A DNA stretch of 64,000 nucleotides, taken from the NCBI GenBank assembly GCA_002118135.1, contig BDIU01000104.1, positions 43,378 through 107,377 on the forward strand, read 5' to 3'. The translations under genes were made by a program, and so were the position numbers. The notes under the pieces are model-generated. The model had not been told where the DNA came from and searched no databases. It worked only from the letters and a program-made list of their open reading frames with translations. Origin of the DNA: Trebouxia sp. TZW2008. Its lineage: Eukaryota > Chlorophyta > Trebouxiophyceae > Trebouxiales > Trebouxiaceae. Of the stretch, positions 1 to 64,000 are shown piece after piece (positions within the stretch are counted from its first letter, which is position 1; each line of letters begins with the position of its first letter).

Positions 1-610
1 GAGGAACAACCATAGTGTCAAAATGCTGAAGCAGTTGCCTTGCTTGGCCAGGCCACATGGACAAAAGCTCTAAAAGGACACTGTAAGGTACCACAAGGGG
101 AGCCTCTGTGAGCACGTGAGCCCAGGATCAAAGCATGTGTCTAGCTCATGCATTTTAGGATGTGCATGATCTTATACAGCAACTTTTCCTTGTACCGACT
201 GCTTTGGTTCCCAAGAAACTTGTCCTTATACTGAATTGGCTGTACTCAGAGGTGCCACTGCAGTCAGAATTCAGTGATTGGCTACCAATTGCATTGTCAA
301 ACATTGAGATTGTCCTTGCATTGAGTGTCCTTACAAAGAGAAGTTACTGTACTGCCCAATTGCACAGCACTCCTGCAAACTTGCTGATGGTTGTGTGGGA
401 TGACAAGCCCACCTGCATCATGCATGACATGCTTGTGCTTAATGGCTGGCTGTACCCACAGACATTCCAAGGATCTCTGTCACACCAGGGCATGGGAATA
501 CCTGCACTTGGCAGACAAGTATGTATAAGGACCTCACCTCCCTCCATGCTCAATACAGAAGTTTTAGGATAGCACAGGATCTGGTTGGAGACAGTTGTTT
601 GTTGCAGTAC

Positions 611-985
611 ATGCCTAGCTGGGCCTGCTGAGCCTGTCTAGCACACGTTTAATATGAAATGAAAAGTGAATGAATGCTTGCAGGGGGCTTGCAAGTTTGG
701 GACACAAGGAAGAAGTCTTGCAGACAATCTGATCTGAAATGGGGTCTGACAGGGGCGCCGCAAGACACTGGAAAGGTGTGCCAAATACAAGCCTAAGCCC
801 ATGCATGTGTTTGCTTTTACGCAAAGCCTTCAGAGCTCAGCCTGCCTTGCAGTAGTGTCACTGCTGCACGAGCGAAACAGATATGCATGCAGCTGTGCAA
901 TGTTTGCACTCACTGGGTTGGCTAACGTGTCATTCATTTGATTCATTCATTCTAAACATGTGCTAGACAGGCTCAGCAGGCCAAG
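611..985. repeat. Foldback (MITE-like) element with ~50-bp terminal inverted repeats
   Basis: The left arm at about 613-672 and the reverse complement of the right arm at about 929-983 align almost without gaps. They share the core GGCCTGCTGAGCCTGTCTAG followed by GCACAYGTTTA and a run of GAATGAATG units. The spacer is about 255 bp and has no coding capacity. I see no clear target-site duplication. A third, single arm lies at about 27738-27790 in an intron of the TKL kinase gene. The shape suggests a non-autonomous DNA transposon, but without a TSD this remains an inference. Confidence 0.6.
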
Positions 986-1110
986 TTACGTGCTGCAGCA
1001 TTGTCTGTCTACAGCGTGTCATCCATTCTGTCAAGATGGCTAAACTGTTCACTGCAATGCAGCATGTCTAGAAAGCCACAAGTCAGCATCCAGCATTGTT
1101 GCAAGGAGCT

Positions 1111-1198
1111 CATAAGAATAATCGTCACACATTCCAGCACGTGTGCTAGGTGTGTGTGGCCCAAGTCCCGTCTTGCCAGGCAGGCTTGTTCTGAGCGC
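1111..1198 (+). repeat. Interspersed repeat family R1, copy 1
   Basis: First of three copies of a roughly 80-bp repeat centred on GTGCTAGGTGTGTGTGGCCC followed by AAGTCC and a GCCAGGC block. It sits just upstream of the first readable NUP43 exon. Copy 2 is at 1695-1770, in the next intron of the same gene. Copy 3 is at 26345-26450 in reverse orientation, in an intron of the TKL kinase gene. No open frame or RNA-gene fold is evident. Confidence 0.7.
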
Positions 1199-1256
1199 TT
1201 TCGTAAGGATATCTGATATTCAACTTGAAAGTCAGACAAAACAATGCGTGTTGCAG

Positions 1257-2272
1257 GGAGCTGCCCGTCAAATACACAGCATTGCCACCCACCAATCACA
1301 GCCAGACAAATGCGCATCAGGGAGCTCAAATGGCGCTGTAGCAGTCTGGGATCTCAGATTCAATGCAGCTCCATTGGTGGCCACCACTGGCAAGCAAAAT
1401 GCTGGAGATGTATGGCAGGTGAATGCAAGCATTCACACTGTTCCTGTGCATTCTGTCCTGTGTTGATGTGTTTTGCCAGATAGCAGTTTGTGGAATCTGT
1501 TTGGGATTAGGAGTGAAGTGCACAGGCAGTCACTCATGCATTGCAACATATGCTGCGCTTGTGCATTGCCATTGAGCTCTGGGCACATTCTGCCTTGGTA
1601 CATTGCTTAGTCATTGCCCTCACAGCACAAAGTAGGGCATGCTTGCAGCGATGGAGTACATTGAAAGGGGCGGTTCAATGGCATTACCAAAATCATCATA
1701 AGCATAATCCTTACACAATCCAGCGCACGTGCTAGGTGTGTGTGGCCCAAGTCCTGTCTCGCCAGGCCTGAGCTTTACCAAAACTATACAAACTGATGTG
1801 CCAGAATTGCGGTGTCTTCAGGTGCAATTTGATGCAGACTATGAGTCAGGCTCAGGCTCGACACCTCCTGTCCTGTTTTGCACTGATGATGGCAATCTCT
1901 GCCGAGCGGGTTGGAGCCCTCAGAGTGATATAGCCCTCAAGCAGATGCAAACCAATGATCAGCTTAGAGACAGCAAAAGCAGTGGGCATGTCTCTGTGTT
2001 GCTTACCGAGGCCAGCAGCGTCAATGGGTTTGATGTTGATGGCACTGACATTGTGGCTGTGGTGGAGCAAGAATGCATGTGCTACATCAAAAGGCGATCA
2101 CAGACCTTTTGACACTGCTTTGGATATTTTCATGTGCATGACTTCGGCATTGGTCAATGTCTGTAGACATTCTCGTGCCCAAGCTTTCATCCCATACCTT
2201 GTGAATTTGTGCATTTCCAGGCTATACAGCAGACTTGCAGATGTTCATACAGTTTTACAATTTGTCACATGA
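1257..2272 (+). CDS. NUP43: Nucleoporin NUP43-like WD40 protein (C-terminal exons; 5' end not seen)
   Basis: NUP43 is a WD40 beta-propeller subunit of the Y (NUP107-160) complex of the nuclear pore scaffold. Three exons join in phase: 1257-1418, 1822-2078 and 2221-2272 (stop TGA). Exon 1 encodes a WD blade with the strand SGAVAVWDL-like signature (here NGAVAVWDLRF). Exon 2 starts with VWQVQFD across the junction and contains LFCTDDGNLCRAGW, matching the family's CSEDGSLW strand, then SSVNGFDVDGTDIV, which matches the conserved C-terminal SVNTLDV segment. The last exon gives the short tail typical of the family. The second donor (AT/GTGCTA) is weak but is the one that keeps the frame. The N-terminal blades are absent from the window or lie unrecognised before 1257. 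The call rests on remembered NUP43 features, not a search. Confidence 0.7.
1695..1770 (+). repeat. Interspersed repeat family R1, copy 2
   Basis: This shares the TCCAGC-n-CACGTGCTAGGTGTGTGTGG core with copies at 1111-1198 and 26345-26450. It lies wholly within the intron between the two WD40 exons of the NUP43-like gene, in the same orientation as copy 1. Confidence 0.7.
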
Positions 2273-2656
2273 GGCCAACTGAAGGGAAACTATACTGCTT
2301 GCTACGAGGTATGCATGCTTCATCATTTCTTCTGCCGAACAGTCGACTCGTTATGCTGTCGTTTTGGATAGAAACTGTGACTTTGCCAGTGTGCGTATCT
2401 TGATGTGGAGCAGAAATACCGCATGGTGAGGTTCAATAAAGAAGAGGGACAGGCATGAATCAAGCCAGGCTGATGACTCAAACCTTTGAGTTATGATGAG
2501 ACAGCCTGCTTGATGAAATTGCGCTGCATGCGCTGACGACTTATATTGGCAAAGCACTGTGCACTCAGTTCTGAACACAGTCTCTCACTTCAAATTGCGC
2601 TGAGCAAGCAGCACAAACGCCGGACCATGCAGTGAGACCATTAGCTGTGTGCTTCA
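2273..2656. other. Intergenic spacer
   Basis: This 384-bp gap lies between two head-to-tail plus-strand genes. It should hold the 3' UTR of the NUP43-like gene and the promoter of the coiled-coil gene. No motif can be assigned with confidence. Confidence 0.4.
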
Positions 2657-5600
2657 ATGATCAGCTCGAAGCGAAAGAAGGTGAAACAACCAGCCAAGCA
2701 AGCTCAGACGTACCCACGCCATGGCTGTCGCCAGCCAGAATGGGATGTAAGGAGCTGCTTACGTGCTCTGCTCCTGTGTCACGACTCCGTATCTAAAAAG
2801 CATGGCCTGTGCAGCCGACCATCAGTGATATGCGAGGAATGAGACTGAACAAGGAGGAGCAGGTATGCCAAAACAAAGGTGAAGGCTGCCTGTGCCAACA
2901 TTGGCGTAGCATGACAGCAACAGGTGACTGCAGGCCAAGAGGCATGCTGCCTTCATTTCCAAGAACCGAGTGCAGGTCCCAGAAAGCGCTAAAGCTGAAG
3001 CAGGTGCTTGATTCTAAGTACACATACCAAATGCTGAAGAAAGGACTCCGATCTTGCTTGACTTTGGTCATCAGAGCTGCTGACAAGGCTTATGCTGACT
3101 TTGTTGACAGGCTTTGCGGCAGCTTTTGGTAGTCAGCCTGCAAATGGCTTCTGGAAGGACATTGCTAGCCTAGACTTTGATGCAGTTGCACAAGACATTC
3201 AGAACTGTCCTTCGCAGCCTGTGCAGAATGCACATGCTGAGGCTGCAGAGGCAAAATATGATGCTTCCCAACCTGCTCATCATGAACCAGGCAAGCACTG
3301 CTGGCTGCGCACATGCATTGTAGTTCAGTTCATGCCATATACCTTATGAAATGGTCTGGAAGCAGCACCATTGGACCCTATGCCCGCAGCTCTTGTTTTG
3401 TGCTGTTGCAAGCACAATCCTCACTACAGATGCATGTTGCTGCAGTTCAGAATGACTTGTCAGCAGCATGCAGCACATCATCAGGCAAAGAGTCTGGCTT
3501 CTCCTCCAAGCATGTCTACAAAGAACAGGCAAACAAAGGGCAACAAGCTGAAAGGCAGGAAGCTGTGGAAGCCAGCCCCCAGAAAGGCAGGCAAAGGGCA
3601 GAAGCCTTTGAGACAGCTGCACCGCATCAGTCGCGCCCACAGCCAGCGCTGCCTTCTAGACACTTGACAGATGCTGCCACGACAGATGTCCCTGACCAGT
3701 CACAGAGTCAGCTTGCATTGCCAACAGCAGTCAAGGTAGACCCTGCAGTGACAGCTGATTCAAAACTCGCAAGCTCTCAGTCAGCAGCGTCTCACACCCA
3801 TGCAGCATCAGCAGAGCCGTGGAACGATTTCTTTAGCCAGTCATCATCAAGCATTACAGAGCAACAGCAAACTCAAGTCTCATGTGAGCCTGACATCAAT
3901 GGCATGCAGCACCCTTGTGACGCTGCTCAGGAGCAGGGTCTAGCATCAGGAGGTTCTGGTCATGCTGCTGCTGAAATAGCGGAAGAAGGAGCTCCACCAG
4001 GTGCTGGGACAAGTCATGACACTGAAATGCATGCAGCAGAAGCTGTGTCATCAGCTGCTGCTGCAGCCTCAGGCAGAGAAGCTCAGCTGGAAAGCAGAGT
4101 GCAACAGCTAACTCAGCAACTCACTGCAGCTGAGCAAACTGCAGGGCATCAGAAACACCTGCACAGTCAGCTGCAGCAGCTCAAAAGTGACAAGTCGGCT
4201 CTGCAGTCTGAACTCACGCAGTTCATGCAGCACACAAGCAGCATGCTGACCACGCTGCAGTCGCATTTCTCAAAGCTGATGGCTTCAGGCACAGCAGGCA
4301 GTGCTGCTCAGGCACAGGCAGAAGATGATTTTCAGCTTGGACTGTCAGACATGCGCGATGCCCTGCAAGGCAGTTCAGAGACGGCTGGAAACACAGCTGT
4401 GGGTGCAAACAGCTCTGGGCAGCGTGAATTTGCACATCCAGTCAGACAGAGTTCTGCTAGCTTGTCAGCTGCAGAGCCATGTTACATTGAGGTCAGGGAG
4501 TCAAAAGCCCTCAACAACACCAGCAGCAGTCGAGAGTGGTGCTTAGAGTCACGAGGAAGCCAGCCAAGTCCCTTGGCACGGCCAGGGATATCTGTCAACG
4601 GTGTTGAGCGCATGCGGCGCCCAAGCACACAACCTGGACAGTCTGCATCATGGGTGCATGAGCTGCAGGATTGCATGCATAGACAGTCAATTGAGGTATG
4701 ACCTCGTGCGGTACCTGTACTGCTGCATGGATACACTTGAAAGCCATGCTGCAGCTGTACTGGTATAAGCCAGCAGATGCTTTGCAGATGCTTTGGCAGA
4801 GGAGGCTTTCTTGGCAAAGCTCAGCCTGCTGCATGCCTGCTGTGCATGCCATGTTGTGCCGGTCAATGTCAAGCAGGCTTTGCTGTGCACCCATGACTGA
4901 TATCTGCACACAGTGCAGCCTGCTGCGCATCATTGAGACCCTATCCCTCTTCTCAGGAAAGCCGAGCAGTGCCGTCAGCACATGGAGCCTTTCCTAATGA
5001 CATGAGTCGTGACGAGGGTGCACATGCACACACAGACAGACAGACCTCCAGCTCCAGGCAGCACATGCTACCAAGGACAGCTCAGGACATTGCTAATGCT
5101 GATCTGGATGACTCAATCTATGCTGATGAGGCATCTTTGCCGTCCTTTGCACAGATGGCAGCAGCACAGGGGCCACGGCCTGCAGCAAGGCCACAGTTGT
5201 GGTCAGACAGAGGGCCTGTACAGCCACAGCTGGGGCACAGCAGCTATGCAAGCCCTAGCAGTAGTGGCAGGCCATCAGAGTCATATAGGGTGCTAGGCGG
5301 TGTGACGCCTCATTCTCCTCTTGGCAGCCTGAGGTGTGGTCTTACTGCAAACCTTATGCTTTGCCAGTTCTAGGGGCCATGCCAGCACAGTGGTGCAAAC
5401 TTGACCGTATGCGCCACTGCAAATGTCAAGACTACCAAACGCTGTCTTGCTGCACAGCTGTACATCTACCTACAGTAGCCTACCTCTAAGAGTCTCGTTG
5501 TAATGACTGCTTTGGTTACCAAGAAGTTTGTCCTTACATCGAATTGTCCTCACAAAGAGAAGTTACTGTATCATGCTTTGGTGCAAATGCTCGTGAAGCA

Positions 5601-6486
5601 GGAACTTGTGAGCTTGTGCGCTGTTTCCTGAACTTGACAAATGTCAGAGCATGGCGCCAACTGTATATCATTGGCGTGTCAGCAGTCAGAGGCTGTCAAA
5701 GCTTTCTATTGCAATACAGCCTGTTTGCTGCAAGTATGTCACGTGCTGTCAAGTCTGATACACAAAGGGTCATGTGCTTGGCATGCAGGCATTCAGCTGC
5801 AGCATTCAGGCCTGACTTTGGTATCCAGAGCGCTGGAGACCCTGAACCCTCCCCTTTGCCCCAGGTGCTCATCTGACACTGCCTGCTTTTGCACTGAACT
5901 TGTGTGTGCGCGGCCCTTCAGCATCAATCTGCAATGGTCACTGACTGCACAGACTTGAAGCCACATGCTAGCTCAAGCTTGACATCACACGATTTGCATG
6001 AAGAAACAATACACTATCGTCTGTGTGCCTGAGTTGTCTTTAGCTTGGGCTCGTGTCATCAGAATGCAGTTTGCTCTTGTACGTGCTGCAGGGTAACAGC
6101 TTTGAACACAGTGGCTGACTCAAGCAGCATATAAGCACACTCTGCACGAGGGTCTGTTGATGAATTATGTGAGACAGACCTACAGACTTGATTCAGTTTG
6201 ACTGATGCAGAGGCTGACAGAGGCGCAAGGCAGTCAGCATCACCAGCCAGGCAGACATGCCTTGACGGAGATCCCCATGCCTCAACTCAGACAAAAGGGC
6301 ATGCCTCATGCACCCTTGTCAAAGACCGGCACCTACAATGGCCCAGCCAGCTTCAGACTGAAGCCTATGTCCACTGGAATGCCACCAGCCCAGCCTGTTG
6401 TGAATGTGCATGACAGCTTAGCTCTCAGTGCTTGGGCTGCAGCTGGACGCGGCAAAGCTGCTGATCAAGGGGACTTGCTGAGATGA
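2657..6486 (+). CDS. Coiled-coil, Ser/Gln/Ala-rich protein of unknown function (781 aa)
   Basis: Eight exons close in frame: 2657-2746, 2815-2862, 2934-3003, 3111-3290, 3446-4695, 4957-5333, 5810-5864 and 6211-6486. The N-terminus is very basic (SSKRKKVKQPAKQ) and is followed by a conserved-looking block with EWD, a D..RLNKEEQ stretch and a basic SKNR motif. Later come an acidic-hydrophobic patch (FWKDIASLDFDAVAQDI), a similar WNDFF patch, and a predicted coiled coil (about residues 340-400, from LESRVQQLTQQL to QSHFSKLM). The rest is low-complexity. The N-terminal EWD/EE/SKN spacing faintly recalls SPICE1-type spindle/centriole proteins, which is only a suggestion. Intron 4 has a GC donor (CCAG/GCAAGC at 3290/3291). 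The acceptor of exon 5 could also be at 3412/3413 with the same phase. The terminal exon is followed by two tandem copies of itself. Confidence 0.65.
5497..5573 (+). repeat. Interspersed repeat R2 (partner of 185-352)
   Basis: About 75 bp around GACTGCTTTGGTTACCAAGA and CAAAGAGAAGTTACTGTA are near-identical to two blocks at about 189-240 and 330-352. In that other copy the two blocks are separated by roughly 90 extra bases. The copy here lies in an intron of the coiled-coil gene. Confidence 0.6.
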
Positions 6487-6760
6487 CTGTCCAGAGTGAA
6501 GCCTATGTTTACTGAAATGCCACCAGCCCAGCCTGTTGTGAATGTGCATGACAGCTCTGAACGCTTGGGCTGCAATTGGCCACCGCAACGCTGCTGATCA
6601 AGGGTCTATGCTGAGATAAGTAATCAACAAAAAGCCCATGTTGACTGGATTGCCGCCAAGTCAGCCTGTTGTGAATGTGCATGACAGCTAAGCTCTCAGT
6701 GCTTGCGTCCCGCAGCACTACTGCTGTCCAAGGGGAATATGCTGCGGCGACTTAATGCCA
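6361..6760 (+). repeat. Three tandem copies of the terminal exon of the coiled-coil gene
   Basis: The units start at 6361, 6499 and 6632 (periods 138 and 133 bp). All contain AAGCCYATGT, a GCCTGTTGTGAATGTGCATG core and a GCTGCTGATCAAGGG-like end. Only the first is read in the gene model, which stops at 6486. Copies 2 and 3 have drifted (indels, frame broken) and form the apparent 3' UTR. Confidence 0.8.
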
Positions 6761-9231
6761 AATGAGCTTGCTGTTGCCTGATTTGAGAATGGGACGTGGG
6801 CGCTGCCATGGCCACTACAAATAAAGGCGGAGGTTCACCAGGTGGGTAGCCTAGTGCAATTTGTGCTTACCATTGTGATCTAAAAAGCCGGTTATCCAGT
6901 GGATAGCCACTGTGCTACCACCCATCGTGAAAGCAGTAGCCACCGCCTGATAGAGATTAACCACACACTACCAAGGCGTGTTACCTAGGTACAATATACC
7001 TGGGCAGATCGTACCAGGGCCCGGTAATTTGTACCACTAAAAGCGTCGCAATTGTGAATTCGATGGATATTACAGCATTGTGGATTGCATAGTCAATGAC
7101 ATTAGCATGAGTCTGTACATAAACTTTAATCCTATTGACTATGTGGGTATCAACACATCAACCGATGCCATGCGAAACACTACTAAACCAAGGCAATACT
7201 GAATTCCGTGACCATTTTGAGGATATGCATACAATCCTGCTATTTACATCTCTAAGAAGGCATTGACATTGCTGGTCAAAGAACATAATGAATCACAAAA
7301 ACTATACCAAAATTGCTACTTTGTCAACCATGTTGCCAAGGCAATCAGCTTCTGACTGATCTTGTAGTTTGTCGCAGTTGTTCTGCCCATCAAATTCGAT
7401 TAGTTTGCCGCCTTAACCTTGGAACATGAGCTGCTTGCTCATGCATCACAAGCTTTGAAAGTCTATTGAGTTCACTACGCCTGCGAGAAACCAACAACAA
7501 CATCCGATGATCAAATTGGCAAGGTGTAATATAAGGAGACTGCTTGTTGACACCAACACATTTCTTGGGCTGTTAGCCCTTTGTTCAGCTGGAATTATCT
7601 ATACAGCACTAGCATGCTGGAGCATTGCTGCAACTATGACTTGAGACTGCTCAATGTCTTGGCAGCACTGGCGCCTTGTGTGCTCAATGCAGCCATGCAA
7701 GCAATCCAGATTGCTCTTAGACCTAATGACACAGGACAAAATGAAGAAATGCAACCCACTCGCAAGCAAGTGGAACACTTAGGAACCGTTCAAGGTGCAA
7801 GGTTGATTGAGGATTTGGCATGTAAGCAAAGCATGCAACGTGCCACTACTAACATGTATACTCAAGCTGCAATGCATGCTTCTGGCAAAGTAGCATGCAC
7901 ACAGCTGAGGCTGCCAATCTGGCCTGGCATAGCTGCTACCAGGCCATCTGACCCTTGTCGGCAGTTGGAGCTGTCTTATGTCAAAAAGGTGCCCATGAAT
8001 GCTATCCTTTTCTGCTTCAACAAGTCCAAACATTTGGCACACGTACAACTTCTTCTTGTAGCATGTAGGCAAAACATGTCCTGATGCATTCTGAGACACC
8101 TGGATGCAGTTGTCATGGCTTTGTTGGTGCCAAGACTCTGAGATGACCGGTCTAGGCGAGGTTGACGGTATTACGGTCGACCGTGACGGTAAACTGAGGC
8201 CACGTGGACCTGGGTTGTCGAGCTATTACGTACAGGATTTAGGCAACGCAGTGACATATTCAATGATTTGATCTTGATGAGCTTCGTTGAGTGTGCGTCA
8301 TTGGCTGGGGTTCGGGCCAAGTGTGCAAGTATTTCTTTGCACAGCGTGACCATCTCAGAGTTTTTCACTATGTCATAGACTGCCTGAATTTCATGGACAT
8401 GTAGTTATTGCCACTGTGTGGCACATGCGATCAGCCTTGTTGGCTGGCTAAAGCATGTAAAATTCTTCTTCTTCTTGAAAATTTTCTTGGCAACTGGCCA
8501 TGGCACATGCGATCAGACTTGTTGTCTGAAGCATTCAATTCCCCTTCTCGGAGGTTTCTCGGGGGTTGTCTGAGCCGATAGATACACCGTAAGTAACCAG
8601 GTCCCGAACGCATACCGTAAGGATCCAAGGGGAATCGAGGACCTCAGATAATCAATGCAGGGTTATCCCAGAGCTATCTAAGATTTTGAAGCAAGATTAG
8701 CTAGATTAATTAGAAACATTCTGCACCGCGACAGCCGTGGAGGTCTTACGTATATGTATAACGTTATACATCATGGTGTGCTGCACCCAAGTAGCTATGC
8801 CCGACTCTGGTCTATTTAGAACATGTGGATTCGCAAGCGTCTAGTAGAATGCAAAAGTAGGACATGTAAATTGAGTTATCAATCATAAGCTTGTTTCACT
8901 ATAGTACTCGCGACAGATCTCCCCGTGCTAAATGGCTTCATTGGTCATCATGGGCGAACATGATTTTGCAGTAGATCACCACTGCATACTCTCAAATATT
9001 TGCAGTGGGTGCATCGAGTTCGGATACAGTCTCAAAGCCGTTCTGGCTGACAATACTCCGTGTACAACATTGCTCTCCTAGGCTGCAATCCTAGGCAGCA
9101 ATTTTAAAGCTGCAATGTGTTGACGAGTTGTACAAGAAATTCTGATCATTGCAATGCGTCACAAAAACTGCAGTAAGATCCAACAATGGCATGCTGCTTG
9201 CGACGAGAATCAAGATCTGAATGTTCTGGGA
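6761..9231. other. Gene-poor region without supportable genes
   Basis: I see no exon with recognisable protein similarity or clean splice signals over about 2.4 kb. The longest open stretch (7581-8084, plus strand, 167 codons) has no recognisable motif, and its composition is that of intron sequence. Two copies of a short hairpin repeat (R3) lie at 8421-8462 and 8503-8533. A 12-bp perfect palindrome, ACGGTCGACCGT, lies at 8173-8184. Confidence 0.5.
8421..8462 (+). repeat. Short hairpin repeat R3, copy 1
   Basis: The core ATCAGCCTTGTTGGCTGGCT contains a small inverted repeat (AGCC/GGCT). Related copies are at 8503-8533 (partial), 18041-18076 (NRAMP intron 7) and 28269-28301 (TKL kinase intron). 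Function unknown. Confidence 0.5.
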
Positions 9232-12200
9232 TCAGGACTGCAGCCAGGCATGGTGCAGAGCGGCTTGCAATGATATAGATTTGGCCATCAGCTCCTCAGC
9301 AAGAAGACTGCCACATTCACCAAGAGGTGGCAGCCCAGGTTCTGTCAGCAGCTGTCCCACCAACTCTAAGTCTGACGCCACTGTGTACCTGCCTCTGACC
9401 AAGGTGTTTCCTGTCCAAGCGTTGCGGTGAGGCCCATGCTTTGCAATGTTCCACTTACAATCCAACTTCACGGCTGTCTCCAGGTCAATCAAACGAAACG
9501 CAGCATCGCTGCACTTTATCACATTTGGCCATCGAATATCAGTATGTGCAAAGCCTGCGGCATGAAGATCCTTCAGGGCAAGCATTATGCATCTGATAGC
9601 TGCTTGGAGCTGTGCTAGTGATGTGATTTTAGTAAAGACAGAACCACACTGCAGCTGTTCACCAAAAGGAGATAGAATGACTGTGTATCTAGTGCATATG
9701 TGTGGACCTTCTTCAGTCTGTATGAGGTGCTGACTGTTTCTTGTTGCTCTGTACAGCTCCTGAAGCTCTGCCAGCTTGTCAATGAGCTGGGGCTGCTTTT
9801 GAATGTCCACACGCTTTATGATGTAGTCTTCCATGACGGTGATTGTCGTGCCACCAGAGAACTCCAGTTCACTACCCAATGGCACAGCATCACTCGGCAA
9901 CTGAGTTTGCTGTATGGAAAAAATGCGGTACAACAAGACGGCAATGCGCAAAAGCTCAAGTCTGCCTCTGACTGCATAGATGTTGTGGTCACCACTCAGG
10001 ACAACGCAGCTGTCTGGGGCATCACGGCGGAGCATGCAAATCCTGACATGACCTCCCGCCATTGCATAGCAGAGCAGAAACTCCACCTGTATGCAGAACA
10101 TGCCTCATGGCAAGCTGTTGCTTCCATGACAGATGAATGTCTCAGGCAGGGCAAATGCATGATCTACATCAATAGTATTTTCTTTAAATGGCGCAGTCAT
10201 GACAACAAACGTACAGCAAATGCATTGTAACGAGCTGTATGCACATAAGCCCAATAGAGCGTTCCGCGATGGTCGTGTGTAGACACACAAGAGTGTCTGC
10301 AATCATCTAAGGATGGACTGATTGGCGGCTCAGAGCTCACCGTCTCACGCTCAGCTGGATCAGACTCAACTGCAGAGCCTTCTAGATCTGTGATCCAGCT
10401 ACTAAGCATGCCTATTTTCATAAACAATGCTCAGTCTGTTACATTCCTCCCCATCTGGTTTGAGCGTCCTTGATAAAACGCTGTCTAGCGCCAGAGGGCT
10501 AAGAGAATGTTCTATTCTAAACACGACCATCCATCTTCTCATCTAGTCTATGTAATGTACAATCTGCTTTGCATAATACAGTCTGAATCTGTTCTAGTCT
10601 ATAACCGGTTCTACATTCTCTGCATATGATTTTGCTTGAGCAAAGCTTTACTGTCTCTACTCATGCAGACATGCTCATTCTCTGCAGCACAGCGCCTCTA
10701 TCTCATGCCTGGCCAGGCGTCTTAAGTGCGCTTGCTGTTGCGGCCCCATGAAACCTTTTCACGAGTGCCCTGTCTATCCTCAACAGACTGCCAATATCTG
10801 CGCAGCGACTGCTGGCAATTCTGTAAGTTCTGTTCTGGTTCCCAAGTGTTGTGTTCTGGCCCATAGTCAAGCGACTTCACAAGGTACTGTCTGGTCAAGC
10901 CCTTTCGCAGGGTTCTTGCTCTGTGGTCTATGATTCTGTCAACCTCAAACTCTTCCGCACCCTCAATGAGGAGTGGAGGTTGAGGATGAAAATCACCATC
11001 TGACTGATAAGGGCGCAGCAGAGATGCATGAAAGACATCATGAATTCTGAGCGTCTTTGGCAAATTTAGCTGAAATGCCACTGGATTGACCTCCTTAACA
11101 ATCTTGTAAGGACCAATCCATCTGGGCAGCAACTTCCTAGCACCAGGCTGTTTGAGCCTGATGTTCTTTGTGCTAAGGAGCGTAGAGTCACCTACTTTGT
11201 ACTCAACATCTCGCCGCTTCATGTTGGCATTCTACTAAGCATGCCTGTTTTCGTAAATGCTCAGTCTGTTACATGCATAGTGGTAGACTCACCTGCCCAT
11301 GGTAGCTTTGGCTCCAGCGACGCATCTTCTGCTTCAGCTCAGCCACAGCCTGATCAAGGCTGCCCTCCTGAGACTTATCTTCCCCCTTAAAGAGAATAGC
11401 GTTCCTCACAAGCACACACAGATCTGGACATTTTGCTTTCAGTGTCAATGACGCTTTGTCTTGATTCCGCTTGCGCTTCAAGTTCAGGCGCCCAGCATAC
11501 TGGTCCAGGAGTTCCATGATCTCACATACAAGCTGGTCAAATTGTCCTGCATGCCAAAATCTATGATCATGCAGGGCCACATCCCACAGCTTGACATAAC
11601 CAACAGCCAAGCACACAAGCATACAAGCTGCCTACAAAGGCAATGCAGAGCACAGCTGATGCAGTGTACAGGCATGCAGACCAAGCATACAAACCAGAAG
11701 CATACCTGCTTGCACCATGTCTGTCCCAACTGGGAATTGCTTGCACAGAACAGTGTGTATTGCCGAGCTCAATGTTGTAGCGCCAGAGTGTGAGACGGGT
11801 ACCAAGTAGGACTCCATATCTTTGTTCTGCAGCCTCTGAGACTCGAAAAAGACATCTGGCACCGGGAAGGGAGGGGTGCCTGATGTGTGCAACGCAGACT
11901 GGAACAAGCTCAGAATGTCAACAGCTGCTGGGACAGTAGTGAAAGCAGGCTCCAGTAGTCGGCGCACATAATCGCCGGTCGCATCTGCAGCACAGGGCCG
12001 ACTCGTGTGGCATGGCTATGCATAATAGCAGGTGTCATCTGGTGGCGACATTGCACGAACGTGCATACAGCAGACACATGAATCAAGAAAGAACAAGCTC
12101 TCAAAGCTGACAGTGATAGCAGGAGTTCAGGCCACAAAGCTTTCGAGCTTGATGAGAGGAAGGTCAGGAGGTGAACACTCGTTTGACCATGCAGGTGAAG

Positions 12201-13121
12201 CTTGGTGCGCATGTGGGCTGCATGCCCAGCATCAGCTTCCAGCTTTTGACCAGCATCAACTTCACACAAGGATGCAGCTTAAAAATGGTCACTATTATGT
12301 CTGCTGCTGGGCTGTATGCATACCTGCAACAATGGACTGCTGCTGCCTAGCTGATAGCATGGCTGACGCCTGTAGTACTGCACACAGAAAGAACAAGGAC
12401 ATCAGCAGTAGGTCTGTTGATGCTGTCATACACCAGCTCAGCTGTACATGCTGCCACATGGTGAGATGCTGAAGGGCAGCTTTGCATAGGCTTAGTCAGC
12501 TGCAGCAACCAGCTGCTAATGCCAGAAATGTGCGACCGACCATCATACCTGGACGTTGTGAGACATGCTGTGCTGTGCAGCAGCTTTGGTTCATTACTCA
12601 TTTTGTCAAACATGTGGATGCATGGCATACTAGCAGACAGAACAACAACCACAACAAGAAACCCTGCTTGAGTTCTGCTCAGGGAAGGCCAGAACGTCAA
12701 ATGACCACAAGAGAGTCCGTGCATTGCTTTCAGCTCAGCACTCAATGGAATCATGCTGTAATGTTTGTTTTGGGCCAATTGCTCACCTGTACAATCCGCA
12801 CTGGCATTGATGTCATCAACATGCAGCTCTAGCAGACTGGCACAGATTAAGATGTGCTTGCTGACATTTGCAAGCTGCCGCAAAGTTCTAACATGTTTTT
12901 GCCACAGCGCATCGGTGTACTGACCTAAAATCTAAACCCTACACTTGCTCACCCGTGTCACCAGCTCTTGCTTTAATGTCATCAATGTGTCCCTCTGGCA
13001 CGCCACAAGCCAGATAGTGTGGCCCATTGAAGTTTGCAAGCTGCTGTGTAGTCCTGACTTTCTCTTGCCCAGGAAAGCTGCTAGTTCTTCTACACTTCCA
13101 AAGCGAGCCATGCTTGAAGTC
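9232..13121 (-). CDS. PD-(D/E)XK-like nuclease fused to an atypical protein kinase (Crinkler/CR-type), 5' end unresolved
   Basis: Four exons join in phase: 12953-13121, 11706-11984, 11293-11546 and 9232-10086 (stop). The third exon carries CPDL, ten residues, then GEDK, and a following ELKQKMRRW helix. This is the D...ExK layout of restriction-endonuclease-fold domains, and it runs into the start of the last exon (FLLCYAMAGG). The last exon is a compact kinase fold: an IIKRV strand for the ATP lysine, HTDIRWPN in place of HRDxxxxN, and LIDLE in place of DFG. Nuclease-plus-kinase pairing with a HxDxRWPN loop is characteristic of the Crinkler/CR effector class, as I recall it. A role here (immunity, genome conflict, host interaction) is inference. 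An exon-1 remnant, ending in donor GTGAGC, is duplicated at about 12787-12885. The start codon lies somewhere in 13122-13800, where several frames compete. The last intron contains an LTR retroelement. Confidence 0.65.
10226..10443 (-). repeat. Complete 3' LTR (218 bp)
   Basis: It is bounded by TGTAACG and CTGTTACA, so it has the 5'-TG...CA-3' form of LTRs. The 45 bp at its high-coordinate end recur at 11232-11273 with two substitutions and a 3-bp gap, which identifies the remnant of the other LTR. Confidence 0.9.
10722..11222 (-). pseudogene. pol: pol fragment: integrase C-terminus with chromodomain
   Basis: The 166-codon fragment has the post-core integrase signature (KVGDSTLLSTKNI, LLPRWIGPYKIV, then VFHASLLRPY). 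A chromodomain follows (FEVDRIIDHR to YLVKSLDYGPEHNTWEPEQNL), which places the element among the chromoviruses of the Ty3/gypsy group. Nothing of the catalytic integrase core, RNase H or reverse transcriptase precedes it. The upstream end is a deletion breakpoint fused to LTR sequence at about 11231. Confidence 0.92.
12785..12886 (-). repeat. Degenerate donor-side copy of the first readable nuclease-kinase exon
   Basis: On the minus strand, LANVSKH...HVDDINA...CTG/GTGAGC parallels the real exon's LANFNGPH...HIDDIKA...DTG/GTGAGC at 12953-13060. Only the 3' part of the exon and its donor were copied. Confidence 0.65.
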
Positions 13122-14334
13122 CTGTGCAGGCAGCGCAAGTGGTTTTGATCAGTCAAGATGTGAATGGCCAAGCACAGCACCTGCTAAATTGGCATGCACA
13201 ACCCGAACAGCATTGGTTGCAGGTGTCAGCAGCAATTTTATGCAGGTACACAACATTGCTGCTGACACATAAGGCAACAAGATCAGGAAAGCAAACCTAG
13301 TTTCTTTGGCTTGATCAAGTATGCAACCCCATCTCCTGCCTGTTCGGCTGCTCAAGGTTTGGTGAGCCTGCAGTACTGCAAAGATAGTGATGCTCCCTTT
13401 CAAGGCGTGTAAGCTGCTTTTGTACCTCAGCACCCGACTGAGTTTGACAGCCTGTCACAGAGTCTGGGTGGTGCAGCAAGCAGACTTTACACTGCAGTTT
13501 GCTGCAGTGACAAGATACTGTATCACTGCACGGCTGTCGTTTGCTTGTACAAGTATTCTATTGTAGATATCGTAACAACAAGCACAGGCTTGTTGGCTAG
13601 ACTCACCTGCAGTCGAAGCCTGCAAGCCAGCAGAGCAAAACCTATCTAGGATCGTTTGCAGCCTTGTGTTGCTGCAGAGGTATAGACTCTTGCTGACAGT
13701 GATTGAGCGGCGCCGCGTGCGACTGCGGATTGCGGCCTGTGACAGGCCTGGCAGAGGCAAACAGCGATGCTTCCTTGCAGCATAGCTACACGCCGCGCTT
13801 GTGGAGAACGAACTACACGCCCCCGCTGTGGTTAGACGACGAGAGCGTACAAAATAAGGGCTGATGTGATGTTCGACGAGCGGGGCTTATGGTGCAGCCA
13901 CGTGCTCGTTCTGGCTAGACGAGAGAAAAGAGAGAGAAATTACACGCAGTGCATGGCATGCAAGCTGCTGGCAGTCGAGCCGTAAGTCGACTTCAGCTGG
14001 CTACTCACGGTGACTAAACCACCAACTCGTAGCCGTGACGCTCCATGACATCGCGTGTTGCGTTCCAGACCAAGCGCCTTTGAGTCGCGCTTCTACTACG
14101 CTGTGTGTGCATTGCCCTTGGCCTTGCGCTCTCGTTTCACATCTTTGCCCACGCGCAGCAAGCTTGCGATCCCAACTGAATAGAACCTTGCGCAGTCGCG
14201 GCTTCTGTGGACGTATATAGCTTGTTGACTTTGTCACCTCAGCAAACAACGCAGACCTTCAGGCTTGATTGTGAACACAGGCTGTCAGCGGGACCTCGCG
14301 CTTTGCTGGGCGGGGTCCTCAAAGCTGCAAGTAC
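13122..14334. other. Divergent 5' region of the nuclease-kinase and NRAMP genes
   Basis: This holds the unresolved first exon(s) of the minus-strand nuclease-kinase gene and the 5' UTR and promoter of NRAMP. A minus-strand ATG at 13783-13781 opens a short Arg/Ala/Ser-rich, transit-peptide-like frame. That frame stops before a usable donor, so I do not call it. Confidence 0.4.
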
Positions 14335-17300
14335 ATGGTGGCAAAATCTGGTCATAGCCCCTCGCACAGGTCGTCATCTCAGATTGAACTGTCGGAGCAG
14401 CTTTCGCATTTGGAGGTCAACGAAAGGACTCCCAGCAGCTCCGACGACTTAGAAGACGACACCGGCGTCAGCACAAGCAGCAAGGATCAGCACCAGCAAG
14501 AGAGCATAACTCTGATAGACGTCATACCTGCCGAGTTCGAGCATCTCAAGCCAGGCTTCTCCTTTCGAGAGCTAGCAAGATTCTTCGGGCCTGGTCTCCT
14601 CACATGTGTCGCCTATGTGGTAAGCAAAACAGAGGCGTTGCACTGTACCAGGTTAACCGGACGATCTTGGCAAAGCTGCAAGAGCGCCTGCATGTGCAGG
14701 ATCCTGGCAATCTGGAAGCTGACTTGCAAGCTGGTGGCTCAGCCGGATATGCCTTGCTGTGGCTCTTCTTTGTGTGCACAATTATGGTAATGCTCCTTGC
14801 TTGCGTGCTTAAGTAGCTTACACACCTTACAGCCCTTGATGAACAGCTTTTGCAATATGATGACATGCTGTATTCTATAGCCATGTCTGCTCACACGCCA
14901 AGCTTGTTTGCGGCTTTATTTCACTATCACTGTTTGTAAAGTTGTTACCAGCGCACTAAGCAGTCCTGAACCGGATGCATCAAGCTGCCAAAGTAGTTGA
15001 CCTTGCCTGCAGCATGCTGGCATTTATTTCTTTTAGTTCTGAGCCTTGCCACAATTCAGTTGCAGAACCTGAGCCGAAGCTTGCTTGCAATTTCTCTCAT
15101 GCCAGCAAATGAACAATTCGCTGCTGACTTGCAGGGTTTTGCTTTCCAGTGTTTGTCTTCCCGCTTGGGTATTGCAACTGGCCTCCATCTAGCGCAGCAT
15201 TGTGGGCAGGAATATCCAAAGCTGCCACGCTACCTTATGTGGTTTTGCATGGAAATAGCCATCATTGGGGCAGACATTCAGGAAGTCATTGGAAGCGCCA
15301 TTGCCATAGCTCTGCTCTCTAACAATGTCATCCCACTGTGGGCAGGTACATTGCTGCTTGATGGTGCAAAGCCTTGTTGACACTGCAAAGCCAGCATAGT
15401 CAAACACACAGTTGCAGCATAAGGCAGGTCCATCAACAGTCAGTCCTTGGTCTGCAAATCTAGCTTGTAAGCTTGCGTACAGAAGGATATGCCTCCAATG
15501 ATCACTTCAGCTGTTGTAATGCAATTCAAAACATCTCTTGCTTGCGTTCATGCAGCTATGGTGGCAATGCTTTCTGCATTACATGCTGTACGTCAGAAGC
15601 CGTGTAGCCAAGCCCTATAGGCTGGCAAACCTGCAGCACTCTGTTTGACCTCTTGCACATTGGGATGCAGCTTCTTCTTCCTGCCTGCACTCTTGAGGGC
15701 TGTCTCTTGCAAAACTGTGAGCCCTTGCTGTGGACCAGAGGCATGTTGCTTGTGTTTGTCTCTGCCATGTTTGTACCAAAGTGTCATTGATATGCAGGAG
15801 TATTGGTAACAGCAGCTGATGCCTTTGTGTTACTGCTGGTGGAGCAGTGGGGTATACGGCAGCTGGAAGCTGTGTGTGGCTTGTTGATTGCCATTGTGTT
15901 CAATATTTTGCACGCATTTGACCAGAATGTGCTTCATTGCAGGAGTGTTGGTGACAGCAGCTGATGCCAGTGTGCTACTGTTGTCAGAGCAGTGGGGTGC
16001 TCGGCAGCTAGAAGCTATGTCTGGTCCGTCCATTGCCATCTTAGCCCATGTTTCGCATGCAATCGACCAGAATGTGATTCATTGCAGGAGTGTTGGTGAC
16101 AGCAGCTGACGCTTTTGTGCTGCTACTAGTGGAACAGTGGGGTGTACGGCAGCTGGAAGCTGTGTTTGGCCTGTTCATTGCCATCATGGCAGTCTCCTTT
16201 GGCATCATGTACAAGGATGCTGGCATCCCACACAAAGAAGTGCTGAAAGGTCTCATCTCCTATCCAATTTCATGCAGCCGTGCCTGCTGGGATACAGAGT
16301 GTTGCACAAGGATTAATCGTAAACACAAACTGCTCACACATCACTATGCTTGTAGCCTTAATTCCTGCCCAGAGTCTACAGTCTGTTGTTGCAAGTTTTT
16401 GTCATTGACACTGTATACAGCTTGCAAGTGCAATGATAGTGGTACTGGGCTGCTCGTCCTTTGTATGCACACTTCGCCAGTATGCCTTGTCTGCCAGAAA
16501 ACAATTGACCCTTTGCCTGCAGGTTTGGTGCTGCCAAGGTTGCCTAAAGCTGCGCTGCCCTTAGCTGTGGGAACTGTTGGGGCGCTGATCATGCCTCACA
16601 ACATGTACCTGCAGTCAGCTGTTGTGCAGTCAAGGTAACAGACAGCAGAGCCTACAGCCTGTAGTCATGCTCTGCTAATGCGTAACCATGAGCGCTCATG
16701 ATCTTTCATCAGTTGCATGCTTGCTGGAAAGGTGCAATGACTGTGTCAAATATCTCACGACTGTCAGCAAGCTTTGCCTAATGTGCCATGCATGATGCAT
16801 TGTTGCATATGAGAGGGCATGCATCGCCCACTACCAATATAAGCGTCTCAACAAGCTTGCACTTTGGTGCCAGCACTTCTGTGGTTGTCACAAGCGTGGC
16901 TGTATCACAAAGCTGTTGCTGCTCATGCATATAAGACAAGAGCTTGCGAACTCTCATTCTAGACGCACTTTGCAATGACTGTGTGCACTTGCATGCGCAG
17001 GTGCAACACACACATTGTGTGGTCAGCACACTTGCCTTGGTCAAAGGCCTGTCTTGTGCATACGAAGTCATTTGCTCCGGCTATATTCTCGATGTCAGTC
17101 CGTTGGCATCAGGACCCACTAGAATCTGTGGCTGATGCAGGCCAATAGCTCGCAATGAGATTGAAAAAAAGCAGAGTGCACTGCGCTATGTGCGCATTGA
17201 GACGGCCATAGCGCTGGCGTGCTCCTTCCTCATCAATCTATTCATTGTTGCAGTCTTTGCCAGGGTGAGCACTCCATATAGCATATGTGTGCCAATTTGT

Positions 17301-19285
17301 GACATCCTGCCAATGCTTGTTGTTCTACACTACCAGAAGCAGAAGTCTGTCATGTTCTGGACTTTGTGCTACTTCCTATGCGCATCAGCAGATGCTGTCA
17401 TGCGCTGAACATTGTGCTTCATCATGGATTTTCTTGCACAACTGCTGCACATATCTCAATTTGTCACCAGCTCCAAAGCTGTCAGGCCTTGGTCAACTGA
17501 AAAGAGTTGTAAGCTCAGCACGTCAGTATGCAATCACAGACATTGTTTCTGCCATGCAGTTTTCAGCCCCTTGGCCACATGTCACCAGCATCGCCCTGGC
17601 ATCTTTCTATCCATGCAAGTAGCGCTTGTCACCAAGTCAATGCATTGTTGCAGGGCTTCTTTGGGCGGCCATTGCCTGAAGATTTTGGGCTGCAGCATGC
17701 TGGAGAGTACCTGGCAAACAATTTTGGTGCAAGCTACAAGTACATTTGGGGCTTAGGCCTCTTGGCTGCAGGCCAGGCATCTACAATGTCTGGGACATAC
17801 ACAGGTATTACAAAGGCTTGCCATGCAATGCTTGTAGCAGATGCAGGCAAGTGCAACAGATGCTGCTGCAATGCTTGTGTAGCAATGCAGGCATTTGAAC
17901 CAATTATGACCACACGTGTTTGCTGATGTAGTGACCATCCAATAGCCTTTTCATACAGGCTGTGTGCATTACCGCGCATTATGGTTTGGACCCTTAAGAG
18001 CATATTTGATCTCACTTGCCAGATTCCATGGGCATTACTTCACGCAATCAGCCTTGTTGGCTGGCTAAAGCGTGTATTGCTTTTCCTGTTGCTTTTACAA
18101 ATGTCAGCTAACAAGCAAGGGCGCCTTGTGCTGCAGGCCAGTTTGTCATGTCAGGCTTCCTAAATTTCAAGATGGCCCCATGGAAAAGATCCTGTGTGAC
18201 CAGGACAGTTGCCATTGTCCCCACCCTGGTCATTGCAGTAGTGTTTCAAGCCAGCCATAAACTGGACCAGCTCAACCAGCTGCTCAATATACTGCAGAGC
18301 ATCATGCTCCCCTTTGCAATCATCCCGGTAAGCCCTCTGTAAGCATCTTGGTAAGCGTGAGATGTTCTTGTTGTACTGTTTGAGCTGTTGTTGGTCACTG
18401 TGCTCAGCATGATGCTGTCTTGTACAAAGCTTGAGTTGGACACTAAAACAAGGCAGAGGGTGCTGTCAAGTTCATGCTGCAATTGAGATGTCCTCTACTG
18501 TTGTGCATTTCTGCTGTAGTTGTCAAGCATTATGTGTTGGCTCATTCAGTGATAGCATTCTGCCTGCACTCCTTTGAGACTCCGGGTTGATGTGAATGTA
18601 CAGATTGTGTCTGCTGATCCAGCAGTGCTTCATGCAAGTCAGGTTTTCTACCTCTGGCTGTGCAGAAAGTGCTTGACAGTAACATTGCTTTCTGGAATGC
18701 CACAGAGGGATCTCTATGCATGTTGTTACAAGAGTTGCTGGAGCAGCTGAGTCACATCCATCCAAAATTTTTGGCCAGGCTATTGGTTGGACATGGCTCA
18801 GCTGCACTGGCATCACTGTTTACATTGTAACAGGTTGTTTTCACTCTGATGGCGCTCAACAGAGTACCATACAATGTCAAGAAGTGATTGCATAATTGAG
18901 ATCCTTGTGGGATGATTTATCGTGTGGTCCACTTCTGTTTTGCTGGACTCAGCTTGGATTTGCATGCCTGCAGGTGGTGTATATGACCTCGCAGCCACGC
19001 ATCATGGGCAAACTGTTTACATCTTCAAAACCCCTCCAAGTGGTCATTTGGGTCTTGGTGGCAGCAATTTTGGCGATCAGCGCTTACATGATTGTCTCTG
19101 TGACTGAGGGTCTGTTTGGCAACACATGGTGGCTGGATGTCTCCTTTGTGGTTGTTGGGGCTGGTTACTACTCATTTGTAGCGTATTTGACAGTAGGCCC
19201 AGACAAGTTCTACACGGTGATGAGTTGGCTGTTTGCCAAAGGCAAGATGCTGTTCTCAGCCAGCTCAGCCTCGATAGAGATATAG
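14335..19285 (+). CDS. NRAMP: NRAMP-family divalent metal transporter (544 aa, complete)
   Basis: NRAMP proteins are proton-coupled importers of Fe2+, Mn2+ and related ions across plasma or vacuolar membranes. Nine exons close exactly in frame: 14335-14619, 14700-14786, 15135-15345, 16088-16249, 16523-16634, 17141-17264, 17654-17804, 18137-18327 and 18974-19285. A hydrophilic, Ser-rich cytosolic N-terminus of about 80 residues precedes TM1. The metal-binding TM1 break DPGN is at residues 96-99, next to LEADLQAG. The TM6 break MPHN is at 272-275, within MPHNMYLQS. About eleven to twelve membrane segments follow the LeuT-like order. The key residues are intact, so it should be functional. Candidates for exon 4 occur three times. 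Only the third (16088) has a full exon and donor. Intron 7 carries an R3 repeat. Confidence 0.95.
15798..16087 (+). repeat. Two 145-bp acceptor-side copies of NRAMP exon 4
   Basis: Exon-4-like starts (GCAG/GAGTRTTGGTRACAGCAGCT) lie at 15798, 15943 and 16088, exactly 145 bp apart twice. The first two units each hold the intron end, an acceptor and about 95-110 bp of exon. They then run straight into the next unit's intron tail with no donor. Use of either would shift the frame (145 is not a multiple of three) and hit a stop. Confidence 0.92.
18041..18076 (+). repeat. Short hairpin repeat R3, NRAMP intron copy
   Basis: It contains the AATCAGCCTTGTTGGCTGGC core plus TAAAGC, the best match to the copy at 8421-8462. 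Confidence 0.5.
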
Positions 19286-19897
19286 CTGCCTAACATCTGT
19301 GACTGTCACGCTCGGCTTGTTTCAGGTTTTGCAAATTTCAGATTTTGAAGTATGCCATAAAGACTTGTCCTGTTATGCTCGAGAACTGCGCCCTTTCGAA
19401 AAATCTGTGACAGATGTCAATACACTGAGCTCTTTTTTCATCTTGATCATGTTGCCTGTTGCGCCCAACTACGCAAGCAGCTAAACCATGAACGCAAAAG
19501 CGTGTATCAGCGGTGTAGAGCAGTCGGCAACATTTGCTATCAACAAGTCCTGTGCTATATGGTACATGAGCCGACCATCGCACGCATTGAGTCGGGACCA
19601 CATGAGCAGTAATAAGACGGTAGCACAAAGCGGCATGCAGGACAGCGCACGGCTGCGCTAAATGTCGCAAAAGTTTGGTCAATTCAGTTCAAGCTCGATC
19701 AGAGCAGGCCTCGTCAGCAAGTTACGGTTACTTAGGGTGTTTACGCTAGGGGAAATCTGGATGACGACAGGCGCCGTCATCACCAGTCTCGACAGAACAG
19801 CAAGGCCCTCTCTTGGCTCTGTCCTTGCGCTGTTCTTGAGTCCACCTGTTACTGTCAGACCTCAGCTACTCTCAGCCAGCTCCCACTCCAGGCCAAG
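19286..19897. other. Intergenic region between NRAMP and eS27
   Basis: This 612-bp stretch should hold the NRAMP 3' UTR and the eS27 promoter/5' UTR. No coding signal or repeat was recognised. Confidence 0.4.
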
Positions 19898-20158
19898 ATG
19901 GTGTTGTCCAGCGACATTGACCTCCTGCACCCGCCAAAGGATGTCGAGCAATCAAAGCACAAGTTGAAGCGATTGGTGCAATCTCCCAACAGCTACTTTA
20001 TGGACGTCAAGTGCCAAGGATGCTTCAACATCACAACTGTATTCAGCCACAGCCAGACAGTCGTCACCTGCACCAACTGCAGCACGATCTTGTGCCAACC
20101 AACTGGTGGCAAGGCCCGTCTAACTGAGGGCTGCAGCTTCAGGAGAAAGGGAGACTAG
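19898..20158 (+). CDS. RPS27: Small ribosomal subunit protein eS27 (RPS27), 86 aa
   Basis: This is a zinc-binding protein of the 40S subunit. One exon encodes the whole protein, of normal length (84-86 aa). The family start MVL..DIDLL.P is present. The C4 zinc ribbon is C39-x2-C42-x15-C58-x2-C61. The conserved end [17 protein letters not shown] is present. No intron interrupts the coding part, unlike most neighbours. Confidence 0.97.
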
Positions 20159-21292
20159 ATACAATCACGCACAGCAATGACGGGGCATATCGTGCTTGAC
20201 ATTAGGCTTGTGGGGAACAAGTGACAGCAAGTCACACACTAGCTACAAGCAGATCTAGGTCTTGCAACTATGCCTTCACTTCTTGAACTAGGCGTTTAGG
20301 AATGAACTAGGCGTTTAGACCCCATTACATTTTCCCGTTCATTCGAGACACCTTGCACAGACTGCTGCTGCATTCGAGGTCAAGGAATGACAGCTCCTGT
20401 TTCAGATGTACACTATTGTGCTTGGCAAATTGATTTTGTATGCCTGTAATACGACTGTATGAAGGCTGCATTTTTTGCATTGCAAAGTCACCGTGCTGCA
20501 TACAACTTGCATGAAGAGTGCACCACAGCATTGTTGGCTGCTGCGCTCCCTTGCCTCTTATGCACACCTCACTGGTATACCTGCAAGTGCTTTTTGTTGC
20601 AGATGGGTATCAGTCCAAGGCGTTTGGCATCAGATTAACAGAGCCTTGGGTCTCTTTGGGCCTCTACATCATCTGGCTGTAGCCATGCATGTTGGTGTGC
20701 AGATTGCTACTGTCGATCAGCAGATTGTTTATGTAGATCCAGAACGTCAGTACACGTGGACTGATATCACACTTTGTTCATTGTGAGACATCAAGTTGCA
20801 ATGTTCAAAAAATCCACATATCTTGTGACCCCAATGCTGTGGTTACAGACATAAGCAGGCACTGCAGTCATAAAGCTATGAAGCATGTTGCTTGACATAA
20901 ACAGCACCCGAATCATTGTCCCAAACAAATGAGCTCATGCAAAAGCAGACGTACAAAAATTGTTCCCCCACCATCAACACAATTAGATCAATCAGAAACA
21001 CTGCAATGTGGCAACCACATCGATGCATATATACTCCTGGCTGTAATGGCCCATTGGCTGAAGGTTTGGTCATGGCAAACAGGATATCGTCTCTACTGTA
21101 TTATCATCATCACTCACTTACTTTACTTCTTGGGGACTGTTATGATCAGCTGCAGCTCGACTTGCATGCTGCTAATGCATTCCAATGGCCTCACCTTGTT
21201 ACTAGCAGAATGGACAGCAGAAAAACGAGTGAGATCTGTGGCTGAGTTTGCATTTTGCAACTATCCTGTAGCGTTCATCCCACGTAGCAAGA
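20159..21292. other. Convergent 3' region between eS27 and the TKL kinase
   Basis: This 1.1-kb stretch lies between two stop codons facing each other. At 20603-20680 (plus strand) an acceptor TTGTTGCAG is followed by a short open frame with a hydrophobic end (WVSLGLYIIW then stop). It could be the last exon of a small membrane protein, but I found no convincing earlier exon. Confidence 0.3.
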
Positions 21293-24200
21293 CTATACGT
21301 CGACGTCCAGTGCATCAACCAGACGCAGAACTTCATCAAACTTTGGTCGTTCATCAGATTCAGCAGACATACATCTGGTGCCCAGTTCCTGCAGAATGTC
21401 ACAGCAATCCTAGTGTCAAGACTGCACAGGTTGCATGCTTCACCCAACTTTGATCTTCTGCTGGCACAGAGAGACAAAGTCAAGATGGATCATACAAGGC
21501 AAGCAAGATGACAACAAACTGCATCATGTTCAACCTGCACAGCATGAGCCAGCTTGTCATGCTGCAAGCTGCACCAGTTCAGGCTGTATACATGGCAACC
21601 AAATACTTCATCATCGAGCAGACAAAACCAATGTGTGTGCTACAAACTGCTGAGGGAACCTGCAAGGCTTACTTGTAGTTGTGGTGGAGTGTCAACAGGG
21701 AATTGCAGCTTCTTCTTGCGTTGCGTCAAGTGAAAGATGATCTGCATTTGCCCTAGCCCACTCCAGGGTCTGTCCCCTGTGTACATTTCCCATAGCAGCA
21801 CTCCAAAAGCGTACACATCAGCTGACTTGCTGAGCCGTCCTGTCACAACAGAGGGTTTCAGAAATTTTGACATGATGGTGTCAAGCTCATGGGCCAGAAG
21901 CATATGTATCGACTGACTTGCAGAGCCAATCTGTCAACACACACAAATCTGCAAAAGAGCTCACATGAAGATATCAAGCTATCGCCTGATGGGGCCAGAC
22001 ACACATTTCCACAAGAATGCTTGCCTTGCAGTCAACAGGTAATGACTTGACAAGTCAGGTCGAATGCAACAGACATGCATTTGCTGTCAACACAGAGGGA
22101 CACAGCAGTAAGGAAGATGAGCAGCATCTGCTTAGGGTGCCAAATAAGTGGCTAGATGAAACATCTGTTGCTTGCCGGTGGTCAGCAGCTCTGGATCCAT
22201 ATGGGTGACAGTGCCATATGTGCCAGTGTCAATAGGCTCAAAATCTAGCGCTCATCTCAGCTCAGGCATACAGTTGTTTGCAATCACAAGACACCGTCAA
22301 ACAGCGGCTGCTTAGCGTGTGAAGCACTTACCTCTGGTCAGCAGCTCTGGAGGCATGTGGCTGACAGTGCCGTGTGTGTCAGTGTCAACAGGCTCAGAGC
22401 CTAACGTGCGGCTGAGGCGTACACTTATTTGCATATGACAAGGATACCAAGGAAACACAGACCAAGGTGTATAACAAGGACACCAACAATAAGGAGACCA
22501 ACGACAAGGACACTAATGAAACACAACTGCCTACAGGTGATTGATTGGATGAATGCTTACCAGTGGTCAGCAGCTCTGGAGGCATATGAGTGACAGTGCC
22601 GTATGTGCCGGTATCAACAGGCTCAGAGCCCAGCGTCCGACTCAAACCAAAGTCTGCCACCTTTGCAGAGAAGCCACGCTCATCGGCATCACAGCTGGCT
22701 AGCAGGATGTTGCCGCCTGTCAAGTCGCCGTGCAGAAGATCTTGGCCGTGCAGATACGCCAGCGCTGCAGCTATCTCATGAGCTGTTGCCCTGCATGGCC
22801 ACATCGCGGTTGATTGATGAAGCATGCATGACTGCAGGCAAGAAAGGCATAGTGCAAAAGGTCTTTTGGCTGTGCAGATACGCCAGCGCTGCAGCTATCT
22901 CATGAGCTGTTGCCCTGCATGGCCACATCGCGGTTGATTGATGAAGCATGTATGACTGCAGGCAAGAAAGGCATGGTGCAAAAGGTCTTTTGGCTGTACA
23001 GATACACCAGCGCTGCAGCTATCTCAGGGGTACTCGCCCTGCATTTATACAAGGAACCTCGTGCTGTAAACAGTGCTACTGAAGGCAGTGTTGCTGACAG
23101 AACCAGAGCAGAAAGCAGTATTGCGCGAGGCAAAACTGTTGACCTGGTAGTCTACATGCTGTGCTTGGTGCAGCCATGCACATGATCATTTTGATCAGCG
23201 TGAAATGGAAATGGCTGCCAGTGTTCAGAAAAGACAGCAAGGGGCTGGCAGAAGCAAACATACAATGCAACATTGCTTGCCTGATAGCACGCATGTTGGG
23301 CTTGGTGCGGCCGTCAACATGACCATTCTGATCAGTGTGAAAGAATCCCCTGTCCACTGCATCTTGCAAGGAGCCCTTATCGCAGTACTCCAGCAGCAGC
23401 CAGGTTTCAAACAGCTGCTCGTCCTCTGGCTCATCTGTGCCAGGCAGGCAATACGACTGCACCAGGCACAGAATGAAGTTGCTTCTTGGGATAGTCAGTA
23501 CAACTTGTAAGCGATGAAGACTCCCTTGTCCACAGCATCCTGCAGAGAGCCCTTATTGCAGTAGTCCAGCAGCAGCCAGGTCTCAAACAGCTGCTTATCT
23601 TGCTCAGGCAGGCAATAAGACTGCATCAGCCACACTATGCATTGTCCAAGTGCATGTCAAGCAGCACACCACTTTGCCTTGTCTTGCAGCAGCACACAGA
23701 TGTTCTTTGACTTACAAGTGGGGCAAATTGTTTGTCTTCAATTGTGCTTGATGTGGAGCCGTGTAAATTTGACCAAGCAAATTGCAAACTACCTGCAGAG
23801 CCCGTGTGGCAGCTTTGTAGTGTTGCCATGGGAAAGCTGGACCTCTCAAGATTCACTTGCAAGCTACAACCTTAGTCACATCGATGCACAACTATACTGA
23901 TTAATGGGCACCTATGAGAAGGCAAAAACACGCACCTGTAGAGGCCTTGTGGCAGCTTTGTAGGTCTGAACAATGCTGAGATGTGACAGCTGCAGCATCA
24001 AGTTGGCCTTGGAACACAGCCACAGCCAGACTCACTGACTGACCACCAAATTTACTTAAACCCTGACTGACCACCAACTTAGCTTAAGCAAGGGCAGCAT
24101 CAGAGCGCAGAGATCCAGACCTGTAGAGGCCTTGTGGCACCTTTGTAGGTTTGCACAATGTTGCGATGTGACAGCTGCAGCAGCAGGTTGCCCGTGACAA

Positions 24201-27200
24201 TACAGCCAAGCCAAAATCACTGACTGACAAGATTACCTGTGCAGGGCAAACCAACAGTATGTGGATACATGGCTGCAAAGGCCGTGTGGCAGCTTTGCAG
24301 GTCTGCACAATGTTGGGTTGTGACAGCTGCAGCATAAACATGCCCTCAACACCGCCTGCCTGCTGATGCTGATTCCACTGCATTGTGATCAAACAAGCAA
24401 GGTACATCAGATGCACAAAATCACATACCTGCAAAGGCCTTGTGGCAGCTTTGTAGGTCTGAACATTGTCGAGATGTGACTGCTGCAGCATCAAGCTGCC
24501 CTAGACAACACAGCCAAGCCAAACTCACTGACTGACAACTAAAGTTGAGCAGGGCAACAGTAAGTAGATACATACCTGTAGAGGCCTTGTGGCAGCTTTG
24601 TAGGTCTGCACAATGTTGGGATGTGACAGCTGCAGCGTCAGAATGCCCTCAACACCTCCTACTTGCTGATGCTGATTCCGGGAGTTTCTGGAGCGAGACC
24701 GTCTGACGCTCTGCAGCTCAACAGGTTTCTGCTCTGGCACCCTGGCCACCACCGGTTTTGTGTTGCCGCCACCAATAGCAGCAGGAGGCGGAGGACCTGA
24801 ATGCTGTATGATCTGCAGCCATTGAGAGCAATTAGACTGTGTCAACTAGGGATGTTGGACAAAGCCTTCTGGCTTACACCTGGCATGCATGCTGGAAAGC
24901 TGTAATGGTGACAGAGCCCTCAAGGCTGTATGCTCTCCAGCCTAACAGGACTCTGCTCTGGCATCCTGGCATCCTGGCCACCACCGGTTTGGTGTTGCCG
25001 CCACCAATAGCAGCAGGAGGCGGAGGGCCCTGAATGCTGTATGATCTGCAGCCATCAAGACGAATCAGTTGAAACTTTCAGCGCTGCACTTAGCACCAAT
25101 GCTGAATGCTGAAAAGACATCATTCTGACAAGGCTCTCAAAGCTGCATGTTGTGTGGCTCAACAGGCTTCTGCTCTGGTACCCTGGCCACCAGTGCTTTT
25201 GTGTTGCCGCCACCAACAGCAGCAGGAGGCGGAGGGAGGGCCTGAATACTGTATGATCTGCAGCGAAGAAGACAATCTAGATCAGAAGGATACGTGCTGA
25301 AAGAGCCCATGTTGTAAAGACATGATTGCATTGAAGGAAGTGATATAAGAGGTATGATTTCCAGCATTCAAGAAACACCAGATGCAGGCTTCTGCTACAA
25401 CTGTGTACCATTCCTGCCACCTGTCAACACACATATGTTGATCATCGTCGCCCATCAACATTGTCAGTCTTACCACTATTGGTATCATTGCCATTGTTGT
25501 AACAGCAGCTTGTGTCACAAGTGCTATCTCTGTAACATATTCGCAGTCAATTCCAGTGCCATACACTGCATGCCTCATCTGGAGTATAACAGTCATGATT
25601 TGACTGCAGCAGCTGCACTACATAAACTTGTAAAGTGTGCTCACCTTGACAGCGACAGCAGCTCCATTCCAAAGACCCCTATACACTTTGCCAAAGCCTC
25701 CTTGGCCCAGCAGGGGCCCCAGCTGCACATCTTGGAAGGTCTCCCTCTGGACCCCCTCAATACCCCCATCCATCTCCACCCCCCTGAAAGCATCAGACAG
25801 TTTGAGGCCTCCTTGTCCAAGCATGTCAACTGCTGGTTTACGAAATGAATGACAGTACAGCAAAATGTGCTTACGGGCGAAAGCTCCAAATCGAAGCCCT
25901 CAACGTCCAGTAAATTGCTGGTGCCCGCAGCAGACATACGGCATGCTTGTTGGGTGTGATAAGCATGCAGAGCCCTTTGCTTCATGCTGAATGTCACAGC
26001 CTCATACAAAGATGCTTAAGTCATGAGCTTCTGGTTGAGGAGACTCTGTGTTGAAATTGTGCAAGCCATGCTCAGACAGAGCATCTGGGTTTATGCATTG
26101 CCCACCACAAAGCAACTCACTGTCCATCTGGTCCTTCCCTTCTGAACAGTCATAAACGACCAATGCCCAGCTCCTCCGTACTCGCAAGCAACCTGCCCCA
26201 GCAGCCCAACCAGGGGGGTCTCTAAGTTGATGTGCTCTGTGGCTTCTGTTTAAGTGCACTATGAGCGAGACTCAAGCAGTAACAGCAGCAGCAAAGCAAG
26301 ACTAAGTAAGCGCAGGGTGACTTCTGATTTTTGCATGTTGAACATCAACCGTCCTTGTCGTCACGCTGAGAACAAGCTTGGCCTGGCAGGATAGGACTTG
26401 GGCCACACACACCTAGCACATGTGCTGGAAAGTGTAGCCATTTATTGTCATTATTATTATTATCAGGGTGACTTACTGTCCGTCTGGCTCTTCCCCTTTC
26501 TGAGCCGTCACAAAGTACAAATGCCCTGCCTCGCCATTCTTCCAAGTGACCTGCCCCGGTACCCCAACCAGGGGGGTCTTGGAATTAATGTGCTCTGTGG
26601 CTGCTGTCTTAAAGTGCGCTATGATAAGGCTGCGTGTGTTGGCGCTTGTGGGTCTGTTTCGGTAGAGGTGCAATGTGAAGGAAAGCCTCTTGGCTATAGC
26701 TGCTTGACACTCTGTCAGCACTTGATCCTGCACACCAGGTGATTGCTCTGATCTGCAGGTATCAGTCTGCTGGAAGGCTGGGACATCTTGCAACGTAACA
26801 CGCCACATCACAGCATTTCTGCATCATGTCAGCTGCACTGATATTATTTACCTGAGATTTCCAGCCAAGGGCTGGACACTAAGTACTTGCAAGTAGCTTG
26901 TGAGCCAAAGTCAGCCATCTACAGTCCACCAGGTGTCTGTAGCATAAGACATTGTCTCAAGGCATGGGCACAACAAACTTGTATGGTTGCCCACCTTTGC
27001 ATGGCATGCAGTACTGACCTGTGTCTGTCCAGCAGGTGAGAACAGGTGCCACAGCGTGCCATGTGACGCCTCGCCCCTAGTCATGCATGTAATGAACAGC
27101 CAGACAATACCCTTTTGAGACACACACGCATAAGGCATGCATGCAAGTGCACTGACCTGTGTCTGTCCAGCAGGTGAGAATAGGTGCCACAGCTTGCCAT

Positions 27201-29560
27201 GTGACACCTCGCCCCTAGTCATGCCTGTGATGCGCAGCCAAGCCTCGTTCTGAAACAGGATGTTCCACTCTGGGGTGGATGTGTCCACCAGCAGAATGCC
27301 TTCAGTCTCTGCTTGTAGTGACCGCTCTAGGCCTGCCACTTGCTCGAAGCTTCTTCTTTCAGCCGCCTGGGAGCAAGGGCACATTTCAGATTCCGTGCTA
27401 TGTATTGTTGCATATCTAATCAGGGCATTGTGCAACAGTAGTGTTAAAACAGACTTGAATGATTGCTGTACAGCAATTTCTCTTGAGTGCTGGCGTTGGA
27501 CTCAAAGTAGAATGCTGCAGCACGATACTGGCTTGCAAGTTATGACAGCTGTGAGCAATGCTGCAGCGCTTGAGCAAGCTGGTTGCACCATGGCATCAGA
27601 TGATAGCTGTCTGCAACTGGGCAACATTGGGCAGTAATCACGCCAAAATTTGAGATCCTTTCACGTTCCGTATTCAGTGTACATGGTGCAGGCTAGCACA
27701 GAACCAAACTGGCCGGAAAGCTGATTGCTCCAGTACCTACCGAGCTTGGCCTGCTCTGCCTGTCTAGCATGCATTTGAAATGAATGAAACCTTGAAATGC
27801 GAACTAGATGCTGTGCAGACAGTGTGAAGATGACGCAATTTCCTTTGACACACCTGTGCTTCATCTTTCTCAATCTCACGCACTACAACTTCAGCAAAGT
27901 TGCAGAGCAGCCGGCAGTTCTCAGCATCAAAGACCCGCTGCTTGCGGTCAATGATACACCTGAAAGGCAGACACACAATTGTCAGAGCAACAGGCAGTCT
28001 TTGAGCTGGCTTTAAACGCTACACTGGAAAACCAAGATGCAACAGGACAACAACATACATCAGGCTCAAAGCGCAAGCTTGCAGTCATGTGTCCAATGTA
28101 GAATGACAAGTGTCTGATCAGCTGAGTATGTGCAAAAGTTTCACATGCAAGCAAGGTTTGATGAACTGCAACACTTGTGCAGCCAAGCAATTGCACATCA
28201 AACTCTTCAGCAGTCCCCAACCAGACGCCGGCAATGGACATGTCAGCTGTAAGTATTGTCATTATGCAGCATATGCATCAGCCTTGCTGGCTGGCTGACA
28301 GCATTTTGAAAGTCTTTTCTCACTTGTAGGCACATGCGGCTCCTAAACTCAGCTGATGCTGGAGTTTCAGCATGCAGCACTGCAAGTAAGGAACAGGTCA
28401 AATGTCATGCAGGAGATAGTTGGAGCTCACAATGAGCCCAGGCGGTGACCCTGGGTGGTGACTAAGGGCGCCCCAGCATAGAAGCGTATGAAGGGGTCGT
28501 TCAGCACCAGCGGATTGTTCTGAAACCTGCATTAATTGACTCAATGAGTCTCATTGCTTATGGCAAAGCCACGCTGTTCCCAGCATAACGACAAGACCTT
28601 GACTTAGGGTGAAAAAGGCCATGCACTGTACTAGCTATGCCTGCCTTCCTGCCGTGGCTTTCACTAAACTTGTGCAGGGCGCTGTCAAAATCTATCTCCC
28701 ACAAGCACACAATGCCGCACAGTCTGCAAATAAACTATGCTAAAATGAAGCTGTGTACACTTGGCGCAGGACATGCCCCCAGTCTACCCAGCTCTATGAT
28801 AGCATGATTCATTTGTACGCTGTGAGGCATTGTGTGTTTGTGGGCCTCCAACCGCTCACCACTTGTGAAGTCAATTTATGCAGACAAGCTGCAATGTGCT
28901 GATGCATTGTTGACAGCATGTGGACACAAGCTGACATATAAAGTGCCACTTGACAAGCGATGGTGAAGGGATAAAGCTCCAAATACACGCTTCCGGGTGA
29001 CATATATATTCACCACAATGTATTGCAAGGAAAGAGCAAGGTCGAAATGACACAAAGCTGTGTATATACAGGTTTCAGGATGAATGTATATTGAGAAAAA
29101 CACACCTGACATCCTCAGTGGCGTCTGGCACAACTAAGACCTCAGGATTCTTGGGCACTAGTGTCCAGGCACAGAAGGATGACTTCCTGTCTGTTTGGCT
29201 GCAGGCTAAGCCAACACAGGACTTGAACCATTGCCTGTCTGTGTCAATGAGGGACACAATGGCAATGGGAACATCAAATATGGAGCACACGAGATCTGTG
29301 ACGTCATCAAATCGCTGCTCATGTGCTGTGTCAAGAACGCCTAGGTGCTTGAGTGCGCTGAGGCGCGCATCTTCATCATATGACAGTGGCGCTGCTTGAT
29401 GCACAGCCTTTGTGGAAAGTGGAAAGCCTTCAACAAGTTTGTATGAGTCCTTTCTGGCAAGGTTGTACTGTTCCTCGTCTGTTCTTAGGTGTTCAGCTGC
29501 TGGATCTGTATACTGGTTGAATCCTTGTTGCTTTGGCTGCTCGCCCATGTCCTGCAGCAC
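21293..29560 (-). CDS. GAF-PAS-TKL (Raf-like) protein kinase, about 760 aa
   Basis: This is a likely cytosolic sensor kinase. Exons: 29106-29560, 28431-28526, 27854-27959, 27157-27366, 26477-26727, 25875-25986, ~25645-25794, 24576-24812, 23281-23456, 22561-22790, 21673-21839 and 21293-21388. The GAF domain spans exons 1-3 ([22 protein letters not shown] to [15 protein letters not shown]), and the PAS domain exons 4-5 ([28 protein letters not shown]). The kinase has [24 protein letters not shown] (HRDL variant), DFGLSR, a PPEL activation-segment end and DERPKF. A Pro/Gly/Asn-rich insert follows the VAVK strand. All joins are phase-consistent except exon 6 to 7, where no AG gives a simple join. 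Intron 9 uses a GC donor (ATCAG/GCAAGC). The start is at 29560 or the second Met at 29548. Exon choice was hard because many partial exon copies surround exons 4, 5, 8, 9 and 10. Confidence 0.85.
22160..22430 (-). repeat. Two donor-side copies of TKL kinase exon 10
   Basis: The block GGTCAGCAGCTCTGGA (plus strand) of the real exon end at 22565 recurs at 22336 and 22180, periods 229 and 156 bp. Each copy includes the region coding the [14 protein letters not shown] segment and a donor-like end. They lie downstream of the real exon in transcription order. Confidence 0.85.
22791..23060 (-). repeat. Two acceptor-side copies of TKL kinase exon 10 (124-bp ladder)
   Basis: GATACRCCAGCGCTGCAGCT lies at 22753 (real exon), 22877 and 23001, exactly 124 bp apart twice. 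Each unit carries the exon's first ~40 bp ([10 protein letters not shown]), its acceptor and intron tail. The first two units are nearly identical, so the duplication is recent. Confidence 0.9.
23150..23205 (-). repeat. Donor-side copy of TKL kinase exon 9 with a GT donor
   Basis: It corresponds to the real exon end at 23281-23335 (region of [15 protein letters not shown]). In the real exon the donor is GC (CAG/GCAAGC). In this decayed copy the matching position reads CCAG/GTCAAC. Confidence 0.6.
23505..23632 (-). repeat. Acceptor-side copy of TKL kinase exon 9 with an open frame
   Basis: The acceptor GATGCAG is followed by an uninterrupted copy of kinase subdomains IV-V ([20 protein letters not shown], then KGSLQDAV). 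It keeps the frame but lacks the downstream part and a good donor. It could be a decoy or a rarely used alternative exon. Confidence 0.7.
23790..24500 (-). repeat. Five donor-side copies of TKL kinase exon 8
   Basis: The exon end (plus-strand ACCTGTAGAGGCCTTGTGGC and following) recurs with start offsets at about 24426, 24275, 24123, 23938 and 23795, beyond the real one at 24573. Intervals are about 147, 156, 152, 185 and 143 bp. Most keep a donor-like CAG/GTAYGT or similar at the copied junction. Confidence 0.9.
24813..25265 (-). repeat. Two acceptor-side copies of TKL kinase exon 8
   Basis: CTGTATGATCTGCAGC (plus strand; acceptor plus exon start) is found at 24804 (real), 25037 and 25249, periods 233 and 212 bp. 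Each copy includes the Pro/Gly-rich insert and the [10 protein letters not shown] segment. Confidence 0.88.
26110..26240 (-). repeat. Donor-side copy of TKL kinase exon 5
   Basis: It is a diverged copy of the second half of the PAS-domain exon (real 26477-26600), offset about 357 bp downstream. It retains a GGACA/GTGAGT donor. Confidence 0.75.
26345..26450 (-). repeat. Interspersed repeat family R1, copy 3
   Basis: This is the reverse-complement match to the copies at 1111-1198 and 1695-1770 over about 80-90 bp (TCCAGCACATGTGCTAGGTG and flanks). It is followed on the plus strand by an (ATT)n tract at about 26447-26462. It lies in an intron of the TKL kinase gene. Confidence 0.7.
27013..27095 (-). 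repeat. Donor-side copy of TKL kinase exon 4
   Basis: This is a copy of the PAS exon end ([15 protein letters not shown] then donor), offset 138 bp downstream of the real exon end at 27157. It is nearly identical in the last 70 bp and includes the same GTCAGT-like donor context. Confidence 0.85.
28269..28301 (+). repeat. Short hairpin repeat R3, TKL intron copy
   Basis: ATCAGCCTTGCTGGCTGGCT matches the core of the copies at 8421 and 18041 with one change, and lies in an intron between GAF exons 2 and 3. Confidence 0.45.
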
Positions 29561-31163
29561 ATGCAGCAGTGCTGAACTCGAGACATGTGTTGGTCAACTG
29601 CGTGAGAGCTTGAAAGTTCAAAGGCAGGGGGGTTGGGTTAGGTCAACAACAGGGCAAGGGAAAACGGCAGCAAACGACTTCGCTCGCGTGAGGAGGGAGG
29701 GAAAAGGGGGCGCGGATCATGCCTTGCTACCGAGTGCTCAACGTCGCAGACTGTCACGGCCTGTCGTCACGGCAGACAACCTGTTACACAGAATATGTCA
29801 ACCTGGCGAGATCAGCAGTTATGCTCACGTCAAACTTGATGTCGTCCCTGCGCTTCCGGAACGGCAGCTTGCTCAAGTAGAAGCCAACGCAGGAGCATCG
29901 TTGAGCCGCCCCCATTCAACATAGCGTGCACAGCAACTCCAAGTGTAAGTGCAGTGCAAACGACAGCCAGTGAGGACGGTCGTAAGTGGTCGCACCCATG
30001 AGGCAAAAACGCCAAGCATGCAGTGATGCACAGCTGCCTTTCCTCGTCGAAGGTTACTGCATCGTTACGCCAACGTGATGTGCTCAATTGTGCATTCAAA
30101 CCTTGATCAGGTACACTGTGGCACGTCGGGACGCCATCCTGTACGAAACACCTCACATGGCATCCTCACGTGCCTTACATTAGCGTACACTTGGCAACAG
30201 CATGCTGTGCCTTCTTGCTCCTCCGAGACCACAATGCGCGAAGTTTTGATGCGAAAGCGGACCACAACTTCATGTGCAAGGTGCAGTGATTACGATGTAT
30301 CACACAGGCATTCGTAGCAGCAGCGTGGCATCCATGCGGTGTCCCTGCGCTGTCAAGCTGTCAGGCTTGTTTTACAAATGCTGCTACCTTCAAGTTGGAG
30401 ATCATTTGTCAGTGTCACGATACTTCACGCCTTTCCTCCAACATCTTCATGCGCAGACATCATACCTAAGGAGACCCTTTGCTTGTGAGCAAGACCCTCA
30501 TGGACTCGATGCTGCCAGCTTCCTAAAGAGAATCCAATGCAAAAAGACTTGCATGTTGACGATTGCTCAATGCTCGTTTCTTCTCAGAGTGACTCTTCTA
30601 ATGGCGCTTGAAAAGCAGTCAAAATTGGGCAATACTGAAGCAGGGCAGCTTTGGCTTGTAACTCAGCCATTTGCAGCGCCTGTTCATCTATCCAACTGCA
30701 GTTGCAACTGCAATAACTACTAAAAACAATGATTGCGCAAGTGCATCCGCGCCAGCATTAAACGATGTTTGTTTTCAGAAGAATTTCCAGCCATCTGAGA
30801 CTGTGCATGCTGCCAGTTGCCTCTCACAGCTTCCTAGACCATGGCATGGAGCTCGTGCTGCTGCGCTGAGCCATTTTATGGTCATTGCGGCAGATGGCCA
30901 TGCATGAGTTGGTCAGATGCCAACATTCTGGCTCAGATTTGCTGGTCAACGCACCGGGATTCGAACTGACTGGGGACAATCTGGCACAACAGTACAGCCA
31001 AAATTGCTCCAGTATTGCAGATACGCTACGACCTGTGCCAGCGCTGATATGTCTCGTGTCGTGATCTTCGCTAAATCAAGACTGCTTCTGCTGACATTGA
31101 CAAGGTCGTGAACTCTCAGAGGCAGTCGCCGAGCAGCCAGGGGGCAGGTTTGCGAAACTGCCT
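29561..31163. other. Divergent promoter region and unassigned sequence
   Basis: About 1.6 kb separate the divergent starts of the TKL kinase (29560, minus) and the SnRK2-like kinase (31164, plus). A short plus-strand open stretch beginning ATGCGCGAAG at 30232 with a possible donor, and open stretches at 30395-30600 and 30780-30907 with AG acceptors, could form a small gene. I could not join them in frame and recognise no motif. Confidence 0.35.
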
Positions 31164-32544
31164 ATGCCTTGGCAATCGATATACAACTTTAGCGGGAAAG
31201 CGGGAAACACCAAGCGGAAAGAGCAATCCCCAGCGTCGGCTTCCGAAAGTGGCAGCAGTGGACCGCTGGCTGATCAATACAGCGCAGCACCTTCGGGTCA
31301 GCCACCCGTGACTGGCCAAACCTTCGCTGCATCAGAGCAGCATCAACCGCAACACCACGTCAACTTTGCTCCTGAGAGTTGGCCTTCACGGTGAGTGAGA
31401 CATGAAGATCAGTTGTGGACTTGTACAGGGCGTTTGAGGTTGCTAGTTTACCCTCTCAGATTGCTGTATTTTACTATAACTCCACCTGTGCAGGCAAACA
31501 AGCCCCTCAAACAGTATTCCTGTCAATCCTGCTGCACCGCCTCCCACTGCTGCAAGAGGCAACAATCCTTTGTATGGCCACCCAGACTATACCATCATCA
31601 GACCTTTGAATGAGGGTACATTTGGCTCAGTACACCTTGTGCTGGACCGGCGCACAAATGAACGAGTAGCAATCAAGTTCTTGGAGCGCGGCCCAGGCGT
31701 CAGCAAAAGTGTTTTGCGGGAAATTCTGAACCACAGGCTATGTGTGGTGCACCCAAGCATTGTTCAATTCAAGGAAGTGTTCCTCACACCCAAATACCTG
31801 GCAATTGTGATGGAATACGCATCTGGCGGCGACATGTTTGAGTACGTCATCAAGAACAAGTCATCGCTGCCTTGCCAAGGGCTGTCAGAAGATTCAGCAC
31901 GCTGGTTCTTCCAGCAGCTTGTGGTGGCTTTGGAGTTTTGCCATGAGCTAGGCATTGCAAACAGAGACATCAAGCTGGAAAACCTGCTGCTAGATGACGC
32001 ACTCCCACTGCCACATGTCAAGATCTGTGACTTTGGGTACAGCAAGAATGAGTACGTGGACTCACGCCCAAAGACTGTCAGCGGCACCCCAGACTACATC
32101 GCTCCTGAGGTTCTACTGCATGATCAATATGATGGCAAGAAGGCAGACGTGTGGTCTTGCGGTGTGATGCTGTATGTCATGCTCACTGGGGTCTTGCCCT
32201 TTGCAAAGAGGGGAGACGAGCGAGGCAACAATCTGGTTCGCCTGCAACAGATGTTTCCTAGGATTGTAGCAGCAGACTTCAACCAGCCTCAGCACGTTTC
32301 CTCAGAGTGCCAACATCTACTCAGCAGACTGCTGACAGCAGATCCAGAAATGCGCATCACAACTGCAGACGTTTTGCGCCATCCCTGGTTTCTATACAAC
32401 CTTCCTGCTGGCATGGACCTTTTGAACTACAACCTGCTGCAGAGTCTAGTACCTCCTGGCTTGCAACGCGTAGAAGAGCTTGAGCGCATTGTGCAAGAAG
32501 CAACAGTCGACTCGCCCTGGTCTGGCTGGGGAGCTTCAGCGTAG
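31164..32544 (+). CDS. SnRK2-like Ser/Thr protein kinase (425 aa)
   Basis: SnRK2 kinases act in osmotic, nutrient and abscisic-acid-type stress signalling in the green lineage. Two exons, 31164-31390 and 31494-32544, join in phase 2 (CG/G). The N-terminal ~107 residues are Ser/Pro/Gln-rich and probably disordered. The kinase domain starts near Y108: glycine loop NEGTFGSV, catalytic Lys137 in VAIKFLE, catalytic loop NRDIKLEN, DFGYSK, activation segment GTPDYIAPEVLL, then DVWSCGVMLYVMLTG.LPF. These match the SnRK2 group well, especially RDIKLEN and ICDFGYSK. The HRD histidine is Asn here, while the catalytic Asp is kept. The C-terminus after the kinase is short (VEELERIVQEA helix), without the long acidic patch of some plant members. 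Confidence 0.93.
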
Positions 32545-33248
32545 GCTAATGGCTGAACACGCCAGAAACACTGCTCACAGGTTATGATCTGAACATGAAC
32601 ATATCTGAGAGATGAGGTTTAGCTCAATTGAACTGATGTCAACATCATGTGTGAACCCTTTTAATTCTTTTGTAGATAGACACTGTTTTTGACAGCAGTG
32701 CTTTGTATACAATTCTATCAGCAGTATGTCATCATGTATGCAGAGGTTTTCATGATCAGGCTCAGTGTATCCATCTGGCTTTGTTGCTTTTCAAACATCG
32801 TGTCTGTCAGTCTGTGTTTCTCACCCGAAGTGCACAGTATACAGGCAACATTCGGCCACCAACGAAATTTTCTAGTTGGACAAGGTCTTGGTACAGACGG
32901 TGCTCCACAGATAATGCAAATGAGCGTTCCATGTAGCCTGTTCTTGTTTCTTTGTGCACGGCTGTGCTGTTACACAGCGGGTGGTCATGCCCTTGCACAC
33001 ACATGCATAACGATTTTGCTGCCGTGATAATGCTGACACGCTGCAGCAGAAATGCATAGTGTACTCAATATCACTTGAGCAATGTGCCTATATACCTACA
33101 CTTTCACCTCTAACAAGCTCAACAAGCCGTCCAAAATCGGCCCCAAACAGGACGACAATGACATATATCTCATCTTGTGAGAGGAAAGCAAGATATATGG
33201 GCTCTTGACAGGTGCAGAAGGTCCGCTTTGCGTTTTGAGTGTCATGGC
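32545..33248. other. Convergent 3' region
   Basis: This 704-bp stretch lies between the SnRK2-like stop (plus) and the hydrolase stop (minus). It is AT-richer than its surroundings and has no supportable gene. It should contain both 3' UTRs. Confidence 0.4.
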
Positions 33249-36200
33249 TTAGTCTGGACTCTGAAAGTGTTTTCTGATCAGCTGCCCTACATCAGCCAGG
33301 GCTTGTACACCACTGTCTGTGCCATACTGGGTGACTGCAAAGCCCAAAAAGCTGTGTATTTGCCCAGGGTAGTCTTTGTACTGAACAAGCACACCAGCAG
33401 CCTGTAACTTGTCGGCATACGCTTTGCCCTGATCCTTCAGAATGTCAAACTCAGCGGTGATGACAACTGCATCAGGCAGATTTGATAAGTCCTTTGCCTG
33501 TGTGACTGACAACCGTTGATCTGAGGCCTGCTCTGGTCTTGAAAGGTACTGCTTCAAGTACCACTCAAATTTGTCAACTGTCAGGTAGTAACCCTCCCGA
33601 TTTTGCTTGAAAGACTCAGAGTAGCCTGTCTCTTTGCTCTCGTAGGCGACCACTGGATATAGCAAAACTTGCAGTGACAGCTTTGGGCCTGCTCTATCTC
33701 TTGCAAGGATTGACACAGCAGCTGCAAAGTTGCCACCAGCACTGTCACCTGCAAGCACATTTGGGAAATTGTAAACCCTGCTTGAACTCCAACATCTGTT
33801 TTGTCAGTCTGAGCTACAGAATCAAGATGATACTGCTTGCATGAGTTAGAATAGCCTGTCTATTTGCTCCCATAGGCAACCATTGGATATAGCAAAACTT
33901 GCAATGACAGCTTGGGCCCTGCTCTATCTCTTGCAAGCATTGACACAGCAGCTGCAAAATTGCCACCAGCGCTGTCACCTGCAAACAGATTAGACAGTCT
34001 GTGAGCCATGCTCAAGTCAGCATCTGCCTTATGCAGCCTTGCAGAAATCAGACTCAGCCTGTCTCTTTACTGTCGTAGGCAAGCACTGGATGTAGCAAAA
34101 CTTGCAATGACAGCTTCTGGCCCTGCCCTGTCTCTAGCATTGACACAGCAGCTGCAAGTTGCCACCGGCACTGTGACCTGCAAGCACATGAGGCCCAGTG
34201 TGCAAATTCCAACATCTGTCTTGTTCTGGTCTGAGCTTCAGAACCAACACGATACTGCTTGAATGAATCAGAGTAGCCTGTGAAGTCTCTCGTGGACAAC
34301 CACTGTATATAGCAAAACTTGCAATGACAGCTTTGGTCCTGCCCTGTCTCAAGCCAGGATTGATACGGCAGCTGCAAATTCACCACCGGCACTGTCACCT
34401 GCAAACACATGAGGCCAAGTGTGAGCCCTGTTTGAATTCCAACATTTGTTTTATTCTGTTCTGAGCTTCAGAAACAAGACGTTTCTGCTTGAATATGTTA
34501 CAGCAGCCTGAGTCTTCGCTCTCATTAGACAATACAGCAAAACTTTCGAAGAGAACGTCAGCCCTGCTCTACCTCTTGCAAAGATTAATACAGCAGCTGC
34601 AAAGATGCCACCAGCGCTGTCACCTACAAACACATTAGGCAGTCTGTGAGCCGTATTGAAATCAGCATCTCCCCTGCAGTCGTTCAAAGAACAGACTGAG
34701 AGTCGCCTGTCTCTTTGCTCTCACCAGTAAGCACTAGATATAGCAAGACTTGCAATGAGAGCTTTGGTCCTGCTCTATCTCTTGCAAGGATTGACACAGC
34801 AGCTGCAGAAATGCCACCAGCGCTGTCACCTGCACACGTATCAGTCACCTCGATATCAATGCGTAGTTGGGCATGAGAGCATCTGTGCCACAGTCCACAC
34901 CTAGGCTGATGAATATGCCGCATCTTTGCACACCAGGCAGCTTGTGAGCCCTGTTTTACACATAAGCATCTGCCTTGTGCTGTGTTCAGCGCTGGCTTGC
35001 GTCAAGATCCACAGATGCTATCAAAGTTTGTGACAAATTGCTAACATCCTATCGATATGATTTCACTTCGTCATTGGTCAATGTCTGCAGACATTGTCTT
35101 GCCTAAGATATACAAGCTTGCACCCAGATATGCACACTTGCTGAGAAGCTGCAGGCTACATCACAGCTTGAGCTTGTGAGTCCTACAAACACACATGTCA
35201 CTGTGACCCTCAAGCCCATTTGTTTACATCATTGCCACAACTGCCCTCAGCTCTCAAGAAAAACAGCCCCACCCACTTGTGAACATTGCCCACCAGCGAC
35301 AGAAATGCTATGGCCCTAATGAAATGAGACACAATACTGGTCCGTGTACCCACCAGCACCAGCAAAGTGGCTTGGATTTGCACCAAAATGAGCAGCATAA
35401 TAAAGGGCCCATCAGTTGAGTCAATAGCTCAACACTCAAGCGAGACAGGGTACTGGTCCAGCATCATACGCTTGGCATTGACTTGCAAGGGTCACAAAAC
35501 GCAGTCTTGGTCATCGCTTTTACCAGCAACAGCAATGCGGTCAGGGTCTGAGCAACAGTCGGCAGCATGTTGGTATGTCCAGCAGGTGGCAGCATATGCT
35601 TTGCAGTGAGCATATAGAAGCAGGTCAAGAAGCGTGTCCCCGATCCATGCACTCACCAGCAACAGCAATGCGGTCAGGGTCTGCGCCAAAGTCGGCAGCA
35701 TGTTGGTGTGCCCAGCAGGTGGCAGCATATGCGTCCTCCAACCCTTCAGGAAATTTATGTTCAGGGGCCAAGGCGTATCCCACAGACACTAAATGGGCCC
35801 CACTGAGATGCACCAATGCTCGGCACAGCCCATCAAACAGGTCAATGTCCCCTGCAGTCAGGTGGTCTAGTGGTAAGACCTGGGTTCAGAGAGCAATGGC
35901 AAAAAATTGCCCTGCAAGACACTTGTGCTGAGGTGCTAAGGCGTATCCCACTGACACCAGATGAGCCCCACAGTCATGCACCAATGCCCAACACAGCCCA
36001 GCAAACAGTCCAGTGTCCCCTGCAGTCACATTGTAGCATTGCCAGTCATAGTTTCAGAGAACATTGAAGAAAAAAAGCCCTTTAGGAAACTTATGCTCAG
36101 GGGCTAAGGCATATCCCACTGACCTTAGGTGGGCTCCGCTGCAATGCACAAATGCCCGACACTGCTCATCAAAAAGGTCGAAGTCCCCTGCACACTACAG

Positions 36201-37482
36201 CTTTGTCAGTCACAGGTTCAGAGAAACATGGAGAAGCAAAGCTCTTTAGGAAGCTTGTGCTGAGGGGCTAGAGTGTCTGCTGCGATGCACCAATGCCCAG
36301 CACAGCCTATCACACACAGGCCAATGTCCCCTGCACACTATAGCTTTGTCAGTCATAAGTTCAAAGAACAGCGAAAAAGAAAAGCCCTTGGGCAAGCTTG
36401 TGCTGAGGGGCTAAGGTGCATCCATCAACACCAAGTGGGCTGCGCTGTGACGCACCAATGGCCCATCAAAGAGCCCAATGTCCTCAGCCGTTAAATGATG
36501 GGTGCCTGGCTTGCAGTATTGGGCTGTGACATAGGCATGTTATCCTGCAGTCGTTGCAGGTGATTGTCCCCTTTGTGTGTGCATATGTCAAGCTGCGACT
36601 GTCCAGCTTATGCGAGAATCAGAGCAGCTTGTAACTAGTATGCAGAGGAAGCTGACTACACCTTTCGCACTGATACCATGACAAGACTATGTGATGCCAA
36701 CCTGTGATTGCTGACCAAAGTACCTCTGTGCAGGCCAGTATTTCTTGTCAAATCTTCTTGTCAAATCAGAAGATTGTTCAAACTGAGTTCTAGCATTTCC
36801 ATCAAGCAATGACAGGAAACCAGCACTGCTCCCCTTACAATGACAGGTGCAGTCACAGCTTGATATGACAGTACTCACACTCTAGCTATGGACAACAGAC
36901 CGTTGCAACATATCGTGAAGCAGGTGTAAAAGATCATATAAGCTTGCCTGTGACCCAACCACCACCATGGAAGTATACAATGACAGGTGGCTTTGTGCTC
37001 GATGGTGTTTCAGGTGTATACCACCTCACAGGCACGTCTCTGAAGCCTTGAGTCTTTGTGTCTGTCGTGCTTCTTACCTCAAACACCTTGGTGGCTCTGC
37101 AGGCCATAATGTCAGAACCTTCAATGCTGACCAGCACAGCATGCCATCAGGTGCATGCCTGCAGTGCTGGGCTATGTAGAAGGTCACAAAGAAGGCAAAT
37201 ACAGCGAGTGCATACGTGCATCGTCACGTCTCACTTGAGAACGCCGCTGGCGTTCTTGCGAGCTTGCTCCGCAGTCAGCTGGTCGTATGAAACGGGTGTG
37301 TTGTTCTGCTGGTCTAGAAAGTCTTTGACTTGCGGGTCTAGCCCCATTGCACCCTTTGCTGACCTGACGATCAGGGGTCGTCCCCGATATAGGCTGTCAA
37401 GCCTGCGTTTGGTGCAGAAAGCAAGGCGACCTTGGATAAAGCAGCAATTTTGACTAGCAAAGCAAGCAGCATGCACTGGCAT
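33249..37482 (-). CDS. Alpha/beta-hydrolase fold-3 (HSL/carboxylesterase-like) enzyme, 363 aa
   Basis: This is a probable esterase or lipase of the hormone-sensitive-lipase family. Exons 37235-37482, 36948-37096, 35657-35851 and 33249-33748 close in frame. The oxyanion-hole motif HGGGW is at about residues 125-129. VSVGYALAPEHKFP, typical of the family, is in exon 3. The nucleophile motif GDSAGG (Ser about residue 200) spans the exon 3/4 junction. The acid is in AEFDILKDQG and the histidine in GQIHSFLGF, so the triad is complete. The N-terminal ~40 residues are rich in Cys, Arg and Ser with few acids and could be an organellar transit peptide (inference). Intron 2 uses a GC donor (ACAG/GCAAGC at 36948/36947). 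Substrate cannot be told. Confidence 0.9.
33840..34850 (-). repeat. Five acceptor-side copies of hydrolase exon 4
   Basis: The exon start (plus-strand CCACCRGCRCTGTCACCTGC, encoding GDSAGG plus acceptor) occurs at 33733 (real) and then at 33963, 34162, 34383, 34608 and 34814. Periods are 230, 199, 221, 225 and 206 bp. Each copy carries roughly the first 100-130 bp of the exon in decayed form (LARDRAGPKLSLQVLLYPV region). All lie upstream of the real exon in transcription order. Confidence 0.92.
35480..35610 (-). repeat. Donor-side copy of hydrolase exon 3
   Basis: It is a copy of the last ~85 bp of exon 3 (QHAADF.ADPDRIAVAG plus donor), downstream of the real exon end at 35657. The copied donor region reads GCTG/GTAAAA. 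Confidence 0.8.
35900..36500 (-). repeat. Four acceptor-side copies of hydrolase exon 3
   Basis: Decayed copies of the exon's first ~110 bp (region LCRALVH...GYALAPEHKF) with intron tail and acceptor lie at about 35930-36020, 36075-36190, 36240-36335 and 36385-36490. They share a short TTCAGAGAA block about 35 bp upstream of each acceptor. Confidence 0.85.
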
Positions 37483-38462
37483 GCGTCAAGATGTCAAGCC
37501 CTCCTTGATGCGCCGATCCCAAAAGCGGCTCGCAGGGCAGTAGGAGTCAGAAACGACTCTTGACGTGCTCAAGCCTGCATACACGAGCAGCAACGAGCGT
37601 CGTTTTTCGACATGTTTGTGCCCAGCAGGACCCCACATGCCTTGTCTTGCACGTGGTGGCAGGTGCCATAGCAAGTGGCCTATGCTTTTATGTGTTTGGC
37701 AAGACAATGTCTGCAGACATCAATCCTGCAGAAGTTGCATACGCATAGGATCGTCTTGGTTGGTTACAGGTGTGATCAAGTGGCTCAGGCTTTGTGCTTG
37801 CACAGCAATTACTGCAAAGTTCCAATTGTGATTTTTAGGCAACTGTAGCTGCCGCATGCTGCTAGCGTCTGATCATCAAGGAGCATGAGCCCTTGCCTAG
37901 CAGTGCTGTATGGATGTACACATGCATGTCCACAAGATTGCGCAGATAGGGCTCGAGCTCATGAAAGTGGTTAGCGAAACTGAAACCAGTTCAACAAAAA
38001 CTTTGAAAGTGAAAATCGGAGCTTGTGTCAATGATGATTTGCAAAGATGCTTATGGCTGCGCTGAAGCTTTGGCTTGATGCATGCACTGTGTTGCAACTG
38101 CTACACAGCTGAGGGGTGGACACTCATGCAATAAACTCACTTGTGCTGGTCTTCAAGCGTACGAAATGAAATGATTTTTTCTTGTGCACTTTAGTGAAGT
38201 GCATGGAACAATGTAGCCCTTTGCTGCCAGCATTGTCAGTACCAAAAAGTGTCACATGCCACAACAATTGTCTGTACACATCTGTGTTGCACAGTTTGAG
38301 GCTCAGTCGACCTGACAGCAACCCTGACAGCACATAGTCATTCGCGAGTATACTTAACGTTACTCACACACCAACACTACACTGACCAGGAGAAACAGCA
38401 GTCATTGTGCAGTGACTTGGGCCTCCAGAGTTCGGGTGCTCAGCTTTCTGCACACTCTGTGC
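37483..38462. other. Spacer with a possible small plus-strand gene
   Basis: This lies between the hydrolase start (minus) and the PGP stop (minus). Plus strand 37560-37748 is open and ends in a hydrophobic segment and a polar tail (AGAIASGLCFYVFG then MSADINPAEVAYA and stop). This looks like the end of a small single-span membrane protein. No in-frame ATG is visible, so an upstream exon would be needed. I assign no function. Confidence 0.35.
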
Positions 38463-40843
38463 TCAAGCTTTGACCTTTTGCTTGACTGATAGCAAGTCTG
38501 GCAGGCTGTCTGTGTAGTAGTCAGGATGCACCTTGTTATCTGGGCTCAGTAGCTCCTTCTCACTTGTGACACCTGCGCAAAATTGAAAGACGGAATTAGA
38601 GACATACCATATGTCTTGACATAGACCCTTGACAACATCTTGTTGCTGAACATTGTTTGCAAAGGCTTCAGACGTTTATGGTCACAGACTCTGCAGCACA
38701 TCCACATCCATAAGTTGTAGCTTGCGGACTGATAGGTACACACACGGTGCATTGAAATATGCAGGCGACCCTTGCATGCAGACCTTGTCACATGCATTTT
38801 CATGATGCTTTCAATCTCGGTGCAACTGACAACATGACATGGACAGCATAGCAAGATGGGAAAGCCTGCCAGAGAGTACAAGCATGGTGCTGAGGCCGCC
38901 GTCCTGTCCAACAGGATGTCTGTAACTAGCCTGTCGCCCACCGCACAAAAGCAGCCAAATGAAATGCACAGGAACCAACACATATAACAGTGGAGCAGGC
39001 CTACCTGACAGTACAAGCATGGTGCTGAGGCCGCCGTCCTGTCCAGACAGGATGTCTATATCCAGCCTGTTGCCCACCGCACAAAAGCAGCCAAATGAAA
39101 TGCACAGGAACAGAAACAAACGAAAATGGAGCAGGCCTACCTGACAGTACAAGCATGGTGCTGAGGCCGCCAGCCTGTCCAAACAGGATGTCTGTATCTA
39201 GCCTGTTGCCCTCCGCACAAAATCAGCGAAATGAAATGCACAGTAACCAGCACATATAAAAGCGGAGCAAGCCTACCTGATAGTACAAGCATGGTGCTGA
39301 GGCCGCCATCCTGTCCAAACAGGATGTCTGTATCTAGCCTGTCGCCCACCATACAAATTTGGTGCCGCTCCATGCCAAAAGCCTCAGCAATGTTGGCCAG
39401 CATGAACTCTGCTGGCTTGCCAACCACTATTGGATCCTTTTTGGTGCAGCCTGCATGGCAAGACAGGGCTTATGCACACGCTTCAAGTGGCTCTGCTAGA
39501 GTGCGTGGGCTACTGCTGTTATTGCCAGTCACTGATCATCTGCAGAACCATCACTGTGTAATGATGAGCATTGTGGGATGCAGTATGAGGCTCAGGTTTG
39601 TAGCTGAAACATGCAGGAAGCACAGTGACTACTGTTGGGTCCTTCTTGGTGCAGCCTGCATGGTCATCATCATCATCATCAGAAGGGCATTAACTCTTAT
39701 GATGGCAACAAGGACTAGGCAAGCAGTGCCACAATTTTAGATTTTGATATGAAATGTATGAGATTTCTGCCTCTGACAATGACGCCTAATGACCATAACT
39801 TTTGTGATCCTGCATTGCTGCTTCTTTCCTCAGTTCTTTCCACAACAACAGGACATGAAGCCTTACCATTCACAGCACCAAATGCCACAGAACAAGAGAA
39901 GCTTTGAAAGTAAATTGCAGGACACCAGGATGCTGTGCCTTACCTTTGATAGCACCAACCATGGCGCCATTTCCAGCCCACTCCTGTGCGTCTGTCAAGT
40001 GCGTGACTGCATCCAAGTTTGTGGCAATGAAGAGGCAGCCTGGGTTCTCCCTGATGCAGAGGCAGGCATACTGAATCTTGTAGTAGTTGATGTGCCGGTC
40101 AAAGCCAACTACCACAGCGCCAACCTGATGTACCAACACAGTTTTGTCAGCAGAGAGCTCTTGAGTGTACCAACTGAACCTAGTAGTACTGAGCATGTTC
40201 ATCAGTACTGCAGTGCACTAGTACTACTGTGTAGCTCCAGCAGCACTACTTTGTACAAGGCGTGACAGCATTTAGGTTTGTGGCAATGAAAAGGCAGCCA
40301 GAATTTTCCCTGATGCAGAGGCAGGCGTACTGGATCTTGTACTAGTTGATGTGTCTGTCAAAGCCCACAACCACAGCACCAACCTGATGGATCAACAGTG
40401 CTGAGTCAGTGGATGAACTTGAAAGCTTTGGGATGACAGCTTCTGCATCGTGTGAAGGGCAGATTTCAGGTTGTCACCTGAGGGAGTCAATGATGATTGT
40501 TGTGCTTAGTCTCTAGAAACAATACACACACGTTTGAGATGATTTTCATGGCAGAATGTGACATGCGTAAAAGGATGCAATGCCCACCAACAGGTGCAGT
40601 CTGCTTTGCGCAGCAATGCATTTGGCTCTGCTTGCACAGCATCAGTGCTTGCATGTTTGTTAGTGTTGCTATATTCTGTGTTGGAAAATGTGACAGTGCG
40701 TACAGGGGCAGCAGCAGCGATTAGAAGCAGCAACAACATTAGTAGCAGCAGCATTGTCAGCAGAGTCGTCAGTACAGCATTATGACCATCACCACCACCA
40801 CCAGCAACAGCATTCCAATCAGCAGCAGCAGTGGCATTCTGAT

Positions 40844-40880
<37 letters not shown>

Positions 40881-42355
40881 CTTACGTCTGGGTCATGAGG
40901 CATGGCATAGCCTGCTTTCAACTCCACTTTGTGCTCTCCATCTTTGGGACCACCCAGGTAGTTGATGCCCTTGAGATCAAACTCTTCTTCAATGCCAACA
41001 TCCCCCATGAGATATACCTACACGCAAGAGCAAGCACTGTGAGTGCTGCAGCAGCTGCATGCAAGCTGTTGCATGTTGCAGGTGGAGAGCTTGGATGGTG
41101 ACAAGCTTGGATGCGGGTGGACAGACTGCGACTTGATAACTGTCTGATGTGCACTGCCTTTTGGCACTTTTGCATGATTGCCGTCATTCAGATCTAGAAT
41201 GCAAGAAACGCTTGCAGGAGATTCTCATCACAAACAAGCAACCTGGTCTTAAAGGTGCATGCTGGTTGACTAAGATGGCATTTGAAGTGGTTGCAGCCAA
41301 TCCTCTGTGCATGCTGCTGACATGTAACCCTGTTTGTGCTGCTGCCTTGCTGTAGTGAAACATTTGACCAGGGTCAAAACCACATGAAAGCTCAGCTGAT
41401 GAGGACTTGAACTTGACAGCAGGTAAGCCTGACCTTTTTGTCCTTTGGGAACTTGATGGACTCCAAGTATGCTGCAGCTGCATACGAAGATGAATAGATT
41501 TCTTCCTGCAAGCATGCAAGCCACACTCATGCCAACCAGAAGCATGACTGTGACACAGTTGCGCTCCCTCTTTACGGCACTGTAGCAAGGAAGCAGAATC
41601 ACACAATCTGCTGCATGTCTGCAGCTGGCACAAATCCCTGTTGGCGTGCATGGGGCATCACCTACCGCTGTAACATTCAGACCTAGCTTCTTGAACTTGT
41701 TCAGATAGCCAGCCCGAGACTTGGTTGAGTTGTTTGTGACAAAGACTAGCTTCTTGCCCTGCATGAAGCATGATTTGGTTGGGACGGTTGAGCGGAATGC
41801 TTACAGCTTTCTATGGCATAGCTTGCGGGCTCTCACCATTGACCGCAACAGGTCCAGCGTCTCTGGCACCCCATCAATCAAAGTGTCTCCTCGCCATATG
41901 ACGCCTGCAAGATGTGTGGGCATATCTGAGTACAACATGTTGCTATGTATGCTTCATCTAAAGAAAAGCATGGTGCAGCATGCTCACCGTCACAGTCAAA
42001 AATGAAAGCGTCGACCTTGTCCACCAACGCCTGCCTGTCTTGCTCTGAAGCTTTGCGAGCTGAAGCAACATGTAAATTGGTCAGATTTGATTGTAAGGCA
42101 TCTTACAGGTTGCAGAGGCCAGATCTCAACAGCGTCGAGCGTACGTTGCATGCCTTTCCCCGCAGTGCTGGGAAACGATGCGCCGTCCGGCTTTGCAGCT
42201 GTAGTGACTGGTGACTGGCGATGCAGGCGACGCGGTTGCAACGCCCTCTTCGGACGGTCAACAGTGAACGGGCGGCAGCTGACTTGCTGAAGCTTAGGCA
42301 ACTGCCTTGGGAGTGTCACACGCAAAACCTGTTGCCCAATGGTTAAAGCAGGCAT
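38463..42355 (-). CDS. PGP1: Phosphoglycolate phosphatase (HAD family, 373 aa, organelle-targeted)
   Basis: The enzyme hydrolyses 2-phosphoglycolate, the first step of photorespiration, normally in the chloroplast. Nine exons close exactly: 42107-42355, 41988-42030, 41837-41904, 41666-41758, 41434-41505, 40886-41017, 39944-40124, 39277-39450 and 38463-38572. Motif I is DAFIFDCDG followed by VIWRGDTLIDG, with both Asp present. Motif II is VTNNSTKSR. EEIYSSSYAAAAYL and YYKIQYACLCIRENPGCLFIATN are typical of eukaryotic PGP. The motif III lysine is in VVGKPAEFM and motif IV is MVGDRLDTDI. The first ~75 residues are Arg/Gln/Ser/Thr-rich and read as a transit peptide. The exon 2 acceptor (42031, GACAGGCAG) was chosen because it is the only one that keeps phase. 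Partial copies of exons 7 and 8 lie in the introns. Confidence 0.95.
38870..39276 (-). repeat. Three donor-side copies of PGP exon 8 (135/136-bp ladder)
   Basis: GTACAAGCATGGTGCTGAGG (plus strand) lies at 39283 (real exon), 39147, 39011 and 38876, periods 136, 136 and 135 bp. Each copy includes motif IV (GDRLDTDI) or a variant, the LSTMLVLSG end and a donor. They are highly similar, pointing to recent duplication. Confidence 0.93.
40262..40395 (-). repeat. Acceptor-side copy of PGP exon 7
   Basis: It is a copy of the exon's first ~115 bp (VGFDRHINYYKIQYACLCIREN region). It keeps the acceptor context and has one in-frame stop where the original has a Tyr codon. It lies upstream of the real exon in transcription order. 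Confidence 0.85.
40835..40885. repeat. (CAG)n/(CTG)n microsatellite next to a 5' splice site
   Basis: A CAG-rich tract with about ten near-perfect units lies immediately downstream (minus strand) of the donor GAC/GTAAGG of PGP intron 6. On the transcribed strand the intron therefore starts GTAAGGCTGCTG and continues with CTG repeats. A further interrupted CAG tract continues to about 40740. Confidence 0.85.
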
Positions 42356-42620
42356 TGCAAATGGGAAGTGCGCAGCAGCCTGCTGAACACACTCAGGCTG
42401 CCGCGGATGCCATGCAGCAGGCGGAAGGCCTTTGCATTGCCTTGTCTGATCAAAGTCGCAGTAGGAATCTCAAGTCAGCGTTTTTCGCGATAATGTCTCA
42501 AAGAACACGAAACGTCTGACCGGCATGCTGTGCTATGCTGCGCTTGGGCTGCAGCACGAAGCCTCGTCTGTACCTGTAGTGGTGCTTCAGCTTTTGGCGC
42601 TGATTCCTTCTTGAATCAAC
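42356..42620. promoter_or_regulatory. Divergent promoter region between PGP and the 588-aa gene
   Basis: Only 265 bp separate the two start codons on opposite strands, so both promoters must lie here or overlap the 5' exons. No TATA or other element can be named with confidence. Confidence 0.4.
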
Positions 42621-45600
42621 ATGACATGGCGCAGTCCCTTCCAGGCATCGAAAGGAGGAGGCGTTCCCTTTCCACCTTCTCTCACTCCCTGGGCTTCCAG
42701 CCCTGCTCAGCCCGCAGATGCCGACAGTCCTATGCAGATCTCCCCGATTCCGACTGTCAGTCCGTTCGCGAAGCGAAGTAGTCACGCAACAGGCTTGCAG
42801 AAAGTCGGCACCACCAGCAAGGCTTCGCCAATGGATGCAGCCCCTTACACGCCTTTGTCAGCCCTCAAAGCTGCTTCCACCCCTGCAAGAAAATCCGACA
42901 AGGACAGCAGCTTTGTTGGAAAGCTGTCGTTCACTCCTCATGCCAATAGGCCATCGCAGCATGGTCCCAGCAGCATGAGAAAATACCCAGATGCTGGTCC
43001 CAGCACAGAGCTGATCAGCAATGGCAATCGCGCACAGCCACCTCAGACATCAATGTATGCTGACACCAGAGGGACCGACGCTGTCAAAATATCTGTCACA
43101 GAAAATAAGAGACAACCAACAGCATCGCTGTTTGGCCATGCGTCAGGTATGTGCATAGCATCTAGCTTTTCCCTGTCAACAGGGGTATCCTAACCTGCAC
43201 CTGTGTTCCCTGCTCACAAAAAGACAGCAGTTGCACTGTCATCACTCTACAACGTGTTTCTGCAGGCTTGTTCAAGCAATCAGCAAAACCATTAGCTGCT
43301 TCCACGCCACGTCCCCGCACAGTGCTCAGCCAGCAGTCAAGCTGGCATGCTCGCAATGCAGCACAACCACCAGGCGCGTCAAAGCAGCATATTAGTAATG
43401 CACCTCAGTCACCAAGAACAGCACCAATCTCAAGACTCAGCGCTGACAGTCTGCCTGTGATCAATGATCAGCGATCACAACTGGACTCTGGGGCAACTCT
43501 TGCGTCCCAAGAGCCCTCTGGCTTGCACAGCCCTGACAACAGCAGCAATGGCGCTCTGGGTGACACAGCAGTACAGGATCAGTCACCTGGACATGACCTG
43601 AGCCTGCCACAGCCAAACTTTCAGCTGGAGCAAGCTCAAAGCCCCTTGTGGCAATTTCAGCAGCCTCCTGACAATCAGTCAGGCATGTCCAAAATATTGA
43701 CTGGTGTACAAAGACAGCATACAGTGCAGAAGCTGTTGCCTGAAAGACAAGGCAGTCAAATCGCTACCAGACATGCCCAGCATAGCCAAAGTGCAGCAAA
43801 GCTCAAGGGTTCTGGTCTGCAATGGCAACCTATGCAAGCTTCTGCGGAAAGCCCAGACAAGCAAGAGCTTGGAAGACGTAAGCTTTGCTGTTTGCAGACC
43901 ACCTCAGTCTGTCATGTGCTTCTGGTTATGTTGCAGATTGGCTGCATAACCCACCATGCAACTCAAGGCACGATGTAAGTGCATTATGCTTGTGCGTACA
44001 TTGCTAAGATGCTCAGCTGTATGTTGGGGGTCATTGCAAATGCATTCAGCAGCTCATGCTGTGGAAACCATAAACCAGTCTTGTTTGGTCACCAAAATCT
44101 TGTGTTAGTGTCAATCAACATACACATCACCAGAGTGCACATTTACACAGAAAGCTTGACCATCCAAGGATGGGGACCTGGACAGATCAAGGCTCATCGA
44201 TGTTATGAGTTTACACAAGGGCTGCAAACGTCTGTGGCTCATGCAGGCATATTTGGAGGGCTTCCTGCTTCCAGCCCTCAACCCACACAGGCAAGCTCTG
44301 CAGCCAAGAGCAAACAGGGATCTGACCTCCCCACAGGTGCGACCATGTCTTGGTTGTTTCCCAAATTGTCATCGGGCATCAATCTGTTTCTCAAATCAAT
44401 CTCTAATTAATGGGACAGTGCTGATGCCTGTCAGCATGCTTCCAGCAATTCCACTTCTGACCCCGTACCTTCAGGAATAGCCAGTCTGATGTATGTCACA
44501 AATGACCAGAGTCTGTACCATGCATCACTTAGTACTGATGTTGTTGTTGTCATTTTCTGCAGCAAGTGCTCACACCAGTCACAGCCTGTTGCACGTGGCA
44601 GCAACAGGCAGCCAAAGAAATTCACCAAGACATTCAAGCAAATGCACTGCAGCCATTGGTTGCACAGCTCATGCCCTGCAGCATGCGAGAGCAACCACTC
44701 ACACAAAATCTTTTGTGATATGTGGATGAGGATGTTCTTGCCTGATCTCAACCAAGATGCTGTTCTAGCTGAGCACTAGTGCCAGGCATGCGTGGCATGA
44801 TAAGCGTCTCCATTTCTATAAACCCATCAACTTCAGCTTGCGTGTATGGGAAAGTGTCATTCATTGGTGCTTGACTGCAAGCTGTTCTACAGGCATCCCA
44901 ACAACTGCAGCTACACAAGTTGCATCAACCAGCATGAGCAGCAGTGACCCTGCTCACCTAATGGAGCAGCTACAGCGGCAGGTGACTCAAGCAGCAGCCA
45001 CTGCCGGCATTCCTCTTCAGCATGGTGTTGCTGCTTTGCCAGAGATGCGACCTGAAGCAGCTAGGCTGCAGGGCATACATCAAGCAGCAGAAGCTGTGCA
45101 GAAGCTGCGGCAGCTGCAGCAGACTGGCGCTGATTACGCCAAAGAGCTGGAGACGTCTGACGCAGTAAGCCTCCAGTGGCTTTTGTAACGGTCAAAGATG
45201 GAACATCTATCTTTGCTTGACTGAGCCAAACCACACGCACGCCTTGAGGGCTTGTGTCAATGCATTGTTTGACCCTGATGAGCAGAGTGTGCTCCCAGAC
45301 ACTGTTAGCATGGCTCAGACTAGCATCAAGTCTAGTTAATAGTCTAGCCCACTTGTGATAGTCAGAACAAACAAAGTTCAGCTCTTCAAGTAACAGGCAT
45401 TTCTGTGGTCAAGAGCAGCCCAGGCAGACTTTTGCACCAATTTTTTGCACGCAGCAGTGAGGCAGTGCTGGTGTGTCTGCAGGGTGGCTTGGCTAAGCAT
45501 GTTGATCGGCAATCTGCAGCTCACAACACAAAGCAATCACTGACATTGAGTAGAGCAGCAACGGTCACAGCGCTGCGCCCTCATGCTTTCATTGACGGAC

Positions 45601-45749
45601 AAGGTCAAGCTGTGCAGCAACAGTCAGGCGCAGCATCTGAGGTGCCTGCCAGCAGACCTAGTCAGGGATTGCAGCGTAACATTATGGATATGCTGAACAG
45701 GTTACAGCTGCTTCAGCAGGAAGGCTCAGAACTAGCTGTTGCAGTGTGA
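42621..45749 (+). CDS. Ser/Pro/Gln-rich protein of unknown function (588 aa)
   Basis: Five exons close in frame: 42621-43146, 43266-43877, 44247-44336, 44893-45164 and 45483-45749. The first two thirds are low-complexity with many SP and TP sites (SPIPTVSPF, YTPLSALKAASTP) and a few FG-like motifs (SLFGHASG, RIFGGLPAS). The C-terminal third is helical and Gln/Leu-rich (HLMEQLQRQV, VQKLRQLQQTG, IMDMLNRLQLLQQEG), a likely coiled coil. The layout (disordered, many proline-directed phosphosites, C-terminal coil) would suit a nucleoporin- or spindle-associated protein, but I do not recognise a family. The start Met is the first in frame after a 265-bp divergent promoter. A short exon at 43936-43974 is also possible but would break the phase. 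Confidence 0.6.
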
Positions 45750-46568
45750 AATGGGCTCGTGCAATGTTCTTGTGCTCTGTCATGGCTCCAGCGACAAGTG
45801 TATACTGCCTAATGACACGTATGAAATGTTCGTCAAAGACTTGCAACAGCAAATGCGCAGCACTATACTGGTGGAAATGAGCTGAGCGCTGCACTGCACT
45901 TTCTGTCAAACGTGTGCATCAAACAGAATTGCTTTTAGATGAGCAGTACTGCCAGGCAGGTTGCATGCGAATATTGCTGGTGCTTACAATCGCTGATGTT
46001 GAGAGGATACTACCCAAAGTCCGTTACATGACCTACGTGCAGCAGCAAAATCCAGTTGTGCCTAGTGCATTTGATTAAGTATTCCTGTTCCTACACCTAG
46101 ATAAACCTCTTGCAACATGCCATACCACCAGTGCTATGATGCCCTTTGTCAAAACAGCCTGTACCAAAATGCTTGTGATGTCAGTTGCATCACACAGTAC
46201 GTGCCAAAACTGGAAGCATATGCTTGGTTGGTGACAAAACGGTCCTAACTTAACACAAAACTTGATCATTTGGATGACACTAGGACATGCGCCTGGCGCA
46301 ACAAAACTTGGTGTGAGTGGTGCGCCTAAGAGATAACGGCCTAGAACCCACTACCTAAAACAAAGCTTGCCTATGACTCAGCAACACACCTAGAACCCGC
46401 GAGTATATCATGCACAACAAACAAAGCTACTACACGTGACTGACAATGTTGTGGAGCAATGACACTGCGATTTGCGAAAAACAGGCTGAAAGGACAGATA
46501 TGTAGCACAGTACAGCCTGCACATTACTTCAGTTGAAGCCCATGTTCCAGATGACCAAACATTTCAGG
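45750..46568. other. Convergent 3' region
   Basis: This 819-bp stretch lies between two converging stop codons. No supportable gene, repeat or RNA was seen. It must contain both 3' UTRs. Confidence 0.4.
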
Positions 46569-49500
46569 TCATCGCAGCTTTTTCTTGAGAGCGTCAACTT
46601 CACCAGCATACTTTTGCATGATCACTGCCCTTCTAGGCTTCATGGTCCTGGTCAGTGTGCCGTCATCAGGGCTGAAGGGCTCTTTCAAGAGGGCAAAAGC
46701 TGCTATGCGCTCGTGTGGCGGTCTTGTTGCAGACACTTTGTCCAGCTCTGCTTTGATGATGCTATGCTTCTCAGCATCTGACAAGACACCTGCAACACAA
46801 GTGACAGCCAGATTGAGGCAGTGGCATTGATGCTCTTCACTTGCAAAGAAGGTTGGTCCAGTCACGATGATGAGAAAAATCAATAGTGCCTGTCCTTGCC
46901 ACCAGGACAACAAAGTACATTTGATGACGTTAGAAGCCAAGATGCAACAACAAACAGAATATGGCTGTCAACAAGAGTGATAATTGCTTACCTTTTTCCT
47001 TTTCCAGTTCCTGCATAGCTTCAGGATCTGGCACCACAAGCGCTCCAAGGGACCTCCGGTCTTGACCCAACAGTACACAAAACTTGATGAGGGGGCTGCA
47101 CACCGCTGCATCTTCAATGGAGCTGGGCTCTATGTTTTCCCCGCTGCTGAGCACTATGGTGTCCTTTGCTCTGCCTGTCAAGACCATCACACCGCCCATG
47201 TTACTGCCAGGGATCCCCTCTGCATAGCACAAAACTTGAGTCAAACTCAGCCTGGCATAGAGGTTGAATAGGGGGCTTCACACTGCTGCATCTTCAAGCT
47301 GGACTCTATGGTTGCACCACTGCTGAGAGCACGATAGTGTCGTTTGCTCTGCCTGTCAAAACCATCACGCCGCGCATGTTGCTGCCAAAAATGCCCTGTA
47401 CATACATCACAAGATTGTCTCAACAGGCACAGTGCAGCATCTTCAATAGAGGTAGGCTCTATGTTTTCACTGCTGCTGAGCACTATGGAGTGCTTAGCAC
47501 GGCCTGTCCAGAACATCAGGCTCGACTCTGCACAAAGCAGAAAAGCTCTTTCACATTGCACTAAGACACAGGGATGACGGGCGCATGCAGCAGCTGTACA
47601 TTGCAAGCGGTGACAACCGTGCAATATGCATGCAGACGGGCACCTCAACACACACAAATCACGCTCTGTGCAACACATCCTCGCACCCTTGGGCAAACTG
47701 AGCACCCTGTTAGTTGCCAATAGCAAAAGCACAGTATAGAATCAGCCTACCAGGTACTAGCCAACCCCGGTCACCAGTGTCAGAGCAGCCAGGCTCAGGA
47801 CAGGCTTTCTGCGTGCTGTTAGGGTCATTGTGGTGATTTTTTGTGGGCTGAACAGCAGTATACAGTTACTCACATTACACAAATAATGCACCCTACCAGG
47901 TGCTCGCCAACCCAGATCGCCTATGTCAAACCAGCCAGGCTCAAAAAAGGCTTCATGAGGATCCAGTGTCAAAGAGTTCTCCCTGGCGCGCTATGCAGCC
48001 AGTGTAGGCATTCAGTCAATCAGTGTGCACAACTTTGCAGCAGAAAGTCTGTATAGCCTACCAGGTGCTCGCCAACCCAGGTCCCCAGTGTCAAACCAGC
48101 CAGGTTCAGGGAAAGCTTTCTGAGTACCCTGGAGGTCATTGTAGTAGCCCTTCATCACTCCCGGCCCCTTTGCCAGGATGACGCCTTGCTGCCCGTCTGG
48201 CATATCTTGATGCGTCTCAGGGTCTACAACACGGAGACTGGTCCCAGGGATTGGTCGGCCTGCAGCAGCCACCCAAAGTCAGACGACGCATTACTTCATG
48301 ATTATTGCCTCTCATGTAATCTGTGCATGAAAGTACAAGCTCACGCCTTGTTGTCCGTCTGCCACATCTTGATGTAATGCGTTCAGGGTCTACAACCGGG
48401 AGACTGGTCCCAGAAACTGTTTGGCCTGCATTTGCCAAACAAAGTCACGGCATGCATGAATGTATGCTTGTTGCCTCTCCTGTCATCTAGGTGTAATGGT
48501 ACAAGCTGACACCTGGCATGCCTTCATGGAGTTCTGGTTGACCCCAAAGGGGTGGTCTTGTGCAGCAATGCAAGCGCACTGCAATCAGAGATGTTTGCTT
48601 TGGCTTGAGCACAGATGCCGGTGATTGTCTACAAATTGAAGCTGCAGAAAGCCATTGCCAACTATAAGGCATGACATTGCAGCAATCCTCAGGATTGTGG
48701 CGATGCCTTGTTGCCAGAAGTTTCAAATGAAACAGATAGTATTTTGATTGGCTGAAAACAACAAGTGCACTTGCACAATCCAGCAATGTAGCTTCTGCAA
48801 GTGACTGACAACAGGCCAGGCAATGCTGCAAGCAGATTGAGATTGGATTGTTGATGCTTCACGATTGGAAGTTGCTAGATACAGAAATGATTGCGATCAC
48901 TTACGCCCCTGACTGCGTCTGACTGCACAGGGTTGCTTTCTGATCAATCCTTCAGCCAGCATTGATAGACAGAGGACATTGGGAACTTGCTCATGCCGCC
49001 TCTGACTGCAAAGGGTTGCTTTGTACTGACAGGTCAAAGCAGCCTTGGGACTCACCTACACTGCCTCTGACTGCCCTGGGTCCATCAAGGTAGCCTCTGC
49101 ATGCCAGCACTGGGGAAGTCTGCAGACATTACATTACGTTGTTAGTGTGCCAAACAGGGTTAGCTCATTGCAAACATTTGCTCTTGAGACATCTGCATGC
49201 ACAGCATGCTCTGCTCCCAGAACATTGTGCGGCCAGTGCAAAGTTATTGCTTGCAAGTGTGTTTTTAGTATTTGAGGTGAACAGAAGATGCCACTTGCAC
49301 ACACTATCATCCGTCGAGGTTCCTTTGGGGTGGGGCTGCATACACAGTGGGAGAAACAAATGAAACAAGGCGAGCTGGCATGCACACGTGACACACACGC
49401 ACAGGACAGCACACAGCACTAGTGATAGTGATGAACTGATGCTTGACAAAGGGTGTGAGGCAACTCAGCACACCTCAGACAGCCCCCAGCCATTCAGCAC

Positions 49501-52500
49501 TGTGAGGTCCAAGACCTCGTAAAACTCATCCAGGTGGGGCTGCAGGGAACCGCCCCCACTGACAACACATCGGCTGACCCCAAGTGCCCCTCTGATCTTG
49601 CCGTACACCAGTTTTTTAGCTAGCCTGCATGAAGTAGCATATCAGTGGCACCTCTAATTTGCTATAGACCAGCTTTGAGGTAAGTATGCGTGAACAGACA
49701 CGCATAATTAGTGGCACGCCTGATCTGGCCGTCCACCAGTTTCGCGGCAGGGTTGTATGAACTTACATGGATGGCGTTACAGGTTTCAACCAAAGCCTAT
49801 GTTCCAGTCAGTCTTCAGTCCACAATCCACTAGTCAGCCAGCCAGCCACTCAATGAACCAAGCAAGCAACCAAGTATGCCAGGTACAATTAGGAGGGCGA
49901 TAAGAAGACAACAATGATGAGGGCAGCCAGAAGGGCCTCAGGGATGGGCCTGGCTGGCGTACTTGAAGTTTATCCCAATATTGACTCATGTCAGTCAGTG
50001 AGCAAGCCAGCCAGTCAAGCCATGTCAATCATTCAATTGAGTATGACATTTACCTGTGGAAGGGTGCCAAGAAGGCAACAGTGACGAGGGCTGCCAGAAG
50101 CGCTGTCCAGGGGCGGGCCTGGGTGGCCCACTTGAGGTCCACACCATTCTTCACCCTCCTGGCCCGGATGAAGGCCCCACTAAGGGCAAAGAAGAATGCC
50201 GCTATGGTGCGCTTCACCTTGGAGCCGCGCTTGATGGCGGCCTTGACCTGCAGCAAAGACGACACGATGAGTCATCCTGCAGCAATGAAAGCAATAATGA
50301 CTATTACACTAGTATGTCAGACGTTCTAGCTCACCTTTGTTTGCAGCTTGCCAATGACCAGAAATACACGCATACAGCACTATGTTATGGCAACAGAAGC
50401 AGGCATATACACACGCAGCATTGTGATAGGAGCATTGCATAGCTTTGTTTGCAGTGTGTCAAAGCACAGAGGCACGCACACAAAGTTCTGCATCAGAACC
50501 CATGCCCAACTTGGTGTGCAGGGTGTCAACAACCAAAGGCAGGCACACAAAGTGCTAAGGGCAAAAACGCTGCAAACCTTTGTTTGTAGGGTGTCAATGA
50601 CCAGAGGCACGCACACAAAGTACTGCGGTGGGAACTTGGTCAAGTCCTCCCTGAACCGGCGGATGTTGGTGTACACTTGCTTCATTCCACATGAGTAGAT
50701 GAAGTAGCCGCAGGAGCGCTCATAGATGTGCCATGGAGGCAACAGACTCAGAGAGCTATCCCCAGCCGCAGGTTGCAGAAAGTGCCTCAGGTTGTTCAGC
50801 TGGTACAGCAGGTTGCTGTGGGTCAGCATCACACCCTGCACCCAGCTGATTCAAGTTTGCAACAGCATGAGAAATCTCAAGAGCTTGCTGGCAAGGCCGT
50901 GGCATCGTTGGATGCGCTCATAGATGTGCCATGGAGGCAGCATACTTAGGGAGGTACCCCCAACAGCTGGTTGCAGAAAGTGCCTCAGGTTGTTTAGTGG
51001 GTACAGCAGGTTGCTGTGGGTCAGCATCACACCCTGCATGAGTGTGACACAAAGCATGCTCGCAGTGAGAGCAGTCAACATCATGATCTACATGATTGCT
51101 AGTGAGGTGCATGACGCTGTTGGACACCAGGTAGAGTGATCTTGAAAACAGCTCTTACTGGAGACTTGCAGCAACAGCTTTGCTGGCTCGGCTGACACAG
51201 CACCAAGTTGTATTAAAAGCAGAGGGACAACTTGGATGACCTGACATGACCATAAAGCTGCAGAGATAGGTCAAACTACCAAACATGAACCAATTGAGCA
51301 GCATGTGTCCATCAGCTAGTGATGAACGTGTGGTCAGCATCAGCCAAAGACTCTGCGCTCAATCAGCTTGGGTTTGCCACTCGCAGCAGCAAAGGTACAA
51401 TCAGTTTTGCTTGACAATGTGAATGCCAATCGTGGAGTGCTTGAAAAATTGCCCACGAGGCTTGTTTGACATTGGCAGGTGACCTTGTCGCTGAGTGCAA
51501 GTCTACTTTGGACTGCCGCGAGGCAGCACTGATGTCTTGCCTTTAGGCTGGTATGCTACACAGCAGTCATGGGTTTGCCAGGAGAATATGCACACCTTAG
51601 GGTTGCCTGTTGTGCCAGAAGTGTACACAAGGGTGGCTAGATCTGAGCCTGAGATCTTCACTGGGTTGGCTTCGAAGCCTGTCAGGTTTTGCTTGCCCTT
51701 CTCTGTCACTTCAGTGTATGACAGGACTGGACAGGCCAAAGCCTCCTTGTCTTTCTGGTTGGGCTCACCCCACAGGACTGCCACAAACCGCAGGGACTCG
51801 CTCAATGGCTTCTGCAAGCCCACAAAAGTGTGTCAAAGCAATGTTGTCGTGCCAGAGGTGTGCAAGAGAGTGGCCAAGTCTGGGCCTGGGATCTTGACAG
51901 GGTTGGCTTGAAAGCCTGTCAGGTTTTGCTTGCCCTTCTCTGCGACCTCGGTGTACGATAGCACTGGACAGGCAAAAGCCTTCTTGTCTTTCTGGTTGGG
52001 CTCACCCCACAGGACTGCCACAAATCGCAGGGACTCGCTCAACGGCTTCTGCAAGCCCACAAAAGTGTGTCAAAGCAATGTTGTCGTGCCAGAGGTGTGC
52101 AAGAGAGTGGCCAAGTCTGGGCCTGGGATCTTGACAGGGTTGGCTTCAAAGCCTGTCAGGTTTTGCTTGCCCTTCTCTGCAACCTCGGTATATGATGGCA
52201 CTGGACAGGCAAAAGCCTTCTTGTCTTTCTGGCTGGATTCGCCCCAAAGCACTGCCACAAAGCGCAAAGACTCGCTCAACGGCTTCCGCATACTCAAGAA
52301 CAAAAGCTGTCAAGGCGACAGTACTGGTCTCGCATAGCACACAGACTCAACCAAGGGCTTCTGCATGCAATACAAGATTCATCAAGGAAACACTATGGAT
52401 CTCGTTTGTGAGGCTTGCAAAATGCTCCCAAAGATGCGTTTTGCAGGCTCAGAATGCACGCATGTAGGGGACAGAGCACATGCACACATGAATGTCTCAG

Positions 52501-54891
52501 ATTGCTATCAGGAAGCACAAATCTTTGCAGGTCGACTGCCCTTAGGAATACAAGCTTGGCGAACCCTTTGCATCAGGCTGAGCATGGCCAGATATGAAAC
52601 TGGCAGGCCATGCAGAAGCTGCAACTGCACTGATCAAGCAAGCAGTTCATGATTTGAGTTTGCAGGCAGAGCTTTTGCAGTGCGGAATCTGCTAGTCTGC
52701 TCTGAGTAGTATTGAGAATGCAAACATGCGCAAGAAGGCTGTTCCCCAGCTGTGCGCTGTACTTGCTCTCGGGTTTTGCATCTATAAGAGGCTGGCGTGA
52801 GCTGTATACTCTGGCACTGCTGACATACATGTCTGCAGTTGCGCTGTGAGAGGATAGGCACTAAGACTGGGTAGTCTCAGCTTTGTACCTGAGGTTGACT
52901 ACCATTGCTTGCTAGTGCACTGCCATTGCTGCCATTACCATTGGCACTACCAGCTCCATTGCTGCCATTTTGCAAAGCAGCATCAATCTGCTGAAGCTTC
53001 CTGATGTGTGGCAGCAGCTTGCGTAGAGTGTCCACGTCCTGAACAATCAGCCCTGCAGCATTTTGAATTAGCCTGAGATCAACGAACACTGTTGCCAACT
53101 GCTTGCGCTGTGCTGAGATCTGCTGTGCTGTGCAGGGCTGTACTGCGTTAATTTCCAGTAGCATCTACTCTCTACGTGCCACAAGGCGTTGGCTGTGCTC
53201 CCCTGCTGTCTTGTGCTGCTGCAGTGATGTCATGCAAGCTTTGCTTTCCTGATGCTTGTGCTTGATCTGTAACCTTGGGACAGGCACAAATTCTTGGAGC
53301 AAGTACTGAGAGCCATGCTCAAGCTCAAGGGATGCAGCAATGCTGAAGGGACCCACAGATGCCTGGTTTCAGCAAGTAACTTTTGGTGAACAAAGCAGTA
53401 TTGCATCTGTGATTGAGACATTCAGGCTTGTGAAGCAGCTATCACCACAGCAATCACACCATGATCACAGCCACAATGGTCACAGACATTGAGATTCATG
53501 ATATGACGTCCATGTGGGATCAAGGCATGCACATCTAGTCTTGACAGCTTGCAGAATGAAACTTTACTTTGGGTGGTCAGACAAACATGTTGACTGACCC
53601 CTGACGTTTACTGCATGACGCCCCTCTTGAGCCCCTGAAATAGTGTCAAGCTCAATGAAAGGGGTGTGTGACGATGTAATGAGAAAATGCTGACGTGTGT
53701 CAGAAACATGGCTGACCTGAGCTGTCAGATTGGCGAATGATGTATGCCAGCTCTTCAGCAGGGCTGCTTGCACCTCTGACTGCATCAGCTGCCCCACACA
53801 GCATGACAGCCTGGTCAGCCACAAGCCAACGAGAGCTGTTCTCTGAAAACAACGACACCTGCAAGGCGATTCAGTGCCTCAATTGCAATGGCACAGTACA
53901 GCTTTAGACAGGAGCGTTTGGAGGCAGTTTGTTGCTTCTGTATGCACCTAGCTGGGTTATAGAAACTCTTCAGATCATGTGTAAACGTGAGTGATAATGA
54001 GGAATCAGCAAAGAAGCACAACACACGTTTCACCACTCACTTGAAAAGCATGATCTTGTGCAGAAGAAGCAAACGGCTGTGTGGCAGAACATTGCATTGG
54101 GCGTGATTGTCAAGGGTGTTGGTCTTGCATGTCATGCATGTCTGCATGTGTTGTGCTTACCTTGTCGCCTTGAGCCAAGCCAAGTGACCTGAGGCCTGAT
54201 GCAAAGTTCTGGATAGACGCATCAAGATCCCTGAGCAGCATCAACGCTTCAGCTACATTCCATGAGGGCACTCAAGATACAATCCCGCAAAGTGCTCAGG
54301 CAGTGCAAGCATGTCAGTGCAAATTCACCTGAAAGACAGCTTTGTTGCTGGATTCTGGTGGGGATCTTCTGCAGCTATTTGTTGCCCATACTTGTGTGCC
54401 AGATCGGCCCACCTGCAATGTCACGACAATTCAAACTAGCCTGGCTTTGCAGCTGTTGCTGCAGCAAGGCTGAATGACTGGAGATAAACGCGCAGAATTA
54501 CGTACATGTCCGGCAAACTTCCGTATCTACCCTGCTGAACATCCTGGGAGGCCGGCAGTCCCTGCTGTACTTCAGAAGGAGAGGCTGTCTGCGACTGCAA
54601 GGCAAAGCTTTACATCAGCTTCAGCTTCAAGTGTGCGCGGCGATGCTGCTTGCGGCCCACGAACCTCACCTGGCTGATCGCAGATACATATACCCTGCAG
54701 CGTGAGCGGCGAGACGATAGCTGCGTGGCGGATAATCTGGTCTCGGAAAAAGCCTGGCAGCGATCCTTGCCCAATACAGGCGCGGTTGCCGCGGGTCGCA
54801 GGCGCACTGGACCGCGCCTCGCTAGGTGCAGATGCGGACATCCAGTCCTATGCTGCGCGTTAATCATCATGCTGCACCTTTGTTGCTGCAA
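46569..54891 (-). CDS. AAE15: Plastid long-chain acyl-[acyl-carrier-protein] synthetase, AAE15/16-type (766 aa)
   Basis: It activates free fatty acids with ATP and loads them on ACP in plastids. Fourteen exons close exactly: 54670-54891, 54506-54594, 54329-54412, 54161-54230, 53717-53858, 52889-53052, 51596-51811, 50578-50835, 50054-50247, 49474-49624, 49056-49119, 48062-48259, 46992-47219 and 46569-46789. The first ~75 residues are basic, Ser-rich and end VYVSA, a good chloroplast transit peptide. The ATP/AMP signature YTSGTTGNPKGVMLTH spans exons 7-8. LPPWHIYERSCGYFI, SGGGSLQPHLDEFY, NGWGLSETSP, GWFDTGDLGW and GRAKDTIVLSSGENIEP follow in the family order. A Gly/Ser/Asn-rich insert in exon 6 (GSNGAGSANGNG) is unusual. 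The order and spacing match plant AAE15/AAE16 better than ER-type LACS. The donor of exon 8 (AAAG/GTTTGC) is weak. Most introns carry partial exon copies. Confidence 0.95.
47270..47535 (-). repeat. Acceptor-side copies of acyl-ACP synthetase exon 13
   Basis: Two decayed copies of the start of exon 13 (SNMxGVMVLTGRAKDTIVLS, then the ENIEP segment) lie at about 47270-47400 and 47430-47525, upstream of the real exon (46992-47219) in transcription order. Confidence 0.85.
47750..48061 (-). repeat. Donor-side copies of acyl-ACP synthetase exon 12
   Basis: Two copies of the exon end (PEPGWFDTGDLGWRAP plus donor) lie at about 47752-47815 and 47893-47970, beyond the real end at 48062. The copied donor reads CTGGTAG in each. 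Confidence 0.88.
48340..48440 (-). repeat. Acceptor-side copy of acyl-ACP synthetase exon 12
   Basis: It is a decayed copy of the exon start (GTSLPVVDPE region) with intron tail, upstream of the real acceptor at 48259. Confidence 0.75.
48900..49055 (-). repeat. Donor-side copies of acyl-ACP synthetase exon 11
   Basis: Two short copies of the exon end (ARAVRGSV region: plus-strand GCCTCTGACTGCNNNGGG) lie at about 48903-48935 and 48992-49020, beyond the real donor at 49056. Confidence 0.7.
49640..49990 (-). repeat. Acceptor-side copies of exon 10 and a donor-side copy of exon 9 (acyl-ACP synthetase)
   Basis: At about 49645-49690 and 49710-49750 lie two copies of the exon 10 start (KLVYGKIRGAL region). 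At about 49868-49985 lies a copy of the exon 9 end (ALLAALVTVAFL region). Both kinds therefore share one intron, in the order expected if each junction was duplicated in place. Confidence 0.78.
50335..50577 (-). repeat. Donor-side copies of acyl-ACP synthetase exon 8
   Basis: Three short copies of the exon end (CVPLVIDTLQTK region) lie at about 50500-50545, 50440-50490 and 50333-50370. The most distant one carries a strong donor AAAG/GTGAGC, while the real exon's donor is weak (GTTTGC). Confidence 0.78.
50900..51035 (-). repeat. Acceptor-side copy of acyl-ACP synthetase exon 8
   Basis: It is a near-identical copy of the exon start (GVMLTHSNLLYxLNNLRHFL, then LPPWHIYER) with an acceptor, upstream of the real exon at 50835. 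Confidence 0.88.
51812..52310 (-). repeat. Two acceptor-side copies of acyl-ACP synthetase exon 7 (237-bp ladder)
   Basis: The exon start recurs twice beyond the real one. GTGCCAGARGTGTRCAAG (plus strand) is at 51612, 51849 and 52086, periods 237 and 237 bp. The copies stop within the TSGTT part of the ATP-binding signature, so only the real exon has the complete motif and the donor. Confidence 0.92.
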
Positions 54892-55796
54892 TCTCGTTCT
54901 GCCAGATCACAGACCAAAGGTGCTTCGCTTGCTGTCACGGGGCACGTGCTCGTGACAGGACATTTTGGATGTCCCAGGGCATGCAAGCCTGGCACTTGTA
55001 CACTTGTCGGCATGCAAAGAAATGACCTTGCCTTCCAGGTGGTCTGACTGTGCTGCCAAAGTTGGTGGTACCTCCTGAATAAGTTCATCGATAGTACTAC
55101 TAGGACCCGATGTGCATGAAGTTCAGCATCGATTCTGAAATCAGTTTGGTGCATACCGGTAATCATAATGATTTACGCGACCTTCTGACCATCCTACACG
55201 ATGATTAAGCAACAGACACCGCCTGCTTGATGCAGCATTATAGAAGCTATGAGCGCACTGGTGGGTCTCCTGGGGCAGTGAATCTTAACTATCCACATCC
55301 ATCATTAAACACCGGATTTTGCATACACAATGTCATGCTTGAAATGTGTGTTGGAACAACAAAGCAAATGCAGCTTTAGAGATAGCAAAAACTTCCTACA
55401 AACTCAAGGCAGCGACTGAATGGTGCAAAGCCCCTGACTCTAACGCAACAACATTCAACACAAGGATGTCGGCGCTTGAGCCAAATCATGTGGGCACATA
55501 AGCCAAATCAAAAGCAAGACAGTGCTCTGCTCCAGCATCGCCTCAGTGTATGCAAAGCACACAGTTCTGCAGAAGTTGTCAAGCCTGTCATCATGGCAGC
55601 CATGACATGCACAGGAACGCACAACAAGGGATCTGCACTGCAGCAGCATGGCTCATCCTTGTCACTACTATTCAAAGTGCACTACCGCAGCACAGCTCAT
55701 CTTCCTAACTACTGTCCAGACTGCACTGCAGCAGCAGGACTAATCCTCATTGCTTCTGTCAAAAGTGCCTTGCTGTAGCGTGGCTCATTCTCATCA
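54892..55796. other. Intergenic region upstream of the acyl-ACP synthetase
   Basis: This 905-bp stretch lies between the ORP stop (minus, 55797) and the acyl-ACP synthetase start (minus, 54891). It holds the latter's promoter and the ORP 3' UTR. The right part (55630-55800) is a 44-bp tandem repeat. Nothing else is recognised. Confidence 0.4.
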
Positions 55797-55812
55797 CTAC
55801 TGTCCAAAGATG
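55636..55812 (-). repeat. 44-bp tandem repeat, four units, at the 3' end of the ORP gene
   Basis: The units start at 55636, 55680, 55724 and 55768, exactly 44 bp apart. The consensus includes CACTGCAGCAGCAGGCTCAT and ACTACTGTCCAAAGTG. The last unit overlaps the final codons and stop of the ORP coding sequence, and the other three form the 3' UTR. Confidence 0.85.
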
Positions 55813-58800
55813 TCACGGCAGCCTTCCCAGTTGCTAGTTTTGCGTGCCTCCCAGTAGCCGCCCTTGTACTTGAAAGCTGATTGCTCTCCAGGCACTGCAT
55901 TGGGTACCTTGCTGAACCACCTTGGCTCCAATGGCACTCCTTCATCAGCGGCCTTGCGAGCTGCCCTTTGCTTCACCTCCAGCCTTTGCTTCTCTGCATT
56001 TGCCTGCAGCAACAATGCCGTGCTGAAAAGACAAGCATGATAGTATATATGTCCACGAGCAAAGTAGAGCTGTTCCACAGAACACGACAAAAGACGTTCA
56101 ACTGGACACCACAATGCAGTCCTAAGCTCCATGCAAGCATATGTCATGCATGTTCTGACACAGCCACGAGCAGGCAAGGTGCAGACAGCAGTATACCCAG
56201 CATGCAGTATTATGTACAGTACAAGACATCTACAGTGACAGCTGCAAGGGAAGGCTTGACACATAGCAGATTGTCCTGGTCATACGTGACCTCCTCGAGG
56301 GCATCCTGATTTGGTCTTGGTCTCCAGTCTGTGAGTGCAAGCTGCTTTGTGCAATACACTGTACAGGTAGGTTTATACAGGCAGCAGCGGGACTAAAGCT
56401 TAACAGGCAGAAAACTGACCTGATCATACATGCCCTCCTCCAAGGCATGTTGATCTGGTCTCAGTCTACAATCTGTAGGAGCCAGCTTCTTCTCCAAACC
56501 AGGTGGTGTGATCTCATTCAACCACAGGGCAAAGTTGGTCAGGTTGTACCTGTCACAGGCAGGCATATTTGGAAGTTGATAATCTGTATGACTTCATGCT
56601 GAGTGCTTGTGATGTAAGCTGTACTTGCATGCTGTGCTGTAGAAGTAGCTTGCAGCATGAAGAGGGCCATGCCTGTGCAATTAAAATGTTGTGGCTTCTT
56701 GATGAATATTGCCTGCATGGGGATGGAGTTGACATCTCGTTTAACAGAGATGCTAAAGCAAGGGCAGTTTCAACCAATGTTGATTGAAAAACAAGTGGTT
56801 GTTTACCTCCCGTAGACCTTTATATATTTTATTGGATACCAGGAGTGTTTTGGTTTGGGCTGAAAATTATATTCTTTTTATTTGTTTTGATTTGGGTACG
56901 TGCAGCTTTTCCTGCATGCAGGCGTGCTCTCTTGCCTTCACTGACATCACTGTACTGTCCAGGCTTATGGAATCCTGCAAGAAGTTGACATCACTACACA
57001 CTGATAAGTACTGGCAGCTTAACAAGCGCACAAGCTCGCTGTACTAGCACAAGCCCTGTGTGTGCAGGAGCGCTTGATACAAGTCAACAATGTGCATCTC
57101 AGCTGAAGCTGCAGACTGCCTGGGTCTTCAGCAAGAAAGGAGGGTAAACATCACACAAGTGAGGGGCGTGATGAAGTGAAAGACGGCAAGGCCTTCCGCT
57201 GGCCTAAATCAGCAAGGAAACGGGGCCAAAGGCAAGTGCCTGACCCATGCCACCATAAGGCAGGGGCATACCTGCTGTTGTCAGCCGGCCTTGGGTGGAC
57301 TTCCCAAATCCTCTCCTTCTGACCTCCAGGTTGTTCAACCTCCAGGGCTGTGTCCCACTTGCCAGTCATAGTATGAGGCAGCTTCTGTCCATCCTTCTCA
57401 AACACGCCAACAATCTGCACAGCAAGCACAAAACCCCATGGACATTCATGCCCACAATATGCACACTCAGCCACAGGTCCGAAGAAGCCTGAATGTAGAT
57501 AGGCCAGCAAGCCTTGCCAATCATGCTGGCATCCCTACATTCTGCACATCAAACACACCAAGCCATTGATGAAAAAAAGCCTGAATGCGCACAGACTGGC
57601 AAGCCTTGGGACACTGCCCATGCTTTCCAAACATGCCTACAATCTGTGCACCAAAAATCAGTAAGCTTTGGCAAAACGAAGCCTAAACACGCCCAACCTG
57701 GGTCTCAATTCTGAGACTGCCTGTTTGCACTTGTGACCAGCATGCACACTACGCGTGCATGGCTTGCCGATGAGGATATGTGGTGCGACCAGCTGTTGCA
57801 CTAGACAGTTCAGAGATGCCCAGTTGAAGAAAATGAGGCAATGCGAGACTCAATCAATTATGGATAGCAGTCACCTGGTGTTGATCTTTGGATGAGAGCC
57901 TGCCAGACTCCTTGAACTTGATCTTAGCCACCAGGCTGGACTGCAGGTTGTTGATGCGCATTATGCCCGTGTGCTCAATGTAGATCTTGCCCATGATCAG
58001 GTTGTTGATTTGCGATGTCACCTGCACACAAGCGCCCTGTTTGAGCACAACAGCAGAAGCAGCTTTGGGCAGTAGGAGCGTATAGCAATCAGTGCTGGAA
58101 GCACAGACAGGGTATGTTGTTGCCTTGCACCAAGCCTTGCTGCAGCTGAGGGACAAGGAGATGGCCGCTTAGCTGACCTGCAGAGCGTTTTGTCAATACA
58201 TGGAGCATTGAAGCAAACCTCCCATGTTGACAGTGTGTAGGACAGACTAAGGGGAAATAGCTCACAAACAGCATCATTGGAGGATCTCATGCCTGTCCAA
58301 GCCTGAGAAATCAGCTTTCAGAAAGACAAATGTTAGACAACAGGCTGCCGGTTACAGCGCAGGTCTTGCTGGTGCTGCATAACTCTGCCCACTACATTGC
58401 AGTCAACACAAGCCTTTCAGCAACGAATATTGACAGTGTTGCGCTCTCACCTTCTGCCAGGTGTACTCATCGCCGTCATCAAACTTGAGCCTGATGAGCC
58501 CAACTGGGATGAGCTCAATGGAGCGGCCCCAGAACTTGCTGCGCACCTCTGCATCCCCAGAGAAGGTCCAGTGCTCCCCTTCACCGTGTGCTGCAATGAC
58601 TGTAGGATGGTGCACCACCTGAAAAGGCAAAAACTTCGTTGTTGCAAGCATTTTCTTTCCTCAACTGCCTCAGGATCCTAAAACTATGAAATGTACTGAT
58701 ATCACAAGAACAGCTCTCCTTGTTTCAAGCTGCAATGAGTAGGAGATGGTGCACCACTCGGCGACATAAATTGGCTCAGGCCCACAAAGATTAGGTTTGG

Positions 58801-61800
58801 AGAGTCATGCTGACATCGGTGCGCTTTGTCTTGCTGCAGAGTGTGGTGACTGGCAGATTGTCCACCAACTAAGCAATGAAATTGGAATCATCAGAACCCA
58901 AAAGCTTGAAAAGCAGTGCTGAGACAGATACGACCCTTCTGACTGCAGCCTGTAGTCATTCCAAGTGGTAGGCCGTCCAGTCATGCTCAGCAGCGGTGCC
59001 AAAGCACATTTGCAGGATTTGAGGCAAGGTGGTGCCCTTTGCTGTCCCTGGGAGTGGGCAAAGCTGGACAGGACGATACACTTGCGGACATTAGCCAGAA
59101 CACAGCAATACAGCAATTCTTGCACCGACGAGCCGGTACATCTGGCACCACAGCATGATACAGATGATGCTGAGGCAGCAGCTCAACTGTTCCAAGCCGA
59201 TGCTCAGATTTGTCGGCATGCCAGTGACTCTGAGGCATTCCTAGTGTGCGCAGCAACCTTGCTTTACACAACACACTTGAAAGGCTTTAGAATCTTTGAC
59301 CTGCTATGAAATCTAACAGCGCAGCTGCATCAAGATTGCCTGTGTCATGATATGGTGCCGGATGTGTGACATGTGTCATTTTGTCAGCTGCCACAAAAGA
59401 TGCAGATGCTGTGCCAAGCATTACAAACTGCACTGGTGAGCACTGGCCAGCTGTCAGCAGGCCCAGACTGCTGGATGCAATAATACTTGCTGATTACAAA
59501 GTGACAATTGAGTCAACATTGGCGCAGCAAAGTCCTGAAGAGTTGTAAAGCAGAAAATAGTTGCACATGGTTGACAATGAGCCACCAGCAGTATACATGA
59601 CTTGAATGCGCAATTCAAAGTGACACACATGCATGCCAAACGACGGTACTTGCATCAGGCTGTGCATGAGCTGAGCGCTGCCAAGCTTGAAGTGTTGGAA
59701 CCAGTGCTTTGGGAGCTGCGTCGTTGGCAACTTGGTAAGTGGCAAATCACATCAGCAAGCCTGTTGCACCAGCTTGATCTGCTGCTGAGCGGAAAGGCAT
59801 CAACCATACCTTCTCTGCAACGCCTCTCCAGTTCTGCTCAGGGTACTGGAACTCAAAGGTCTCCCCAAGCAGTGGGTTGAAGGGCTTGAGCGTCCGATTC
59901 TTGGTGCCTGAGTAGGACGAGACAGCAAAGGCAGCCACATGCAGCATGCGCTCTATGCTGTGGGGAGGGAATGTGGCAGCCTGCAAGACACCAGGCAACT
60001 TTCTGAGCATGTGCATTCTTCGAAGATGGGCAGGCCCTGGACATTGTCAGATACAACCCACAACACGCTGTAAAACATTGACTACAGGCTGACTATGAGC
60101 AGCCAAAGAAGATTGGCAGATGTAGAGAGATCAAGCAGCAACATGCTATGAAGTATGGCCAAGAGGCTGGATATGAGCAGCTGAGGGACATTGACAGATA
60201 CAGGATCCACCTGCAACATGCTGTGAAGCATTGGTTATGTGCATCTTGCATGATGCAAGCACAGACTGCACTCTGATCGCAAAGATGCGTCCTGTACACG
60301 CGCAGATGCCAGCAGTTGTGAAGAAAACTGCATGTGGATGAAATGTGACAGCAATTGCTTCAGTCATCATGTGGCACGTGGCCACGCTATTTGCCATGGT
60401 CGCATGGCTCACCTTGTTGACAAGCTCAGCGTACTCCAGGTCCTCAACTGTCTTCTGGAGAACAGAGAGGGGCTCATTGAAGTAGACAGGCAGGCAGACA
60501 CGGGTAAGGTCTTTGCCAATGCACTCCTTGAGGATGGACCACAGGCTGACGCTCTTCTCATGCTGCTTAGGGGTGGGCAGTTTATTCCTTCTGGCAGGCG
60601 CAGGATGCATCTCCCTGCATGGATGCTTCTTGTCAATTGAGTCCTTTGTCGGTGATTTACTCACCAGCCCATGCTAACAATGCCCCTCAGAAAATGACTG
60701 GCCTGCAGTTGTCTCCATGAGCCAATGATTTTCAAGCATTGGACAATTTGATTCCAGATTGAAACAGCCTCAGTGACCAAGTGCGACATATTGCATGCAG
60801 CAAACATGTGGTTGGGCAGCATGGAACAAGTCTGAGCAACGTGCTGCAGCATATGCGTGCACAACTCACAACACTGCTAGCAGCAAAACTGCATCGCTTC
60901 GACACTGATACCACAGCTCAGGCAAATGTTGGCCATGAAGGTGCACCTGATCCAGTCATCCCTCTGCTGCTGGCTGCCAACTCCTGAGGTTTGGGAGGTC
61001 AGCCCAGGACCATGCCCATCGTTGTCAGCAGCTTGCCTTGCAGTGCTGCCAGCTTGGGGCCCCTGCTGATATGAGCCCTGGCCAGCATTGGAGTTGCCAG
61101 CTGGGGCACCTTGCTGGTAGGAGCCCTGAGCAGCGCTTGAGGCTTGCCCACTATAGCCTGCGCCATGGTCACCTACATTTGCATCAATACAAAATGACAT
61201 TGACCAAGATTCATTGAAGGCAACTCACTCTGTACACACTTGCAGGGGCATGAGTCTTCACAGGCAAGCATGTACATGATGCTGATGATGTTGATGGTGT
61301 GGTGATGTGCACCTGCAGCTGGCCCAGAAGGTTGGCCAGTCTGGGAAGCGCTCCCGCTGAAGCTGTTTTTGTAACCACCTGCAGCTGCCCCGGCAGCTGC
61401 AGCAGCAGGAGCTGTGCTGGTGCCCCAACTGTCACTGGGGCGGGCCTGGGGGGCTGAGCCTGTGCGCTGCTGCTGCTGAGGGGTGTAGCCTTGGTCAGGT
61501 TGTGAGTAGCCGGCTTGCTGAGGGTATGACCTGGCAGGCGCAGGTCCTGACCCTGCATTGGGCATGAGAGTCAGACGCCGATCTGCGACTTGTCTAAAGC
61601 AATTTTAGCTGCAAGCACATGGCTGGTACCCCACAAGCACCCAATGGTATACAAAACATGAGTTCTGATGAGGTGTGTCTCAAGACACAAGTGAAGCAGC
61701 AAACTAAAGTCTATGCTCACAGTACTTGGGCAATGACAAAACACGAGCATAAATGCCACGATGGTGTTGCTGAACACACTCTGACATTGAGCATGAGTGT

Positions 61801-63419
61801 CATCTTGGCAGGGCGTGTGAAGTTTGCCAGTCTAACAAGGCCTGCAAATGCGCTAGCAAACTGCTAGCTCAGTCGCAGGCATCTGTAGATTGGTAAACCC
61901 CAGATACTCTGATCGGAACAACAGTCATACAGACAGCCTGTATGATCATGACAGGGCTGCAATGCAGGCAGTCTCCTGAATCACCTGTGGGGCCTCAAAA
62001 GGAAATCCTTGCACCGTCAGATCACTTTTCACACCAAAAGCACCATGAAATTGTGTACTTCAGATGATCATAGTAAAGATTTGTCGGCATGGCCTACCAT
62101 AATTCTGTGGAGCACCAGATGTGCTGGTCTCTTCTGCCATCAGCGGTGTGCTGGACAACCGGTTGAGGTTGGTGTTGCAGTCAAAGAATATGTCCTCAGT
62201 GCCATCACCATTGCTGACAATTGAGCCTGAATCATCCTCATCAGGCTCATCGTCTGAGTGAGACTGCATAGACTCCTTGTCTGTTTCCCTGTTCTGCAGC
62301 CGCTGCTCCACCACCATGTTTGTCTCAAGTTGCCGCTTCTCATTCTACACAGACAAGATGCTGCGTCAGATCTTTAGTGCTGCAGTGTATTTATCTCAAG
62401 CTGCCGACTCTTGTTCTGCATTTACGTTTCACACAGACAAGGTGCCGAGTCTGGTCTTTAGTGATGCAATTGTGTGACTCTAGCTGCCGCTTCTGCTTCT
62501 ACACACATGAGGTGCCTGGTTCAAGCCTTCTTCGATGCAATGTGTTTGGCTGCAAACACATTGCCTCAAGCTGCCGCTCCTCATTCTACAAAAACAAGAT
62601 GCTAAGTTGCAATGCAATATGTTGGTCTGGCTGCAAACTTCCCAGAATGTCTCTGCCAAAGCTAGCTGGCTTTGCAGCAGTCACATGAAGGTTACAGCTG
62701 TCAGAAAGCCAGCACACAGGCTGTACATGCAAAGTTACGTAGCAAGCCTTAGTAACAAGGTCTTCTGAGGCAGTGGCCCTGATGCTGGAGAACATGGTAC
62801 CAGCAAACACACAGCAGAGTGTCTTCGCTGACGCCTTGTCCTCAAGCAGCAGGGCTGGTGACCACCTCAGACAACACAAGTCCATGGCGTCACAGCCCAG
62901 TTGGTAGGATTTGCCAGCCACAGCATTAGCATGTAGGCTCCTTTTGACATGCAATACAGCTCCAAAAGCTCCGCCCGACTGTTCATGCAAACTTGGCTGA
63001 GCAGCAGTTAGCTGACATTTGCAGCATGATCAGAAGCAAGACAGACATGATATAATGTGGTGTGACACAGCAAGAAGGACACAGTGATCACGAAAGCTGG
63101 ATGATGGTGCTTGCTATATATGCTTTCTGCGCATGCCTCCTGTCCAGGCGTCGGACTGCCATTGCAATTTTGCAGCAACAGGCGTTCTGTGGAATGTGCT
63201 GACGGCAGGAATCAAAGCATCACCTCTAGCTTGTTGACATGGTCAATCAGGACGCGCCGCTTGTCAGCTTCTGCTGTCATGTTGCTGTTGTAGGCCTGGT
63301 GGCGCTCCAACAGCACCTGCTCAACATAAGCTTGCACCTCTGGGCCAGCACCCTTGGCTGCTAGCTGCTGCCTCACTTCAGCCAACAGCTGTTGCAGCTT
63401 TGGGTCAGCAGAGGAGCTC
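55797..63419 (-). CDS. Oxysterol-binding protein-related protein (ORP), 5' part outside the window
   Basis: ORPs move sterols or PI4P between membranes at contact sites. Eleven exons join in phase (691 codons): 63224-63419, 62098-62344, 61313-61552, 60947-61172, 60413-60614, 59810-59980, 58451-58618, 57875-58021, 57272-57414, 56420-56549 and 55797-56003. A coiled coil ([12 protein letters not shown] to [17 protein letters not shown]) is followed by an acidic segment with EDIFFDC, two Gln/Gly/Tyr-rich disordered exons, then the lipid-binding domain: [60 protein letters not shown], and FWGRSIEL. It ends with [16 protein letters not shown] and a final DIFGQ. The fingerprint EQVSHHPP is EKVVHHPT here, with both His kept. 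A PH domain is expected upstream, beyond 64000 or unrecognised in 63420-64000. Confidence 0.9.
56270..56335 (-). repeat. Donor-side copy of an ORP exon
   Basis: It is a copy of the end of exon 56420-56549 ([17 protein letters not shown] region, here decayed), offset about 135 bp downstream. Confidence 0.75.
57480..57665 (-). repeat. Acceptor-side copies of an ORP exon
   Basis: Two weak copies of the start of exon 57272-57414 (IVGVFEKDG region with CTGCACAGATTG-like acceptor) lie at about 57525-57550 and 57620-57655. Confidence 0.55.
60020..60240. repeat. Intronic tandem repeat in the ORP gene
   Basis: About three units of 70-80 bp share a CAGATACARNNYCACCTGCA and AACATGCTGTGAAGCATTGG pattern (plus strand), starting near 60047, 60117 and 60196. 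They lie in the intron between the [12 protein letters not shown] exon and the [12 protein letters not shown] exon. They do not resemble the neighbouring exons. Confidence 0.6.
62345..62610 (-). repeat. Acceptor-side copies of an ORP exon
   Basis: Three copies of the first ~30 bp of exon 62098-62344 (NEKRQLET region; plus-strand CTCAAGCTGCCGCTYCTCAT) with TCTACA intron ends lie at about 62391, 62475 and 62564. Confidence 0.75.
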
Positions 63420-63484
63420 CTGCAAGGTATTCAGCAGAGTCTAATGAGAGTAAAGACATGCAAAGGAGTGAGCACATTATGGGC

Positions 63485-63535
63485 AGACAATGTGCAGCTT
63501 TTGGTCAGCAGAGGAGCTCCTGCACGGCAGTGAGC
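63485..63535 (-). repeat. Acceptor-side copy of the first readable ORP exon
   Basis: GCAGCTTTTGGTCAGCAGAG plus GAGCTCCTGCA repeats the exon start at 63395-63425, with its acceptor, about 105 bp upstream in transcription order. Confidence 0.8.
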
Positions 63536-63937
63536 AAGTCTGATATAACTGTGTATGCAGGAAGGAGTGAGCAATCTTGACCAAACTATGACACAGCATT
63601 TGCCAAGATCGGAACCAAAGCTGAGGACAGTTTGGAAATGTGAGCAGGGCAATATCTGATAAATGTCAATGCAGCTCTGGTGCATGCAAAAATCTGTGGG
63701 CTTCACATGCTGCGGTGGGCTGTGCCAAAGGTGGGCAAAGAAATGAGCGTTGTGCACGGAGTCACTGTCGAGAAAGAGTTGTTCCCATGCCGAGGAGGCA
63801 GCAGTCAACAGCTGCAAGGGCTCCTCTGAGCTGCACTGACTCTTTCTTGACAGAGACATCCGCTTCTACCAAAGGGCAGCTGCAGAAGCCCTGTTCAGCA
63901 CTTGACTTTATCAGTGTCTCAGGTACTGAAGGACGGA

Positions 63938-64000
63938 AACGGCAGTAAACATAAGGCATACGGCAGTAAACATAAGGCATACGGCAGTAAACATAAGGCA
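63938..64000 (-). repeat. 21-bp minisatellite at the right window edge
   Basis: Three units of 21 bp (CAGTAAACATAAGGCATACGG) end the window and may continue beyond it. The period is a multiple of three. On the minus strand one frame is open and encodes a repeated MPYVYCR heptapeptide. Confidence 0.85.

Follow-up and report, generated by a model that had tools for sequence, protein, structure and literature searches.

Partial exon copies beside splice junctions of a Trebouxia genome: placement, neutral decay and possible origins

Introduction

What places partial copies of an exon in the intron beside it, at one splice junction after another? A 64,000-nt stretch of the genome of Trebouxia sp. 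TZW2008, a green alga that is probably a lichen partner (assembly GCA_002118135.1, contig BDIU01000104.1, positions 43,378-107,377, forward strand), hereafter the window, raises this question. A preliminary description of its sequence held that introns here are built from tandem duplications bridging splice junctions, with decoy splice sites left at 20 or more junctions. Here we follow these claims in the window and in a larger sample comprising the window and 20 further stretches of the same genome (298,163 bases in total).

Exon models of four genes rest on spliced alignment to proteins of relatives, and three of these are listed below; exons elsewhere are predictions of a gene finder that was checked and applied to the 298 kb. 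Pfam scans were run on whole frames, with stops read as X.

14335..19282, forward strand: NRAMP metal transporter gene; 9 exons, from spliced alignment to Trebouxia protein P0001 (86% identical)
21299..29548, reverse strand: GAF-PAS-TKL kinase gene; 11 exons, from spliced alignment to P0241, P0242 and P0243
46572..54843, reverse strand: acyl-ACP synthetase-like AMP-binding gene; 14 exons in the P0122 alignment, also aligned to P0121; start codon provisional

Results

Local repeats in this genome are overwhelmingly direct. Self-BLAST of the window gave 53 direct pairs less than 3 kb apart and 2 inverted ones, and the 298-kb sample holds 290 direct versus 5 inverted pairs within 1.5 kb, forming 145 arrays, or about 5 per 10 kb. 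Across these arrays, the period to the nearest copy has a median of 146 bp (quartiles 112-183, 95th percentile 259) and shows no preference for multiples of three (48, 50 and 47 arrays with remainders 0, 1 and 2); the window itself spans 68 to 429 bp, so that the range of 124 to about 360 bp first given for it must be widened. Direct orientation and short size are features expected of staggered-break repair, and the breakpoints are too decayed for exact placement. Copies are at a median about 80% identical, a divergence that makes an assembly artefact barely credible; the differences also track the codon position of the real exon, unlike assembly error, and the pattern is seen both in the window and, outside it, in 64 further arrays.

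The repeats lie at exon edges. In the three listed genes, 16 arrays occupy 16 of 62 splice sites and none is confined to an intron; the 3 repeat pairs that lack an exon copy are all copies of copies within these same arrays. Each copy resembles its own neighbouring exon. All 16 arrays have their copies upstream at acceptors and downstream at donors, and in 15 the junction falls inside the matched copy, as in a duplication of the potato RdRp type (see Discussion), the exception being TKL donor 23281, where the match ends 11 nt short. The fourth protein-based gene has four or five junction arrays plus two that are intron-only. Arrays and weaker copies in the window are as follows.

15770..16185, forward strand: array at acceptor 16088 of NRAMP exon 4; two upstream decoys, each with intron end, acceptor and exon start (decoy acceptors 15798 and 15943)
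22169..22642, reverse strand: array at TKL donor 22561; decoys downstream
22730..23044, reverse strand: young array (92% over the unit) at TKL acceptor 22790; two decoys upstream
23155..23342, reverse strand: copy of the end of TKL exon 8, downstream of donor 23281; the one that stops before the junction
23341..23634, reverse strand: array at TKL acceptor 23456; decoy upstream
23923..24679, reverse strand: array at TKL donor 24576; several decoys downstream
24708..25277, reverse strand: array at TKL acceptor 24812; two decoys upstream
26115..26624, reverse strand: array at TKL donor 26477; decoy downstream, intron-half homology not clear
26999..27240, reverse strand: array at TKL donor 27157; decoy downstream
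33590..34837, reverse strand: multi-copy array at alpha/beta hydrolase acceptor 33748; gene-finder exon
35522..35732, reverse strand: array at hydrolase donor 35657; gene-finder site
35742..36491, reverse strand: array at hydrolase acceptor 35851; gene-finder site
38862..39357, reverse strand: array at donor 39277 of a HAD/phosphoglycolate phosphatase-like gene; gene-finder site
39996..40397, reverse strand: array at acceptor 40124; gene-finder site
47084..47521, reverse strand: array at acyl-ACP synthetase acceptor 47219; decoys upstream
47743..48145, reverse strand: array at acyl-ACP synthetase donor 48062; downstream decoys at 47897 and about 47751
48181..48514, reverse strand: array at acyl-ACP synthetase acceptor 48259; decoy upstream
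49832..50138, reverse strand: array at acyl-ACP synthetase donor 50054; decoy downstream
50436..50626, reverse strand: array at acyl-ACP synthetase donor 50578; decoys downstream, both without GT
50716..51038, reverse strand: array at acyl-ACP synthetase acceptor 50835; 120 nt of exon at 90% identity, with an intron half that barely aligns
51608..52290, reverse strand: array at acyl-ACP synthetase acceptor 51811; three copies, which span 204 of the exon's 216 nt
56251..56491, reverse strand: array at donor 56420; gene-finder site
62320..62603, reverse strand: weak copy at acceptor 62344; 25 nt of exon, gene-finder site
63393..63544, reverse strand: weak copy at acceptor 63419; 27 nt of exon, gene-finder site

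The window thus has 25 affected junctions, 22 at gene-finder sites and 3 seen with protein models alone (23281, 24812 and 51811), in keeping with the original estimate of at least 20. Beyond it, gene-finder exons across the 298 kb place a copy at 79 of 674 predicted splice sites. Of the 149 pairs that include exon sequence, 128 take in a single exon edge, with the copy lying towards the intron, 14 lie within an exon and 5 reach both edges; this is not the pattern of complete exon copies with both splice sites that marks mutually exclusive or alternative tandem exons. Exon-edge copies beside splice junctions are therefore confirmed as real and as extending beyond the window, with pieces on the predicted side of many junctions, a wide range of ages and decoy sites of real strength. 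Some of the initial wording was too absolute. The side rule, said to hold without exception, does so in the three listed genes but is obeyed by 128 of 130 single-junction pairs in the larger set; likewise, copies are all linked to junctions in those three genes, but intron-only arrays make up 18 of the 145 in the sample and also occur in the fourth gene. Nor are introns "built from" duplications, as detected copies account for 18.5% of intron bases, although introns that hold a detected decoy are roughly double the length of the others (median 693 versus 311 bp).

Once in the intron, the copies evolve neutrally. Real exon and nearest decoy differ at 12.6, 10.9 and 21.1% of the three codon positions, values expected when an unconstrained copy is compared with a constrained exon, and not the signature of protein-level selection that mutually exclusive or alternative tandem exons would carry. 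Several features could nevertheless suggest that the copies are functional, as alternative or regulatory exons under selection: the decoy signals are largely kept (acceptor AG in 68 of 74, donor GT in 34 of 45), and 55 of 79 copies contain no stop when read in the exon frame. Acceptor decoys score nearly like real sites, 20 of 47 equalling or exceeding them. We consider a functional role very improbable, as first and second codon positions differ as freely as they would without selection, the copies are truncated exons, and splicing to the nearest decoy would bring a frameshift, a stop or both in 76 of 79 cases, so that decoys must mostly be ignored. Orthologous proteins, moreover, align to the NRAMP, acyl-ACP synthetase and TKL kinase models without decoy-derived residues. 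We did not take AG retention as a sign of selection; it slightly exceeds the prediction from about 11% divergence, but the matches are themselves anchored on the junction.

Arrays also fall at junctions more often than random placement allows. Exactly one exonic copy is found in 23 arrays of the window, against 10.2 +/- 2.6 expected from 400 random shifts, and in 64 arrays of the other 20 stretches, against 39.6 +/- 4.7 (again 400 shifts); the suspected excess over random positions is present well outside the locus that prompted it. Among arrays with periods of 70-260 bp, 82 of 100 are junction arrays and 18 are intron-only, a share that leaves out 13 mixed, 13 intergenic and 8 both-exonic arrays. 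Exon-edge copies are several times commoner than pure-intron copies of the same size.

Would random tandem duplication produce this share without any exon bias, provided that damage to coding sequence is filtered out and that repeats with one copy under selection fade more slowly from view? The side rule and the neutrality of the copies follow from such a process alone, and where best identity is below 76% the classes stand near parity (7 junction, 7 intron-only and 4 intergenic arrays). The expected junction share, however, is 0.39 on collapsed sequence and 0.35 on uncollapsed sequence, and the detection simulation lifts the latter to just 0.386, leaving a 7.2-fold difference in odds from the observed 0.82; the share stays at about 0.69 (87/127) even when all 22 mixed and both-exonic arrays are counted as intron-only. 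Among near-complete tandem units with a neutral identity of at least 0.80, 21 are junction and 4 intron-only (expected share 0.35, P=7e-7), in an age-matched test of 25 arrays that uses BLAST alignments and the best pair per array, and so favours many-copy arrays. At identity of at least 0.90 the excess is not significant (2 of 3 junction). As it is present in age-matched units, the excess cannot be put down wholly to exon sequence decaying more slowly, and we regard duplication without exon bias as improbable.

How the copies arose is complicated by their intron halves, which we compared with the exon halves in 61 of the 79 nearest pairs (period at most 260 bp, intron part at least 36 nt). 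In 21 of the 61, the 50 nt beside the splice consensus yield no intron-half alignment even with exon halves at a median 85% identity, whereas simulation expects 2.1 such pairs, so clean tandem duplication does not explain every case. Junction-spanning duplication, as first proposed, is therefore supported by the units that contain the junction but falls short for these pairs. Homology in this class is gone within about 6-12 nt, and a looser local test recovers a significant match in 5 of its 17 long-enough pairs, compared with 4 of 70 in an unrelated-intron control. Divergence of the two halves is correlated at rho 0.13, versus 0.70 simulated, and the nearest pairs reach the unit end in 28 of 61 cases and leave an unmatched spacer in 33. 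We also considered copies that end exactly at the splice site, and discarded the idea: intron-side extents in the 61 pairs range fairly evenly between 0 and about 90 bp and do not accumulate at zero.

The missing intron halves could reflect copying with a spacer or exon-anchored gene conversion. The latter leads to a further account of the excess, in which duplication is blind to exons, conversion from the constrained exon refreshes the exon halves and intron-only arrays fade. Exon halves do look younger than intron halves, and their differences are clustered overall (P<=0.003, 64 pairs) and in the class without intron homology (P<=0.006). Acceptor 51811 is patchy as well: the nearest decoy matches the real copy at 33 of 33 nt of adjacent intron, beside an exon part at 0.87. 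Clustering, however, does not reach significance where intron homology is present (P<=0.087), the longest-identical-run test is likewise not significant (P<=0.197), and divergence neither rises nor falls with distance from the junction. The excess also persists in the near-complete units described above, which are dated by their neutral part. We consider conversion unlikely as the source of the excess, but a more serious contender than duplication without exon bias.

Discussion

The explanation we favour, to which we give roughly an even chance, is frequent short local duplication that is biased to exon-containing segments and filtered by selection. Short segments, mostly of about 80-220 bp, would often be duplicated very locally in direct orientation, some copies abutting the original and others becoming separated from it by unrelated sequence, and segments containing exon would undergo this several times as often as segments of intron alone. 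Selection would then purge most events that alter the mRNA, leaving survivors that mainly cross exactly one splice junction, because the complete exon and its own site stay on the inner side and the extra copy lands in the intron, where it may decay freely. Decoys are presumably outcompeted by the real site, which defines the shorter exon, and the duplications themselves probably stem from repair of staggered breaks or nicks.

A stronger version, which we hold more tentatively, is that exon-containing DNA is a duplication hotspot through some process tied to exons (chromatin, transcription, splicing or RNA-linked repair), which would make neutral exon-edge ladders a major route of intron growth and set about one in eight splice sites against a recognisable near-copy of itself.

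Several known systems share parts of this pattern. In the potato RdRp gene, an intron was gained through tandem duplication across an intron-exon boundary (PMC4974935). This is a single case in which the copies made a new spliced intron; the Trebouxia copies occur on both sides of exons and at more than a tenth of predicted sites, with no sign of resulting new introns or exons. In the Rogers-type model, as presented in a review (PMC3443670), tandem genomic duplication of an exonic AGGT segment creates a new intron; that too is a short direct duplication of exon sequence with splice signals, but in Trebouxia existing junctions are duplicated and existing introns lengthened. New introns of Daphnia contain internal direct repeats, and their growth by repeated local duplication has been attributed to staggered breaks (PMC4202315). 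Intron growth in Trebouxia resembles this, but the repeats shared with the adjacent exon in Daphnia measure 4-12 bp and belong to newly gained introns, whereas exon-derived parts here run from tens to more than 100 bp in introns of genes that have orthologues. Tandem exon duplication, including mutually exclusive exons, likewise sets extra exon copies beside an original, but the Trebouxia copies are truncated exons that are not under selection.

Studies in rice and Arabidopsis have reportedly dealt with tandem duplications of natural and nick-induced origin. In an engineered setting, fill-in at staggered breaks with overhangs of about 43-54 bp yields small tandem duplications (PMC8355091) that are homology-independent and, like those here, short, direct and local; unlike the Trebouxia pattern, no preference for exons or splice junctions is described in the consulted sections of that work. 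In the literature we searched, mostly outside subscription journals, we found no description of pervasive junction-spanning duplication.

These arrays matter in several ways. First, they offer a plausible everyday route to longer introns without a transposon, as the difference in median length suggests. Second, they constitute a natural experiment in which a real acceptor must win against decoys of similar score, making the rules of exon definition directly testable. Third, were the exon bias mutational, it would point to a hitherto unrecognised link between exons and DNA repair. Finally, partial exon copies within introns are to be expected when genes are predicted or short reads mapped in Trebouxia.

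Gene models and sample

Spliced protein-to-DNA alignment modelled three genes in the window: an NRAMP gene of 9 exons, an acyl-ACP synthetase of 14 and a GAF-PAS-TKL kinase of 11, with junctions that agree across alternative relatives. Their closest proteins, among the matches listed, are a Trebouxia protein for NRAMP (86%), a Trebouxia protein (81%) and another protein (82%) for the synthetase, and a Trebouxia protein (70%) and another (69%) for the kinase; these matches place the genome within Trebouxia or near it. The kinase intron after exon 8 (window 23281, minus strand) has a GC rather than a GT donor in all three protein alignments.

These genes seeded a small gene finder that was then retrained on other stretches, so that they lie inside its seed and outside its final training set. 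Of the 31 donors and 31 acceptors in the protein models, the version used recovered 29 and 30 respectively (27 and 30 when each gene in turn was left out of the seed), with the caveat that a seeded gene finder could label copies as exons by mistake. Its predictions supply the exons for most of our 298-kb sample, which comprises the window, 19 stretches of ~10 kb at fixed positions on different contigs and one 50 kb stretch, or ~0.4% of the genome (68.5 Mb in 527 contigs).

Position and excess of junction copies

Local repeats are overwhelmingly direct: the window holds 53 direct versus 2 inverted pairs less than 3 kb apart, and the same scan of the 298 kb, with pairs taken within 1.5 kb, found 290 versus 5. 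The sample contains 145 clusters of copies (arrays), at densities from 1 to ~10 per 10 kb across stretches. The nearest-copy period has a median of 146 bp (quartiles 112-183); the short end of this distribution is detection-limited, whereas the fall-off near 250 bp at the long end is not.

The preliminary description had placed acceptor copies upstream and donor copies downstream of the real exon, and this arrangement holds with few exceptions. The three protein-based genes carry arrays at 16 of 62 splice sites, all 16 on the predicted side, and no intron-only arrays. With gene-finder exons, 79 (11.7%) of the 674 splice sites in the 298 kb have a copy; 47 of these sites are acceptors and 32 are donors. 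Copies lie upstream in 79 of 81 acceptor pairs and downstream in 49 of 49 donor pairs; 14 more pairs lie within an exon and 5 touch both exon edges. Contig C16 of the same assembly carries a second NRAMP, the fourth gene modelled from proteins, whose alignment to P0007, a relative's protein, falls into two parts and lacks the middle:

C16 253699, 254623 and 262580: donor arrays on the predicted side, by spliced alignment
C16 260407: acceptor array on the predicted side, by spliced alignment
C16 260936-261138 and 261694-261983: intron-only arrays

Beside one exon of this gene, C16 258222-259547 (~1.3 kb) is a ladder of many exon copies, among the longest observed, in which assignment of the real exon is uncertain.

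The scan of splice sites against random positions bore out the suggested excess of junction copies: 87 arrays in the 298-kb sample have exactly one exonic copy, against 49.9 ± 5.2 under random shifts (400 shifts, maximum 67). As selection should purge most exon-only and multi-junction duplications, the fair comparison is between junction-spanning and intron-only arrays, where the junction share is 87/105 versus 0.39 expected from random segments. In a simulation, duplications were mutated under constraint on the real exon alone and then passed through the same BLAST; they were detected at 0.72 for junction and 0.62 for intron-only arrays, only a slight gain for the former; the detection-corrected expectation is 0.386, against 82/100 observed. 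Among near-complete tandem units, junction to intron-only counts were 38:8, 21:4, 8:1 and 2:1 at neutral identities of at least 0.75, 0.80, 0.85 and 0.90, the last not significant. Even in the worst case, with all 22 mixed and both-exonic arrays counted as intron-only, the junction share would be 87/127.

Origin of the copies

Tandem duplication of a junction-spanning unit, as originally proposed, accounts for only part of the data. A unit duplicated whole would have exon and intron parts of equal age and, where the intron part is recognisable (53 of 77 pairs), the divergence ratio is 1.94, as expected. However, 21 of 61 nearest pairs show no alignment in the 50 nt adjoining the splice consensus, although their exon parts are a median 85% identical; simulation predicts 2.1 such pairs. 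Likewise, exon and intron divergence correlate at 0.13, versus 0.70 simulated. By local alignment, 28 of the 61 nearest pairs extend to the unit end and 33 leave an unmatched spacer, located displaced close by in 7 of 26 testable cases; of the 25 longer pairs whose introns are homologous, 14 match in the junction-proximal half alone.

Either many copies were born with a spacer, or gene conversion has refreshed their exon halves. The clustering of differences speaks for conversion (overall P ≤ 0.003), whereas the longest-run test is not significant (P ≤ 0.197) and the junction excess persists when arrays are dated by their neutral part. Because the excess survives this dating, we prefer exon-biased duplication, while noting that both processes may act.

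Related studies describe a duplicated unit of the same kind in a single potato gene (PMC4974935), small tandem duplications arising by fill-in at staggered breaks in mammalian cells (PMC8355091) and short repeats in new Daphnia introns attributed to staggered breaks (PMC4202315). The potato unit concerns one gene, whereas here 79 of 674 predicted splice sites are affected; we found no description of exon-edge ladders as a genome-wide feature in the accessible portions of these three sources.

Fate of the copies

Real exons and their nearest decoys, the intron copies with look-alike splice sites, differ at 12.6, 10.9 and 21.1% of codon positions 1, 2 and 3 (257/2042, 224/2050 and 433/2048), the pattern of a copy free of constraint combined with silent changes to the real exon. 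AG is kept in 68 of 74 decoy acceptor records and GT in 34 of 45 decoy donors. Decoy acceptors score nearly as well as real ones (median 6.8 versus 7.0; at least equal in 20 of 47), and decoy donors are weaker (4.3 versus 6.1; at least equal in 9 of 32). Splicing to the nearest decoy is predicted to cause a frameshift and/or stop in 76 of 79 cases; the real site presumably outcompetes the decoy by defining the shorter exon. Introns with a decoy have a median length of 693 bp (n=71), versus 311 bp without (n=266), and 18.5% of intron bases lie inside a detected copy, a lower bound on the share derived from decayed copies.

Other features in the window

Four further features were observed:

174-354: dispersed repeat of ~180 bp; the genome has at least ~40 further copies elsewhere, most of them 79-86% identical
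10722-11231, minus strand: 169-aa open frame that resembles the chromodomain end of the polyprotein of a Ty3/gypsy-type retrotransposon
31480-32544, plus strand: long single open frame, which we take to encode an SnRK2-like protein kinase
63939-64000: a 21 bp unit in three identical copies at the contig end, which is also the window end; a satellite or subtelomeric array may begin here
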